64,000 nt of DNA from the NCBI RefSeq assembly GCF_037975245.1, contig NC_092570.1:7315001-7379000 (forward strand). Reading direction: 5' to 3'. Under the pieces are notes generated by a model, which was not told the origin of the DNA, did not search any database, and saw nothing but the letters and a program-made list of their open reading frames with translations. How positions within the stretch are numbered: position 1 is the first letter of the stretch; each line of letters begins with the position of its first letter. Position numbers and translations under genes: made by a program. This stretch comes from Apostichopus japonicus. Taxonomy: Eukaryota; Echinodermata; Holothuroidea; Aspidochirotida; Stichopodidae. This document shows positions 1 to 64,000 of the stretch, one piece after another.

Positions 1-424
1 AATAATCATAATCATAATCATAATAATAATCATAATAATAATAATCATAATAATAATAATAATAATCATAATCATAATAATAATCATAATAATAATAATC
101 ATAATAATCATAATAAAAATCATAATAATAATCATAATAATAATAATCATAATAATAATAATAATAATCATAATCATAATCATAATAATAATCATAATCA
201 TAATAATAATCATAATAATAATCATAATAATAATAATAATAATAATCATAATAATAATCATAATAAAAATCATAATAATAATCATAATAATAATAATCAT
301 AATAATAATAATAATCATAATCATAATAATCATAATCATAATAATAATAATCATAATAATAATAATAATCATAATCATAATAATCATAATCATAATAATA
401 ATAATCATAATAATAATAATAATC

Positions 425-471
<47 letters not shown>

Positions 472-480
472 CATAATAAA
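1..480. repeat. AATAATCAT-type minisatellite
   Basis: The first 480 bases are almost entirely AAT and CAT triplets in varying order, a tandem array that runs off the left edge. The flanks of receptor copies 2 (about 8217-8240) and 4 (about 21735-21755) carry only a short (ATT)n run at the matching place upstream of the gene. The array therefore looks like a local expansion of a small triplet tract in the ancestral 5' flank. Confidence 0.95.
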
Positions 481-908
481 ATAGGACATGAACCGGTTCA
501 ATGAAACCTTATGGTAAAGCTCTAGCTTTAGGTGCCTTTAACGGGAAGGCATGTTGTAGTGCTTTTGCGAGTATACCATAAGCTGTCCCACTCTAAATAG
601 GTGCAACTTAAAAATACCAAGTTTAAAATAGAACTAACTATGGTTTTATTTATACGGTCTATACTAACAACTGTTAACAGCAGGTCTTCGGGAGAGTATT
701 GGAGAGCATAATTGCATAACACTTCATTATCGCATGGATTTTTAAAGTATTTCTGTCCGTCTGACTTAATAACAGTTGTTGTCCGTTCGTAAAATCAACG
801 TGTGTTAGTCACGGTGACCGCCATTGATATCGTGTAAGAGGTGTTCTTTTGTCAACGGAAAAGCGATCTGTCGCAGTTTTCAGACAATTCGATTGTTGAG
901 TGTAAGAG
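481..908 (+). promoter_or_regulatory. 5' flank and leader of receptor copy 1
   Basis: This stretch is shared, in the matching orientation, with the regions upstream of copies 2, 3, 4, 5, 7 and 10. The last 60 bases before the start codon are the best conserved part, including the words GATCTGTCGCAG and GTAAGAGATGATGG. It probably holds the promoter and 5' leader of the family. I could not pick out a confident TATA box or transcription start, so the regulatory role is inferred from conservation and position. Confidence 0.5.
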
Positions 909-2077
909 ATGATGGAAAGCACGTATAATCTCCGACTTGTCTCTTACTTTATGTATGGCGCCCTTATTCATATACTTCTCGTAGCTTCAGTACAAACCAC
1001 CTCCGTACATCTTGGTCCTGCAGAAGGATTCAGAAAATTTAGTGACGTCATCTTTCCCGGCGAGTACATTAGTTTACAGTGTGTGTGTGGGATGGACTGA
1101 CAACCTGTAACATATCAATGCTTTGTAATGACACAGTTATCTACGAGGAAGGAGGGCTTAAGTCTAATGATTATATTTTTAATAAAATTGAATCGTCCTG
1201 TTTACTGAGTATTACGTTTATCAATATAACTGTTCAGCACAAAGGAGTATATAAATGCCGGATACAGAATGGAGACACGAAAATGGAGGATACATACAAC
1301 CTCAACGTTGTTACGGAATGGCCTCAGTGCTTGGCTAAGTTTAATGAATCTGATAATAGCTTTCAATTGTTCTGTTACACATTTAGTCAGACGGGTCAAA
1401 ACGTTCCTCAGACATGGGAAATAATTGAACCAGGAGACAAGTCGAAGCCATTTTTGAACTTCACAATTCAACATAATCCAAGCATATCTGTATTGAAGAT
1501 TGTTGGCGTTTCACATTCGGAAATCACAGAAGAGAATCTAACCGATCTATACAAATGTTCTCATTTCAATGAATCTTCACGAAGTTGCTTCTTTAATTTT
1601 AATTCTCCCATGATCGACGTTATCACATCATCAACTCCACTTCCCGATGCAGGGTCCTCGGGTCCATCTGACCAACAGTCTGAGCAAGTAGTTACAGAAC
1701 CAGTGATTGCACCATCGACTACTAAAAGGAGGGTACTACAACAAACATCATTCAATCTCGTAGGTGTTGGGTTGTCATGTGCAGTTGTTGGCTTTATAGT
1801 GCCATTTATTTCACTTTTATTTACGTGTTTCAAACTAAAGGATAGGAAGAATGCGTCGAAAACTGCAGAAAACGAAGAGAACGAAGATCCTGCAGCAGCT
1901 ACAGCCTATTCTATGAAGATATTTAATACCAGAGACCAAACAAAGTACGAGACTACCATAACTAACAATACAAATAACACGTACGACTATGCAGACCAAA
2001 GAGAACTTAACATTAGAGAGTTACCAAGGCAGTCTCATGGAACGCCGACAGTTCAACAATACGAAACTGTACAGTAA
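909..2077 (+). pseudogene. Two-Ig receptor copy 1 (short-tail class), frameshifted
   Basis: It begins with the family start MMESTYNLRL and a signal peptide to about residue 31. At about 1080-1089 the GT run in the Ig1 codons (TGT GTG TGG in the other copies) is two bases longer, which shifts the frame and brings a stop at 1098. A second open frame, 1079-2077, carries the rest: Ig1 ending in GVYKC, Ig2 with the FC...W...YKC core, a Ser/Thr-rich stalk, a membrane span near SFNLVGVGLSC, and the short-class tail ending YETVQ. Everything past the shift is open, so the lesion is recent, a slippage allele or a sequencing error. The Ig2 position that is AKC in most copies is AKF here. A polyadenylation signal follows at 2104. 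If the GT count is wrong, this is an intact gene. Confidence 0.8.
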
Positions 2078-3700
2078 AATACATACTGAGATGCAAGTGT
2101 GTCAATAAAAGACGGAATCGTTGTGTATTTAACGACTATTAACATACGTACTTAATATTAAAACGTATTTGGCGGAAACGGAACCAAATGACATGCATTA
2201 TAGCGACAGAGACTAATGATGAAACTTATCAAAGCTTTCTCGTGTTAAAGAAAAAAGCAAACAGTTTTTATACTTGGCAAAACCCAAAGCGCCGTTGATT
2301 TCAACCATTAGATGTGTGGACTTGCTCAAGTCCTTTAGTCTTCTCTGTATACATGAAAGAATATCGAAAGCGGCGAAATCTTGCTAATGGAATAATATCT
2401 TTCTTAGCTGCTTTGATGAAGTTGATTATTACCCACATCTTCATCACCTAGTTAACTTAATTGGTTAGGTTAATTGTTAGGTTAACTAATTGGTTTTCTT
2501 CTACTTTTATTTTAAGTTTGTGTCAGTGAATTACATCTCATCAGGACATGTCTTTTTTGTTTCCATAATCTTTTCTTACTTTGTTTCTTCTCAAACTCCT
2601 AGCTAACAATGTGCTTAATATGAAAAATCTGAACAATGTTGCTCTTTGTAGAGAGATGTTTGTAAATTCCTTTGAACGTCTTTTGAAGAAAAACGAGAGC
2701 AATGAAAGGAAACGAATAAAGAAATATTAAAATATTGAACAACTTAAAAATTTATATAAAGTCAGAATTTAAAACTGATATGAATGAAGGTAAATTTTTA
2801 TGCCTTTTTTTCCCTTTAAAACTGAAGTGAAATGAATGGAGACAATTTTAGAGAAACGCTTTCGAAGTAATAAAAAGATTTGATCCAAAACTTGATTAAT
2901 TTCAGTCTAACCAATTAAAATCAACATTTTAAGGACGCCTGAAAATATTTTAAGGAGTTCATGCTCATCCGTATAACTATATATAAACCATGGTAATAAG
3001 AGAATGCTATATCGGTGTTGTGTGTGTACGTGTGTTTGACCTTCAGCTATATATAACTCTCTATTTGGGATTTTTGTTGATTGTAAAAGTATATTATAAG
3101 TATACTATACGCACTACACAGAGAAATAAAACTGGTTACCTGCCTTCTTTGTTCAGTTGACGGTTCTGTCAGTTATTGGTTTTATTGTAAGTTTTATTTT
3201 GTATGTACATTGTAGAACAATGTGTGACGTCATTCACCAAAAAGTTTCTGCTTCTTTCATCGTTTTTAAAAACATCTTTATGTCATCAGTGCTCATTTAC
3301 AACCCTGTGTACTTCACATCAAATATCAGAAAATGGTATCGAGAATATCAATAATAATAATAATAATCAGGAATTGAACAATATGCCTATGAATTAGAGC
3401 AGTTTCCCAAAACTGTCCAAAAATAACTTTAACATGGCACGAGGTAAGCCGATGGACTAAACAGTATTCTTCACTAACTCAACCGGTATATTAATGGTCA
3501 CATGCCACTAGAAGTGAAAGATGGGAAGGGGGAAGTAGGGGCGCACGACCTGGTGAGCATTAGTATTCGTGTGAAGGCACGCGAGGACTACCTAATTTTG
3601 AAAATATACTCGTGTACGGGTGTGAGACCATCGTGGAAGGGTCCTGCATTGTATTAATTATACAAGCACAAACAATAAATTTCAAATCTTTGCGAAGGAA
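2078..3700. other. Downstream block of short-tail receptors
   Basis: No gene is seen. The stretch is closely similar to 52315-53990 (after copy 8) and 57736-59230 (after copy 9), and in reverse to the regions after copies 4 (19600-20122) and 6 (37930-38935). A 65-codon reading frame at 3157-3354 is not preserved in the paralogues. The block is best read as the 3' part of the duplicating unit. Confidence 0.6.
2104..2109 (+). terminator. Polyadenylation signal, copy 1
   Basis: AATAAA lies 27 bases after the stop codon. Copies 4, 6, 8 and 9 have the same hexamer 27-28 bases past their stops, implying a very short 3' UTR for the short-tail transcripts. Confidence 0.6.
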
Positions 3701-4667
3701 TTGAAATATGCCTCCATCCATCCCGATACCCCGTTTCACCCACCCATCGAAGTAAAAAAAGCGAGAGGAGTTTTGGCGCCTGGGTTCGATCCCCGGCCAA
3801 GGCAGTTTGCTTTTGCCGCTCTCTTATATGGTGGCTTGCCTTGATTAGGAGCTTTGAGTATTAGAAACGAGCACACACACACACATATATATATATATAT
3901 GAATCTTTCAAAATAATCTACTTTAATGTAACACGCCGCGACACGATATCTACTTGGTCTATAAATCTTTCTTCTTTCTTTCTTTTTTCTTTGCATGGGG
4001 GAGGGAGGGGGCGGGGGTGAGGGAGTGAGTAGGTTCAATTCAAGTAAATAGGTAAGACCAAATTGTAAAAGGTGGAAATGACGGGTGATCAGTTGTATTG
4101 ATGTTTTAATTCATCAAACCATGAAAGAGATTAGCTGTTTTCTTCTGTATGTTTTCGTTAGTGATGATAATAGCTACTGACATTCAACATGAGCAGTCAA
4201 ATTGTGCACAGCACTAAGTACATGTGCACAATTTAACAATATTTAATACTAACTTGTATAAATATATCTTTGAAAATTTCGTATTGAAGGGACTGAATAT
4301 TTCCATCTTCTTTCCGTGTAAAGTGGTGACAGGGTTGTGGTTGGATGGTTGGGGGGGGGGGGGCAGCAATTGACAGCAACATCTTGCAGTATTATGGCAC
4401 TACCATAAGAATCAATTGAAAGAGACTAGAGTGATGAAAATTGCTTGGGTCTAACAGTAAACTTCTTCGCAGGACATGTATGTATGAGCTCGCTGACCAG
4501 GGCGAAATCGTTTGACTTTTGTCTTGTATGTGTGTACACAAAGCAAATTGGATGCACGCTGTCTAATAAATTGTTCACATAGTAGGAATGCGTACTTCAT
4601 TGCAAAATCAATGCAGTTTTTCAGCCTAAGTACACATTTTGTCGCAGTAAACCTCATTGACGACAAG
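3701..4667. other. Unassigned spacer with a SINE-like fragment
   Basis: Similarity to the other receptor flanks stops near 3700. Positions 3775-3810 contain a tRNA B-box-like word (GGTTCGATCCCC), followed by (CA)n(TA)n at 3871-3900. This could be a tRNA-derived SINE piece, but no A box is clear. A pyrimidine-rich tract (3965-3995), a G-rich tract (3998-4030) and a G run near 4350 follow. I see no gene. Confidence 0.4.
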
Positions 4668-6133
4668 CACGTACGAACATCAAAAGTTTGCAGCTAGCTG
4701 CATACAGAAGAGCCACCGACAAGAAAATCTCCCCTTAGTCTTAAAAATTATAACCTTCATTCCTCGTAGATTAGATTTTCTGAATCCTTCTGAAGAACAA
4801 TCTTAAAAGCCAGCGTAACTTTATTCATTCATTTTTAAGGCAAAGGTACATGTGAATTATATATGTCCACTATTGGCACCGAAACACATCGACCTGAACT
4901 GTACTGCAACAGAAATTATAATTTTGGTGTCAATCTCAGTTTCCTTTTATTAACATGTCAGTTTCAGTGCATACACAATATTGTATCGAGTACAAATCCA
5001 AGATGGCAAATACGAGTATCGCAACAATGTTGGAATACGTGTACAAGTATACGGAATCACATTACATGTATTCTTGTCAGAAAATAACCGCCACATTGCA
5101 ACCTCGCTATATTGTAAAGGGAAAAGAAACGTTAATGACAAACTGTCACTGATATAGAAATACGCAATGATTGATCTTTCTCACTTGTTAATACGTTTTT
5201 CGAACATGAGGACTTTGACAAGTCTAAAATATAAAGTATAAGATAATAAACTACCGCACTTTTTTGGATTATTTAGTGTTTAATTAATTCAGTTTAGGTT
5301 ATAAAGTTTCATATAGCCTTCATTTAGTTCGGCCTACAAATTTCCACTTTGAGAATTAAAAGTATGTGTCAAATACAATTTACAAGGTTATCTTAATGAT
5401 TTCAAAGAGCGTTGGTATCAAATCCTCTATAATTCAAAATATATACAAACAGCAAATAAATGTTAATTGTACAAATATACAAGAAATAATGGTTTCCGGT
5501 GCGCACTATCTTATAATGGAAAACAGATAATCGTACCGGTGAGACGGGGTACAATGGTAGGTGAAGGAGGACTGTGTGGCGTACTGTATCAGTCACAAAA
5601 AATCATTGATGATTTCCAGGTAGTCCTCAGTTTACGAACCAGTCGTAGGTAAGGGACAGAAGTGACAAAGTGTCGCCTGTAGATAACATTTATTGTACAA
5701 CAGTCATACAATATAGGGCCTATCAATGAATAATGTAATGAACGTTGCAAAACTTTGGAATATTAAAGGCGTTCAACTGGGCCTGTAGAATTCAAGGGTC
5801 CTAGAGTCGACAGATCTGTTATGTCTCCGGGCCACCTTTTGCGTTATAATTATATTTTAAAAAGGAGAATACATTATTATTTAATTATTCCATTTATTCC
5901 CGAGCTACTGAATTGTCCCGGGTTCGGGATTGACTTTCATTACCCCACGTTTATAGCCAGGCCTGTGGAGGATGCATCATCCTGGGGGGGGGGGTCAATA
6001 GAAGAGATGAATACATGCCAGACCCGTTGTTTGGTTTTACGGTTTGTAACATAACCATATCAAGTTGCGCATTGGAATAAGAACCGAGTCTATGTAGTAA
6101 ATACAGAAACCGATGCACGTCGCGCTATGTGTC
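4668..6133. other. Downstream block of receptor copy 2
   Basis: This stretch is similar, in the same orientation, to 44335-45879 after copy 7, so copies 2 and 7 share their 3' surroundings as well as their gene bodies. A small scrap near 4760-4795 (TTCCTCGTAGATT, TGAATCCTTCTGAAG) resembles reversed Ig1 coding sequence and may be a receptor relic. There is a G run at about 5985. No intact gene is seen. Confidence 0.5.
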
Positions 6134-7759
6134 TTATACTAGAGCATCGTCTTTACTAGGATCAAAGACACAGTAATGAATGTCCTCTTCTGTCTTGTCT
6201 TCTTCAAACGGCTCATATAAAGAACAATCAACCATATCGGTGGTATTTATCGGAGAATCATCTTGGAAATTGTCATCTTGAAACGTCAATTTATCAATAT
6301 CAACTATTGAATATGGTTCACATTGACTATCACGTAACTGGTTTGCCTTGCAACGAGGAGATACTTTCTTCACTTTCGCGTAAAGATGGTCTGGTACTTC
6401 ATCTTCATCGTTCGTTGTGTTCGATTTGTGTTTATATTCTTCAGTTTCATGAGAAGTTGTCTGTCTGACGTCATGACGAACGCCTCTTTTCTCCACCTTC
6501 TTGTAAAGATCTTCAGGTACTTTACCTTCACTCTCCGTAATGTGTGATCTGTTTGTGTTATCCTTTATTTCATGAGAGGTTGACTGTCTGGCGTCATGAC
6601 GAACGCTTCTTTTCTCCACCTTCTTGTAAAGATCTTCGGATATATTTCCTTCACTGTTCATTGTACTCCTATTATGTTTATCCTTCATAGATCCTCTCTC
6701 TGATTTCCTCTGTATTTCATCGTATGAAGGAATCTCCTGATTAGCATTATTAGATAATTTACCCAAGACCGTTCCTGTTTGAACCAAGTCGCCGTTCGTA
6801 TGTGTTTCGTTTAAATTCATACCTTTGCAAGAAAATCTGCCGTTTGTTTTACACATTATAACCGTCAAACAGACAGGTACTAACATAAATGAAACTGTAA
6901 CAGCTAAGATGATGATAATCGATTTCATTACGGGTTGCTCGCTGGTCTTAACGGATGTAGGCGATATCGATGTTGAGGTGTGACGTAATGGTCTCATAGA
7001 ATGCCTTTGATGTGTTGGTAAATCAATATTATTATCGTTGGTGTGCTTCCATCAATATCAATTGAAGATTCGAAATTAAAATAACAATTTCTAGATAGAT
7101 CATTAGAATATGAACACTTGTACTCATTGGTTAGATTCTCCTTGGTGATTTTTGCATGTGAAACCCCCACAATCTTCACTGCAGGCGTGCTTGAAAGATG
7201 TTGAATTGTGAAGTTCGTAAATGTCTCCGGATTGTTTCCCGGTTCAAGTTTTTCCCATGTCTGGAAAGCAGATTGACCTATCGGACTAAAGGTGTAACAA
7301 AACAATTGAAAGCTTCTATCAGATTCATTAAACTTAGCCAAACACTGAGGCGATTTCGTAACAACGTTGAGATTATGTGTCCTCCATTGTTGTGTCTCCA
7401 TTCTGTATCCGGCATTTATATATTCCTTTGTGCTGAATGGTTATATTGAAAAATATAATATTCAGTGACGAGGAAGATTCAATTTTATGAAAATCATAAT
7501 CATTAGACTTAAGCTCTCCTTCCTCGTAGATAAATGTGTCATTGATAAGCATTGATATGTTACAGGTTGTCAATCCATCCCACACACACTGTAAAATAAA
7601 TTTCTCTCCAGGAAAGATGACTTCACTAACATCTCTGAATCCTCCTAAAGGACCAAGATGTACGGATGTGGTTTGTACTAAAGCTACAAGAAGTATATGA
7701 ATAATGGCGCCATACATAAAGTAAGAGACAAGTCGAAGATCATACGTGCTTTCCATCAT
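6134..7759 (-). pseudogene. Two-Ig receptor copy 2 (long-tail class), two frameshifts
   Basis: The start (MMESTYDLRL at 7759), signal peptide and Ig1 are intact to GDTTMEDT. A 2-base loss near 7373 then creates a stop. Ig2 continues in another frame (7370-7030), and a 1-base loss near 7025 returns to the original frame for the stalk, membrane span and tail (6997-6134). The losses sum to three. The tail is the richest of the family in the repeated YxxV unit: three copies, EDLYKKVEKR twice and DHLYAKVKK once. The C-terminal ITIM position reads IHYCVF, which has F in place of the L/V/I of the consensus. The nearest relative is copy 7, which lacks the three repeats. Two independent indels make a true pseudogene more likely than sequencing error. 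Confidence 0.85.
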
Positions 7760-8609
7760 CTCTTACACTCAACAATCGAATTGTATGAAAACTGCGACAG
7801 ATCGCCTTTACTTAAATCCACTGTCAATAGAACACCTCTTATATACACGATCAATGGCTGTGACGAGGACACTAAATTTTACTTTATATTATATTATCGT
7901 ATGACAACTGTTATATAGTCAGACGGACGGAAATACGTTTAAAATCCATGCGATAATAACGTTGTATGCAAATATGCTCTCCAATACTCATGCCAAGACA
8001 TACATGTTAACAGTTGTAAGTATAGACTGTTAAGATGTATCAATGAAACCTTAGTTAGTTCTGTTTTAAACTTGGTATTTTTAAGTTGCACCTATTTAGA
8101 GTGGGACAGCTTATGGTAACTCGCAAAAGCACTACAACCTGCCTTCCCGTTGAAGGTACCACAAGCTAGAGCTTTACCATTAGGATTCATTGAACCGGTT
8201 CACATCCTATTATCATCCATTATTATTATTATTATTTATGTCTTGTCGTCAAAGTAAAGTAATGTTTATACAGTTGCGTCGCATAATTCGCAAAGTATAA
8301 TAGTATGCTACCCCTCAGTGAATAATTGACACGTTCACACGTCATGATGGCACTCTCAGTTTTAAGTAAGCCTACCAGGAAGCTTGTACTTCTTCACGTC
8401 CTTAGAATTTCATTGTGTTTTCCAAAGACATAGAGCTGTCTAATATTACACAGATTGACTAAACGTTCTCAGCCGATGTTTTTCCGATGAGGTACTTTTA
8501 GTTAGTTCTCATTTTGCGAACAACATTAAAACTAGCTTCTGCAATGTCCAATCTCCTGTTTGTCTTTGCTACAAAACACAGATAATTATGAGTAACACCA
8601 GCTAGAGTA
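7760..8609 (-). promoter_or_regulatory. 5' flank of receptor copy 2
   Basis: Read on the minus strand, this matches the flanks of copies 1 and 4, including the short (ATT)n tract at 8217-8240. Its far end is cut by the CACTA-like element at 8610. The regulatory role is inferred from position and conservation only. Confidence 0.45.
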
Positions 8610-8629
8610 CACTGAAAACTTAAATTGGT

Positions 8630-8995
8630 TCACCGACTAACATAACGTTAGTCCATCTGGTGCCTCTCCCGACTAACATAGCCTTAGTCAGTTGCTATAC
8701 CGACTAATTCATTCCTTAGTCAGTTGGATTTCTTAGTCGGTCATCTTAGTCCGTCAGCTTAGTCGATCAACAATTTGGTAGTCGGTAAATGTATATTAGT
8801 CAGTTACATTAGTTGGTGACATTAGTCGGTCTTTACCGACTAATTTATATGAGCCACCGACTAGTTTATAGCAGGTTTTACATTAGTCAGGATGGTGCCT
8901 CTCCCGACTAACCTTTCTGAGTCGGTATCGACTGACTAGTTGCACTGACTAGAATCACTGAAAGAATTAAACCCGACTAGTTTTACTGACTAGCA
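8630..8995. repeat. Left subterminal TTAGTCGGT motif array
   Basis: More than a dozen copies of TTAGTC(A/G)GT or its reverse ACCGACTAA occur within about 360 bases, in both orientations and with irregular spacing. Together with the matching array at the other end, they are the likely transposase-binding region of the element. Confidence 0.75.
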
Positions 8996-9627
8996 TCACT
9001 GAAAGAAAAGTGAGCAGAAGAAACACAAATAATGTGTACGTTGGCAGTATTTATTTCTGATAAAACTTCTGATGTCTACAAAGGCTGACTTTCGACAGAT
9101 AGAGAAGAAATCACTGTAAATAAAATCTGAAAATCTGTTTTTTTTCCAACAAAGTTAAGACAAGTTAATGGATCAAACATGAATCGCAAAAGTATAGCAC
9201 TGCACAATAATGCAAAGTTGAATCTTGGGCAAGGGTTCCTCATGACTTTCGTTTTAAAGTGGTACCCCAAATCGACACCAGTTAAGTCTTCACGAACAAA
9301 GAGTGTTTCTCTTAACTACAAATGGCCTCCCACTTGTCTTCAGGAATCCAAAATCTGCACCATTATTGACCTGTGAACAGAAAATATGATATACGTGTAA
9401 GCACAGATACAGATATAGCACATGATAACTCACATTATCATAAACATACATTTACATTAAAATTTTATAACATATTGGGAGGTATACATTTAAATCTAGG
9501 TCCCTCAAATTATAAGCCAGGAATAGCAGCTTTACCAAATTATTATTAGCTTTGCACAGCATAACACCAAGTTATTTCTCAAAGCTTAATAATTATGTTA
9601 ATCATGTTAATAATGATCCCAATAGAC

Positions 9628-11155
9628 CGGGATCCCAGAAGGTTTGGTTAGCTGGGAAGGTAACCAATTGCCTTGTACATCACAATGTTCACAGTGCATT
9701 CCTGTATATGAAACCTGACGACTGGCAAACCGACTGTGGTGGGTGTGGCTGGGAGAGCAATTTTAAAGTCACCTGATAGCTAACCTAGATCAGTTTTCAT
9801 GGTAACACATCAAAGTAAGTACAATGTGTCAGGTATGGCCCCAAGAGCAACAAATGGCCATTGCCAGTAATTATTGGTGGTGGGGTACCCCTGCCAGTGA
9901 TCTATAATTGACCCCTCAAGGCTGACCTAGGTCAGCTCATGAGGTAACCACTTGAAACCTACTGGAAAATGTTGTTTAGGACTTCAGATACAACTGATGG
10001 GCATTGCCAGTAATTTTTATTAGTGGGGTACCCCTGCCAGTAGACCCCCAAAATGCCCATTCCCCATTGACCTAGATGAGCTCATGATGTAACCAGTTGA
10101 AAACTACTGGAAAATGGTATCACTTCATATGTAAGGGATGGGCATTTCCAGTAATTTATATTGGGGGGGGGGGTACCCCTGCCAGTAGACCCCCAAAATG
10201 CCCATTCCTTCATTGACCTAGGTCAGCTCATGAGATAACCAGTTGAAAAATTACTGGAAAATGATAGGTATCACTTCATATGTAAGGGATGGGCATTTCC
10301 AGTCATTTACATTGGTGGGGTAACCCTGCCAGTAGACCCCCAAAATGCCCATCCCCCATTGACCTAGATTAGCTCATGAGGTAACCAGTTGAAAACTACT
10401 GTAAAATGATTGGCAGGACTCTATATGTAAGGGATGGGCATTTCCAGTAATTTATATTACTGGGGTACCCCTGCCAGTAGACCCCCAAAATGCCCCCCCC
10501 CCCCCCTCATTGATCTAGGTCAGCTCATGATTTAACCAGTTGAAAACTACTGGAAAATGATTGACAGGATTCTATATGTAAGGGATGGGCGGACTCTGGC
10601 AGTGGTGGCCCACCAATATAAAATACTGGAAATGCCCATCCTTACATATGAAGTGATACCTATCACTTTCCTGTAGGTTTCAACTGGTCAAATCATGAGC
10701 TCACCTAGGTCAATGAGGGGATGGGCATATTGGGGGTCTACTGGCAGGGGTACCCCACCAATAAAAATTACTGGCAATGCCCATCCCTTGTATCTGAAGT
10801 CCTAACCAACATTTTCCAGTAGGTTTCAAGTGGTTACCTCATGAGCTGACCTAGGTCAGCCTTGAGGGGTCAATTATAGATCACTGGCAGGGGTACCCCA
10901 CCACCAATAATTACTGGCAATGGCCATTTGTTGCTCTTGGGGCCATACCTGACACATTGTTCTTACTTTGATGTGGTTACCAAGAAAGCTGATCTAGGTT
11001 AGCTATTAGGTGACTTTAAAATTGCTCTCCCAGCCACATCCACCACAGTCGGTTTGCCAGTCGTCAGGTTTCATATACAGGAATGCATTGTGAACATTGT
11101 GATGTACCAGGCAATTGGTTACCTTCCCAGCTAACCAAACCCTCTGGACTCCCGC
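9628..11155. repeat. Large inverted repeat with about 145-bp tandem units
   Basis: Left arm 9628-10195 and right arm 10596-11155 are near-identical reverse complements. For example, the same 45-codon open stretch appears at 9639-9773 (+) and 11006-11143 (-). Between 9778 and about 10590 lie five to six tandem units starting near 9781, 9923, 10067, 10212, 10358 and 10510. Each contains GACCTAGGTCAGCTCATGA, ACCAGTTGAAAACTACTGG and GGTACCCCTGCCAGTAGACC. A transcript would fold into a hairpin with a stem of about 560 bp. Both arms lie wholly inside the CACTA-like element. Confidence 0.85.
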
Positions 11156-13144
11156 TCTACAGATCAGTGAAAATTTGACCAAACTTATGAAGCTTGCACG
11201 TAAATGATATACTAGACTGTTTTTTTTTTTAAAACAGGTTATGAAAAGTATCTTAAATATCATTAAACAGTTGGGTACAATAGTTAAACTCACTCTTCCA
11301 TCTTTTTTCTCTATGGTACTTGTTCCTTTGCTTTTTGGACTCTTGGATAAACTCTTTTGTTCTGCGAAGGGTACCAATATATCATCTTAAAACATGTCTT
11401 TAAGCCATATATAACACAGTTCTCCTCTTCTGTTGTTGCCTCCACACTGGTGTCGTACATCACAGGAAACCTCACCCTTGACTTAGATATTTGGCTTTTC
11501 AATTCCTGCTGGAAAAAAGAAACAGCAAAGTATTCATCATTTGAAAAAAAAAAATTAAATAAAGTTGTCACCACAAAGTTATTGAGATTTGCTTCCACTA
11601 TAGTCTCAAAAAACAATCCCAAAGTTTGAAGCAGACTGTATAAAGCTGAAAATTTGAACGAGAGTGTCATCACCATTGCAACCAGAATCAAATGCCCAGA
11701 ATACAGAGATAATAAAACATGGGCTAAATCTTTGTTTGTTTTTATGATCTTTAAAAATATAAAATTTTAGAAACAGAAATGCACTGAGCCAACTTATTTA
11801 TAGGCCTAATCGTTTTTAGTTGTTATTTTGCTTGCTCACATAACAAGCCTGTTTAGACCTAGGCTAGAGGAGAATCAGTACTTTGTTACACTAAGTTTGT
11901 CTTTCGGTCGTTTTGATTTAGTCTTACTAGTAGTACTAAAGTATATAATGGACCGGCGAAGACTAGAGAATACCCAGAGTTTTAGCAACTGCGTTAAACT
12001 GTATCATCTGATCTATTATTTACGTCAATGAGTTTCATTCAATCTAGGATCAGAAAGAGAAAACTAATTAATCTTAACCTTTAAACTTGCTACTAAACAG
12101 ATATGCTTGAATTACAAATAAATGTCAAAAAAACATCATAATCTAAGAATCGATGCATATACATATACATAAACAGAATAATTTGAATTCGCGCAAGTGA
12201 ACCCTGCACTACATTGGACAGAAAAAAAAAACGTGCAATTAGACCAAACTAAACATACTAAATTTTCCGTTACTTCTACATAAAAATCAATACAAATACA
12301 ACAACTTACTCTTTTGGCAGTATACTAAAAGCACATGTTATAATAACTTCAGACTATCAAGCTTTCCTGAGAAAAAACGGTTAATACTTCTTACAGTAAG
12401 CAAGTCGACCGTGAAGGAATGTCGCAATTGTTTCCTGGGTGTGACCGGAAATTAAATACTAAAAAATGATAAATGAAAAGGTTAAATAGAACTGAAGCGT
12501 GCATCCTGACTGCTCGCAACATATAATACCGTTGACTATCCAACATAATTTGTTCAGCCTACTGTCACTGTACGTTTGAAGGTCTAGCCTTGCTTATTCA
12601 ATATCACAAAGCCTACCCATTTAGATTCACATGGGAAATTACAGGAAATCTTTACCAAATGAGTGTAGACTTCAAATAAACTATTGAGCCTTATAGTTCC
12701 AGCATTTGTTTGGGAATAAATTAGAAGATTATGTGCCACTGTTCAATCTAGCCCAATACACACATAACACATTGTTAATTGGTGTTTAGAATGCACACTT
12801 TAGTGTTGAGAATGCACTGCAGTACCCAGTAGAAGCCTATAGGCTACTCACTGTCATTGCACTTGTGTATTGCGAAACGCCAACGTGACAACGGTAGCGT
12901 TACACTAACCATAATACAGTACTAGTGCCAGTGGCCTAACAATTAACTTTAATTTTACCTTCAAGTTAAAGGAATAACAGGTAGGCCGATGATGCAGTTA
13001 ATACCTCCATTCTTCTAAAGACCTTCTTGGGTGATTTACGGTTGAAAGTTGCTTAGAGTGATCGTATGAAACTATGCCAAGTCCAGCAAGCTGCCGTTGC
13101 CTCTCGGTTTCCAAATTGAAGTGAATCGGATTGGGTTAAAATAC

Positions 13145-13385
13145 ATTAGTCCGTCGACACCGACTAAGCTACGATTATGGCGTAAATCGGGTGTCCGTGT
13201 CGTTCTTAGTCCATGGGTTAAAATACCTTAGTCCGTCGCCACCGACTAAGCTGCGATTATATTTTCCTTAGTCAGTGTAAACTGACTAAGAAGCAGCGAT
13301 GAAACGAAGATTTTTGCTAGTTCGTGTGCATTGACTAACGTTACAAACTAATTTAACGTTAGTCCGTGGCAATATTGACTAGTTT
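13145..13385. repeat. Right subterminal TTAGTC motif array
   Basis: Several TTAGTC(C/A)GT and ACCGACTAAG motifs occur in both orientations, including two near-identical copies of about 50 bases beginning GGGTTAAAATAC (13134 and 13216). This mirrors the left array and supports one element spanning the whole interval. Confidence 0.7.
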
Positions 13386-13397
13386 ATTTTTTCAGTG

Positions 13398-15062
13398 TAT
13401 ATAACTGCCACCACTACCATATATATAAGGCCAGACAGCTGTGCGTTTGTAACTTCGCAAAATACCGATGGAAAAAGACAATGGAGTCTTCTGTGGTTCT
13501 AGAATTTCTGGTTTGCGAATTTGGAATGGAGTTTGGTTTAATCTGTTCCTTTAATGGTTTCGAAACAACTCTTTACAACTTTTACCTAGGCAGCACTGCA
13601 GTGACCACGAAAGGACTACGTACACTCTACCTCCTCATCTTAGTACAGTAAAATAATGTAGTGATGAAATACTAACAGCACCACCCATAAACGAAGAAGA
13701 ATATCGCTTTGTGTGCACCGTCGGTATATCCCTCCAATCCACCACAGTGCAGAAAATGCAGTTAGTAATTAAGTTGAACATGTCGAATTTAACTCTCGTA
13801 AGAACAGATCTTCTCCATAATAATCCCCCCCCCCCTTCCGCAATATAAATATTCTGATCTGTCACATCAGAGGTTTTCAGTTAAACTTTTCAGGAGACAT
13901 TTACCACTATATGTACATCTGCATAAGGGCCTCTCAGGATAGAAATAAGATATATAAAAGGAACGTTATAAAGTCATGCAATTAAAAGACAAACTAATAA
14001 TAATTAACAGTTTTTCTCTTGCACTGACAGCTCAAATATTGTCAGAATTATCATAAAGAATGGGCTACAAATACTTGTATTAACAACTACTTTGGAAGTG
14101 GGTTCAATCAGGTTGTTCGTGTGTTTTTTTTGGGGGAGGGGTAGTGTCTCTGGGTGTGGGGGGGGGAACAAACTTCGAAAGGCAGCGGAACATGTAATTT
14201 TGATTTGAGAAAGGAAATTGCAAACTTAGTACAAAATGTCTCGACAAACAATAACCCTTTTTACATTCTGTACCACTAATTGTAGTATTTGAAATGTTGT
14301 TTTAATATAACGGTACTGTTTAATTACCGTTTCCTTAGTTCTCAACTAAAGGGCACTTTTTTTTATTACAAACATAGAAAGAAGGAAACTTTCATTCACG
14401 CAAAGAAGTAATTCTAATTTATGAGAAGGTTCCCCCCAAAAAACTGTGTGTTTGTGTTGGTACAGGAACTAAGCATGAAAATATATGGCTATGGTTAGAT
14501 TCAATGCATAATCATTTTTGTTGTTGTTGCGGTGATGTGTTATTATACACGCTTTTAAAGTAGTTTTCACAGAATGTAACATGTTTGGTGATATATCCCC
14601 CAAAATAATAGTTTTGCTACCATTCCGAGAAAGGTTGCGTCGTCACCAACCAAACATCACCTTGTCGATGTTTGATAATTAAAATCCCATATCAAGCCTA
14701 ACCTAGCCTATGTTATTGGTACATCACAATCGAAGAAAACTGCGGTAATGTTAAAGAAGTTCGAGTTAATCAGTTAATCGAAATTTTCCTGCAACACGAC
14801 ATTATTGAACTTAACTCATATATTGTATTACATTCATTATTTCTGTGACTGGAACTGAACGTCAGCCATCTGCACTGCTGTAACAATTCATAATAATATT
14901 GACTTAATATTGGAGATCCATTTAAGCAATTAAAAGAAAACCAAACATATCTTTACACAATTGCAAGCTTCGTTATCACAATATAATATGACGGTTGCGT
15001 ATTGGTGAATATATTTAAATATGTTTCACAATAAAAATTTAGTTAATATATAGCTCGTGGCC
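13398..15062. other. Duplicated intergenic block (copy 3 side)
   Basis: The stretch matches 28590-30049 (copy 5 side). Its left end matches 22130-22374 and, in reverse, 50420-51060. No gene is seen. A C run at about 13828-13837 and G runs near 14130-14166 are the notable simple sequences. Confidence 0.55.
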
Positions 15063-16559
15063 TTATTCTATGTTATCCTCTTTATCAGGATCAAGAACAT
15101 CGTAATGAATTTCTTCTTCTGTCTTCTCGCTTCCAATAAGCTCATAAGCAGAATAGTCAACCATACCGGTGGTTTTTATCGACAAACCATTTTCAGAATG
15201 AGCGCCCGCTACCATCAATTGATCAATATCTTCAATCGATACTGTTAAATATGGTTCACATCTTCCACCAGGTGACTGGTTTCCCTGGTAACGAATACCT
15301 CTTTTCTCTATCCTCTTATAAAGATCATCTGGTAGCTTACTTTCACTGTTCCTTATGTACGATTTATATTTACCTTCCTGTAAATCTTGAGAGCTGGACT
15401 CTTGGTCGTTATTGTGAGGGCATCTTCGCTCTATTTTCTTGTACAGATCTTCTGGTAGTCCACATTCAGTATTCATTGCGTACGATTTGTATTTACTATC
15501 CGTGGAATCTTCTGTTGCTGTGGACGACACTATGTTTGTATTATTTGGTGATATAATCACCGTTCCTGTTTGTACCAATTCGTTTTCCCTCTGTGATTCA
15601 ATCTCTTGCTGCTTACCTTTCCAAAAAAGATGATTTTTCATTTTGTATATCATAACCGCCAAACTGACAGACAGTATCAGAAAGAGAACGGCAGCAGCTA
15701 TGATAATAATGATACTATTCCTGAATGGTTTCATTTGTGGCTGCTCGATGGTATAATTGGTTGTAAGTGGGAGTGAGGTGTGACTGAATGTACTCGTTGA
15801 AAACAATGGACGTGTTTCTAGCTTAGAGATTGGTTTGTTTGTGCTTACATCGATTTCGCAGGATAGCGTGAGATTGAAAGAACAACTTTTTGATAAATCA
15901 TTGAAATCAAAACACTTGTATAAACCGGTTAGATTCTCCTTGGTGATTTTCGTATTTGAAATTCCCACAATCTTCACAACAGATTTGCTTTGACGTTGGT
16001 GAATTATGAAGTTCGTAAATGTCTTCGAATTGTCTCCTGTATCAATTATTTCCAAAGTTTGGAAAACGTGCTGATCAGTCGGACTAAATGTGTAACAGAA
16101 CAATTGAAAGCTATTATCAGATTCATTACACTTAGCCAGGCACTGAGGCGATTCCGTAACAACGTTGAGTTCATACGTATCCTCCATTGTTGTGTCTCCA
16201 TTTTGTATCCGACATTTATATATTCCTTTGTGCTTAAGGGTAACATTGATAAATGTAATACTCATTGAACAAGACGATTCAATTCTTTTAAAAACATAAT
16301 CATTAGACTCAAGCCCTCCTTCCTCGTAGATAGAGGTGCCATTGATAAGCATTGATATGTTACAGGTTGTCAATCCATTCCACACACACTGTAAAATAAA
16401 GAGCTCTCCGGGAAAGATGACGTCACTAACATTTCTGAATCCTTCTGAAGGACCAAGATGTACGGAGGTGGTTTGTACTGAAGCTACAAGAAATATATGA
16501 ATAATGGCGCCATACATAAAGTAAGAGACAAGTCGAAGATTGTACGGGCTTTCCATCAT
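15063..16559 (-). CDS. Two-Ig receptor copy 3 (long tail with ITIM), 498 aa
   Basis: A type I membrane receptor predicted for the cell surface. By alignment with copy 5: signal peptide to about residue 31; Ig1 with cysteines near 58, 66, 97 and 116; Ig2 with five cysteines, of which LFC and YKC are the core pair; a Ser/Thr-rich stalk; a membrane span (isoleucine-rich, no charged residue) near 282-304; a tail of about 190 residues. The tail has two DLYKKI/DLYKRI units and ends with EIHYDVLD, where I-x-Y-x-x-L fits the ITIM consensus that recruits SH2 phosphatases in known receptors. An in-frame ATG at 16628 would add 23 residues, because one extra A removes the stop found upstream of the other copies. 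I chose MMESPYN at 16559 by homology. Expression is unproven. Confidence 0.85.
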   Translation of the reverse strand: MMESPYNLRLVSYFMYGAIIHIFLVASVQTTSVHLGPSEGFRNVSDVIFPGELFILQCVWNGLTTCNISMLINGTSIYEEGGLESNDYVFKRIESSCSMSITFINVTLKHKGIYKCRIQNGDTTMEDTYELNVVTESPQCLAKCNESDNSFQLFCYTFSPTDQHVFQTLEIIDTGDNSKTFTNFIIHQRQSKSVVKIVGISNTKITKENLTGLYKCFDFNDLSKSCSFNLTLSCEIDVSTNKPISKLETRPLFSTSTFSHTSLPLTTNYTIEQPQMKPFRNSIIIIIAAAVLFLILSVSLAVMIYKMKNHLFWKGKQQEIESQRENELVQTGTVIISPNNTNIVSSTATEDSTDSKYKSYAMNTECGLPEDLYKKIERRCPHNNDQESSSQDLQEGKYKSYIRNSESKLPDDLYKRIEKRGIRYQGNQSPGGRCEPYLTVSIEDIDQLMVAGAHSENGLSIKTTGMVDYSAYELIGSEKTEEEIHYDVLDPDKEDNIE

Positions 16560-17600
16560 CTCTTTACACGCAACAATGGAATTGTCAGAGAACTGCGACA
16601 GATCGCTTTTACTTAAATCAGCTGCCAACAGAACACCTCTTGCACGAAATCAATTGCGTTGATTAGAACATGTTGCATTTAAAGTTATATAATATGATCG
16701 AACGACAACTGTGAAAAAGTCAGACTGACAAAATCCATGCGATAATAATTAAGTTTGTTACAATTATGCCCTCCAGTAATCTCGTCTAACATGTTAAAAG
16801 TTGTAAGTATAGCTTGTTAAATGATGTATGAAAACAAACCGTCGTTGCGATCTGTTTTAAGTTTGGTAGTTTTAAGTTGCACCTATTTAGCGAGAGAAAG
16901 CATCTGGTATACACGCAAAAAGCACTACAACTTGCCTTCCTGGTACCTACAGCTAGAGCTGCACTATTATCGATTCATTGAATCGTTACTTGTTCTATTA
17001 TCTTCCGTTATTGTTCTTTCAATTATCTCCAAAGTAAGGTGATGTTTGTTGTCTCCAAAGACATAGAGCTGTCGAATATAACACCAATTGACTTAATTTT
17101 TCAGCCAATGTTCTCCGGCGCTAAAGTACTTTTACATTCGACGAAAACGGCAATCTCCAAACAGTTAGACATTTCGCATAATCATATATGCAATATCTGT
17201 AGAAGATTACTGTATACTACAATTGATATTAGCGACGGAAAAGTCCACATCACGAGGAACGAAGAAAATTATATCATTCACCAATTTTTAAATTTCGATT
17301 TTAGTGTTTCATTGAAGAACCAAAGCATGTTAACCACATTAACTGCAATCACCAGACTTACTTAATGGTAGTCATTGTCGAGAATGAATCTCCTTTATAG
17401 CTTCATTCAAAATCTGATCGTTTAAACTTCCTTCTAGTAGCGTGGGAAATTATCCAGTTCTATTTGTTTAAGCCTCTTGTGCCCTTCTATGCTCTATAGT
17501 CTACCTAAAGCGTTCAACAATAGATCTTTTGAACCACTGAATAATGTGTTTTCTGTCTTTATTTGATTTAAAATATGTTTTTTTCTAGTTGTCAGATGAT
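16560..17600 (-). promoter_or_regulatory. 5' flank of receptor copy 3
   Basis: Nearly the same as 31547-32568 upstream of copy 5. The proximal part resembles the leaders of copies 1, 2 and 4. A 108-codon plus-strand frame at 17039-17365 is broken by indels in the sister block, so it is not called as a gene. Confidence 0.5.
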
Positions 17601-17886
17601 ACCGGTGCTGTGGCCGAGTGGATAAAGGCAGTGGCAATTTGAAGCAATGATGCTTAGCAAATTGGGAGGTTACGGGTACGACACCCGGCCGGTCATAGAA
17701 AGGTGGTTTTTTCATTCAAATTGAAATTTGAGTTAACATGTTGAATTGGAGGCCACCCGACGTGTTAGTTGTAACCCATAAGCCCATGCGAGTGTCTCCC
17801 ACATTTGTGGTATTTTAAGTGTCGTAAAAGTAACCGCTGATTATTATATTCTTATTATTATTGATTATTATTATTATAATAATATG
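17601..17886 (+). mobile_element. tRNA-derived SINE (Leu/Ser-like head), copy A
   Basis: The head reads TGGCCGAGTGGATAAAGGC, a very good A-box/D-arm of class II (Leu/Ser) tRNAs, followed by a B-box-like GGGTACGACACCC. A tRNA-unrelated body and a (TTA)n tail (17839-17886) follow. The irregular T arm and the tail argue against a working tRNA. The second copy at 32569 is in the same place of the sister block, so the insertion predates that duplication. Confidence 0.7.
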
Positions 17887-20089
17887 TACGTCGGGAGGTT
17901 CAGCGAGCTAAGCATTTATTAAGACCAGGGTGTAAACAATAGTCAACAGACTAGAATGGTCTACAATGGAATAAATTATTCCTTTACTTTAAATTACTTG
18001 TTTTTTAAGCCGCAAGTAATACCTTTTATATCAGGGCCACCTTTCACAAATTAATTCGAATATCTGGTATAAGCAACGACCGTATTAAATATATTTAGAG
18101 GGACAACAAAGTCTAATATTTATGAACACTTATGAATGCGAAATTATAGAAACAAATTTTCTAGCTAATTTGATAGCTTGTTTCTATGCTGAGAAATATG
18201 TTCTGAAATTTGTTGGTTTCATTTTGATATTACTTTTCGCAACACTTTGTGTTGTCTCAAATGGACATTACGGCAAATTATTTCTAACGCCGTTTAGTCG
18301 ACAACGCCCGAAGAGTGTTTCGTACAAAATAAATATCAACATCACTTAAACTTAAGAATAGCTGTAGATGTATAGTCATGTATGCTAGCCCACATTTGCA
18401 TATTATAATCCGGTCGGACTGTGTTATTCGTCACCACGTGATGTCGCTTAATTCCTGATTAATATAGCCTTCACATAGAACATATATTAAACTGTGTAGA
18501 ACATGTGAGATGATGAGTTTATCAATAAAATATTTGGGATACATGTCTGAATTTGTACCATGTATGTATAACGAAGATATGTCTGGTAATACTATGTGAA
18601 GCGTACATCAAATATCAACTTTACCCAAGCAAATGGTTGATATGTTACATTACCATGTAGTTTGGTACATCAATAGAAACGTCGTAAATTCAGTTTGATC
18701 AGTTCGTATGTCTTCATGACTTTCCTGAGTATAACTCTACATGGGCGATTTGTTATACGTAGAAAAGCTATAGTACAAAGGTATGTGCAGATAATAGCTG
18801 TGAGCATTATACGTATCACTCATAATGGTATACTACCAAATATGCTAATTTCTGTGAATTGAAAAATGAGCTTGGCATATATCCTTTAGTCTATTGCTTT
18901 CGAAATAAGTTTGGTTTAGGTGGGCTGCAGTGAAACTAAACAGTATTCTTCACTAACTCAACCGGTAAAATAGTGGTCACACGTGGTCAGAAGTGAAGGA
19001 TGGGAAGGGGAAAGTCGGGAAGGGGACGCTTGGGCTGGTGAACATCAGTATTCCTGTGTAGTCACGAGAAGACTACTTAGAACCGAAAATGTACTCATTC
19101 CTTCTCTGAACAAATCTGACGGAGAAGGGAAGCTAGCTAGGCAACAGGTGTGAGTCACATCATGGAAATATACTATATTGTATTAACTGTACCAGCACAT
19201 ACAATAGTTTTCTAACCTTCGAGATCTGAAAAGAAAGAAGTTAATAAAGGAATTTCACGGAGGCAACTATCAGGTTTGTCTGTACTATAGCTTGAAGAAT
19301 AGGTAGTGCAGTTTGTATTTGCTGTCCGTCACTGTTGAAGTTACTGAGTAAACTTCCTTGTAACACTCTTGACGTTTAGTGATCATAGAATTAACACCAA
19401 ACATGTTGTCACCATGGTAACGTACTGGATTCAAGATAACCTACCTATCTTTGACAAATATTGTTAAGCACCGGGTCGTGCAACTCTCCTATATATGACA
19501 TCATTTTTCAATCGTTAAATTTAACTTACAATTTTCTGACAAAATGATTCAATGCCAACCCTCGACTGTCCAAATACACTACTATGGACATGAAAATAGA
19601 AAAGATTTTTTTTCGTTGCCAATGATGTCATTGTACATTTAGTTTCGTTGTACTAGCGAGATGTATTTCACTGACACAAGCTTAAAATAACAGTAGAAGA
19701 AAACCAATTAATTAACCTATTTTACACAATTAACTAACCAATTAATTTAACTAGGTGATGAAGATGTGGGTAATAATCAACTTTATCAAAACAGTTGAGA
19801 AAGATATTATTCCATAAGCAAGATATCACTGGTTTTGATGTTCTTTCATGCATACAGAGAAGACTAAACGACTTGACCAAGTCCACACATCTAATCGTTG
19901 TAGCCAACGGCGCTTATGTTTTTTCATGTATAATGACTGGTTTGCTTTTTTCTTTGACACGATAAAGCTTTGATAAGTTTCATCATTTATCTTTATCGCT
20001 ATAATGCATGCCATTTGGTTCCGTTTCCCCAAATACGTTTTAATATTAAGTACGTATATTAATAGCCGTTAAATACAACGACTACGTCT
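17887..20089. other. Intergenic mosaic between copies 3 and 4
   Basis: Positions 17887-18960 match 32867-33930. Positions 18940-19560 match 35513-36120 and 53750-54310. Positions 19600-20089 are the reversed downstream block of short-tail receptors. A 75-codon frame with a hydrophobic middle (18122-18349) is interrupted by a stop in the sister block. No gene is called. Confidence 0.55.
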
Positions 20090-20095
20090 TTTATT
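20090..20095 (-). terminator. Polyadenylation signal, copy 4
   Basis: TTTATT on the plus strand (AATAAA on the coding strand) lies 28 bases past the stop, the spacing seen after copies 1, 6, 8 and 9. Confidence 0.6.
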
Positions 20096-20122
20096 GATAA
20101 CGCTTGCATCTCAGTATGTATT

Positions 20123-21286
20123 TTACTGTACAGTTTCGTATTGGTGAACTGTCGGCGTTCCATAAGATTGCCTTGGTAACTCTCTGGTGTTAAGTTCTCT
20201 TTGGTCTGCATAGTCATACGTGTTATTTGTATTGTTAGTTATGGTAGTATCGTACATTGTTTGGTCTCTGGTATTATATATCCTCATAGAATAGGCTGCA
20301 GCTGCTGCAGGATCTTCGTTCTCTTCGTTTTCTGCACTTTTTGAGGCATTCTTCCTATCCTTTAGTTTGTAACACGTAAATAGAAGTGCAATAAACGGTA
20401 CTATAAAGCCAACAACTGCACAGGACAACCCAATACCTACGAGCTTGAATGATGTTTGTTGTGGTACTCTCCTTTTAGTAGTCGATGCTGCAGTCACTGT
20501 TCCTGTGACTACTTGCTCAGACTGTTGGTCAGATGTACCCGAGGACCCTGCATCGAGGAGGGGAGTTGGCGCTGTGATAACGTCGATCATGGGAAAATAT
20601 AAGTTAAAGAAGCAACTTTTTGAAGAGTCATTTACATAAGAACACTTGTATAGACCGGTAAGATTCTTCTTTGTGATTTTCGTATTTGAAATCCCCACAG
20701 TCTTCACTACAGATGTGAATGAAAGATGTTGAATTGTATAGTCCGTAAATATCTTCGAATGGCTTCCTGGTTCGATTATTTCCCATCTCTGTAAAACAGT
20801 TTGACCAGTCGAACTAAAGATGTAACAGAACAATTGAAAGCTATTATCAGATACATTACACTTAGCCAAGCACTGAGGCGATTCCGTAACAACGTTGAGT
20901 TCATACGTATCCTCCATTGTTGTGACTCCATTCTGTACCCGGCATTTATATATTCCTCTGTGTTTAATGGTAACATTGATAAATGTAATATCCAGTGAAC
21001 AAGACGAAGAACTTTTAGCAAAAAAAAAAACCTGTGACTGAAACCCTCCTTCCTCGTAGATAGATATGTCATTAAAAAACATTGATATATTACAGGTTGT
21101 CAGTCCATCCCACACACACTGTAAAGTAAATTTCTCTCCAGGAAAGATGACGTCACTCAATTTTCTGAATAATGAAGGACCAAGTTGTACGGAGGTGGTT
21201 TGTACTGAAGCTACAAGAAGTATATGGATAATGGCGCCATACATAACGTAACAGACAGGTCGAAGATAGTAAGTGCTTTCCATCAC
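20123..21286 (-). CDS. Two-Ig receptor copy 4 (short-tail class), 387 aa
   Basis: Intact open frame from MMESTYYLRP. It has a signal peptide, Ig1 (LQC, TTC, SSC and GIYKC), Ig2 (PQC, AKC, LFC, YKC, KSC) and a stalk. The membrane span is near residues 283-306, within SFKLVGIGLSCAVVGF and onward, and has no charged residue. The cytoplasmic tail of about 75 residues starts KLKDRKNASK, is rich in Asn/Glu, has an alanine run, and holds six tyrosines, the last in QYETVQ at the C-terminus. None of them fits the ITIM consensus or a spaced ITAM pair, so the signalling output is open. The ectodomain matches the long-tail copies, but span and tail are unrelated to theirs. Ig1 carries FFNDISIYEEGGFQSQV, the variant loop also seen in copies 6 and 10. 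Confidence 0.85.
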   Translation of the reverse strand: MMESTYYLRPVCYVMYGAIIHILLVASVQTTSVQLGPSLFRKLSDVIFPGEKFTLQCVWDGLTTCNISMFFNDISIYEEGGFQSQVFFFAKSSSSCSLDITFINVTIKHRGIYKCRVQNGVTTMEDTYELNVVTESPQCLAKCNVSDNSFQLFCYIFSSTGQTVLQRWEIIEPGSHSKIFTDYTIQHLSFTSVVKTVGISNTKITKKNLTGLYKCSYVNDSSKSCFFNLYFPMIDVITAPTPLLDAGSSGTSDQQSEQVVTGTVTAASTTKRRVPQQTSFKLVGIGLSCAVVGFIVPFIALLFTCYKLKDRKNASKSAENEENEDPAAAAAYSMRIYNTRDQTMYDTTITNNTNNTYDYADQRELNTRELPRQSYGTPTVHQYETVQ

Positions 21287-22374
21287 GTTTTATATACATC
21301 TAGCAGTAGAATTGTCTGAAAACTGCAACAGATCGCTTTCACCGTGTCCGCAGCCAACAGAACACCACTTACACGATGTCAATCACCAAGACTAGAACAC
21401 TGTATTTAACGATATTCAATATGATCAAACGACAACTGCGATAAAGTCAGACGGACAGAAATACGTTTAAACAATCCAAGCGATAATGAAGTTTTATGCA
21501 ATTTTGCTCTCCAATATTCTCGCGAAGACCTACAGACCTGCAGTTGTAAGTATAGACTGTTAAGATGTATGAATTAAACCTTAGTTAGTTTTAATCTTGG
21601 TAGTTTTAAGTTGCACCTATATCGTGGGTAAGCTTCTGATATACCCGCAAAAGCACTACTACTTGCCTTCCTGCAAAAGGTACCTTAACTAGAGCTTCAC
21701 CATTAAGATTCATTGAACCGGTACACGTTCTTTTATCGTTTATTATTATTATTTTATTTGTTTAATGTCATTGTCAAAGTGAAGTTTATAAAGTTGCGTC
21801 AAATAATTCGTGAAGTATAATAGTATGCTATCCCTCAGTGAAGAGTTGACACGTTCACCAGTCATTATGGCACTCTCAGTTTAAAGTAAGCCTACCAGGA
21901 AGCTTGTACTTCTTCACGTCCTTAGAATTTCATTTTGTTCTCCAAAGACATAAAGGCTGTCTAATATTACACCGATTGACTAAACGTTCTCAGCCGATGT
22001 TTTTCCGATGAGGTACTTTTATGTAGTTCTCATTTTTGCGAACGATATACAACTAGCTTTTCCAATGTCCAGTATCATGTTTGCCTTTCAATGTAACACT
22101 GATAATTATTAGTGACACCATCTAGGGTATACAACTGTCACTACTATCATATATAGGGCCAGCGAGCTGAGCGTTTGTGACCTCGCAAAATACTGATGGA
22201 AATTGACAATCGAGTCTTCTGTGGTTTGCGAATTTGGAATGGAGTTTGGTTTAATTTATTCTTTTATTGGTTTCGAAACAGCTCCTTTCACCAAGGCAGC
22301 AGTGCAGTGACCACGAAAGCACTACTTGCACCCTACCTCCTCATCGTAGTACAATAAAATAATGTAATGAAGTG
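21287..22374 (-). promoter_or_regulatory. 5' flank of receptor copy 4
   Basis: The proximal 450 bases match the other leaders. The distal part (22030-22370) matches the sequence directly upstream of copy 8. The TA at 22128-22129 is the empty counterpart of the CACTA-like insertion. The LTR retrotransposon entered at the right edge. Confidence 0.5.
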
Positions 22375-23117
22375 TGTCACAAGGTCCCCCTAAACAGGGT
22401 CCTTGGAACAGGTGCAGGTCTGACACATAGAATCGATAAAAGAAGCGATACGAGTTTTAAACACAAAAATTTACTTTATTAAATGAAACCATAAGTTACG
22501 TGAGGTCTCCTACAATAATACTTAGAAATACAAATGAATAATAATAATAATACGAATAATGCAGGTTAGGCTTGAAACGGCTTTCTCTCCAGATACAGGA
22601 TAACGACTCTATCTCCGCCTCTCAGGCAATCGAAAGGAACATCGCATGTCTCCTCTCAGTCAATGCTTGACCTAATTCTCAGGTCACAAGCTACCACCAG
22701 GTCACGGCTCCAATCCAAAACCTGGTTCACGCAATACGTTGACTTTCACTATACGTTGACTTTCACAATAGACGTTGACTTTCACAATATACGTTGACTC
22801 TCACAATATACGTTGACTCTCACAATATACGGTGACTTCACTTTCAAAATTATAACTTTTTTTTTACTGTGCTGGTCCCCGACCAAATCGTCTCCCAATC
22901 TATACAGCGGGATGTCAGTGAGCGAAGTGAGTAACTCTATGCTTAATATTCCACAGAGGAAACATTCCAAAAACCGCCCAAGGAATGTAAAGGTACGACT
23001 ACTAGTATTAAGTCTATTGTTACACACACATTTATGCAAATGAGATACTGCAGTTACATAATTAGAAATTCCCTAAGTAGTACAACTAAGAGTGTTATTT
23101 TGATCGACCCCCTGACA
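22375..23117 (-). repeat. 3' LTR (743 bp)
   Basis: Plus-strand ends are TGTCAC and CTGACA, so the LTR has standard TG...CA termini. It holds a tandem run of about 19-base units (ATACGTTGACTTTCACA type) at 22731-22835. It is identical to the other LTR except at 22960. Confidence 0.95.
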
Positions 23118-23131
23118 TATCTCCTCCCTTA
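23118..23131 (-). other. Polypurine tract of the LTR element
   Basis: On the coding strand AAGGGAGGAGATA lies immediately before the 3' LTR. A purine-rich stretch in this position primes plus-strand DNA synthesis in LTR elements. Confidence 0.75.
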
Positions 23132-23214
23132 AGAAGATTAATAAAACAAAATCTTTTACTTCGATCAAAATATATATCTTCACCACATGTTTATGACAGT
23201 ATAATCAGTAAGGC

Positions 23215-26200
23215 TTACTCATCATTAGCTACACATCTACTCAGGAAATCCGCCCCAAAATTTTCCGAACCCTTAATTACATGCACAACGTACCGATAGG
23301 GCTGTAGATCTAAGGCCCACCTCATCACACGATTGTTGTTCATTTTAGCTTTAGTAATGTAAGCGAGTGGGTGATGGTCAGTTTCAATGGTGAACTGTTT
23401 CCCATACAAATACACATGAAATCTTTTCACCGCCCACACCAATGCGAGACATTCCTTTTCAATGACCGAAAATTTCTCCTCCCTTGGTAATAATTTCTTA
23501 CTCGCAAAAGCGATGGGGAACTTACACCCTTCAATGTCCTGCATTAGCAATGCCCCAATACCCTTATCCGATGCGTCTGTCCTCAGTATGTAAGCTAGTG
23601 AAGGATCGGGTAAATGTAGAATTGGCGCGTTCGCAAGTCGCTGTTTTAACACCTTAAAAGACACTTCTTGGGCAACGCCCCATTTGACTTTGTTTGGCTG
23701 ACCCTTTTTAGTAAGATCTGACATAGGTGCGGCAATTGCCGAAAAGTTCGGTATAAATTTATTGTAGTAGCCAACCAGGCCAAGAAAAGATCGCACTTCT
23801 TTTTTTGTGGTGGGTTGTGATGCTACCATAACCGCTTGGACTTTCTCAGGGAGGGGTTTCACTAAGCCTTCACCAACAATATGCCCAAGAAATTGTAGGG
23901 ATTTGTAGGCTACTGAACATTTACTTGGCCGTGCGGTCAACCCTGCCTTACGTAGTCTTTCCAACACATTCCTCAATGCCTTTTCATGTTGTGCGAAATC
24001 ATTTGTGAAGATCAAAATATCATCAATATAATTAATCACGTGGTCTAGGCCATTTAACAAGCGACGCATCATTCTCGTGAATGCGGCCGGCGCGTTAACC
24101 ATTCCAAAAGGAAGTACGGTAAATTGATACAGGCCTTCTGTGGTAACGAACGCGGTTTTATCTTTATCACATTCTGTTACAGGGATTTGCCAGTACCCTT
24201 TTGTAAGGTCTAGCTTACTAAAATATCTACCAGCTGATATGCGCGACATCAAATCCTCAATATTGGGGATTGGCTCTGGATCTACAAGTGTAACTGAATT
24301 TAACTTGCGATAATCCACGCAGAATCTGTTTGAGTTATCTTTCTTGCGCACCATCACAATCGGTGACGCATATTTTGAAGTTGAAGGTTCTATAACGCCC
24401 ATGCGCAACATCGCGTCTAGCTCGCTTTTGATTGTTTCCCGTAATGCGTGCGGCGCGGGGTATGGTCGTGACCTAACCGGGTCATCGGTCGTTAAAGTCA
24501 CTGCGTACTCTAGCAAGTCAGTCTTGCCAGGAAGGTCTGTCAAAACATCTGTGTATTCATTCAAAAGTTTATTGACCTTCTTCCTTTCTATGTCTTTCAA
24601 ACAGTCGCCCACATTGACATCTTTAACACTTTCCTTTTGTTCTAATGGCAATTCTATGATTGCATCTTGATCAGTTTCACTGTCGACCTCAATCACCCCT
24701 GCCCCCAGAGTTTCAAGGCACACTGTCGATGAAGCGACCTCTGCGTCATCTTTATGATATTGTGCTCTTGTCACATACCTTTTCAACAAGTTTGCATGGT
24801 AGATTTTGGTTTTTCCTGCTTGTTTTACTTTGTAGTCATTTTTGCCTACTCTCTGTTCTATTTCAAATGGTCCCTTCCATTGTAATAACAATTTGTTGTT
24901 ATCAGTAGGTAGGAGAAGTAAGACAAGATCCCCTTTTGCAAATTTTCTGTCCCTTGACCGACTATCATAGTACCCTTTGTATCTTGCAGCAGACTTGGCT
25001 AATTCACTTTGGGCTAATTGACATGTAGATTCAAGTCTATTGCGCAAGTCAATAATGTACTCGTAAGTAGTTTTTACCTCTTCGTCCGCGTCTTTCACCC
25101 ACAAATCATGTAAGATTGCTAACGGACCTCTCACGGATCTCCCATATATCAGTTCAAAGGGGGAGAACCCTAAACTACTCTGAGGAACCTCCCGGTATGC
25201 AAACAAAAGGGCGGGTAAAAACCGATCCCATTCTTTTGGCTTTTCCGCGCACAATCTTCTAAGCATTCGCTTTAGCGTTCCATTGAATCGCTCTACCAAT
25301 CCATTACAGATTGGATGGTAGGGGGTTGTGTGAATCTGGCGAATTGAAAGCAATTTGCCTACTCCTTTCATGACATCAGATGTGAACTGTGTTCCGAGGT
25401 CACTTAAAACTTCACTTGGTACTCCTACGCGCGAAAATACCTCTACAAGGGCCTCAGCTACGCGTTCAGATTCTATGCGTGGAAGCGCAACTGCTTCGGG
25501 GTATCGCGTTGCAAAATCAACAATTGTTAAGATATATCTATTACCGCGTTCACTAACGGGCGATATGGGGCCTACAAGATCCACGGCTATTCTGCGAAAT
25601 GGTGTATCTATAAGGGGCATCTTATCAAGAGGGACCCTTTGAACTTTGCCTTTGGGGAAAGTTCGCTGGCAAATGTCACACGAGGCACAGTACCTCTTGA
25701 CATCAGCTTGTAATCCTGGCCAGTAAAAATATGCCTGAATTCTATCGATAGTTTTCTTTGTCCCAAGATGGCCTGCCATAGGCGAGTCATGTGCTACTGT
25801 GAGAATTTGATTTCGAAATTTAGTAGGGACCACTAACTGTTTTGTCACTATTTTCAAATTACCCGGTCTTTCTGACTTAAACTCTCTGAACAACAAATTC
25901 TCCTTTACTAGAAACTTGATTTCGTTTGCTTTCCCTGTAAGTCTAATTTCACTCTCATCTGCTAATTTTCTGACCTTTTGTAAGGTTGAATCCTCCTTTT
26001 GTGCCTTAATCAGTTCAGCTCTACTAGCTACAACAGGTATGTCAGAGTCCACCAACGACTGAAAAGATTTTTCTTTCTTCAGTTTTTGTGCCCTTGTTTC
26101 AACTCCCCCCGTAGACTCTAGGGATTCTTTGTTTGGTGGTTTCCAACTAGGGTCGGGGTCCAATGGTCCCCTCACTCCAGGTATATTTCCTAATACTAGC

Positions 26201-27699
26201 CCATATATTGGTTTTTGCATGACTAGTGCTTCAACTGTTCCAGAAAAATATGGAGTACTAACAGTTATCACGGCGACGGGGAATTCACGGACCGTCCCAT
26301 CCATTAAAGCACACCTTCTTTTAACTCCTTGCAATTGTTTTTCATTTATGAGAGCTTCCTGTACAACAACCGCACTACAACCAGTGTCGCGCAGGACTTC
26401 AACCTCAGTGTTACCTATTAATCCCTTCAAAACTGGCATACCTTGACCGGCATTGCAGGCTGCGCTTGCAAGCGGAATTTCGTGACCACAGGCCAGTTTG
26501 ACATAAGACCCATTGGATGGAAAACATGTAGGCCTACAAAGCTTAATATCGACGCAAGCTCCCAATGGTCTGTCTTTATTGTGCGCTAGTTCGGGTGAAG
26601 TCGCAATGGTATTGTCTTGTTCTAAACCTCCCAATCTATCACGTGGAACACCCTCAAACTTACGGTTACAGTCCTTAGCTAAATGGCTTTTATTACCACA
26701 CACAAAGCACCCACTGAAATTTTGACCTACGGTAAATCGATTATCTCGATTATTATTGTTACCACGCCCACCACGGTTACTACCACCCCGATAACTACGA
26801 TCACCATGATTCTGCTCTGTGTTACCGCGCCCCCTGTTTTGATTTGGATTATATGATCGGTTATTTGGCCTATTTCCATTACTCGTTTGACTAGATCTGA
26901 AGTGAGCGAGGGCGTATTGGTCTGCCAGGAACGTCAATTCTGACAGTGAATGTGGTTTACGTTCTCTTAAAAAGATAGCCAATTCCTTATTACAACTTGC
27001 CAGCAATTGCTCTCTTACTAGTAACTCAATAACCCCTTCGAAAGTTTTCTCTATTTTTGCTAATTCCATCCAGCGAGTTATGTACCCATTAAGTCTTTCC
27101 GCGAACTGCACGTAAGTTTCATCCGCTGAAGGTTTCGCAATTCTAAATTTGTCCCTGTAACCACCCTCGGTTAATTGATAGCTTTGTAAAAGCGCGGATT
27201 TTAACTGCTCGTAGTCTGTTGCAGTTGCTACTGGTAGGCGAGAGTATATCTCCAGTGCCCGACCAGTTAAGAGTGCACTTAAGGACAACGCCCAATTTGA
27301 TTCTAACCAACCACATGACGTGGCAAATCTTTCGAACCTTAGCAAATATGCATCCAGGTCATCAAACCTGTCACGAAATTGAGGCAATTTGGGTAATTTT
27401 GGAATTGTACGTACTGTGTCATTTGAATCAGTACTTTGTGTATTCTGCCTACTTTCAGCAATTTTCAATTCATACTCTTTCATCTCAAGTGCGTGTGCAC
27501 GTTCCCTCTCTCTTTCCTCATGCTCACGTTCAATAGCTTTATCTTGTTCTTGACGCTCGAAAGCTTTTTGTTTTTCCCCACGTTCAACCCTTCTTTCCTC
27601 CCTTTCCAGAGCTTGCTGCTCTTGTGCAAATTTAATTAATCCATCCCCCTCTAAACCCAATTCACGCCCTAAAGTTAGGCATTGCTGTAATCTATCCAT
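23215..27699 (-). CDS. gag-pol: Gag-Pol polyprotein of Gmr1-like element, 1494 aa
   Basis: A single uninterrupted frame. Residues 28-85 are highly charged, probably coiled coil. Residues 100-270 are a Gag core of the type thought to have given rise to the vertebrate SCAN domain. A zinc knuckle (CX2CX4HX4C) sits at 331-344. The protease active site DTG is at 438-440. Integrase follows: HHCC zinc finger (about 630-680), catalytic core (D in AVDLVGP about 706, D in SDLGTQF, E in NGLVERFNG) and a GPF module (WKGPFEIEQ). Reverse transcriptase comes after integrase, with KLDLTKGYWQI, VLPFGMVNAP and YIDD near 1223. RNase H (TDASDKGIGALL, TDHHPLAYI) ends the protein. Integrase before RT is the copia-like order, although every domain is gypsy-like. 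All key residues that I looked for are present, so it may be active. Confidence 0.95.
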   Translation of the reverse strand: MDRLQQCLTLGRELGLEGDGLIKFAQEQQALEREERRVERGEKQKAFERQEQDKAIEREHEERERERAHALEMKEYELKIAESRQNTQSTDSNDTVRTIPKLPKLPQFRDRFDDLDAYLLRFERFATSCGWLESNWALSLSALLTGRALEIYSRLPVATATDYEQLKSALLQSYQLTEGGYRDKFRIAKPSADETYVQFAERLNGYITRWMELAKIEKTFEGVIELLVREQLLASCNKELAIFLRERKPHSLSELTFLADQYALAHFRSSQTSNGNRPNNRSYNPNQNRGRGNTEQNHGDRSYRGGSNRGGRGNNNNRDNRFTVGQNFSGCFVCGNKSHLAKDCNRKFEGVPRDRLGGLEQDNTIATSPELAHNKDRPLGACVDIKLCRPTCFPSNGSYVKLACGHEIPLASAACNAGQGMPVLKGLIGNTEVEVLRDTGCSAVVVQEALINEKQLQGVKRRCALMDGTVREFPVAVITVSTPYFSGTVEALVMQKPIYGLVLGNIPGVRGPLDPDPSWKPPNKESLESTGGVETRAQKLKKEKSFQSLVDSDIPVVASRAELIKAQKEDSTLQKVRKLADESEIRLTGKANEIKFLVKENLLFREFKSERPGNLKIVTKQLVVPTKFRNQILTVAHDSPMAGHLGTKKTIDRIQAYFYWPGLQADVKRYCASCDICQRTFPKGKVQRVPLDKMPLIDTPFRRIAVDLVGPISPVSERGNRYILTIVDFATRYPEAVALPRIESERVAEALVEVFSRVGVPSEVLSDLGTQFTSDVMKGVGKLLSIRQIHTTPYHPICNGLVERFNGTLKRMLRRLCAEKPKEWDRFLPALLFAYREVPQSSLGFSPFELIYGRSVRGPLAILHDLWVKDADEEVKTTYEYIIDLRNRLESTCQLAQSELAKSAARYKGYYDSRSRDRKFAKGDLVLLLLPTDNNKLLLQWKGPFEIEQRVGKNDYKVKQAGKTKIYHANLLKRYVTRAQYHKDDAEVASSTVCLETLGAGVIEVDSETDQDAIIELPLEQKESVKDVNVGDCLKDIERKKVNKLLNEYTDVLTDLPGKTDLLEYAVTLTTDDPVRSRPYPAPHALRETIKSELDAMLRMGVIEPSTSKYASPIVMVRKKDNSNRFCVDYRKLNSVTLVDPEPIPNIEDLMSRISAGRYFSKLDLTKGYWQIPVTECDKDKTAFVTTEGLYQFTVLPFGMVNAPAAFTRMMRRLLNGLDHVINYIDDILIFTNDFAQHEKALRNVLERLRKAGLTARPSKCSVAYKSLQFLGHIVGEGLVKPLPEKVQAVMVASQPTTKKEVRSFLGLVGYYNKFIPNFSAIAAPMSDLTKKGQPNKVKWGVAQEVSFKVLKQRLANAPILHLPDPSLAYILRTDASDKGIGALLMQDIEGCKFPIAFASKKLLPREEKFSVIEKECLALVWAVKRFHVYLYGKQFTIETDHHPLAYITKAKMNNNRVMRWALDLQPYRYVVHVIKGSENFGADFLSRCVANDE

Positions 27700-27825
27700 A
27701 ACTTAAATTAGTATTCGTTACAGTTTCTTTCTCTAAAACTATATGATAACACGCTAAATATGGACTTTCTTTTATCGACTCTCTGCATCAAATTAAACCA
27801 TGCACAATTTGGGGGGGGGCAAAAG

Positions 27826-27846
27826 ATGCCCTGCACTTCCACCAGT
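27826..27846 (-). other. Candidate primer-binding site
   Basis: Read on the coding strand, TGGTGGAAGTGCAGGG begins two bases inside the 5' LTR. TGG at the start would pair with the CCA end of a tRNA. I could not assign the tRNA. Confidence 0.45.
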
Positions 27847-28589
27847 TGTCACAAGGTCCCCCTAAACAGGGTCCTTGGAACAGGTGCAGGTCTGACACAT
27901 AGAATCGATAAAAGAAGCGATACGAGTTTTAAACACAAAAATTTACTTTATTAAATGAAACCATAAGTTACGTGAGGTCTCCTACAATAATACTTAGAAA
28001 TACAAATGAATAATAATAATAATACGAATAATGCAGGTTAGGCTTGAAACGGCTTTCTCTCCAGATACAGGATAACGACTCTATCTCCGCCTCTCAGGCA
28101 ATCGAAAGGAACATCGCATGTCTCCTCTCAGTCAATGCTTGACCTAATTCTCAGGTCACAAGCTACCACCAGGTCACGGCTCCAATCCAAAACCTGGTTC
28201 ACGCAATACGTTGACTTTCACTATACGTTGACTTTCACAATAGACGTTGACTTTCACAATATACGTTGACTCTCACAATATACGTTGACTCTCACAATAT
28301 ACGGTGACTTCACTTTCAAAATTATAACTTTTTTTTTACTGTGCTGGTCCCCGACCAAATCGTCTCCCAATCTATACAGCGGGATGTCAGTGAGCGAAGT
28401 GAGTAACTCTATGCTTAATATTCCACAGAGGCAACATTCCAAAAACCGCCCAAGGAATGTAAAGGTACGACTACTAGTATTAAGTCTATTGTTACACACA
28501 CATTTATGCAAATGAGATACTGCAGTTACATAATTAGAAATTCCCTAAGTAGTACAACTAAGAGTGTTATTTTGATCGACCCCCTGACA
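27847..28589 (-). repeat. 5' LTR (743 bp)
   Basis: Same length and ends as the 3' LTR, with C at 28432 where the other has A. The 19-base tandem units are at 28203-28307. It drives the element's minus-strand transcription. Confidence 0.95.
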
Positions 28590-30049
28590 AAGTGATTAAA
28601 TGAACAAATACAAAACAGCATAAATTTTAAACAAAATAGAATATGAAACATGAAAACAAGTCAAAATAGAATTACCTAATAAAATCCTCATTATAGAAAA
28701 CTAACACCACCACCCATAAAAGAATAAGAATATCGCTTTGTGTGCACCGTCGGTATATCCCTCCAATCCACCGCAGTGCAGAATAATGCAGTCACTAAGT
28801 TGACAATGTAGAATTTAACTCTCGTAAGAGCAGGTCTTCTCCATAATATCCCCCCCCCCCCAACCCGCCGCAATATAATAATTCTGATATGTCATATCAG
28901 AGGTTTTCAGTTAAACTTTTCAGAAGACATTTACCCCTATTTGTACATCTGCATGCATAAGTGCCTCTCATGATAGACATAAGTTGTATAAAAGGAACGT
29001 TACAGAGTCATGTAATTAAAAGACAACTATACTAATTAACAAATGTTGTTCTCTTGCACTGACAGCTCAAATATTGTCAGAAAGATTGGATTCAATCAGG
29101 TTGTGTGAGTGGGTGGGAGGTTTTTTTTGTGGGGAATGGGAGCCCAAACTTCGAAGGGCAGTGGGCATGTGATTTTGATTTCAGAAAGGAAACCGCAAAA
29201 AAAGCACACAATGTCCCTTTGTACATTCTCAGTCTAACACTAATTGTAGTGTTTGAATTTGAACTTAACAAAACGTCACATTTTAATTACCGTTTCCTTA
29301 GTTTCTCAACTAAAGGGCACTTTCCATTACAAATATAGAAGAAAGAAACTTTCATTCACACAAAGAAGCAAGTCTAGTTTTATGAGAAGGTTTTCCCCCA
29401 CAAAACTGTGTGTTTGTGTTAATACATGAAATAAGCATGACAATATTTGGCTATAGTTAGATTCAATGTATAGTCATTCTTTGTTGCGGTGATGTGTTAT
29501 TACACACGCTTTTAAAGTAGATTTCACAGAAAGTAAAATTTTTGGTGATATATCCCCAGCAATAATTATTATTACTACCATTCCGAGGAAAGGTGCGACA
29601 TCACCAACCAAACATCACCTTGTAAATGTTTGATAATAAAAACCAATATCAAGCCTGACCTATAGGCTATGTAATCGGTACGTCACAATCAAAGAAAGCT
29701 GCTGTCATGCCAAATGATGAAGTTCGAGTTAATCAGTTAATCACACTTTTCCAGCAAAACGACATTATTGAACTTAACTCATACATTGTATTACATTCAT
29801 TACTTCTGTAACTGGAACTGGAAGTTTGAGATCTAGTCTACATCGAGAGAGGCAGTCATCTGCCCTGCCGTTACAATTCATAATAAAATTGATTTCATAT
29901 TGGAGATCGATTTAAGCACTTTAAAGGAAACCAAACATATCTTTACACAATAGCAAGCTTTGTTATATACAATATAATAGAACGTTTGTGTGGTAATGAA
30001 TATATTTAAATGTGTTTTACAATAGAAATTTAGTTAATAGCTCGTTGCC
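28590..30049. other. Duplicated intergenic block (copy 5 side)
   Basis: The stretch matches 13640-15062. Just after the LTR element, 28590-28690 also matches the reverse of 50700-50812. A C run lies at 28849-28861. No gene is seen. Confidence 0.55.
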
Positions 30050-31546
30050 TTATTCTAAGTTATCCACTTTACTAGGATCAAGAACATCGTAATGAATTTC
30101 CTCTTCTGTCTTCTCGCTTCCAAAAGGCTCATAAGCAGAACAGTCAACCATATCGGTGGTATTTATCGACAAAACATTTTCAGAATGAGCGCCATCTACT
30201 ATCGATTGATCAATATCGTCAATCGATACTGTTAAATATGGTTCACATCTTCCACCAGGTGACTGGTTTCCCTGGTAACGAATACCTCTTTTCTCTATCC
30301 TCTTATAAAGATCATCTGGTAGCTTACTTTCACTGTTCCCTATGTACGATTTATATTTACCTTCCTGTAATTCTTGAGAGCTGGACGGTTGGTCGTTATT
30401 TTGAGGGCATCTTCGCTCTATTTTCTTGTACAGATCATCTGGTAGTCCACATTCAGTATTCATTGCGTACGATTTGTATTTACTATCCGTGGAATCTTCT
30501 GTTGTTGTGGACGACACTAAGGTCGTATTATTTGGTAATCTACTCACTGTTCCTGTTTGGACCAATTCGCTTTCCCTCTGTGATTCAATCCCTTGCTGCT
30601 TAACTTTTCTAAAAATATGATTTTTCATTTTGTAAATGATAACCACCAAACACACAGACATTATCAGTAAGACAACGGTGGCAGCTATGATAATAATGAT
30701 AATATTCCTTAATGGTTTCATTTGTGGCTGCTCGGTGGAATTATAGGTTGTACGTGGTGGTGAGGTGTAACCCAATGTACTCGTTGAATACAATGGATGT
30801 GTTTCTACCTTAGAGATTGTTGTGTTTATGCTTTCATCGATTTCGCGGGAAAGCTTGAGATTGAAAGAACAACTTTTTGAAAAATCATTTGAAGGTGAAC
30901 ACTTGTATATACCGGTAAGATTCTCCTTTGTGATTTTCGTATGTGAAATCCCCACAGCCTTTACTACAGTGATGCTTTTAAGATGTTGAGTTGTGAAGTT
31001 CGTATATATCCTCGAAATGTTTCCTGGTTCAACTATTTCCCATGTCTGAGAATCGTATTGACCAGTCGGACTAAATGTGTAACAGAACAATTGAAAGCTA
31101 TTTTCAGTTTCATTACACTTAGCCAAGCACTGGGGCCATTCCGTAACAACGTTGAGGTTGTATGTATCCTCCATTGTTGTGTCTCCATTCTGTATCCGGC
31201 ATTTATATATTCCTTTGTGCTGAATAGTTATATTAATAAATGTCATACTTAGTGAACAAGACGATTCAAATTTCTTAAAAACATAATCATTAGACTTAAG
31301 CCCTCCTTCCTCGTAGATAGAGGTGCCATTGATAAGCATTGATATGTTACAGGTTGTCAATCCATCCCACACACACTGTAAAATAAAGAGCTCTCCAGGA
31401 AAGATGACGTCACTAACATTTCTGAATCCTTCTGCAGGACCAAGATGTACGGAGGTGGTTTGTACTGAAGCTACAAGAAATATATGAATAATGGCGCCAT
31501 ACATAAAGTAAGAGACAAGTCGAAGATTGTACGGGCTTTCCATCAT
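30050..31546 (-). CDS. Two-Ig receptor copy 5 (long tail with ITIM), 498 aa
   Basis: Best reference copy of the long class. Signal peptide about 1-31. Ig1 has C58, C66, C97 and C116, with KGIYKC as the usual YxC motif. Ig2 has C140, C144, C155, W169, C216 and C226; C155-C216 is the expected core disulphide, with W169 14 residues after C155, and C140-C226 a likely second bridge, leaving C144 unpaired. The stalk is about 233-281, with many Thr/Ser. The membrane span is 282-304, isoleucine-rich and uncharged. The tail has YxxI at Y373 (DDLYKKI) and Y414 (DDLYKRI), EPYLTV, and the ITIM-like IHYDVL around Y486. Several NxS/T sequons occur in both Ig domains. Copy 3 is its close sister and the surrounding blocks are duplicated too. 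Ligand and partners are unknown. Confidence 0.87.
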   Translation of the reverse strand: MMESPYNLRLVSYFMYGAIIHIFLVASVQTTSVHLGPAEGFRNVSDVIFPGELFILQCVWDGLTTCNISMLINGTSIYEEGGLKSNDYVFKKFESSCSLSMTFINITIQHKGIYKCRIQNGDTTMEDTYNLNVVTEWPQCLAKCNETENSFQLFCYTFSPTGQYDSQTWEIVEPGNISRIYTNFTTQHLKSITVVKAVGISHTKITKENLTGIYKCSPSNDFSKSCSFNLKLSREIDESINTTISKVETHPLYSTSTLGYTSPPRTTYNSTEQPQMKPLRNIIIIIIAATVVLLIMSVCLVVIIYKMKNHIFRKVKQQGIESQRESELVQTGTVSRLPNNTTLVSSTTTEDSTDSKYKSYAMNTECGLPDDLYKKIERRCPQNNDQPSSSQELQEGKYKSYIGNSESKLPDDLYKRIEKRGIRYQGNQSPGGRCEPYLTVSIDDIDQSIVDGAHSENVLSINTTDMVDCSAYEPFGSEKTEEEIHYDVLDPSKVDNLE

Positions 31547-32568
31547 CTCTTACACGCAACAATGGAATTGTCAGAGAACTGCGACAGATCGCTTTTACTT
31601 AAATCAGCTGCCAACAGAACACCTCACACGAAATCAATTGCGTTGATTAGAACATGTTACATTTAAAGTTATATAATATGATCGAACGACAACTGTGATA
31701 AAGTCAGATGGACAAAATCCATGCGATAATAATTAAGTCTGTTACAATTATGCTCTCCAGTAATCTCGTCTAACATGTTAACAGTTGTAAGTATAGCTTG
31801 TTAAATGATGTATGAAAAGAAACCTTCGTTGAGATCTCTTTTAAGTTTGGTAGTTTTAAGTTACACCTATTTAGCGAGGGAAAGCATCTGGTATACACGC
31901 GAAAAGCACTACAATTTGCCTTCCTGATAAAGGTACCGAAAGCTAGTGCTTCGCTATTATCGCTTATTGGAATCGTTACTCGTTCTATTATCTTCCGTTA
32001 TTATTCTTTCAATTTTCTCCAAAGTAAGGTGATGTCTGTTAGTCTTCAAAGACATAGAGCTGTCAAATATTACACCGATTAACTAGATTTTCTCAGCCGA
32101 TATTCTCCCGGTAAAGTACTTTTACATTCGACGAAAACGACAATCTCCCAAATAGTTAGACATTTCGCATAATCATATATGCAATATCTGTAGTAGATTA
32201 CTGTATACTACAATTGATATTAGCGATGGAAGGGTCCACATCAAGAGGAACGAAGACAATGATATAATTCACCAACTTTTAAGATTTCGATTTTAGTGTT
32301 TCATTGAAGAACCAAAGCTTATTCACCAGACCTGTTTTAATGGTAGTCTTTGTCGAGAATGAATCTCCTTTATAGCTTCATTTGAAGTCTGATCGTTTAA
32401 ACGTCCTTCTATTAGCGTGGGAAAATGATCCAATTCTATTTGATAAGCCTCTCTTACCCTTTTATGCTATATAGTCTACCCAAAGCGTTCAACAATAGAC
32501 CTATTGATCCACTGTGTTTTTTGTCTTTATTTGATTTAAAATATGTTTATTTCTAGTTGCCAGATGAT
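31547..32568 (-). promoter_or_regulatory. 5' flank of receptor copy 5
   Basis: Sister of 16560-17600, with small indels. Proximal leader as in the other copies. No separate gene is seen. Confidence 0.45.
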
Positions 32569-32866
32569 ACCGGTGCTGTGGCCAAGTGATTAAAGGCAGT
32601 GTCAATTTGAAGCAACGAAGCGTAGGAAATTGTGAGGTTACGGGTACGACACCCGGCCGAGTCATAGTAAGGTGGGTTTTTCATTCAAATTGAAAAAAGA
32701 TTCAAAATTTGAGTTATTATGTTGAATTGGAAGCCACCCGACGTGTAAGTTGTAACCCATAAGCCCATGCGGGTTGCTCCCACATTTGTGGTAGCTTAAG
32801 CGTCGTAAAAGTAACTGCTGATTATTATATTCTTATTAGTTTTGATTATTATTATTATTATAATAT
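32569..32866 (+). mobile_element. tRNA-derived SINE (Leu/Ser-like head), copy B
   Basis: Same element and same relative place as the SINE at 17601, with a more decayed A box (GCCAAGTGATTAAAGGC) and a (TTA)n tail. It was copied together with the receptor block rather than inserted independently. Confidence 0.7.
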
Positions 32867-33922
32867 GTATGCCAGGAGGATCAGTGAGCTAAGCATTTAT
32901 TAAGACCAGGGTGTCAACAATAGTCAAAAGACTAGAATGGTCTACAATGGAATAAATGATTCCTTTACTTTAAATACTTTTTTTAAGCCGCAAGTAATAA
33001 CTTTTATACCAGGGTCACCTTTTATATACAATTTACTTCGAATATCTGTTAAATATATTTAGAGGGACAAGGAAGTATAACATTTATGAACACTTATGAA
33101 TGTGCAATTAAAGAAACAAATAATTCTAGCTCCAATATTTGATAGGTTGTTTCTTTGCTGAAAACTATGTTCTGAAATGTGTTGGTTTCCTTTTATGTTA
33201 CTTTTTGCAACACTTTGCGTTGTCTCAAATGGACATTACAGCAACTTACCTCTAACGCCGTTTAATCGACAACGCCCGAAGAGAGTCTCGTACAAAATAA
33301 ATATCAACATCACTTCAACTAAAGAATAGCTGTAGATGTCTAGTCATGTATGCTAGCCTACATTTGCATATTATAATCCGGTCGGAATGTGTGCTTCGTC
33401 ACCACGTAATGTCGCTTAATTCCTGATTAATATAGCCTTCACTTAGAACATATATTAAACTGTGTAGAACATGTGAGATGATGAGTTTATCAATAAAATA
33501 TTTGGGATACATGTCTGAATATTTGTATCATGTATGTATAACGAAAGATAGGTCTGGTAATACTATGTGAAGCGTACATCAAATAACAACTTTACCCAAG
33601 CAAATGGTTGATATGTTACACTACCATGTAGTTTGGTACATCAATAGAAACGTCGTAAATTCAGTTTGACAAGTTGGTATATCTTCATGACCCTCCTGCG
33701 TATAACTATATATGGCCGATTTGTTATACGTAGAAAAGCTATAGTACAAAGGGAGTGTAGGTGCAGATAATAGCTGTGAGCATTATATGTATCGCTAATA
33801 TTGTTGTATTACCACATATGCTTATTTCTGTGAATTGATAAATGAGTTTGGCATCTGTGCTTTAGCCTATTGCTTTCGAAATACGTTTGGTTTAGGTGGG
33901 CTGCAGTGAAACTAAACAGCAT
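32867..33922. other. Duplicated spacer left of hAT element
   Basis: Matches 17887-18955. It contains no conserved reading frame. The match resumes at 35505, directly after the hAT-type element. Confidence 0.5.
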
Positions 33923-33930
33923 TCTCCACT

Positions 33931-35504
33931 CAGTGGCGTCGCCAAGGGGGGGGGGCAGGGGGGCACGTGCCCCCTGGAAAACCTAGTGCCCCCCGAGTGC
34001 CCCCATCTGAGATTTGGGTTGGTAAAAAAAAATATATATATTTTGTTATATTCAACTCCCATCATCTGAGTTGGTTTTTCATAAGGACAAAGAAGCACAG
34101 TAATTCGTATTTTCTTCAAATGAGCTGCGAAAAAATTAACAAGTTTAACCTTGACCGTCGGGTATCGAAGTCGTAACCCGCGCCATCACAACACTAGTTG
34201 GTCATAAGAACCTACGCTAGTCTTTCCTACTATTAACAGTACACTCAATTCACCTAATAGGTGCAAATTATGTTTCACCATGAGGAGCATGCTATAAGTT
34301 CATGTTCCTCGGGCCCTCCCTTAAAAATAATTCAGGTTCTTGGCGACAACGTTGCGTTAGATAGTGTAAAACCGCCTTCACCCCATTTCATTTCATCATA
34401 CAAAACAAAAAAAGCAAAAAGGTTTACAAAACGCATTTGAAAAAAAAAAACACTTTTGAAACATTGGCGCTAAATCTCGCAACACGCGGAATTATCCAAA
34501 CTGTTTCCAAAAGAACCGATTCTAGCCTACAAAGGGCCCAAAATCTCAAAGATTTAGCTTACTTGTTAACTCAAGGTTTTGTACTAACGAAGAATCAGCT
34601 AACTCTCAAGGTTTACACGAAGCTTTTTTAGATGCTCTTATAGTTGCACTATGAGTCCATAAAAACACGTGCACACAAAATAGATGCATTTTGAGAACGA
34701 GACGCCCAGGCCGAATATAAAATATTCAAAGGCTACTACTGATGAGGCTCCTCCTATAAAGTTTGAGAGCAGAAACCGGTCTAGTTGGTCATAAGAACCT
34801 ACGCTAGTCTTTCCTACTATTAACAGTACACTCAATTCACCTAATAGGTGCAATCATGTTTCACCATGAGGAGCATGCTATAAGTTCATGTTCCTCGGGC
34901 CCTCCCTTAAAAATACTTCAGGTTCTTGGCGACTACGTTGCGTCAGATAGTGTAAAACCGCCCTCACCTATATTAACCCTGTTGTGTAGGGGGTGCAGAG
35001 GTCATTTGAGGTCAGATGCTTGTAGGAACAAATGGCGAATGTCCACACCTGCATACTGAGCCATACTCGATGTGTGATCCAACTTTGGATTGCATGGTGA
35101 GATCCCTGATAGGAGCCAATAACGATGTGGAACCTGTTACATCTTAATAGATAATGGGAGAAAACGAGAAGGACAAGAAAGGAGTCGGGGGGTCATGCAC
35201 ACATTAATTCAACAAATGTAGGTTCTATTGATAGGGTTAGGCATAATATCGACAGCATGTGGTTCATATCCTCTGCAAAATTCTGCGCTTTGTTAAAATC
35301 ATTACCTCAAAAATAGCAATTTCCGGAGATATTTTCAGATCGAATTTAGCATCAAATGTGGCACCATTTTGCATCTAGCTCATCCTCAGTATGCGAAAAT
35401 TTTCAAAAGGACCCCTCCCCAGGACGGCGATCCATATCCACCTAAGTGCCCCCATCAAATGCTGGTGCCCCCCCCCCAGACTGAAAAGTCTGGTGACGCC
35501 ACTG
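33931..35504. mobile_element. Non-autonomous hAT-type transposon (1574 bp)
   Basis: The ends are CAGTGGCGTCGCCA and TGGTGACGCCACTG, a 14-base inverted repeat with one mismatch, of the CAGxGGCGT type common in hAT elements. A perfect 8-bp target duplication TCTCCACT flanks it (33923-33930 and 35505-35512). The sister block at about 18945-18955 is an empty site. GTGCCCCC words are repeated near both ends. Inside, about 180 bases starting AGTTGGTCATAAGAACC occur twice as direct repeats (34194-34377 and 34783-34965). No transposase frame is present. Confidence 0.88.
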
Positions 35505-35512
35505 TCTCCACT

Positions 35513-38500
35513 AACTCAACCGGTATAATAATGGTCGAATGCCACTAGAAGTGAATGTTGGGGAGGGGGAAGTCGGGGAGGGGACGCATGGGCTGGTGAA
35601 CATCATTATTCCTGTGTAGTCATGCGAGGACTACTAAGAATCGAAAATGTACTTGTTCTTTTCACGAACAAATCTGACGGAGAAGGGAAGCTAGGCCACC
35701 GGTGTGAGTCACATCATGGAAAGATACTGTATTGTATTAACTATACAAGCACATACAATAACTTTCTAACTTTTGGGATCTGAAAAGAAAGGAAGTTAAT
35801 AGAGTAATTTAACAGAAGCAGTTATCAGGTTTGTCTGTACTATAGTTTGAAGAATAGGTAGTGTAGTTTGTATTTGTTGTCCGTCACGGTTGAGGTTACT
35901 TGGCAAATTTCCTTGTAACACTTGACGTTTAGTGCTTGTAGAATTAACACCAAACATGTCGTCGTCACTATGGTAACGTACTGGATTGAACATAACCTAT
36001 CTATCTTTGACAAATATTTGTAAGCATGCACCGGGTCGTGCAAATCTCCTATATATTACATCATTTTTAATGGTTAAATTTAACTTACAATTGCCTGATA
36101 AATTGAATCAATGCCGACCCTTGACTGTCCAAAGAAACTACTCTGGGTTCTTCTATCCACGTTCGGTACTACTTTAGTGATATTTTTCGTCAGATACTTA
36201 CACACGTAGTATGTACTTGGAGGTATCAAACAGACCCCGAATGTATCTTTCTTCTTGTTCTTGAAAGGCACTGTCTCCTCGGTGTTATTGTGTGGCCGAG
36301 CAATTAGCTAATCGTACATTTCGAAAAAGTTTGCAAAATAATTATTTTTCCCTTGGTTTTGTTGTATGTACGCTATGCTAAAAAGTGTTTTACGTATACA
36401 ATCGTTCCATGCATCACTTGATGAATGACCTTATGACGTGGACAATATGAAACCCACTACCGGGAAAATTTGATACCTAGCATCAATAGAGACATATACT
36501 AACTGATAAACGTACATGTGCCGACATGTAGTAATAGTAATCACACCTTTACGAGTGTCGCGCAACTGGAACGTATCCTCTACCGTAGATAAATTGCAGT
36601 GTTTCTGTTTCCATGACTTTATAGTGCTACTGTATAAGATTGGTATCTTGGTTTCAACTGTTTACAGCGTATACCGTAGTTCCAGTGTCAAACGATGTAA
36701 CTTAACTGTTTTATTGAAATGAGAAGTAAATAACATGAATGAGTCTGATATCAAACTAGTACAAATTTGAGTTATAGTTTTCAATGATTGTGAGTTCAAA
36801 ATCAAGAAACGCTATTTAAGTGTACTTTTTACTTGAACCAATGTAATCTACTGCAAAAGTCCATAATTGAAGTGATGGAACTGAACACCTTAATAGACTA
36901 CCAAACAGAAATCTGTAAAACAATACAGTAATAGTACAATGTGTTTGTTGCTTTATGTTAATGAAGTAACATATACAATGCCAACACGGATAAGAAAGAA
37001 AGTCGAACTCTTTCAATTTACTGAACATGTCAACTCAGCCAACATGTTGATTGTCTGTTTATTTTACTTTAGTAGAGTAATGTGTCAATTTTTATTGATT
37101 CATGAAATCAGTAGGCCTCGGTCTTGCTATCTTTAGACCCGTAATAGCAATTATAACCTACTTGTACTATATGAGAAATTGTCATACTATGTCATACTAT
37201 TTTAAGAAAATAATCATGCAATAATTTATGTAAAATATATTCCGAGCGTAGGAATTAACTCTGTGTTATATATTTGTTGAATTCTAATGCTATCGTATGC
37301 CTAGGCCTTAATAATCTGAACAATAGTAACCGAGCGATTTATTTTCGCTTTCTCCATTCAGTGTAGGATGGAGTAGTATGATTGAAATTTTATCAGTACG
37401 GCAACTATAAGGTTACCACCGTATCCATGCACGTTACATTATTTGCACGTCTTTACATGTAAGCGTCGTATGCGCAGTAATAGACATTGCGGTTTAGGCT
37501 ATATAGAGATGTTTTACTTTTAACTTCATACAGTAGCAATACCTATGATGTTGTTATCGCGAAACTGTGATGCTTCCTTCATAAAGTTTGATGATAAGGA
37601 AAAAAAAGGTTTTCAATCATATATTTTTTGATAAGTTTAGACTTCCAAAGAGTAAGAACTTACAAAGGTTTTGGTTCAAATGCTGTCCCATTAGGGCCAA
37701 CGTAAGCTCATAACTCATATACATATTCGAACTTTTGACTTTATATGAACAAGTAGAACAGAAAAATACAAGTGACATAATCGTCAACTGAAAAATATAG
37801 CAAAGAAGGCAGGTAACACATTTTATTTTTCTGTGTAGTATGTATAGTATACTTTTAATATACTTTAACAATCAACCAAAATCTAAAATAAAATTATATA
37901 TAGTTGAAGGTCAACACACAACACCGATATAGCATTCTCTGATTACCATGGTTTGTATATAGTTATACGGATGAGCATGAACTCCTTACAATATTTACAG
38001 GCGTCCCTAAAATGTTGATTTTAATTGGTTAGACTGAAAGTAATCAAGTTTTGAATCAAATCATTTAATGACTTCAAAAGCGCTTCTCTTAAAGTTGTCT
38101 CATTGCACTTCAGTATTAAAAGAAAAGAAAAATTAATTAAAAAAAAATGCATAAAAATTTCACCTTCATTCATATCGGTTTTAAATTCTGACTTTATATA
38201 AATGTTAAGTTGTTCAATATTGTAATATTTTTCAATTCGTTTACTTTTATTCCTGTTTTCTTTTTCATTCAAAGACTTTCAAATGATTTTACAACACATC
38301 TCTCTACAGTGAAAAACATTGTTCAGTTATCATATTTACCACCTTGTCAGCTAGGAGTTTGAGAAGAAACAATATATGAAAAGATTTAAAGCAAAAAGGC
38401 ATGAAAGTATTTAAAAGAATTGTTTCTTCTTTGTCAATGATGTCATCCTATATGTAGTTTCGTTGTTCTGGCGAGATGTAATTCACCGACACAGATTTAA

Positions 38501-38902
38501 AGTAGAAGGATACCAATTAATTAACCTACTTTTAAACATTTAATTAACCATGTGGTTAACCTATGTGATGAAGATGTAGGTAATAATCAACTTCATCAAA
38601 ACAGTTGAGAAAGATATTATTCCGTTAGCAAGATATCACTGCTCTCGATGTTCTTTCATGTATAAATAGAGAAGACTAAGGACTTGAGCAAGTCCACACA
38701 TCTATTCGTTGAAACCAACGGCGCTTTGGGTTTTTCATGTATAATGATTGTTTGCTTTTTTTTTTCTTTGACACGATAAAGCTTTGATAATTTTCATCAA
38801 TTGTCTCAATCGATGTAAGGCATGCCACTGGTTCCGTTTCCCCAAATACGTTTTAATATTAAGTACGTATATTAAGAGTCGTTAAATACAGCGACTCCGT
38901 CT
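35513..38902. other. Spacer between hAT element and copy 6
   Basis: Positions 35513-37780 resemble 53750-55960 in the same orientation. Positions 37800-38902 are the reversed downstream block of short-tail receptors. Many short frames exist but none looks conserved. No gene is called. Confidence 0.5.
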
Positions 38903-38908
38903 TTTATT
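38903..38908 (-). terminator. Polyadenylation signal, copy 6
   Basis: AATAAA on the coding strand, 28 bases past the stop. The whole 3' end of this chimera, including this signal, comes from the short-tail class. Confidence 0.6.
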
Positions 38909-38935
38909 GATAACGCTTCCATCTCAGAATGTATT

Positions 38936-40324
38936 TTACTGTACAGTTTCGTATTGTTGAGCTGTCGGTGTTCCATAAGATTGCCTTGGTAACTCTCTGG
39001 TGTTAAGTTCTCTTTGGTCTGCATAGTCGTACGTGTCATTTGTATTGTTAGTTATGGTAGTATCGTACATTGTTTGGTCTGTGGTATTATGTATCCTCAT
39101 AGAATAGGCTGCAGCTGCTGCTGGATTTTCGTTCTCTTCGTTTTCTGCACTTTTTGACGCATTCTTCCTATCCTTAATTTGTAACATGTAAATAGAAGTG
39201 CTATAAACAGTCGATGGTACAGTCACTGGAAGCTCACCTTCATTCCTCATTGAATGCGGTACTTGATTACTATCTGTACGGTGTTCTTCTATTGCTTGAC
39301 ATGTTGAACTTTCTGAGTTAGCAGTATCGGATGATCTCCTGAAGACTACAGCTGTTTGACCCAAGTCGTTTCCCACCTGTGCTCTCTTCTCCTTCTTGTT
39401 TACTGTTTCAGAGAAGCTATTCTTCATCTTGTAAGTAATGACAGTCAAACTGGCGCAAACCATCAGAAAGACAGCCGCAGTAACTACAATAATTACAATG
39501 CTCTTAGGTTTCTTTGCTGGCTGCTTGCTAGTATCAGATGGTAGTGATGTGTGACGTAATGTACTCATTAAACGATTAATACGTGTTGGTGGAACACTGG
39601 TATATGATGTGCTAATATCGATCCCGCGAGAATAATTGAGATTAAAAATACAACTTTTCGAAGCTTCCAATGAATAAGAACACTTGTATTGTTCCATTCG
39701 ATTCTCCCCGTTTATATTCTCAATAGACACGCCTACGCGCTTCACCTTGCTAGGACCTTTTCTTATTGTGAATTCCGTAAATGTTGTCGAACCAACTCCT
39801 ATATCAAATATTTCCCATGTCTGAGGAACGTAACTACCAGTCGGACTAAAGGTGTAACATAACAATTGAAAGTTATTTTCATATTCATTGAACTTAGTCA
39901 AACACTGAGGCGATTCAGTAACAACATTGAGTTCATACTTATCCTTCATTGTTGTGTCTCCATTCTGTACAAGACATTTATATATTCCTTTGTGCTGTAA
40001 GTTTACATTGTTAATTTGAATATTCAGTGAACAATTTGACGAACGACTATTAGTAAAACCACTATCCTGGGACTGAAACCCTCCTTCCTCGTAGATAGAG
40101 GTGTCATTAAATGACATTGATATATTACAGGTTGTCAATCCATCCCACACACACTGTAAAATAAAGAGCTCTCCAGGAAAGATGACGTCACTAAATTGTC
40201 TGAATCCTTCCGCAGGACCAAGATGTACGGATTTGGTTTGTACTGAAGCTACAAGAAGTATATGAATAATGGCGCCAAACATAAAGTAAGAGACAAGTCG
40301 AAGATTATACGTGCTTTCCATCAT
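38936..40324 (-). CDS. Two-Ig receptor copy 6, chimeric tail, 462 aa
   Basis: Signal peptide, Ig1, Ig2, stalk and membrane span (SIVIIVVTAAVFLMVCASLTVITY) follow copy 10 closely, including the tail start SFSETVNKK and on to MRNEGELP at about residue 365. There the sequence jumps to the short-tail class: VTVPST, then a deletion that removes the short-class membrane span, then IKDRKNASKSAENEEN and the complete short tail ending QYETVQ. At the first junction both parents share CCAG (39226-39229 reversed). The frame is kept throughout. The result is a functional-looking receptor with one membrane span and a hybrid tail lacking any ITIM. The Ig2 position AKC is TKF here. Confidence 0.85.
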   Translation of the reverse strand: MMESTYNLRLVSYFMFGAIIHILLVASVQTKSVHLGPAEGFRQFSDVIFPGELFILQCVWDGLTTCNISMSFNDTSIYEEGGFQSQDSGFTNSRSSNCSLNIQINNVNLQHKGIYKCLVQNGDTTMKDKYELNVVTESPQCLTKFNEYENNFQLLCYTFSPTGSYVPQTWEIFDIGVGSTTFTEFTIRKGPSKVKRVGVSIENINGENRMEQYKCSYSLEASKSCIFNLNYSRGIDISTSYTSVPPTRINRLMSTLRHTSLPSDTSKQPAKKPKSIVIIVVTAAVFLMVCASLTVITYKMKNSFSETVNKKEKRAQVGNDLGQTAVVFRRSSDTANSESSTCQAIEEHRTDSNQVPHSMRNEGELPVTVPSTVYSTSIYMLQIKDRKNASKSAENEENENPAAAAAYSMRIHNTTDQTMYDTTITNNTNDTYDYADQRELNTRELPRQSYGTPTAQQYETVQ

Positions 40325-40544
40325 CTCTTACACTCAACAATCGAATTGTCTGGAAAAACTGCGACAGATCGCTCTTACTTAAATCCCTTGCCAACAGAAC
40401 ACCGCTCACACCTTTTCAATGGCTGTTACTAGAACATGTTGTATTTTATGAAATTTAATATGATCGGACGACAACTGCAAAACAGTGACACGAACAGAAA
40501 TGACATAAAACAAAATCCACACGATAATAACATAACAAAAATTA

Positions 40545-40735
40545 ATAAACTCCATTCCGTACACACTATAAATAAAAAGAGCTCTCCGTGGAAAGATAGC
40601 GTCACTATATTCTGTGAATCCTTCTGAAGGTCCATATGATCAGGACGTAGTTTGTACTGAAGATTCAAGAAGCATATGAGTTAATGGCGCTATGCATGTA
40701 GTAAGATATACATGGAAGACGATAGATGGCCATTA
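40545..40735 (-). pseudogene. Receptor 5' stub upstream of copy 6
   Basis: On the minus strand this resembles the family's signal peptide and start of Ig1 (CATATGCTTCTTGAATCTTC, then GACCTTCAGAAGGATTCACAG, then GGAGAGCTCTTTTTATTTATAG) but breaks off after the first Ig1 cysteine and is frameshifted. The same stub lies upstream of copies 7 and 10. It is a relic carried along with the duplicating unit. Confidence 0.75.
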
Positions 40736-40739
40736 CATC

Positions 40740-41202
40740 AATGTAATTTACACTGAATCCAATTCACAGAAAGACCAGCACATATTTTTCATAGATCTCC
40801 TCACCAGTTGTCAATAGAGCACACCCTGACACTAACTTAACGACGGTGAAATATATTACAGTGCTAACGACATATAATTCATATGATCGATACCAAAAAT
40901 TAGAGTAAAGTGAAGCAGGAAGCGATAAATCCAACCTATTATAACACATTTACACGCAATTTCACTTTTACATTGAGAAACTAATTGTGTTAGCCTGAGG
41001 TACGTTGTTCGAGTAAAGTTTGAACATGAACTACAAGTAAAGATCTGTTTCAAAAAGAATGATATTTGTAACTTCCTCATTAGGAATTCCTAGTTCAGCA
41101 ATGCATTCGTTGAGAGTGTGACACGTCTTATCTTCATTCAATGTTATTCTTTCAATAGTTCCTTTATGTCAGTAATGAAATATCAAGTTAGAGAGCTATA
41201 TA
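40740..41202. other. Shared upstream block of copies 6, 7 and 10
   Basis: Similar to 47580-48060 and 61325-61715. No gene is seen. It ends in repeated AGCTATATATATTA words that lead into an (AT)n tract here and at 48061, but not at 61715. Confidence 0.5.
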
Positions 41203-41223
41203 TATTATGCTATATATATTAAG

Positions 41224-41270
<47 letters not shown>

Positions 41271-41271
41271 G

Positions 41272-41305
<34 letters not shown>

Positions 41306-41340
41306 GTGTGTATATATATATATATATATATATGTATAGA
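41203..41340. repeat. (AT)n microsatellite
   Basis: Nearly pure TA dinucleotides, with a short ACATGTGTG interruption near 41303. Confidence 0.95.
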
Positions 41341-41621
41341 TATAATATAACGAAAATCCACGTTTACTCCAAAAGAAAATATTATTAGAGAAAACCAGAG
41401 AAATAAGATATGACTCATAATTGACAAATAAGGAGTAAGTTTTAGAAAATATATTGGAATTTTCGGTCCCCATGGGACCTTCGTCAGCAATATTTGGCAG
41501 TCGAATGAGAAGTACAAAATGTGACACAATGAAAGTATGACGCTAGATAAGTTGCAATGATGGAATTAAAACCAAATAAACCATGACTATACAGGAAGCG
41601 GATTAAGGAGAAAAGAACGGA

Positions 41622-42064
41622 TTACATATGCTTGTAGAACTGATAGTTGTTAAGGGGTCCCAAGTCTTTGTTGAGGCCGGTGATGTGAGACTTAATACGA
41701 AAGATCCAATCGATTTCTTTACGTTTACGTTCAGTAGTTGATTTGAAGTTCGAGGCAATTAAAATATATTTTAGGTTATTTAGAGAATGACTATGACGAT
41801 TGAAATGTTCAGAAACTGGGAATCCTGCAAAATTATCACGAATAGATTTTTTTGTGATTGTTAAAACGTAAGCGGAACCGGGAGCCTGTTTCACCTACAT
41901 AATTGCCCTCTTTGCAAAGTACACAATAGAAAATGTAAATAACATTAATAGAATCACAAGAGAAAGAAGGGGGTCTTAGACTAAAGTCAACATTGGGAAT
42001 CTTGACCACGGTGCCTGGGGTAATATGAGGGCATATTTGGCATCTAGGTTTACCGCAAGGAAAA
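41622..42064 (-). pseudogene. Penelope-like zinc linker and GIY-YIG endonuclease, frameshifted
   Basis: In the frame shifted from the RT, the minus strand reads CGKPRCQIC (about 42020-42050), then a stretch ending VIYIFYC, then CKEGNYVGETGSRFRLRF with NNH. This is the GIY-YIG core with its conserved Y, YVGET and R/H residues. An A-run near 41845 shifts the frame again, after which EIDWIFRIKSHITGLNKDLG follows to the end at 41622. Canonical Penelope-like elements use this nuclease to cut target DNA. Confidence 0.8.
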
Positions 42065-43547
42065 TTGCCTGCGGAGGTGGAAACTGAGCGGGGGAGTCTG
42101 GAGGAAGTGAGAAGAAATTTAAGGTTGGGGGTTGATGAAATGCTAGCATGGGGGGTACCTTAAACGATTCTCCTACAGACTGATCGTCTTGAAATACAGC
42201 AAATTCCTGTTTGATGGAGCGAATGAAAGATTTGATGAGGGGGTTGTAACTGGTAACGAACGGAATGCGTGTGTTGGGACTTTTAGACTTGTATTTTAAT
42301 AAGTCCTCACGGCTCAACTTGTCGGCCCTGGAAATACCCTGTCTAATTAAGTGAAGGGGGTATCCGACGTTCAAGAAATAACCAGTTAATATGGATACCT
42401 GGTGTTCAAAATCACATGGGTTGGAGCAAATGCGTTTAAGCCTAAGGCATTGGCTGTAAACAATGGAACTCTTGAGATTATGTGGGTGAAAACTATTAAA
42501 GTGTAAATACATATGAATATCAGTGGGCTTATAATAGACCGAAGTGGTTAAGGAATTGCCATCCAACTTGACCAGAACATCTAGGAATGAAATTTGATGT
42601 TTGGAAACTTCGACAGAAAATTGAATGCTGTCATGAAAAGAATTAACACGATCAAAGAAAGACTTAAGAGATTCTTCACCATGTGGCCAGACAAAAAATA
42701 TATCGTCAATATATCTATAATAATGTGATGGCTTAAGAGGAGAAGTGGATAGCATTTCCTGTTCTAATTCGTGCATAAATATGTTGGCGTAACAAGGTGC
42801 CATCTTAGTGCCCATAGCGGTACCATTGATTTGTAGATAATATTTCCCGTTAAAAGAGAAATAATTATTACTTAATATGAAACGTAAAATGGGACCAAGA
42901 TCATCACCTAAAGTGGGGTTGGTGGCATGCTCACGAAGAAAATTTTGACAAGCGATAATTCCTTCATCATGAGGGATATTAGTGTACAAAGAGGATACAT
43001 CCATAGTAACGAGTAATGAATTAATTGGTAACGCCTGAATAGTGTTTAGAATTCTCAAAACATGCGTAGTGTCCTGTATATAAGAAGAAATATGGTTTAA
43101 TAAAGGGTTGGGTATGGAGTCCATGTATCCTGAAAGATGCTCAGTTAGCGTACCAATTCCTGAAATAATAGGTCGGCAAGGAGGGAATAGCTTGAGTTTC
43201 CTGGCTAGCTTACAAATGTCAGAACGGCGGATATTCTCAGGGTCAGAAGGGGTCACTCCGGGTAGTGCTTGTTGAACCTCTGTTATTAATTAAGGTAGTT
43301 TGTGGACTTTAGGTAAAGTATAGAACATACTCAACGACGGATGCTTAGGTGTAAGTTCTGCTATCTTGGTTGCTATGTGGTCTGGTACCGATTGACATAA
43401 TTCGTCAATTTTGGGTTGGAAGAGTCTGGAAGGGTCCTCCGGTAATATCTTGTAAAAATCAGAGTTACTAAGTTGCTTCTCTGCTTCAAAAATGTAGTCG
43501 GTGGTGTTAAGAATAGTGGTGGCACCTCCTTTATCCGCTTGTCGCAT
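41976..43547 (-). pseudogene. Penelope-like reverse transcriptase, one internal stop
   Basis: Residues 1-85 (43547-43290) start MRQADKGGATTIL and end TLPKVHKLP before an in-frame TAA at 43290. The same frame continues through PCRPIISGIGTLTEHLS, the MDVSSLYTNIPH motif, GTAMGTKMAPCYANIF and the catalytic YRYIDDIFF, to SFIRSIKQEF. These are the standard RT motifs of Penelope-like elements. The frame is lost near 42065, where the CX4CX2C linker continues in another frame. RT catalytic aspartates are present, but the internal stop and frameshift make it inactive as it stands. Confidence 0.88.
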
Positions 43548-43734
43548 TCTCTAAAATAAATTTGTCAAGGTAAGTTTTGGCTTTGCAGGCAAATGAGTCT
43601 ATAAATCTGTTGCGTCCTTCTGGTGGTGTCCAACTGGATTTTTTGTTGGGAACATGTAGTGTTGGCTGCGTGTCCTTGCTGTTGATGTCTGGAATCGGGT
43701 CGGAAGTGTTATCTTCGATGTGTATATCTATGTA

Positions 43735-43805
43735 TATATCTATGTATAGATATATATAGATATATATTTATATTAAATATATATATATAAATATATATAT
43801 ATATT
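43735..43805. repeat. (TA)n tract, tail of SINE
   Basis: TA-rich run directly at the 3' end of the tRNA-derived SINE that reads leftwards from 43923. Confidence 0.8.
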
Positions 43806-43923
43806 ATTGAAATCGTAGTGAGTTGAAAAATCCTGAACAGTGAAAGAACTTCCAGTCTCCACCGGGATTCGAACCCGGGCCTCCCGTTTTATATGCGGGC
43901 ACTCTAATTACTAGACTATGGAC
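43806..43923 (-). mobile_element. tRNA-derived SINE with (TA)n tail, full head
   Basis: On the minus strand the head reads TAGTCTAGTAATTAGAGTG (A box/D arm) and ends with a T arm CCGGGTTCGAATCCCGG that is perfect. The anticodon arm is imperfect and the acceptor stem does not pair well. The body after it (GAAGTTCTTTCACTGTTC to ACTACGATTTCA) recurs at 50241-50312 and twice at 61981-62109. The head looks most like the Gly/Glu/Asp group of tRNAs. Acceptor mismatch and dispersed copies favour a SINE over a tRNA gene. Confidence 0.75.
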
Positions 43924-44270
43924 GTTGATTGTATGTTCAGAGGTTCGAAACCGGTTAGGAAGGTCGTAATTCCACTGTAGGCGTTTGTCACCTGTATCGA
44001 ACAATACTAGTTCTGTTATGGTGACATCTCTGAAGACTAAAGACATGAAAAACTACATGAAATACATCGAAAGCAGTCATTCTTTCGAATGGAATAATAT
44101 CTTTCTCAGCCTTTTTGATAACGTTGATTATTATCTACATTTTCATCACTTAGTTAAATCACTTGGTTCATTAATTGTTTAACAATAGGTTAATTAATTG
44201 GTTTCCTGCTACTTCAACTTTGTGTCAGTAAATTACATCTCACCAGTAACACGAAACTACATGAACGATG
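43924..44270. other. Spacer with receptor 3'-flank fragment
   Basis: Positions 44060-44200 resemble part of the downstream block of short-tail receptors in plus orientation (TGGAATAATATCTTTCTCAG). No gene is seen. Confidence 0.45.

Positions 44271-44334
<64 letters not shown>
44271..44334. repeat. (AT)n microsatellite
   Basis: Pure TA dinucleotides. Confidence 0.95.
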
Positions 44335-44338
<4 letters not shown>

Positions 44339-44379
44339 GCACGAACATGAAAAGTTTGCAGCTAGCTCAATACAGAAGA

Positions 44380-44500
44380 GCCATCGGCAAGAAAATCTTA
44401 CCTCTGTCTTACAAGTTATAACGGTCAACCAGACAGATAAAAACAGAAATAAAAGTGTAAAAGCTACGACGATAATAATCCGAACTGATAATAATCTGAA
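44380..44500 (-). pseudogene. Receptor membrane-span relic downstream of copy 7
   Basis: The minus strand resembles the span and first tail residues of copies 2 and 7: hydrophobic codons followed by LTVITCKTEVRFSC, where copy 7 has LTVIMCKTKARFSS. The surrounding Ig domains and tail are missing. It is either a leftover of another receptor or, less likely, a usable alternative 3' segment. Confidence 0.6.
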
Positions 44501-45879
44501 CTGTACATCAACAGAAATATGATGAATATGGTGTCAATCTCAGTTTCATTTAGTAACATATCATTTCCAGTGCGTACACAAAAGCTCGCTATATTGTAAA
44601 GGAAAAAATCATTAATGACAGACCATCACTGATATAGAGATACGCAATTAGGGTTGATCTTTACTCGATTGTTGCTTTATTCATTAGCGACAGGAGGACT
44701 TTGACAAGTCTAAACCATAAAGTCTAAAATAATAAACTACCACATTTGTTGGATTCTTCATCATTTTTAATTAACTGAGTCTAGTTCATGCATTTTGATA
44801 TAGGCTAACCTACGTGTAGAATGGCTACCAATTTCTATTTTGCCGATTACAATTCTGTGTAAAATGCAATTTATAAGGTTATCTTTATTATTTCATAAAG
44901 CGTTGCTATCAAATATCTATAATTCAAAAAATTCTACAAAGTACAACTAATACATTTTTACTGTACAAATATAAATAAATGCTACTTACTGTATGGACTA
45001 TCCCATAATCAAAATGAGATAGTCGTTTCAAATTCAGTACCGTGGTGATGTGGCGCAGGGGTAGGGGAAGGGGTATGTGTGGCGTCCTGTATGATTACAA
45101 AACAATCATTGATGATTTCCAAGTAGTCCTCAATTTACAACCATTCGTAGGTAAGGGACACAAGTGACAGAAGTGTCGCATGTAGATAACATGTATTGAA
45201 AACAATCATACAATATAAGGCCTATCAATGAATAATGTAAAGAACGTTTTAACACTTTGTAATATCAAAGTTGTTCAACTGGGCCTGTAGAATTCGATGG
45301 GCAGAGAGTCGACAGATCTGTTATATCTCCGCGCCCCCTTTTGTAAATCTTCATTTGCATTATAAGTATAATCAAAATGGAGAACATATTATTCTTTTTT
45401 CCATATTTCCCAACCAACTGTATAAGCCAGGGCCCGAAGATACAGTTTCGTTACCCATGCTTATAGTTAGGACAGTGTAGGATGCATTAAATTTTGTAAA
45501 CTGAACGTATACACATGACGTACAGTATACCACCAACATTACAGCAAAATACTTGTCAGTCCCCTTGTTTAGGACAACGGACTGTGTAACATAAACCTTT
45601 GTGCAACAGCGAGTCTATAAAGTAAAGACAGAAACCCATGTACATGAGTTTGTTAAATAGCATGTTTCGCTTTTGCGTATCAGTTATTTTAAACGATAAA
45701 CGAAAGATAATCTCATACAGATCTTAACATGCAGTTGCAATCTGTAAGACATTCAATTGTTTAAACTTGTTCGCTCCTCATCAACTTCTGGAATTCATTT
45801 GGATAACCAACTCACAACTTTTATTATGCATGCCGTTGGGGTTTCTCATACTGTTGACCTTTGAATCGTGCTCTTTACG
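44501..45879. other. Downstream block of copy 7
   Basis: Similar to 4860-6133 after copy 2. Short frames only, and none called. Confidence 0.5.
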
Positions 45880-47169
45880 TTAGTCTAAGGTGACGTTTTT
45901 AGTAGGATCAAGCACATCGTCATGAATTTCCTCTTCTGTCTTCTCTCCTTCAAACGGCTCATATACAGAACAGTCAACCATATTGGTGGTATTTATCGGA
46001 GATTCATCTTGGAAATTGGCGTCTTGAAATGTAAGTTTATGAATATCAACTGTTGAATATGGTTCACATTGACTATCACTGTTCATTGTGTTCCTATCAT
46101 CCATAGATATTCTCTCTGATTTCCTCTGTATTTCATCGTATGAAGAAAACCCTGGATTAACATTTTCAGATAATTTACTCAAGACCGTTCCTGTTTGAAC
46201 CAAGTCGCCTTTCGTATGTGTTTCGTTTACCTTCCTACCTTTGCTAGAAAATCTAGCCTTTGTTTTACACATTATAACCGTCAAACAGACAGATAATATC
46301 AGAAATGAAACTGTTAGAGCTACGATGATAATAATCCATTTCATTACGGGTTGCTCGCTGGTCTTATGGGGTGTAGGGGGTGTTGAAGTGTGACGTAATG
46401 AACTCATAGAATACCTTTCATGTGTTGGTAAATCAGATTTTACTATCGTTGGTGTGCTTACATCAATATCAATTGAAGATTCGAAATTAAAATAACAATT
46501 TCTAGACAGATCATAAGAATAGGAACACTTGTACTCATTGGTTAGATTCTCCTTGGTAATTTTTACATGTGAAACCCCCACAATCTTCACTACAGATTTG
46601 CTTGAAAAATGTTGAATTGTGAATTCGGTAAATGTCTTAGATTTGTCTTCTGGTTCAATTATTTCCCATGTCTGTAAAGCAGATTGACCAATCGGACTAA
46701 AGGTATAACAGAACAATTGAAAGCTATTATCAGATTCATTACACTTAGCCAAACACTGAGGCGATTTCGTAACAACATTGAGTTCATATGTATCCTCCAT
46801 TGTTGTGTCTCCATTCTGTACCCGGCATTTATATATTCCTTTATGATGAATGGTTACATTGTTAATTTGCATATTCAGTGAACAAGACGAAGAACTTTTA
46901 GCAAAAACATATTCCTGGGACTCAAGCCCTCCTTCCTCGTAGATAGTAGCGTCGTTGATAAGCATTGACATGTTACAGGTTGTCAATCCATTACACACAC
47001 ACTGTAAAGTAAATATCTCCCCAGGAAAGATGACGTCACTCAATTTTCTGAATGCTTCTGCAGGACCAAGATGTACGGAGTTGGTTTTCACTGAAGCTAC
47101 AAGAAGCATATGAATAATGGCGCCATACATACAGTAAGAGACAACTCGAAGATCATACGTGCTTTCCAT
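45880..47169 (-). CDS. Two-Ig receptor copy 7 (long class, no ITIM tyrosine), 429 aa
   Basis: Intact frame from MESTYDLRVV; the first of the usual two Met codons is ATA here. It has a signal peptide, Ig1 (LQCVCNGLTTC, with Cys replacing the Trp after the first cysteine), Ig2 with the AKC extra cysteine, a stalk, a span near WIIIIVALTVSFLILSVC, and a short version of the long-class tail. Compared with copy 2, the three YxxV repeats are deleted, joining MNS directly to DSQCEPYS. The ITIM tyrosine is replaced by Asp (EIHDDVLD). So this is a long-class receptor stripped of its main phosphotyrosine motifs; PYSTVD and VYEPF remain. It may act differently from copies 3 and 5, or be drifting. Confidence 0.85.
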   Translation of the reverse strand: MESTYDLRVVSYCMYGAIIHMLLVASVKTNSVHLGPAEAFRKLSDVIFPGEIFTLQCVCNGLTTCNMSMLINDATIYEEGGLESQEYVFAKSSSSCSLNMQINNVTIHHKGIYKCRVQNGDTTMEDTYELNVVTKSPQCLAKCNESDNSFQLFCYTFSPIGQSALQTWEIIEPEDKSKTFTEFTIQHFSSKSVVKIVGVSHVKITKENLTNEYKCSYSYDLSRNCYFNFESSIDIDVSTPTIVKSDLPTHERYSMSSLRHTSTPPTPHKTSEQPVMKWIIIIVALTVSFLILSVCLTVIMCKTKARFSSKGRKVNETHTKGDLVQTGTVLSKLSENVNPGFSSYDEIQRKSERISMDDRNTMNSDSQCEPYSTVDIHKLTFQDANFQDESPINTTNMVDCSVYEPFEGEKTEEEIHDDVLDPTKNVTLD

Positions 47170-47384
47170 TATCTCTTACACTCAACAATCGAATTGTCTA
47201 AAAACTGCGACAGATCGCTTTTTCTTAAATCCGCTGCCAACAGAACACCGCTCACACGATATCAATGGCTGTTACTAGAACACGTTGTGTTCTATGAAAT
47301 TTAATATGATCGGACGTCAACTGTAATACAGTGACACGAACAGAAAAACAAATTCCACGCGATAATAAAATAACAACAAATAAT

Positions 47385-47578
47385 AAGCTCCATTCCGTAC
47401 ACACTATAACTAAAAAGAGCTCTCCGGGTAAAGATGACGTCACTATATTCTGTGAATCCTTCTGAAGGTCCAAGATATAACGAGGTAGTTTGTACTGAAG
47501 CTACAAGAAGCATATGAGTTAACGGCGCTATGTATGTAGTAAGATATAAATGGAAGGCGATATATGGCCATAACATCA
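47385..47578 (-). pseudogene. Receptor 5' stub upstream of copy 7
   Basis: The minus strand reads THMLLVASVQTTSLYLGPSE and on to SDVIF, clearly the family signal peptide and Ig1 start. A one-base insertion (ATCTTTACCCGG) then breaks the frame and the homology ends soon after. It matches the stubs upstream of copies 6 and 10. Confidence 0.85.
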
Positions 47579-48060
47579 ATGTAATTTACACTGAATCCAA
47601 TTCACAGAAAGACCAGCATATATTTATCATAGATCTCCTCTCCAGTTGTCAATAGAGCACACCCCCTGACACTAACTTAACGACGGTGAAATACATTACA
47701 GTGCTAACAACATGTAATTCATATGCCGGATCGAAGCCAAAATTAGAGTATAAGTGAAACAGGAAGCGATCGACAAATATAAATCCAACCGATTACAACA
47801 CATTTACACGCAGTTTCACTTCAATTTTAAGGAACTAATCGTGTAAACCGGAGGTATGTTGTTCGAGTAAATAAACAAATTTGAACATGAACTACAGCAA
47901 AGATATGTTTCAAATAGAATGATATTTGTAACTTCCTCATTCCTAGTTCAGCAATGCATTCGTTGAGAGTGTGACACGTCTTATCTTCATTCAATGTTAT
48001 TCTTTCAATAGTTCCTTTATGTCAGTAATGAAATATCAAGTTAGAGAGCTATATATATTA
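47579..48060. other. Upstream block of copy 7
   Basis: Sister of 40740-41202 and 61325-61715. No gene is seen. Confidence 0.5.
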
Positions 48061-48076
48061 TGCTATATATATTAAG

Positions 48077-48147
<71 letters not shown>

Positions 48148-48150
48148 ATA
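48061..48150. repeat. (AT)n microsatellite
   Basis: TA-rich run starting with AGCTATATATATTA words, as at 41203. Confidence 0.95.
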
Positions 48151-48448
48151 TAGCAAAAAATCTACCACCGATAAAATAAACACACGCAAACAAACAAACA
48201 ACATACGCATATTCTGTATCATCGGCGTTTGGTTTTGTCACTTTTAGCCACAACTGGATAATAAGGTCCCCGTCCCCGTCCTATCGTCACATCACAATAC
48301 CCACTACGTTCGGCGCGTTCATTAATTAAACACAGCATATATTTGCACGTGATTATCTCTCACATATCATGAAACACAGGAATTAACTTTCTACTTTAAA
48401 CCGCGAGAAACAGGTAAAATTTGAAATAATAAGACATGACATGTCATT

Positions 48449-49108
48449 GCACAAAAACTGAGAAATTTACAATCACAAGAAAAGGAAATGACAGTTGGAA
48501 GAAATGTAAATATGTTGGAAGCTTGCTGGGGACCGAAGAAGACATTAACAGAAGAATTGGTATAACCAACGGTGCTTTCAACACACTGTCAAGCATTTTT
48601 ATAAGCAAAAACATAAGCCGGAAAATTAAGCTTAGGATCTTTGAGACTTTATTAAAGAGTATTTTTTTGTACAATTTTGCGAACTGTGGGGCACAACGAA
48701 GGGTCTTGATCGCAAAATTGACACTTTTCAAAGGAGACTACTTCGAAATATTCTAAACATTAGATGAACCAATAATATTTGGTTATCAAAGGATGAGCTC
48801 TACAACGAAACTAACCAAACACCTTGGTCATCGATAGTCGCACATAGAAGATTGAGATTTCTCGGTCATGTAGCAAGACTTCAAGAGGACGCTCCAACAA
48901 AGGTTGCTTTAAGAGAAGCACTGAGACATACTGCTAAACCAGTTGGAAGGCCCGTGACTACATTGCTTGGAAAAATAAAATCGCAATTCAAGGACATTAA
49001 TATTAACAATTTCGAAGAAGCAATAAACCTTGCGCAAGATCGTGATACGTGGCGGAGGTTAATCACTGAGCATGTCGGATAGACGAGACTCAACTTACTA
49101 CTACTACT
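48449..49108 (+). mobile_element. 5'-truncated non-LTR retrotransposon (LINE) with target duplication
   Basis: Flanked by direct repeats ATGTCATT (48441-48448 and 49109-49116). The sister block has one ATGTCATT at 62504-62511 and no insert. The coding part is the C-terminal end of a LINE ORF2: KYVGSLLGTEEDINRRIG, then ISKNISRKIKLRIFETLLKS, then after a frameshift near 48700 FQRRLLRNILNIR, a TGA where Trp is expected, and RRLRFLGHVARLQEDAPTKV to LAQDRDTWRRLI. The 3' end is a short (ACT)n tail. Truncation, tail and target duplication are typical of target-primed reverse transcription. The clade is not resolved. Confidence 0.88.
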
Positions 49109-49116
49109 ATGTCATT

Positions 49117-50148
49117 ATACATTTTGGCCAATTGTTTCCATTCTAAAATAACTTTCATTCTGACCTAACCCATAGACAGTCTGCAGGCGTCGAGCTACTT
49201 TTGCCAATCCTAACGCTGTATTTAATAACCTGATTGGTTGATTCATACTTGCGTTGAAATGACAGTAAAGTAATACTATGCAAAATAACTTACTAAGACT
49301 CGATCATGGTGATATAAATTACTGAGGGCGCTTCATTCGAGCTGCCTGCATGTTTATTTATATAGCTCGTGTAGTTTTACTTTGTGTGTGTTTGAGATGT
49401 GTATGTGTAATTTCGGTGACGGTAGACCGCTTGATGTTGTTATACTAACCCTGGCCATGCTTTCGTTTAGGATGTTAAAGAATTGGGTGAGCTATAAAAC
49501 TCTTTCCTTATGTCTGAAGTTTTTTGTTGTTGTTGTCAGCACTGACTGTCGTGTACACGTTTTGCACTCATGTAACACAGAACCAAAGGAAAGGCACCGA
49601 AGCCTATACTGTAGTAGAAGACTTTACATAGCATATGGAATGGTATGCAAAACTATTCAAATGATTCACAGTCAATAAATACATGGAAAGAAAACTCCAT
49701 TTTAAGACAATGCAGAGGTATAACAGAGCAGGAATGCAGAGGGTAATTAGGTTAAAAACCCCACATAGTTTCACTTTTACGTATGGACTAAATGCGAATG
49801 TAAACAGTCTCCAAGGAAAATTCTTGCATCTGGAGCAGACGATTGCAAATTTACGGGACTTATGATTTATAGCAATACAGGCAACTAAGCTCCAAGGTAT
49901 ATTAATAAACAATGGCAGAATGAAGCTCCTCGACATAGATTATACCGAATGAAGCGGTGAAAATCAACAATTACTATATGTTTCGTTGGGACAGACAATT
50001 ATTGTGAGGTACATTTGGTAGACATGATATCGACGCAAAATATTGAGATGTTCATATATCTGGTGAAATTTACCTGCCACATTTAATATGGTGACAATGC
50101 TGAGTCCGTTTCCTTACTGTTTGTCTGGAAGTTATATATAACACTAAT

Positions 50149-50152
<4 letters not shown>
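49117..50152. other. Duplicated spacer
   Basis: Matches 62512-63196, with 49250-49560 absent from the sister. Several 60-110-codon frames exist on both strands but are not shared with the sister block. No gene is called. Confidence 0.5.

Positions 50153-50240
<88 letters not shown>
50153..50240. repeat. (AT)n microsatellite
   Basis: Pure TA dinucleotides. Confidence 0.95.
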
Positions 50241-50244
<4 letters not shown>

Positions 50245-50311
50245 GGTGGAGGCTGAAAGTTTTTTCACTGTTCTTGATTTTCCAACTCATTACGATTTTC
50301 ATTTATATATA

Positions 50312-50312
<1 letters not shown>
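50241..50312 (+). mobile_element. SINE 3' fragment with (TA)n tail
   Basis: Starts in the B-box end (CCCGGTGGAGGC) and runs through the SINE body (TTCACTGTTCTTGATTTTCC) into a TA tail. Identical over the body to the right arm of the palindrome at 62051-62109. Confidence 0.75.
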
Positions 50313-50359
<47 letters not shown>

Positions 50360-50375
50360 TATATATAGATATATA

Positions 50376-50422
<47 letters not shown>

Positions 50423-50425
50423 AAT
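50313..50425. repeat. (TA)n tract after SINE
   Basis: TA-rich tract with TTTATATA and AGATATAT interruptions. It reads as the expanded SINE tail. Confidence 0.9.
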
Positions 50426-51189
50426 ATGTACAGATGTACATATAGGGGTAAATGTCTTCTGAAAAGTTTAACTGAAAACCTCTGATGTAACATATCAGAA
50501 TAATTACATTGCGGCGGGGGAGGGGGAGGGGGTGGGTGGGTGGGGGTGGTTATTATGGAGAACATTTGGTATTACGAGAGTTAAATTGTACATGGTCAAC
50601 TTACTGGCCGCATTATTCTGCACTGCGGTGGATTGGAGGTATATACAGACGGTGCACACAGTGCGATATTCTTCTTCTTTTATGGGTGGCGCTGTTAGTT
50701 TTCTATTATAAGGATTTTATTGGGTAATTATATTTTGACTTGTTTTATGTTCTAATTTGTTTTAAAGTTTGCTGTTATGTAAGTGTTCATTTTATCACTA
50801 CGTTATATTATTTTACTTTAGCCTACTACGATGAGGAGGTAGGTTGCAAGTAGTCCTTTCGTGGTCACCGCATGCGCTGCTGCCTTGGTGAAAGGAGTTG
50901 TTTCTAAACCATTAAAAGAACAGATTTAACCAAACTGCATTCCAAATTCGCAAACCAGAAATTCCAGAACCACAGAAGACTCCATTGTCTTTTTCCATCG
51001 CTATTTTGCGAGGTTACAAACGCTCAGCTCACTAGTCCTATATGATAGTGGTCACAGTTGTATACCCTAGCTGTTGTCACTAATAATTATCAGTGTTAGC
51101 AAAGGCAAACAGGATATTGGAATTGTAAAAGCTAGTTTGTAATGTTGTTCGCAAAATGAGAAATATATAAAATAAATTCATTGGCAAAC
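50426..51189 (+). promoter_or_regulatory. Upstream region of copy 8 (non-standard)
   Basis: Reversed, this matches 13400-13930 and 22030-22370 plus 28590-28960, the distal flank of other copies. It jumps directly from that distal sequence (AAAATGAGAA at about 51150) to codon 15 of the receptor. The proximal promoter, leader and first codons present upstream of the other genes are missing. It contains empty sites for the CACTA-like element (51063) and the LTR element (about 50785-50812). A G-rich run lies at 50513-50550. Confidence 0.55.
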
Positions 51190-52314
51190 ATGTATGGCGC
51201 TATTATTCATATGCTTCTTGTAGCTTCAGTACAAACAACCTCCGTACATCTTGGTCCTGCAGAAGGATTCAGACAAGTTAGTGATGTCATCTTTCCTGAA
51301 GAGTTCTTTATTTTACAGTGTGTGTGGGATGGATTGACAACCTGTAATATATCAATGTCATTTAATGACACCTCTATCTACGAGGAAGGAGGGCTTAATA
51401 CTAATGAATATGTTTTTAATAAAATTGAATCATCCTGTTCACTGATTATTAAATTTTTCAATGTAACCATTCAACACAAAGGAATATATAAATGCCGGAT
51501 ACAGATTGGAGACACAACAATGGAGGATACATACAACCTCAACGTTGTTACGGAATGGCCCCAGTGCTTGGCTAAGTGTAATGAATCTGAAAGTAGCTTT
51601 CAATTGTTCTGTTACACCTTTAGTCCGATTGATCAATTTGTTTTTCAGACATGGGAAATAATTGAACCAGGAGACAATTCGAAACTTTTTACGGAATTCA
51701 CAATTCAACAACGTCAAAGCATATCTGTTGTGAAGACTGTAGGGATTTCACATATAAAAATCACAAAGGAGAATCTTACCGGTCTATACAAGTGTTCTTA
51801 TTCAAATGACTCTTCAAAAAGTTGCTTCTTTAACTTATATTCTCCCATGATCGACGTTATCACATCGCCAACTCCCCTCCTCGATGCAGGGTCCTCGGGT
51901 CCATCTGACCAACAGTCTGAGCCAGTAGTCACAGGACCAGTGACTGCACCATCGACTACTACAAGGAGGGTACCACAACAAACATCATTCAAGCTCGTAG
52001 GTATTGGGTTGTCATGTGCAGTTGTTGGCTTTATAGTGCTATTTATTGCACTTTTATTTACGTGTTTCAAACTAAAGGATAGGAAGAATGCGTCGAAAAC
52101 TGCAGAAAACGAAGAGAACGAAAATCCTGCTCCAGCTGCAGCCTATTCTATGAGGATATATAATACCAGAGACCAAACAATGTACGAGACTACCATAACT
52201 AACAATACAAATAACACTTATGACTATGCAGACCAAAGAGAACTTAACACCAGAGAGTTACCAAGGCAATCTTATGGAACGCCGACAGTTCAACAATACG
52301 AAACTGTACAGTAG
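51190..52314 (+). CDS. Two-Ig receptor copy 8 (short-tail class), 5' deletion, 374 aa
   Basis: The open frame begins three codons earlier with TTG; the first ATG is at 51190 (MYGAIIHMLLVASVQTTSVH), which is codon 15 of the other copies. The remaining hydrophobic stretch could still serve as a signal peptide. Ig1 and Ig2 are complete, with the AKC extra cysteine, then the stalk, the membrane span (SFKLVGIGLSCAVVGFIVLF), and the short tail with APAAAYSMRI, YDYADQ and the terminal YETVQ. The frame is open to the normal stop and the polyadenylation signal follows at 52342. About 750 bp of standard 5' flank has been lost, so transcription would need a different promoter. An intact frame with no usual promoter could be a recent loss. 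Confidence 0.75.
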   Translation: MYGAIIHMLLVASVQTTSVHLGPAEGFRQVSDVIFPEEFFILQCVWDGLTTCNISMSFNDTSIYEEGGLNTNEYVFNKIESSCSLIIKFFNVTIQHKGIYKCRIQIGDTTMEDTYNLNVVTEWPQCLAKCNESESSFQLFCYTFSPIDQFVFQTWEIIEPGDNSKLFTEFTIQQRQSISVVKTVGISHIKITKENLTGLYKCSYSNDSSKSCFFNLYSPMIDVITSPTPLLDAGSSGPSDQQSEPVVTGPVTAPSTTTRRVPQQTSFKLVGIGLSCAVVGFIVLFIALLFTCFKLKDRKNASKTAENEENENPAPAAAYSMRIYNTRDQTMYETTITNNTNNTYDYADQRELNTRELPRQSYGTPTVQQYETVQ

Positions 52315-52341
52315 AATACATATTGAGATGCAAGCGTTATC

Positions 52342-52347
52342 AATAAA
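52342..52347 (+). terminator. Polyadenylation signal, copy 8
   Basis: AATAAA, 28 bases past the stop. Confidence 0.6.
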
Positions 52348-55300
52348 GACGGAATTGTTGTACTTGAGGAGTATTAATATACGTACTTAATATTAAAACG
52401 TATTTGGGGAAACGGAACCAAATGGAATGTATTATAGCGATAGAGATAAATGATGAAACTTGTCAGAGCTTTATTGTCAAAGAAAAAAAGCAAACAGTCA
52501 TTATACATGAAGAAAACCCAAAGCGCCGTTGGTTTCAATGATAAGATGTGTGGACTTGCTCAAGTCCTTTACCTTTCTCTGTATACATGAAAGAACATCG
52601 AAAGCGGCGAAATCTTACTAATGGAATAATATCTTTCTCAGCTGCTTTGATTAAGTTGATTATTACCCACATCTTCATCACATAGTTAAATTAATTGGTT
52701 AGTTAATTGTTTAAAATAGGTTTCTTAATTGGGTTTCTTCTACTTTTATTTTAAGTTTGTGTTAGTGAATTACATTTCGCCAGTACAACGAAACTAAAGG
52801 TACAATGACATCATTGGCAACGAAAAAATTTATTTTCTATTTTTTTCTTCTTTTTTGCATAATCTTTTCATATTTTGTTTCTTCTCAAACTCCTAGCTAA
52901 CAATGTGCTCAATATGAATGATAACTGAACAATGTTGCTCTATGTGGAGAGATGTTTGTAAATCCTTTGAAAGTCTTTTGAATTAAAGAGAGAGCAATAA
53001 AAGGAAACGAATAAAGAAATATTACAATATTGAACAACTTAAAATTTATATGAAGTCAGAACTTAAAACCGATATGAATGAAGGTAAATTTTTATGCACC
53101 TTTTCATTCTTTTAATCCTGAAGTGAAAGGAATGGAGATAACTTTTAGAGAAACGCTTTTGAAGTAATAAAAAGATTTGATGCAAAACTTGATTAATTTC
53201 AATCTAACCAATTAAAATCAACATTTTAGGGACGCCTGTAAATATTGTAAGGAATTCATGCTCATCCGTATAACTATATATAAACCATGGTAATAAGTGA
53301 ATGCTATATCGGTGTTGTGTGTGTACATGTGTTTGACCTTCAGCTATATATAACTTTCTATTTGGGATTTTTGTTGATTGTAAAAGTATATTATAAGTAT
53401 ACTACGCATTACACAGAGAAATCAAAATGGTTACATGCCTTCTTTGTTCAGTTGACTGTCAGTTATTGGTTAAATTGTAAGCTTTATTTTGTATGTATAT
53501 TGTAGAACAATGTGTGACGTCATTCACCAAAAAGTTTCTGCTTTTTCATCGCTTTTACAAACATCTTTATGTCATCAGTGCTCATTTACAACCCTGTGTA
53601 ACTCACATCAAATATCAGAAAATGGTATCGAGAATATCAATAATAATAATAATAATCAGGAATTGAACAATATGCCTATGAATTAGAGCAGTTTCCCAAA
53701 ATTGTCCAAAAATAACTTTAACATGGAACGAGGTAAGCTGCATGGACTAAACAGTATTCTTCACTAACTCAACCGGTATATTAATGGTCATATGCTTCTA
53801 GAAGTGAAGGATAGGAAGGCGGAAGTAGGGGTGCACGACTTGGTGAGCATTAATATTCGTGTGAAGGCACGCGAGGACTATATAATTTCGAAAATGTACT
53901 AGTGTATGGGTGTGAGACCATCGTGGAAGGGTCCTGCATTGTATTAATTATGCAAGCACAAACACTAAATTTCAAACCTTTGCGATCTCAGAAGAAGGAA
54001 GTTAATAGAGTACTTTAACCGAAGCAGCTATAAAGTTTGTCTGTACTATAGCTTGAAGAATAGGTACTGAGTTTGCATTTGCTGTCCGTCACGGTTGAAG
54101 TTACTTGGTAAACTTCCTTGTAGCACTCTTGTTGTTTAGTGATTATAGAATTAACACCAAACATGGTAACGTACTGGATTAAAGACAACCTACATATATC
54201 TTTGGCAAAAGTTGTTAAGCACCGGGTCGTGCAACTCTCCTATATATGACACCAATTTTCAATCATTAAATCTAACTTACAATTGTTTGATAAAATGAAT
54301 CAATGCCAACCCTCGACTGTCCAAAGAAACTACCATGGGTTCTTCTATTCAAGTTCGGTACTTGTAAGTGATATTTTCAGTCAGATAATTACGCACGTAG
54401 TGTGTACTTGAGGGTACCTAGCAGTTACCGAGTGTATCTTTCTTCTTGTTACTTAATGTACTGTCTCCTCGGTGTTATTGTGTGGCCGAGCAATTAGCTA
54501 GTCGTATATAACGAAAAAGTTTGCAAAGTAATTATGTTTCATTGTTTCGTTTTATGGTACGTACGCTATGCTAAAAAGTGTTTTACATACACAATCGCTC
54601 CAAGCAGAACTTGATGAATGATCTTATGACGTGGACAATATGAAACCAACTACCGGGACAACTTGATACCTAGCATCAATAGAGACATATACTTACTGAT
54701 AGACGTACAGTGCCGGCATGCAGTAATAGTAATCACACCTTTACGAGTGTCGCCCAACTGGAACGTGTCCTCTACCGTAGATAAGTTGCAGTGTTTCTGT
54801 TTCCATGACTTTATAGTGCTACTGTATAACTTAAGATAAATCTCTGGTTTCAACTGTTTACAGTGTATACCGTAGTTTCAGTGTCAAACGATAGCACTTG
54901 ACTATTTCATTGAAATGAGAAGTAAATAACATAAATACATCTGATGTCATACTTGTACAAATCAGAGTTATAGTTTTGAAAGATTGTAAGTTAAAAACGC
55001 TAATTAAGTGTAATTTTTAATTGAACCAAATGTAATCTATTGCAAAAGTCAATAATTGAAGTGATGGAACTAAACGCCTTAATAGACTACCAAACAGAAA
55101 TCAGTAAACAGTACAGTAATAGTCCAACGTGTTCGTTGCTGTGTATTATTGAAGTAACAGATACAATGCTAACACGGATAAGAAAGGAAGTCGAACAATT
55201 TACTGAACATGTCAACTCAGCTAACATGTTGATTGCCTGTTTATTATACTTTAGTAGAGTAATGTGTCGATTTTGATTGAATCATGAAATCAGTAGGCTT

Positions 55301-56553
55301 CGGTCTTGCTATCTGTAGACCCATAGTAGCAATTATAACCTACTATGTGATATATTGTAAAACCTTCATCTCATACTATTTGAAGAAAATAATCATGCAC
55401 TAATTTATGTAAAATATTACCTGAGTGTAGGAATTTACTATGTGTTACATATTTCTTGTGTTGAATTCTGATGTTATCGTATGCATAGGCCTTAATAATC
55501 TGAACGATTGTAACGGAGCAGTTGATTTTCGCTTTCTTCATCCAATGTTAGATAGAGTTGTATTATTGAAATTTGATCAGTACGGCAACTAAAGGGTTCC
55601 CAAATACCCATGCACGTTACCGCTATTTCCACGTCTTTACATGTGAGTGCCGTATGCGCAGAAGTAAACATAGAGGCTAAGGCTTCAAAGACATGTTTTC
55701 GTTTCATATACAGTGGCTTTGAGGAACATTAAAATATCAATACATATTAGGTTGTTATCGCGAACCTGCAATGCTTCCTTCATAAAGTTTGATCATAACG
55801 AAAACCAGCTTTCAATCATAGAATTTGTTCACGAAATGTAAGTTTAGACTTCGAGATGAATTAAATTACAAAGATTTTGGTAAATGCTGTCTCTTAAGGG
55901 CCACTGTAAGCTCATATCTCATACTTATTCGAACTTTTGACTTAATATGCACAAGTAAAACAAAACAATTGTACGCATGGTCCATTGCATGCAACGAGTG
56001 TCTCAGTGTTTCTTGATATAATGGTATTTTTTATAGCTCACGATGTACTATTTGGTGTTAACTTCAAAAAATGAATCATACGTATTCGAACTTTTGACAT
56101 TATATGAACAAGTAGAACAGAACAATTGTAGGCAATATCGCGTGCAACGGTCCATTTCATGCATCCATTGTCTTTTTTTTTGATATAATGGTATTTTTAT
56201 AGCTTGCGCAATGTAGAACTATATGATATTAACTTCACTAATGCAGACATACTTAAACACTCGTTAAGGAAGTTGACATTATCAGACTTTAAATCAAGCA
56301 CAAGAATATATTTTTCATAACGGTTAGCCTATTCTCTTATTTTGGATAATTCTATATGATATATTAACAGAATCAACGGAATCTTTACGAGCAGTGTTTT
56401 TGTTCCTCTTCTTTCCTTTCGAATTTATTTATTTTTTTGGGTACATGTTGTTAAATACAGTGAACTTCTCCACTTATCAAGATATTGGATTGAAGCATAT
56501 TTGATTGGAAATCAACAGAATGTTTCTGTTTTAATTCGATTGCTAATGAAAGC
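52348..56553. other. Spacer between copies 8 and 9
   Basis: Positions 52315-53990 are the downstream block shared with copies 1 and 9. Positions 53750-55960 resemble 35513-37780. About 56000-56550 shows no match that I could find elsewhere in the window. Short frames only; no gene is called. Confidence 0.5.
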
Positions 56554-57735
56554 TTGAAAAGTCGTAACGTTTGGATAATAATGGCCAGCTGGAATAAACC
56601 TGAACTTATCTCTTTCTTTATGTATGGCGCTATAATTCATATTCTTCTTGTAGCTTCAGTACAAACCACCTCCGTACATCTTGGTCCATTCGAAGCAATC
56701 AAAAAATTTAGTGACGTCATCTTTCCTGGAGAGCTCTTTATTTTACAGTGTGTGTGGGATGGATTGACAACCTGTAACATATCAATGTTATTGAATGACA
56801 CAGTTATCTACGAGGAAGGAGGGCTTAAGTCTAATGATTATTTTTTTAATAATATTGAGTCGTCCTGTTCACTGATTATTACATTTACCAATGTAACCAT
56901 TCAACACAAAGGAATATATAAATGCCGGATACAGAATGGAGACACAACAATGGAGGATACATACAACCTCAACGTTGTTACGGAATGGCCCCAGTGCTTG
57001 GCCAAGTGTAATGAACATGAAAATAGCTTTCAATTGTTCTGTTACACCTTTAGTCCGATTGATCAATTTGTTTTTCAGACATGGGATATAATTGAGCCAG
57101 GAGACAATTTGAAACCTTTTACGGACTTCATTCTTCAACAACGTCCAAGCAGCTCTGTAATGAAGATTGTTGGGGTTTCACATTCGAAAATCACAAAGGA
57201 GAATCTAACCGATCGATACAAATGTTCTCATTCAAATGACTTTTCACGAAGTTGCTTCTTTAATTTTAATTCTCCCATGATCGACGAAATCCCATCACCA
57301 TCTCCACTCCCCGATGCAGGGTCCTCGGGTCCTTCTGACCTACAGTCTGAGCAAGTTCGTACAGGACCAGTGACTGCACCATCGACTACTAAAAGGAGGG
57401 TACCACAACAAACATCATTCAAGCTCGTAGGTATTGGGTTGTCATGTGCAGCTGTTGGCTCTATAGTACCGTTTATTGCACTTCTATTGACGTGTTACAA
57501 ACTAAAGAATAGGAAAAATGCGTCGACAACTGCAGAAAACGAAGAGAATGAAGATCCTGCAGCAGCTGCAGCCTATTCTATGAGGATATATTATACCAGA
57601 GACCAAACAATGTACGAGACAACCATAACTGACAATACAAATGACACGTACGACTATGCAGACCAAAACGAACTTAACACCAGAGAGTTACCAAGGCAAT
57701 CTCATGGAACGCAACAATACGAAACTGTACAGTAA
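56554..57735 (+). CDS. Two-Ig receptor copy 9 (short-tail class), novel N-terminus, 393 aa
   Basis: The frame opens at MKSRNVWIIMASWNKPELIS. Similarity to the family begins at LISFFMYGAIIHILLVASVQ. Upstream of that, neither the coding start nor the flank matches the standard leader. A later ATG at 56581 (MASWNKPELIS) gives a start closer to the usual length and is equally plausible. Ig1 and Ig2 are complete, with the AKC extra cysteine; then a stalk, a span (SFKLVGIGLSCAAVGSIVPF) and the short tail with YYTRDQTMYETTITDNTNDTYDYADQ-type tyrosines in shorter words. The C-terminus is shortened by a few residues before QQYETVQ. A polyadenylation signal follows at 57763. The family ectodomain seems to have gained a different 5' end. 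Confidence 0.82.
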   Translation: MKSRNVWIIMASWNKPELISFFMYGAIIHILLVASVQTTSVHLGPFEAIKKFSDVIFPGELFILQCVWDGLTTCNISMLLNDTVIYEEGGLKSNDYFFNNIESSCSLIITFTNVTIQHKGIYKCRIQNGDTTMEDTYNLNVVTEWPQCLAKCNEHENSFQLFCYTFSPIDQFVFQTWDIIEPGDNLKPFTDFILQQRPSSSVMKIVGVSHSKITKENLTDRYKCSHSNDFSRSCFFNFNSPMIDEIPSPSPLPDAGSSGPSDLQSEQVRTGPVTAPSTTKRRVPQQTSFKLVGIGLSCAAVGSIVPFIALLLTCYKLKNRKNASTTAENEENEDPAAAAAYSMRIYYTRDQTMYETTITDNTNDTYDYADQNELNTRELPRQSHGTQQYETVQ

Positions 57736-57762
57736 AATACATTCTGAGATGGAAGCGTTATC

Positions 57763-57768
57763 AATAAA
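57763..57768 (+). terminator. Polyadenylation signal, copy 9
   Basis: AATAAA, 28 bases past the stop. Confidence 0.6.
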
Positions 57769-57970
57769 GACGGAATTGTTGTATATAACGACTATTGATA
57801 TACGTACTTAATATTAAAACGTATTTGGCGGAAACGGAACAAATGACATGTATTATAGCGATAGAGATAAATGATGTAACGTTTCAGAGCTTTATCGTGT
57901 CAAAGAAAAAAAGCAAACAGTCAGTATACATGAAAAAAACCAAAGCGCTGTTTCAACCATTCGATGAGTG

Positions 57971-58082
57971 CAGTTGCGTAGGAAGATACTTTTGAGAGGG
58001 GGGCTGAAGACTGATGGCCGGCCCCACCATATTTTGCACTGGGGGGCTGGCGCCCCCCAGCCCCCCGGTTCCTACGCCCTGG
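57971..58082. mobile_element. Miniature hAT-like element (112 bp)
   Basis: The ends are CAGTTGCGTAGGAA and TTCCTACGCCCTG, imperfect inverted repeats of hAT type. The 8-base word GATGAGTG lies on both sides (57963-57970 and 58083-58090). The same place after copy 8 (about 52545) lacks the insert. The centre holds a GC-rich inverted repeat (GGGGGGCTGG/CCAGCCCCCC). Confidence 0.8.
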
Positions 58083-58090
58083 GATGAGTG

Positions 58091-59638
58091 GAATTGCTCA
58101 AGTTCTTTAGTTTTCTCTGTATACATGAAAGAACATCGAAAGCGGCAAAATCTTGCTAATGGAATAATATCTTTCTCCGCTTTTTTGATAACGTTGATCA
58201 TTACCCACATCTTCATCACATAGTTAAATGAATTGGTTAGGTTAATTAGTTGGTTTTCTTCTACTTTTATTTTAAGTTTGTGTTTGTGAATTACAACCCG
58301 CCAGGACAGCGAAACTAAATGTACAATGACATCATTGGCAACGAAAAAAGAAGTCTTTTCTATTTCCATGTCTTTTGTTTCCATAATATTTTCATATTTT
58401 GCTTCTTCTCAAACTCCTAGCTGACAAGGTGCTTAATGTAATAACTGAACAATGTTTTTCATTAAAGAGAGATGTGTTATTTAATCGTTTAAACGTCTTT
58501 TGAATGGGAAAGAAAAGAGCAATAAAGGAAACGAATAAAGAAATATAACAATATTGAACACCTAAAATTTATATAAAGTCAAAACTTAAAACCGATATGA
58601 ATGTAGATGATTTTTGTTTTTCTTTTAATACTGAAGTGAAATAAATGGATTCAACTTTTAGAGAAGCGCTTTTGAAGTAAAAAACAAGGTTTGATTCAAA
58701 ACTTGATTAATTTCAGTCTGACTAATTAAAATCAACATTTGAAGGACGTCTGTAAATATTGTAAGTAGTTCATGCTAATCAGTATAACCATGGTAATAAA
58801 AGAATGCTATATCGGTGTTGTGTGTGTACGTATTTTTGACCTTCAGCTATATATAACTTTTTACTTGGGATTTTGGTTGATTGTAAAAGTATATTAAAAG
58901 TATACTACGCACTACACAGATAAATAAAATTGGTTACCTGCCTTCTTTGTTATATTGTTCAGTTATTGGTTTTATTGTGAGTTTTATTTTGTATGTACAT
59001 TGTAGACCATTGTATTGTATTATATTGTATGACGTCATTCACCAAATAGTTTCTGCTTCTTTCATCGCTTTTAAAGAAAATCTAAATGGCATTAGTGCTC
59101 ATTTACAACCCTATGTAATTCACACCAAATATCAGAAAAAATATCAATAATAATAGTAATCAGAAATAAACAATATGCATATGGAATAGAGTAGTTTCCC
59201 AAAAGTTGACCAAACATAACTTTAACATGGCACGGAAGGTGGCGCTATAATCAAATATCTTTTAATATCATGTTAGAAATATGTCTGTAATAAACAACAA
59301 ACTTCCCCTATCAGTTATTCCTGCAATTGACGATAAACAAAGCGTCTTTTCCATAAACCGAAAATGTTTGGCATGGGTCTATTTCTTGGATTATAATCCA
59401 AAGGACCATTGCCGTAGGATTTAAACCACAAAGAAAAGAAAATATTTTTCTTCATCCTTAGAATATTGTCTTTTTATTAGTGGATCCTGTCATAAAAGCT
59501 GTTGACTATAGGTTACCGGTAACCGTTTAAGTGTTATACTGTGTATAGTAGACCATCATTCTATAACCATAATGTAATGTTATCGGCTTAACGAGGACCA
59601 TGCAAGAACATACGTAATTGATTTTATTATTCTATCTT
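58091..59638. other. Spacer between copies 9 and 10
   Basis: Up to about 59230 this is the downstream block shared with copies 1 and 8. Then comes about 400 bases without a match that I could see. No gene is called. Confidence 0.5.
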
Positions 59639-60940
59639 TTATCCTTCAAAAGGCTCATATACAGGACAATCAACCATATCGGTGTTATTTATTGAGGAAA
59701 CATTTCGGCAATTAGTGCCCTCTATTATCGATTGATCGATATCGTCAATCGATACCGTTAAATATGGCTTCAATCTTCCATCACTTAACTGGTTTTCCAG
59801 ATAACGAACGCCTCGTTGCTCTCTTTCCATAGAGATATCTTCTGGAAGCTCACCTACATTCCTCATTGAATTTGGTACGTGATTATTATCTGTTCGGTCC
59901 TCTTGTATTTCTTGATATATTGAACTTTCTGAGTTAGCAGTATCGGATGATCTACTGAAGACTACAGCTGTTTGAGCCAAGTCGTTTCCAACCTGTGCTG
60001 TATTCCCCTTCTTGTTTACTGTTTCAGAGAAGTTATTATTTATGTTGTAAGTAATGACAGTCAAACTGGCGCAAACTATCAGCAAGACAGCCGCAGTAAC
60101 TACAATGATAACAATTACCGTAGGTTTCTCTGCTGGCTGCTTACTAGTATCAGGTGGTGGTGAGGTGTGACGTAATGTACTTATTGAACGATTAATACGT
60201 GTTGGTGTAACAATGGTAGATGATGTGCTAATATCGATCCCGCGAGAACAATTGAGATTAAAAATACAACTTTTCGAAGCTTCCATTGAATAAGAACACT
60301 TGTATCGTCCCGTTAGAGTTTCCTTGTTTATATTCTCATTAGACACGCCTACGCTCTTCACATTGCTTGGACCATTTTTAATTGCGAATTCCGTAAATGT
60401 TGTCGAACCAACTCCTAGCTCAAATATTTCCCATGTCTGAGAAAGGTAACTGCCAGTCGGACTAAAGGTGTAACATAACAATTGAAAGCTATTTTCATAT
60501 TCATTGAACTTAGTCAAACACTGAGGCGATTCAGTAACAACGTTGAGTTCATACGTATCCTCCATTGTTTTGTCTCCATTCTGTACCCGACATTTATATA
60601 TTCCTTTGTGCTGTACGTTTACATTGTTAATTTGAATATTCAGTGAACAATTTAACGAACGACTATTAGTAAAACCACTCTCCTGGGACTGAAACCCTCC
60701 TTCCTTGTAGATAAAGGTGTCATTAAATGACATTGATATGTTACAGGTTGTCAATCCATCCCACACACACTGTAAAATAAAGATCTCTCCAGGAAAGATG
60801 ACGTCACTAAATTGTCTGAATCCTTCTGCAGGACCAAGATGTACGGATTTGGTTTGTACTGAAGCTACAAGAAGTAAATGAATAATGGTGCCATATATAA
60901 AGTAAGAGACAAGTCGAAGATCATACGTGCTTCCCATCAT
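59639..60940 (-). CDS. Two-Ig receptor copy 10 (third tail class, truncated), 433 aa
   Basis: Intact frame from MMGSTYDLRL. It has a signal peptide, Ig1 with the FNDTFIYKEGGFQSQ loop, Ig2 with TKF in place of AKC (so an even number of cysteines), a stalk, a membrane span (VIVIIVVTAAVLLIVCASLTVITY) and a tail starting NINNNFSETVNKK. The tail is related to the long class at its end: GELPEDISMEREQRGVRY replaces the unit that has DLYKRIEKRGIRY in copies 3 and 5, so the YxxI tyrosine is lost. LKPYLTVSIDDID follows. It stops at VYEPFEG, some 20 residues before the ITIM of copies 3 and 5. This is the parent type for the body of copy 6. Confidence 0.85.
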   Translation of the reverse strand: MMGSTYDLRLVSYFIYGTIIHLLLVASVQTKSVHLGPAEGFRQFSDVIFPGEIFILQCVWDGLTTCNISMSFNDTFIYKEGGFQSQESGFTNSRSLNCSLNIQINNVNVQHKGIYKCRVQNGDKTMEDTYELNVVTESPQCLTKFNEYENSFQLLCYTFSPTGSYLSQTWEIFELGVGSTTFTEFAIKNGPSNVKSVGVSNENINKETLTGRYKCSYSMEASKSCIFNLNCSRGIDISTSSTIVTPTRINRSISTLRHTSPPPDTSKQPAEKPTVIVIIVVTAAVLLIVCASLTVITYNINNNFSETVNKKGNTAQVGNDLAQTAVVFSRSSDTANSESSIYQEIQEDRTDNNHVPNSMRNVGELPEDISMEREQRGVRYLENQLSDGRLKPYLTVSIDDIDQSIIEGTNCRNVSSINNTDMVDCPVYEPFEG

Positions 60941-61139
60941 CTCTTACACTCAACAATAGAATTGTCTGAAAAACTGCGACAGATCGCTTTTACTTAAATC
61001 CGTTGCCAACAGTACACCTCTTACACGATATGAATGGCTGTGACAAGTACACGTTGTATTTTATGAAATTTAATATGATCGGACGACATCTGCAATACAG
61101 TGACACGAAGAGAAAAACAAAATCCACGCAATAATAAAA

Positions 61140-61322
61140 TAACAACAAATAATAAACTCCATTCCGTACACACTATAAATAAAAAGAGCCATCCGGGGAA
61201 ACGTCACTATATTCTGTGAATCCTTCTGAAGGTCCAAGATATAAGGAGGTAGTTTGTACTGAAGCTTCAAGAAGCATATGAGTTAATAGCGTTAAGCATG
61301 TAGTAAGATATAAATCGACGAC
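61140..61322 (-). pseudogene. Receptor 5' stub upstream of copy 10
   Basis: Matches the stubs at 40545 and 47385 (signal peptide and Ig1 start) with an extra deletion near 61198. Frames are broken. Confidence 0.75.
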
Positions 61323-61893
61323 GGTAGATGGTCACCACACCCCCTGACACTAATTTAATGACGGTGAAATACATTACAGTGCTAAAAACATGTAATTAAT
61401 ATGCCGGATCGAAGCCAAAATGAGAGTATAAGTGAAACAGGAAGCGATAAATCCAACCTATTACAACACATTTACACGCAATTTCACTTTTACATTGAGA
61501 AACTAATCGTGTTAGCCCGAGGTATGTTGTTCGAGTAAAGTTTGAACATGAACTACAAGTAAAGATCTGTTTCAAATAGAATGATATTTATAACTTCCTC
61601 ATTCCTAGTTCAGCAATGCATTCGTTGAGAGTGTGACACGTCTTATCCTAATTCAATGTTATTCTTTTAATAGTTCCTTTAGGTCAGTAATTAAATATCA
61701 AGTTAGAGAGCTAAGCGCTTTTTAAGAGGAACTCGTATGAACGTAACATATCGCAAAGTAAAGCATTATAATTCAGTGACAGACTATTTCAAATCATTCC
61801 GTGACTCATTCTATTGACTAAATTAAATCTGGTTATATATCCGTTATCTTGTGGCTTCCTTTGCAAAAAAAACCTTGTTTCTGATGACGTCTC

Positions 61894-61895
<2 letters not shown>
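61323..61895. other. Upstream block of copy 10
   Basis: Sister of 40740-41202 and 47579-48060 up to about 61715; the rest is unmatched. No gene is seen. Confidence 0.5.

Positions 61896-61988
<93 letters not shown>
61896..61988. repeat. (AT)n microsatellite
   Basis: Pure TA dinucleotides leading directly into the palindrome. Confidence 0.95.
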
Positions 61989-61991
<3 letters not shown>

Positions 61992-62109
61992 GAAAATCGT
62001 AATGAGTTGGAAAATCAAGAACAGTGAAAAAACTTTCAGCCTCCACCGGACTGAAAGTTTTTTCACTGTTCTTGATTTTCCAACTCATTACGATTTTCAT
62101 TTATATATA
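61981..62109. repeat. Perfect 59-bp palindrome of two SINE ends
   Basis: Arms 61981-62039 and 62051-62109 are exact reverse complements around an 11-base centre (CCTCCACCGGA). Each arm is the 3' body of the (TA)n-tailed SINE, so two copies sit head to head with their tRNA parts missing and a TA tail on each outer side. The centre is the end of the SINE's T arm. Confidence 0.95.
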
Positions 62110-62145
62110 TTCATTTGCCTTTGTCGTTTACCTCCATTGCATTAA

Positions 62146-62147
<2 letters not shown>

Positions 62148-62186
<39 letters not shown>

Positions 62187-62210
62187 TATACATATATATA
62201 TATATATAAT
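62148..62210. repeat. (AT)n microsatellite
   Basis: TA dinucleotides with GCATATACA in the middle. Confidence 0.9.
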
Positions 62211-63193
62211 ATAGCAAAAAATCTACCACCCAAAAAATAAACACACGCAAACAAACAAACAACATACGCATATTCTGTATCATCGGCGTTTTGTTTTGTC
62301 ACTTTTAGCCACAACTGGATAATAAGGTCTCCGTCCTATCGTCACAACACAATACACACTACGTTCGGCGCGTTCATTAATTAAATGTGGTTCACACAGC
62401 ATATATTTGCACGTGATTATCTCTCACATATCATGAAACACAGGAATAAAGTTTCTACTTTAAACCGCGAGAAACGGGAAAATTTCAAATAATGCGACGT
62501 GACATGTCATTATACATTTTGGGCAATTGTTACCATTCTAAAATAACTTTCATTGTGACCTAACCCATAGACAGTCTGCAGGCGTCGAGCTACTTTTGCA
62601 CTTCTAAGGCTGTATGTAATAACCTGATTAGTTGATTTATACTTGCGTTGATATGACAGTAAACACAGAACCAACGGAAAGGCATCAAAGCCTATACTAT
62701 AGTAGAAGACTTTACATAGCATACGGAATGGTATGCAAAACTATTCAATTGTATCACAGTTAATGAATACATTGGAAGATGAGTCCATTCTAAGACGATG
62801 CAGAGGTATAACAGAGCAGGAATGCAGAGAGTAACTAGGTAAAAAAAAACATATAGGCCTAGTTTCACTTTTACTGCGAATGTTAACAGTCTTGAAGGAA
62901 AATTCTTGCATCTGGAGCAGACGATTGCAAATTAACGAGACTTGTGTTTTATACCAATACAGGCAACTAAGCTCCAAGCTATATTAATAAACAATGGCAG
63001 AATGAAGCTCCTCGACATAGATAATATCGAATTATGCGGTGAAAATCAACAATAACTATATGTTTCGTTGGGACAGACAATTATTGTGAGGAACATTCAA
63101 TAGACATGAAATCGACGCAAAATATTGAGATGTTCATATATCTAGTGAAATTTACCTGCCATATATTATAAAGTGGCAATGCTGAATATGTTT

Positions 63194-63196
<3 letters not shown>
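62211..63196. other. Duplicated spacer with empty LINE site
   Basis: Sister of 48150-50110. The single ATGTCATT at 62504-62511 is the uninterrupted target of the LINE at 48449. No gene is called. Confidence 0.55.

Positions 63197-63228
<32 letters not shown>
63197..63228. repeat. (AT)n microsatellite
   Basis: Short TA run at the end of the duplicated spacer. Confidence 0.9.
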
Positions 63229-63230
<2 letters not shown>

Positions 63231-63249
63231 GCTATACCCCGGGCGTAGT

Positions 63250-63520
63250 ATCGTTTCGGCAAATAACTTTGAGCTCCAGTTCCGTTTATTAAAAATCTGT
63301 GTGAAACTAAATATATATTTGACAAGACTGTGTATTTTGATTGGTCCTTTCGATCCGCCGCTCAAACAGTTTGGAATAGATTGCCAATGAGTGTTCGATC
63401 CTGCACTTCTTCTTTTTAATGCCGTCTTCAGACACAACTTTTGGATCAAGCTTTCAATGTGTAACTCTACCGCGGTGACATTTTCATGTATATGTTCTTT
63501 GAACTTTAGAGTCTCTCTTA
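63250..63520 (+). mobile_element. LINE ORF2 C-terminal fragment
   Basis: Around 63350-63415 the plus strand reads FRSAAQTVWNRLPMSVRSCT, the stereotyped near-terminal motif (A-x-x-x-WN-x-LP-x-x-x-R) of CR1/L2-type and related LINE proteins. A stop follows and the frame shifts. No target duplication was found, so the ends are approximate. Confidence 0.55.
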
Positions 63521-63603
63521 ACTTTTAAAGTCTTGATTCTGGTCATTGTTTACCCTATTTTTCTTTCTTTTTTGTAAGCTTTTGATTAATTTACTATGTG
63601 GTT

Positions 63604-64000
63604 TTATTTTTTTAATGTATCACTTTTCGTAGGATCAATAACCTGGTATTCAGGATCCCGTTCTTGCCCGTCTGGTACATATTCATAATCATCATCTGCT
63701 GACGTACTAACTACGTCATCATCGTTATTGACATCCAATGATTGTGGTTCTTCCTTTCCACTAGTTTTTACCTCATTTACATCTTCATATGGCGCTATCA
63801 AATCTTGCTCTCCAAGTTCTCCGTTTTGAGATTCATCTTTTCTGTCCAATGTTTTATATAGCTCATTTGCAACTTCTCCGCTACTACCACTGGCATTATA
63901 TGAAACATAACCATCCCCCATAGAGCTCAGTTGGTCTCCTTGTTGTGTATCTGGATCCACTATATAGTTAGCAAATGTAAAGCTGGAAGCAGTTCCATAA
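63604..64000 (-). CDS. Receptor copy 11, cytoplasmic tail only (partial)
   Basis: The minus-strand frame is open from the right edge to the stop at 63604, so the protein continues outside the window. There is no true ATG start here (the codon at 63960 is GTG). What is seen is an acidic, tyrosine-rich tail: a NELYKTLDRK unit related to the DLYKKI units of the long class, then APYEDV, DYEYVPDG and PEYQVIDPTKSD. The last is the counterpart of HYDVLDPSK in copies 3 and 5, but with Pro at the -2 place, so not a strict ITIM. It is more divergent than any other copy and may mark the edge of another subfamily. An upstream AG at about 63959 leaves open a spliced structure. Confidence 0.65.
   Translation of the reverse strand, partial: YGTASSFTFANYIVDPDTQQGDQLSSMGDGYVSYNASGSSGEVANELYKTLDRKDESQNGELGEQDLIAPYEDVNEVKTSGKEEPQSLDVNNDDDVVSTSADDDYEYVPDGQERDPEYQVIDPTKSDTLKK

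What the first reader, a model, noticed from the sequence alone, without database searches (positions are those of the whole stretch)
909..64000. Tandem family of intronless two-Ig receptors with interchangeable tails
At least eleven copies share a near-identical signal peptide and two-Ig ectodomain, yet use three unrelated membrane/tail modules. Both Ig domains, stalk, span and tail are in a single open frame in each intact copy, with no introns visible. This suggests a retroposed founder that expanded locally. The pattern parallels vertebrate paired activating/inhibitory receptors and could be an undescribed invertebrate immune or self-recognition locus.
Basis: partly seen in the sequence, partly recalled or inferred. 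Interest (0 to 1): 0.92.

Follow-up and report, generated by a model that had tools for sequence, protein, structure and literature searches.

The report
Sea cucumber clustered immunoglobulin-type receptor genes
A stretch of sea cucumber DNA carries a cluster of about ten closely related genes for probable cell-surface receptors, each in one uninterrupted coding stretch, which share an outer part but carry two different inner tails and show signs of having swapped parts; their job is untested but may be immune or self recognition.

Summary
The window holds 10 ectodomain copies (8 with one open frame, 2 frameshifted), three 5' fragments and an eleventh tail cut by the window edge. Two corrections: there are two unrelated tail classes, A and B, not three, and the edge tail probably belongs with A; and only the first outer domain is confirmed as Ig, the second being Ig-like by its Cys/Trp pattern. 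The host is Apostichopus japonicus or a very close relative: gene model BSL78_19828 differs from copy c9 at 1 of its first 204 residues. Three protein searches returned only five A. japonicus gene models and one unnamed sequence. Copies spread by DNA duplication and exchanged parts: c4 is a mosaic, and c6 fuses a tail-A front to a tail-B cytoplasmic part in frame. Domain 2, most of domain 1 and both tails show dN/dS below 1. Expression, ligand and an activating/inhibitory pairing are not shown. Most likely it is an undescribed recognition-receptor cluster, analogous to Hydractinia Alr and Botryllus FcoR genes but not shown to be related.

The parts
909..2077 (+). c1: receptor copy, tail B, frameshifted in domain 1 (2 extra bases at a GT run)
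6134..7759 (-). c2: receptor copy, tail A with three LY(K/A)KV repeats, frameshifted at the end of domain 1
15063..16559 (-). c3: open-frame receptor, tail A, terminal motif IHYDVL; matches the ITAM consensus (YELI-x10-YDVL)
20123..21283 (-). c4: open-frame receptor, tail B; mosaic (upstream shared with c1/c2/c5, later domain 1 closest to c7 in most windows, domain 2 end and tail close to c8)
30050..31546 (-). c5: open-frame receptor, tail A, terminal motif IHYDVL; duplicate of c3 over about 5.3 kb
38936..40324 (-). c6: open-frame fusion: tail A stalk, span and membrane-proximal part joined to the tail B cytoplasmic part
45880..47169 (-). c7: open-frame receptor, short tail A; the terminal motif has no Tyr (IHDDVL)
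51190..52314 (+). c8: open-frame receptor, tail B; lacks the first 14 codons and the usual upstream block
56581..57735 (+). c9: open-frame receptor, tail B, divergent 5' end; agrees with A. japonicus BSL78_19828 at 203 of that model's first 204 residues
59639..60940 (-). c10: open-frame receptor, tail A ending early, without the terminal IHYxV(L/F) motif
63604..64000 (-). edge tail: C-terminal part of a probable further copy, cut by the window end; probably a divergent tail A
40526..40697 (-). 5' ectodomain fragment upstream of c6
47389..47555 (-). 5' ectodomain fragment upstream of c7
61155..61299 (-). 5' ectodomain fragment upstream of c10
44354..44479 (-). relic of a tail A membrane span
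   Evidence: tblastn E 1.5e-7 with the c7 tail, 3e-6 with the c2 tail, 0.076 with the c3 tail, none listed with the c10 tail

Best explanation
This is a clustered family, seen so far only in Apostichopus and one unnamed sequence, of host type I membrane receptors whose coding region is one open frame. Each has a hydrophobic signal peptide, an Ig domain, a second Ig-like domain (8-10 cysteines over both), a Ser/Thr/Pro-rich stalk, one uncharged span and a tyrosine-containing tail. Shown: the anatomy, the two tail classes, DNA-level duplication, recombination between copies (c4 mosaic, c6 fusion), lower silent divergence in domain 1 than in domain 2, and constraint. Inferred: the ectodomain binds a microbial or self ligand; tail A (two invariant tyrosines, a variable number of LYKKI/V-type repeats and, in 5 of 7 members aligned, a terminal IHYxV(L/F) motif) recruits SH2 proteins when phosphorylated; tail B (7-8 Tyr in the three open-frame copies, C-terminal YETVQ in all five window B tails) couples the same kind of ectodomain to a different output. 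Recombination in the cluster makes new ectodomain-tail pairings.
For: Ten copies, 8 with an open frame. A-B homology ends at nt 681-727, just after domain 2, in 22 of 24 A-B pairs; the other two, both with c4, end at 651 (c7) and 554 (c6). Domain 1 tree: tail-B copies are not one clade (AU p 0.0011), and c4 groups with c6, c7, c10 (support 100/99); domain 2 rejects that grouping (AU p 0.0014). PHI-type test 4 of 2000 permutations. c6 matches c10 at 90% up to nt 1099 and c4 at 94% from 1114. dS 0.13-0.27 in domain 1 against 0.39-0.64 in domain 2; dN/dS 0.44 (domain 2), 0.74 (tail A), 0.52 (tail B), each bootstrap interval under 1. Variation is highest at residues 84-98 and 158-195, with a lesser rise after 213. 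Both tail classes occur among the five A. japonicus models, all on a contig of the same length. Another A. japonicus Ig receptor, AjNLRC4, binds microbes through its Ig ectodomain (PMC8699970, passages).
Against: No expression, ligand or cell-type data. ITIM and ITAM counts are not significantly above shuffled tails; of the 7 tail-A rows aligned, c7 lacks the terminal tyrosine and c10 the whole motif. No charged span residue in 10 of 10. Domain 2 is not confirmed as Ig. dN/dS for domain 1 as a whole includes 1 (0.73, 0.50-1.15), so does residues 158-195 (0.79, 0.52-1.27), and positive selection is not established: residues 84-106 give 1.36 (0.73-2.95), on a segment picked after seeing the variation, and the c3-c5 tails 1.50 (0.82-3.41). 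Two of 10 copies are frameshifted. Assembly error could mimic c4, c6 or the frameshifts (that of c1 lies at a GT run).
Confidence: 0.6

Rival explanations
1. Developmental adhesion or cell-fusion proteins: a holothurian expansion of kirrelL-like intronless Ig proteins, working in cell-cell contact rather than immunity.
For: Echinoderm kirrelL encodes an Ig-domain membrane protein needed for skeletogenic cell fusion and lacks introns in all echinoderms examined; a sea cucumber kirrelL is named (PMC8903837, passages).
Against: The protein searches returned no kirrelL-like protein, up to E 10 in the widest one, though they need shared 5-residue words; no Kirrel or SYG-1 chain is among the 60 of 66 PDB profile matches shown. 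This is a fast-evolving cluster with broken copies and mixed tails, whereas the passages seen speak of one kirrelL gene. No kirrelL sequence was available for a direct test.
Confidence: 0.18
2. Phagocytosis or opsonic pattern receptors like AjNLRC4: the ectodomain binds microbes and the tails drive uptake, with no inhibitory member and no self recognition.
For: AjNLRC4 of the same species binds bacteria through an Ig ectodomain and promotes phagocytosis (PMC8699970, passages). Y-x-x-I/L/V counts exceed shuffles in c2 (P 0.003), c3 (0.036) and the edge tail (0.026), uncorrected; the other 7 of the 10 tails tested do not reach 0.05.
Against: No NACHT or other signalling domain was listed in the Pfam scans of the receptor copies; AjNLRC4 has two spans and widely spaced Ig domains. 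No sequence of it was at hand for comparison.
Confidence: 0.15
3. A decaying array without function: a retroposed or duplicated gene whose copies persist by chance, or a gene carried by a transposable element.
For: 2 of 10 copies frameshifted, c10 shortened, three fragments and a relic; a young LTR element and other retroelement genes in the window.
Against: 8 open frames; dN/dS intervals under 1 in domain 2 and the core of domain 1 (8 copies), tail A (c3, c5, c7, c10) and tail B (c4, c8, c9). Upstream duplication boundaries differ between pairs, and the LTR element (22375-28589) lies between copies, not around one.
Confidence: 0.07

Closest known systems
Botryllus fuhc-locus fester co-receptors (FcoR)
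   Same: Clustered IgSF membrane receptors with long tails that can bear ITIM, hemITAM or a core Y-x-x-I/L/V motif (PMC12065747, passages).
   Different: FcoR have a variable-type Ig, a sushi domain and two C2-type Ig domains, and oligomorphic FcoR loci swap motifs by alternative splicing; here an Ig plus an Ig-like domain in one open frame. No homology was tested.
Hydractinia allorecognition complex Alr genes
   Same: Cluster of IgSF genes in an invertebrate, 41 members (PMC11999971, passages); ITAM/ITIM motifs reported on candidate genes (PMC12065747, passages).
   Different: Different phylum; that Alr genes have coding introns is recalled, not looked up; no allorecognition phenotype is known here.
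Vertebrate paired receptors (KIR, LILR, CD200R, NITR; recalled)
   Same: Tandem cluster, shared ectodomain, different tails (recalled).
   Different: Activating members usually have a charged span residue (recalled); none of 10 here does. Multi-exon genes (recalled). No orthology indicated; the PDB profile matches lie mostly over domain 1 and are to many kinds of Ig protein.
Echinoderm kirrelL
   Same: Intronless Ig-domain membrane protein gene in echinoderms (PMC8903837, passages).
   Different: Developmental cell fusion; not returned by the searches made; not directly compared.
Sea urchin Sp185/333 (SpTransformer) family
   Same: Echinoderm immune gene cluster amid short tandem repeats, with gene conversion suggested (PMC5103432, passages).
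   Different: Two-exon genes (abstract lines of PMC3091723 and PMC5491942), not Ig receptors (recalled); a single pseudogene reported, whereas 2 of 10 copies here are frameshifted.

Membership tests
Immunoglobulin superfamily | Ig fold in domain 1 | tested here: met
   Pfam Ig_3 E 4.9e-7, above cut-off, in c4; below cut-off in the other 7 intact copies scanned; the c5 model matches solved Ig domains, best Foldseek E 1e-5
Immunoglobulin superfamily | Ig fold in domain 2 | tested here: inconclusive
   Cys, Trp and Y-x-C pattern in the alignment, and a few weak PDB profile matches reach into it (JAML E 0.0045); no Pfam match in 6 of 6 and pLDDT under 50 from residue 135 on
Type I single-span receptor | Signal peptide, ectodomain, one hydrophobic span, cytoplasmic tail | tested here: met
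   Hydropathy span in 10 of 10 tails; helices 6-28 and 279-322 in the c5 model; no signal-peptide predictor was run
Paired activating/inhibitory receptors | Inhibitory members with ITIM | tested here: inconclusive
   Strict matches in 4 of 10 tails (c3, c5, c7, c10), shuffle P 0.14-0.51
Paired activating/inhibitory receptors | Activating members with charged span residue or ITAM | tested here: not met
   0 of 10 spans charged; ITAM consensus in 1 of 10 (c3), shuffle P 0.08
Paired activating/inhibitory receptors | Opposed signalling from one ligand set | not testable with these tools
   needs cell assays
Hydractinia Alr / Botryllus FcoR | Homology of the ectodomain | not tested
   their sequences were not at hand; the protein searches did not return them
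Hydractinia Alr / Botryllus FcoR | Polymorphism tied to allorecognition | not testable with these tools
   needs population and grafting data
Echinoderm kirrelL | Sequence homology to kirrelL | tested here: inconclusive
   none returned up to E 10 by a word-seeded search; no direct comparison possible
Processed retrogene | No introns in coding sequence | tested here: met
   8 of 8 intact copies read as one open frame; no transcript available, 5' UTR introns cannot be seen
Processed retrogene | Poly-A tract, target-site duplication and an intron-bearing parent | not tested
   no search for tract or duplication at the copies was made; the relatives found are protein records without exon structure
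Transposon-borne gene | Gene lies inside element ends | tested here: not met
   upstream duplication ends differ between pairs; the LTR element has its own ends between c4 and c5. No dedicated search for element ends around each copy was made

The most novel reading that the evidence does not exclude
An echinoderm self/non-self or immune receptor complex in which single-exon receptors gain new ectodomain-tail pairings by recombination between genes: a modular system that works without exon shuffling or alternative splicing, with one set of ectodomains wired to two unrelated tyrosine-tail outputs and c3 drifting from an inhibitory-type to an ITAM-type motif.
Probability: 0.25. Interest if true: 0.85.

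Novelty: new variant of a known kind. Interest (0 to 1): 0.56.

Why it matters
Echinoderms lie next to chordates, and clustered Ig receptors with tyrosine tails are known from a hydroid and a tunicate. A cluster of this design in a sea cucumber, if expressed on coelomocytes, would give a tractable, farmed animal in which to ask whether such receptors arose repeatedly, and would show that single-exon genes can make new ectodomain-tail pairings by recombination.

Tried and rejected
Rejected: three unrelated tails (A subtypes are homologous). Rejected: an intron explaining the shortened 5' end of c8; c8 lacks the stretch from about -714 to +42 that c4 has, and the two bases before +43 in c4 are not the AG of an acceptor site, so a deletion fits better (the donor side was not looked at). 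Not supported: viral origin; 39 pattern matches in viral contigs, none confirmed. Weak Pfam hits such as m04gp34like, Adeno_E3_CR1 and PRIMA1 are below cut-off and taken as chance. NCBIfam gave only hits far below cut-off for c5 and none for c4.

Led nowhere: the first structure model (ectodomain, 10 sequences) was too poor to use, mean pLDDT 38; the second (full c5, 14 sequences, mean pLDDT 43) was usable for domain 1 only. One Rfam match to tRNA just above its threshold (43858-43922) was not confirmed by ARAGORN. Literature: searches returned no paper (being the five BSL78 tags); the listings (2 of 2; 4 of 5; 6 of 6; 25 of 61) showed none that describes this locus by title or abstract start. 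A genome paper of another sea cucumber, searched by terms, has no 'immunoglobulin' or 'Ig-like' (PMC13228809). The library holds open-licence PubMed Central papers only, and no supplements were read.
Full report
WHAT IS THERE. Ten full-length copies of one ectodomain were found by tblastn and blastn: three on the plus strand (c1, c8, c9) and seven on the minus strand. Eight have an open frame from start to stop (c3-c10, 374-498 residues if the starts are moved to the shared Met seen); c1 and c2 each have a 2-base frameshift in domain 1. Three fragments of the 5' ectodomain lie about 220-390 bases upstream of c6, c7 and c10. A further tail at the right edge is cut by the window end. A membrane-span relic lies at 44354-44479.

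HOST. Three searches of 5.8 billion proteins gave 2, 6 and 6 proteins (thresholds E 0.01, 0.01 and 10): five A. japonicus gene models (BSL78_19828, 19830, 19833, 19834, 19835, each listed on a contig of 414,821 bases, so probably one contig) and one 211-residue protein from an unnamed 6,305-base contig. BSL78_19828 differs from c9 at 1 of its first 204 residues and then diverges, apparently by frame, so the window is from A. japonicus or a very close relative. BSL78_19835 is 93% identical to c1 over its first 104 residues, mostly domain 2. BSL78_19834 has a tail closest to c2 (81%) but a domain 2 closest to c3 (76%, against 65% to c2). BSL78_19830 is at most 69% identical to any of the 8 intact window ectodomains, so the family has more members or more divergent haplotypes than this window shows.

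ANATOMY. Hydrophobic signal peptide (no predictor run); domain 1, an Ig domain (Pfam Ig_3 above cut-off in c4 only, below it in the other seven intact copies; Ig sandwich in the c5 model); domain 2, Ig-like by its cysteine and tryptophan pattern but without Pfam support in 6 of 6 copies; stalk; one span without charged residues in 10 of 10 tails; tail. The PDB profile search gave DSCAM at E 5e-6 over domain 1, then many kinds of Ig protein; 60 of 66 matches were shown.

TAILS. Class A (c2, c3, c5, c7, c10, front of c6) and class B (c1, c4, c8, c9, end of c6) share nothing but a trivial span match. The A subtypes are homologous (the c3 tail gave no listed match on c6). The edge tail resembles A at hhalign probability 48.6 but gave no tblastn match on any other copy at E 0.1. 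Over 7 tail-A rows (five window tails, two A. japonicus models), two tyrosines are invariant, one after Pro and one before Glu; LYxKI/V-type repeats number none (c7, c10) to three (c2); the terminal IHYxV(L/F) motif is present in 5 of 7, c7 having Asp for Tyr and c10 stopping before it. Tail B is 82-88% identical to that of c1 in the other three and ends YETVQ in all four and in c6. Strict ITIM matches occur in 4 of 10 tails and one ITAM-consensus match in c3. By shuffling nine window tails (not c1) and the edge tail, only the Y-x-x-I/L/V counts in c2, c3 and the edge tail fall under P 0.05; no ITIM or ITAM count does; nothing was corrected for 30 comparisons.

HOW IT GREW AND MIXED. c3 and c5 share 5,382 alignment columns at 86.5%, from -2394 to +2892: DNA duplication, not separate retroposition. 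A-B homology stops at nt 681-727 in 22 of 24 A-B pairs. c4 is a mosaic: its upstream region aligns with c1 and c2 (78-92% in windows from -460 to -141) and c5 (71-85%), but not with c7, c8, c9 or c10 (37-68%); over windows starting at 220-420, c7 is the closest or tied in 5 of 6, c9 in one; from 580 it is 91-99% like c8. Before 220 it is no closer to c7 than to c1, c2 or c5. Trees agree: in domain 1, tail-B copies are not one clade (AU p 0.0011); in domain 2, the c4-c6-c7-c10 grouping is rejected (AU p 0.0014). That second grouping was named after seeing a first tree, which weakens its p value. Most other branches in the two trees are unresolved (2 of 7 starred in each). A PHI-type permutation test of my own, on 109 sites, gave 4 of 2000. 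c6 joins a c10-like front (to nt 1099) to a B-type cytoplasmic part (from nt 1114), in frame. Over the 8 intact copies, dS is 0.20 (0.13-0.27) in domain 1 and 0.50 (0.39-0.64) in domain 2, as expected if conversion homogenises the 5' half.

SELECTION. dN/dS: domain 2 0.44 (0.32-0.60), domain 1 0.73 (0.50-1.15), domain 1 outside residues 84-106 0.52 (0.31-0.85), tail A 0.74 (0.59-0.93; c3, c5, c7, c10), tail B 0.52 (0.31-0.94; c4, c8, c9) (simple counting method, codon bootstrap, pairs not independent). Residues 84-106 give 1.36 (0.73-2.95), residues 158-195 0.79 (0.52-1.27) and the c3-c5 tails 1.50 (0.82-3.41): none significantly above 1, and the segments were chosen after seeing the variation.

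MECHANISM. Shown: one open coding frame, two tail classes on one ectodomain family, recombination, constraint. Inferred: surface display, ligand binding by the variable segments, phosphotyrosine signalling, different outputs from A and B. Not shown: expression, immunity, activation versus inhibition.

COMPARISON. It works most like Hydractinia Alr and Botryllus FcoR clusters (PMC11999971 and PMC12065747, passages), but no homology was tested. Echinoderm kirrelL shows that intronless Ig membrane genes exist in this phylum and that retrotransposition was already proposed for one (PMC8903837, passages); a relation to it is open. AjNLRC4 shows that Ig ectodomains bind microbes in this species (PMC8699970, passages). 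I found no paper on this locus in the searches named under Tried and rejected.

Noticed in passing
22375-28589: Very young LTR element between c4 and c5: 743-base LTRs 99.87% identical, 5-base target duplication AAGTG, one 1494-codon frame in which integrase precedes reverse transcriptase, the order recalled for Gmr1-like Ty3/gypsy elements.
   Followed up: partly
41976-43256: Reverse-transcriptase gene (Pfam RVT_1 E 5.8e-14) that looks Penelope-like; that label is recalled and was not tested.
   Followed up: partly
9623-11159: Inverted pair 9623-10168 / 10609-11159 at 94% identity, with 145-base satellite arrays between and overlapping the arms.
   Followed up: partly
48433-49079: Two adjacent frames that look like a non-LTR retrotransposon relic (recalled); the first matches DUF6451 at E 1.9e-7, the second nothing in Pfam.
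   Followed up: partly
41197-63228: Long TA runs cluster around c6-c10, a setting reminiscent of the short tandem repeats around sea urchin Sp185/333 genes (PMC5103432, passages).
   Followed up: no
P0006 (unnamed 6,305-base contig): A 45-50% identical ectodomain that begins MASF like c9's MASW start and stops within domain 2; it may be another species or a secreted or broken form.
   Followed up: no
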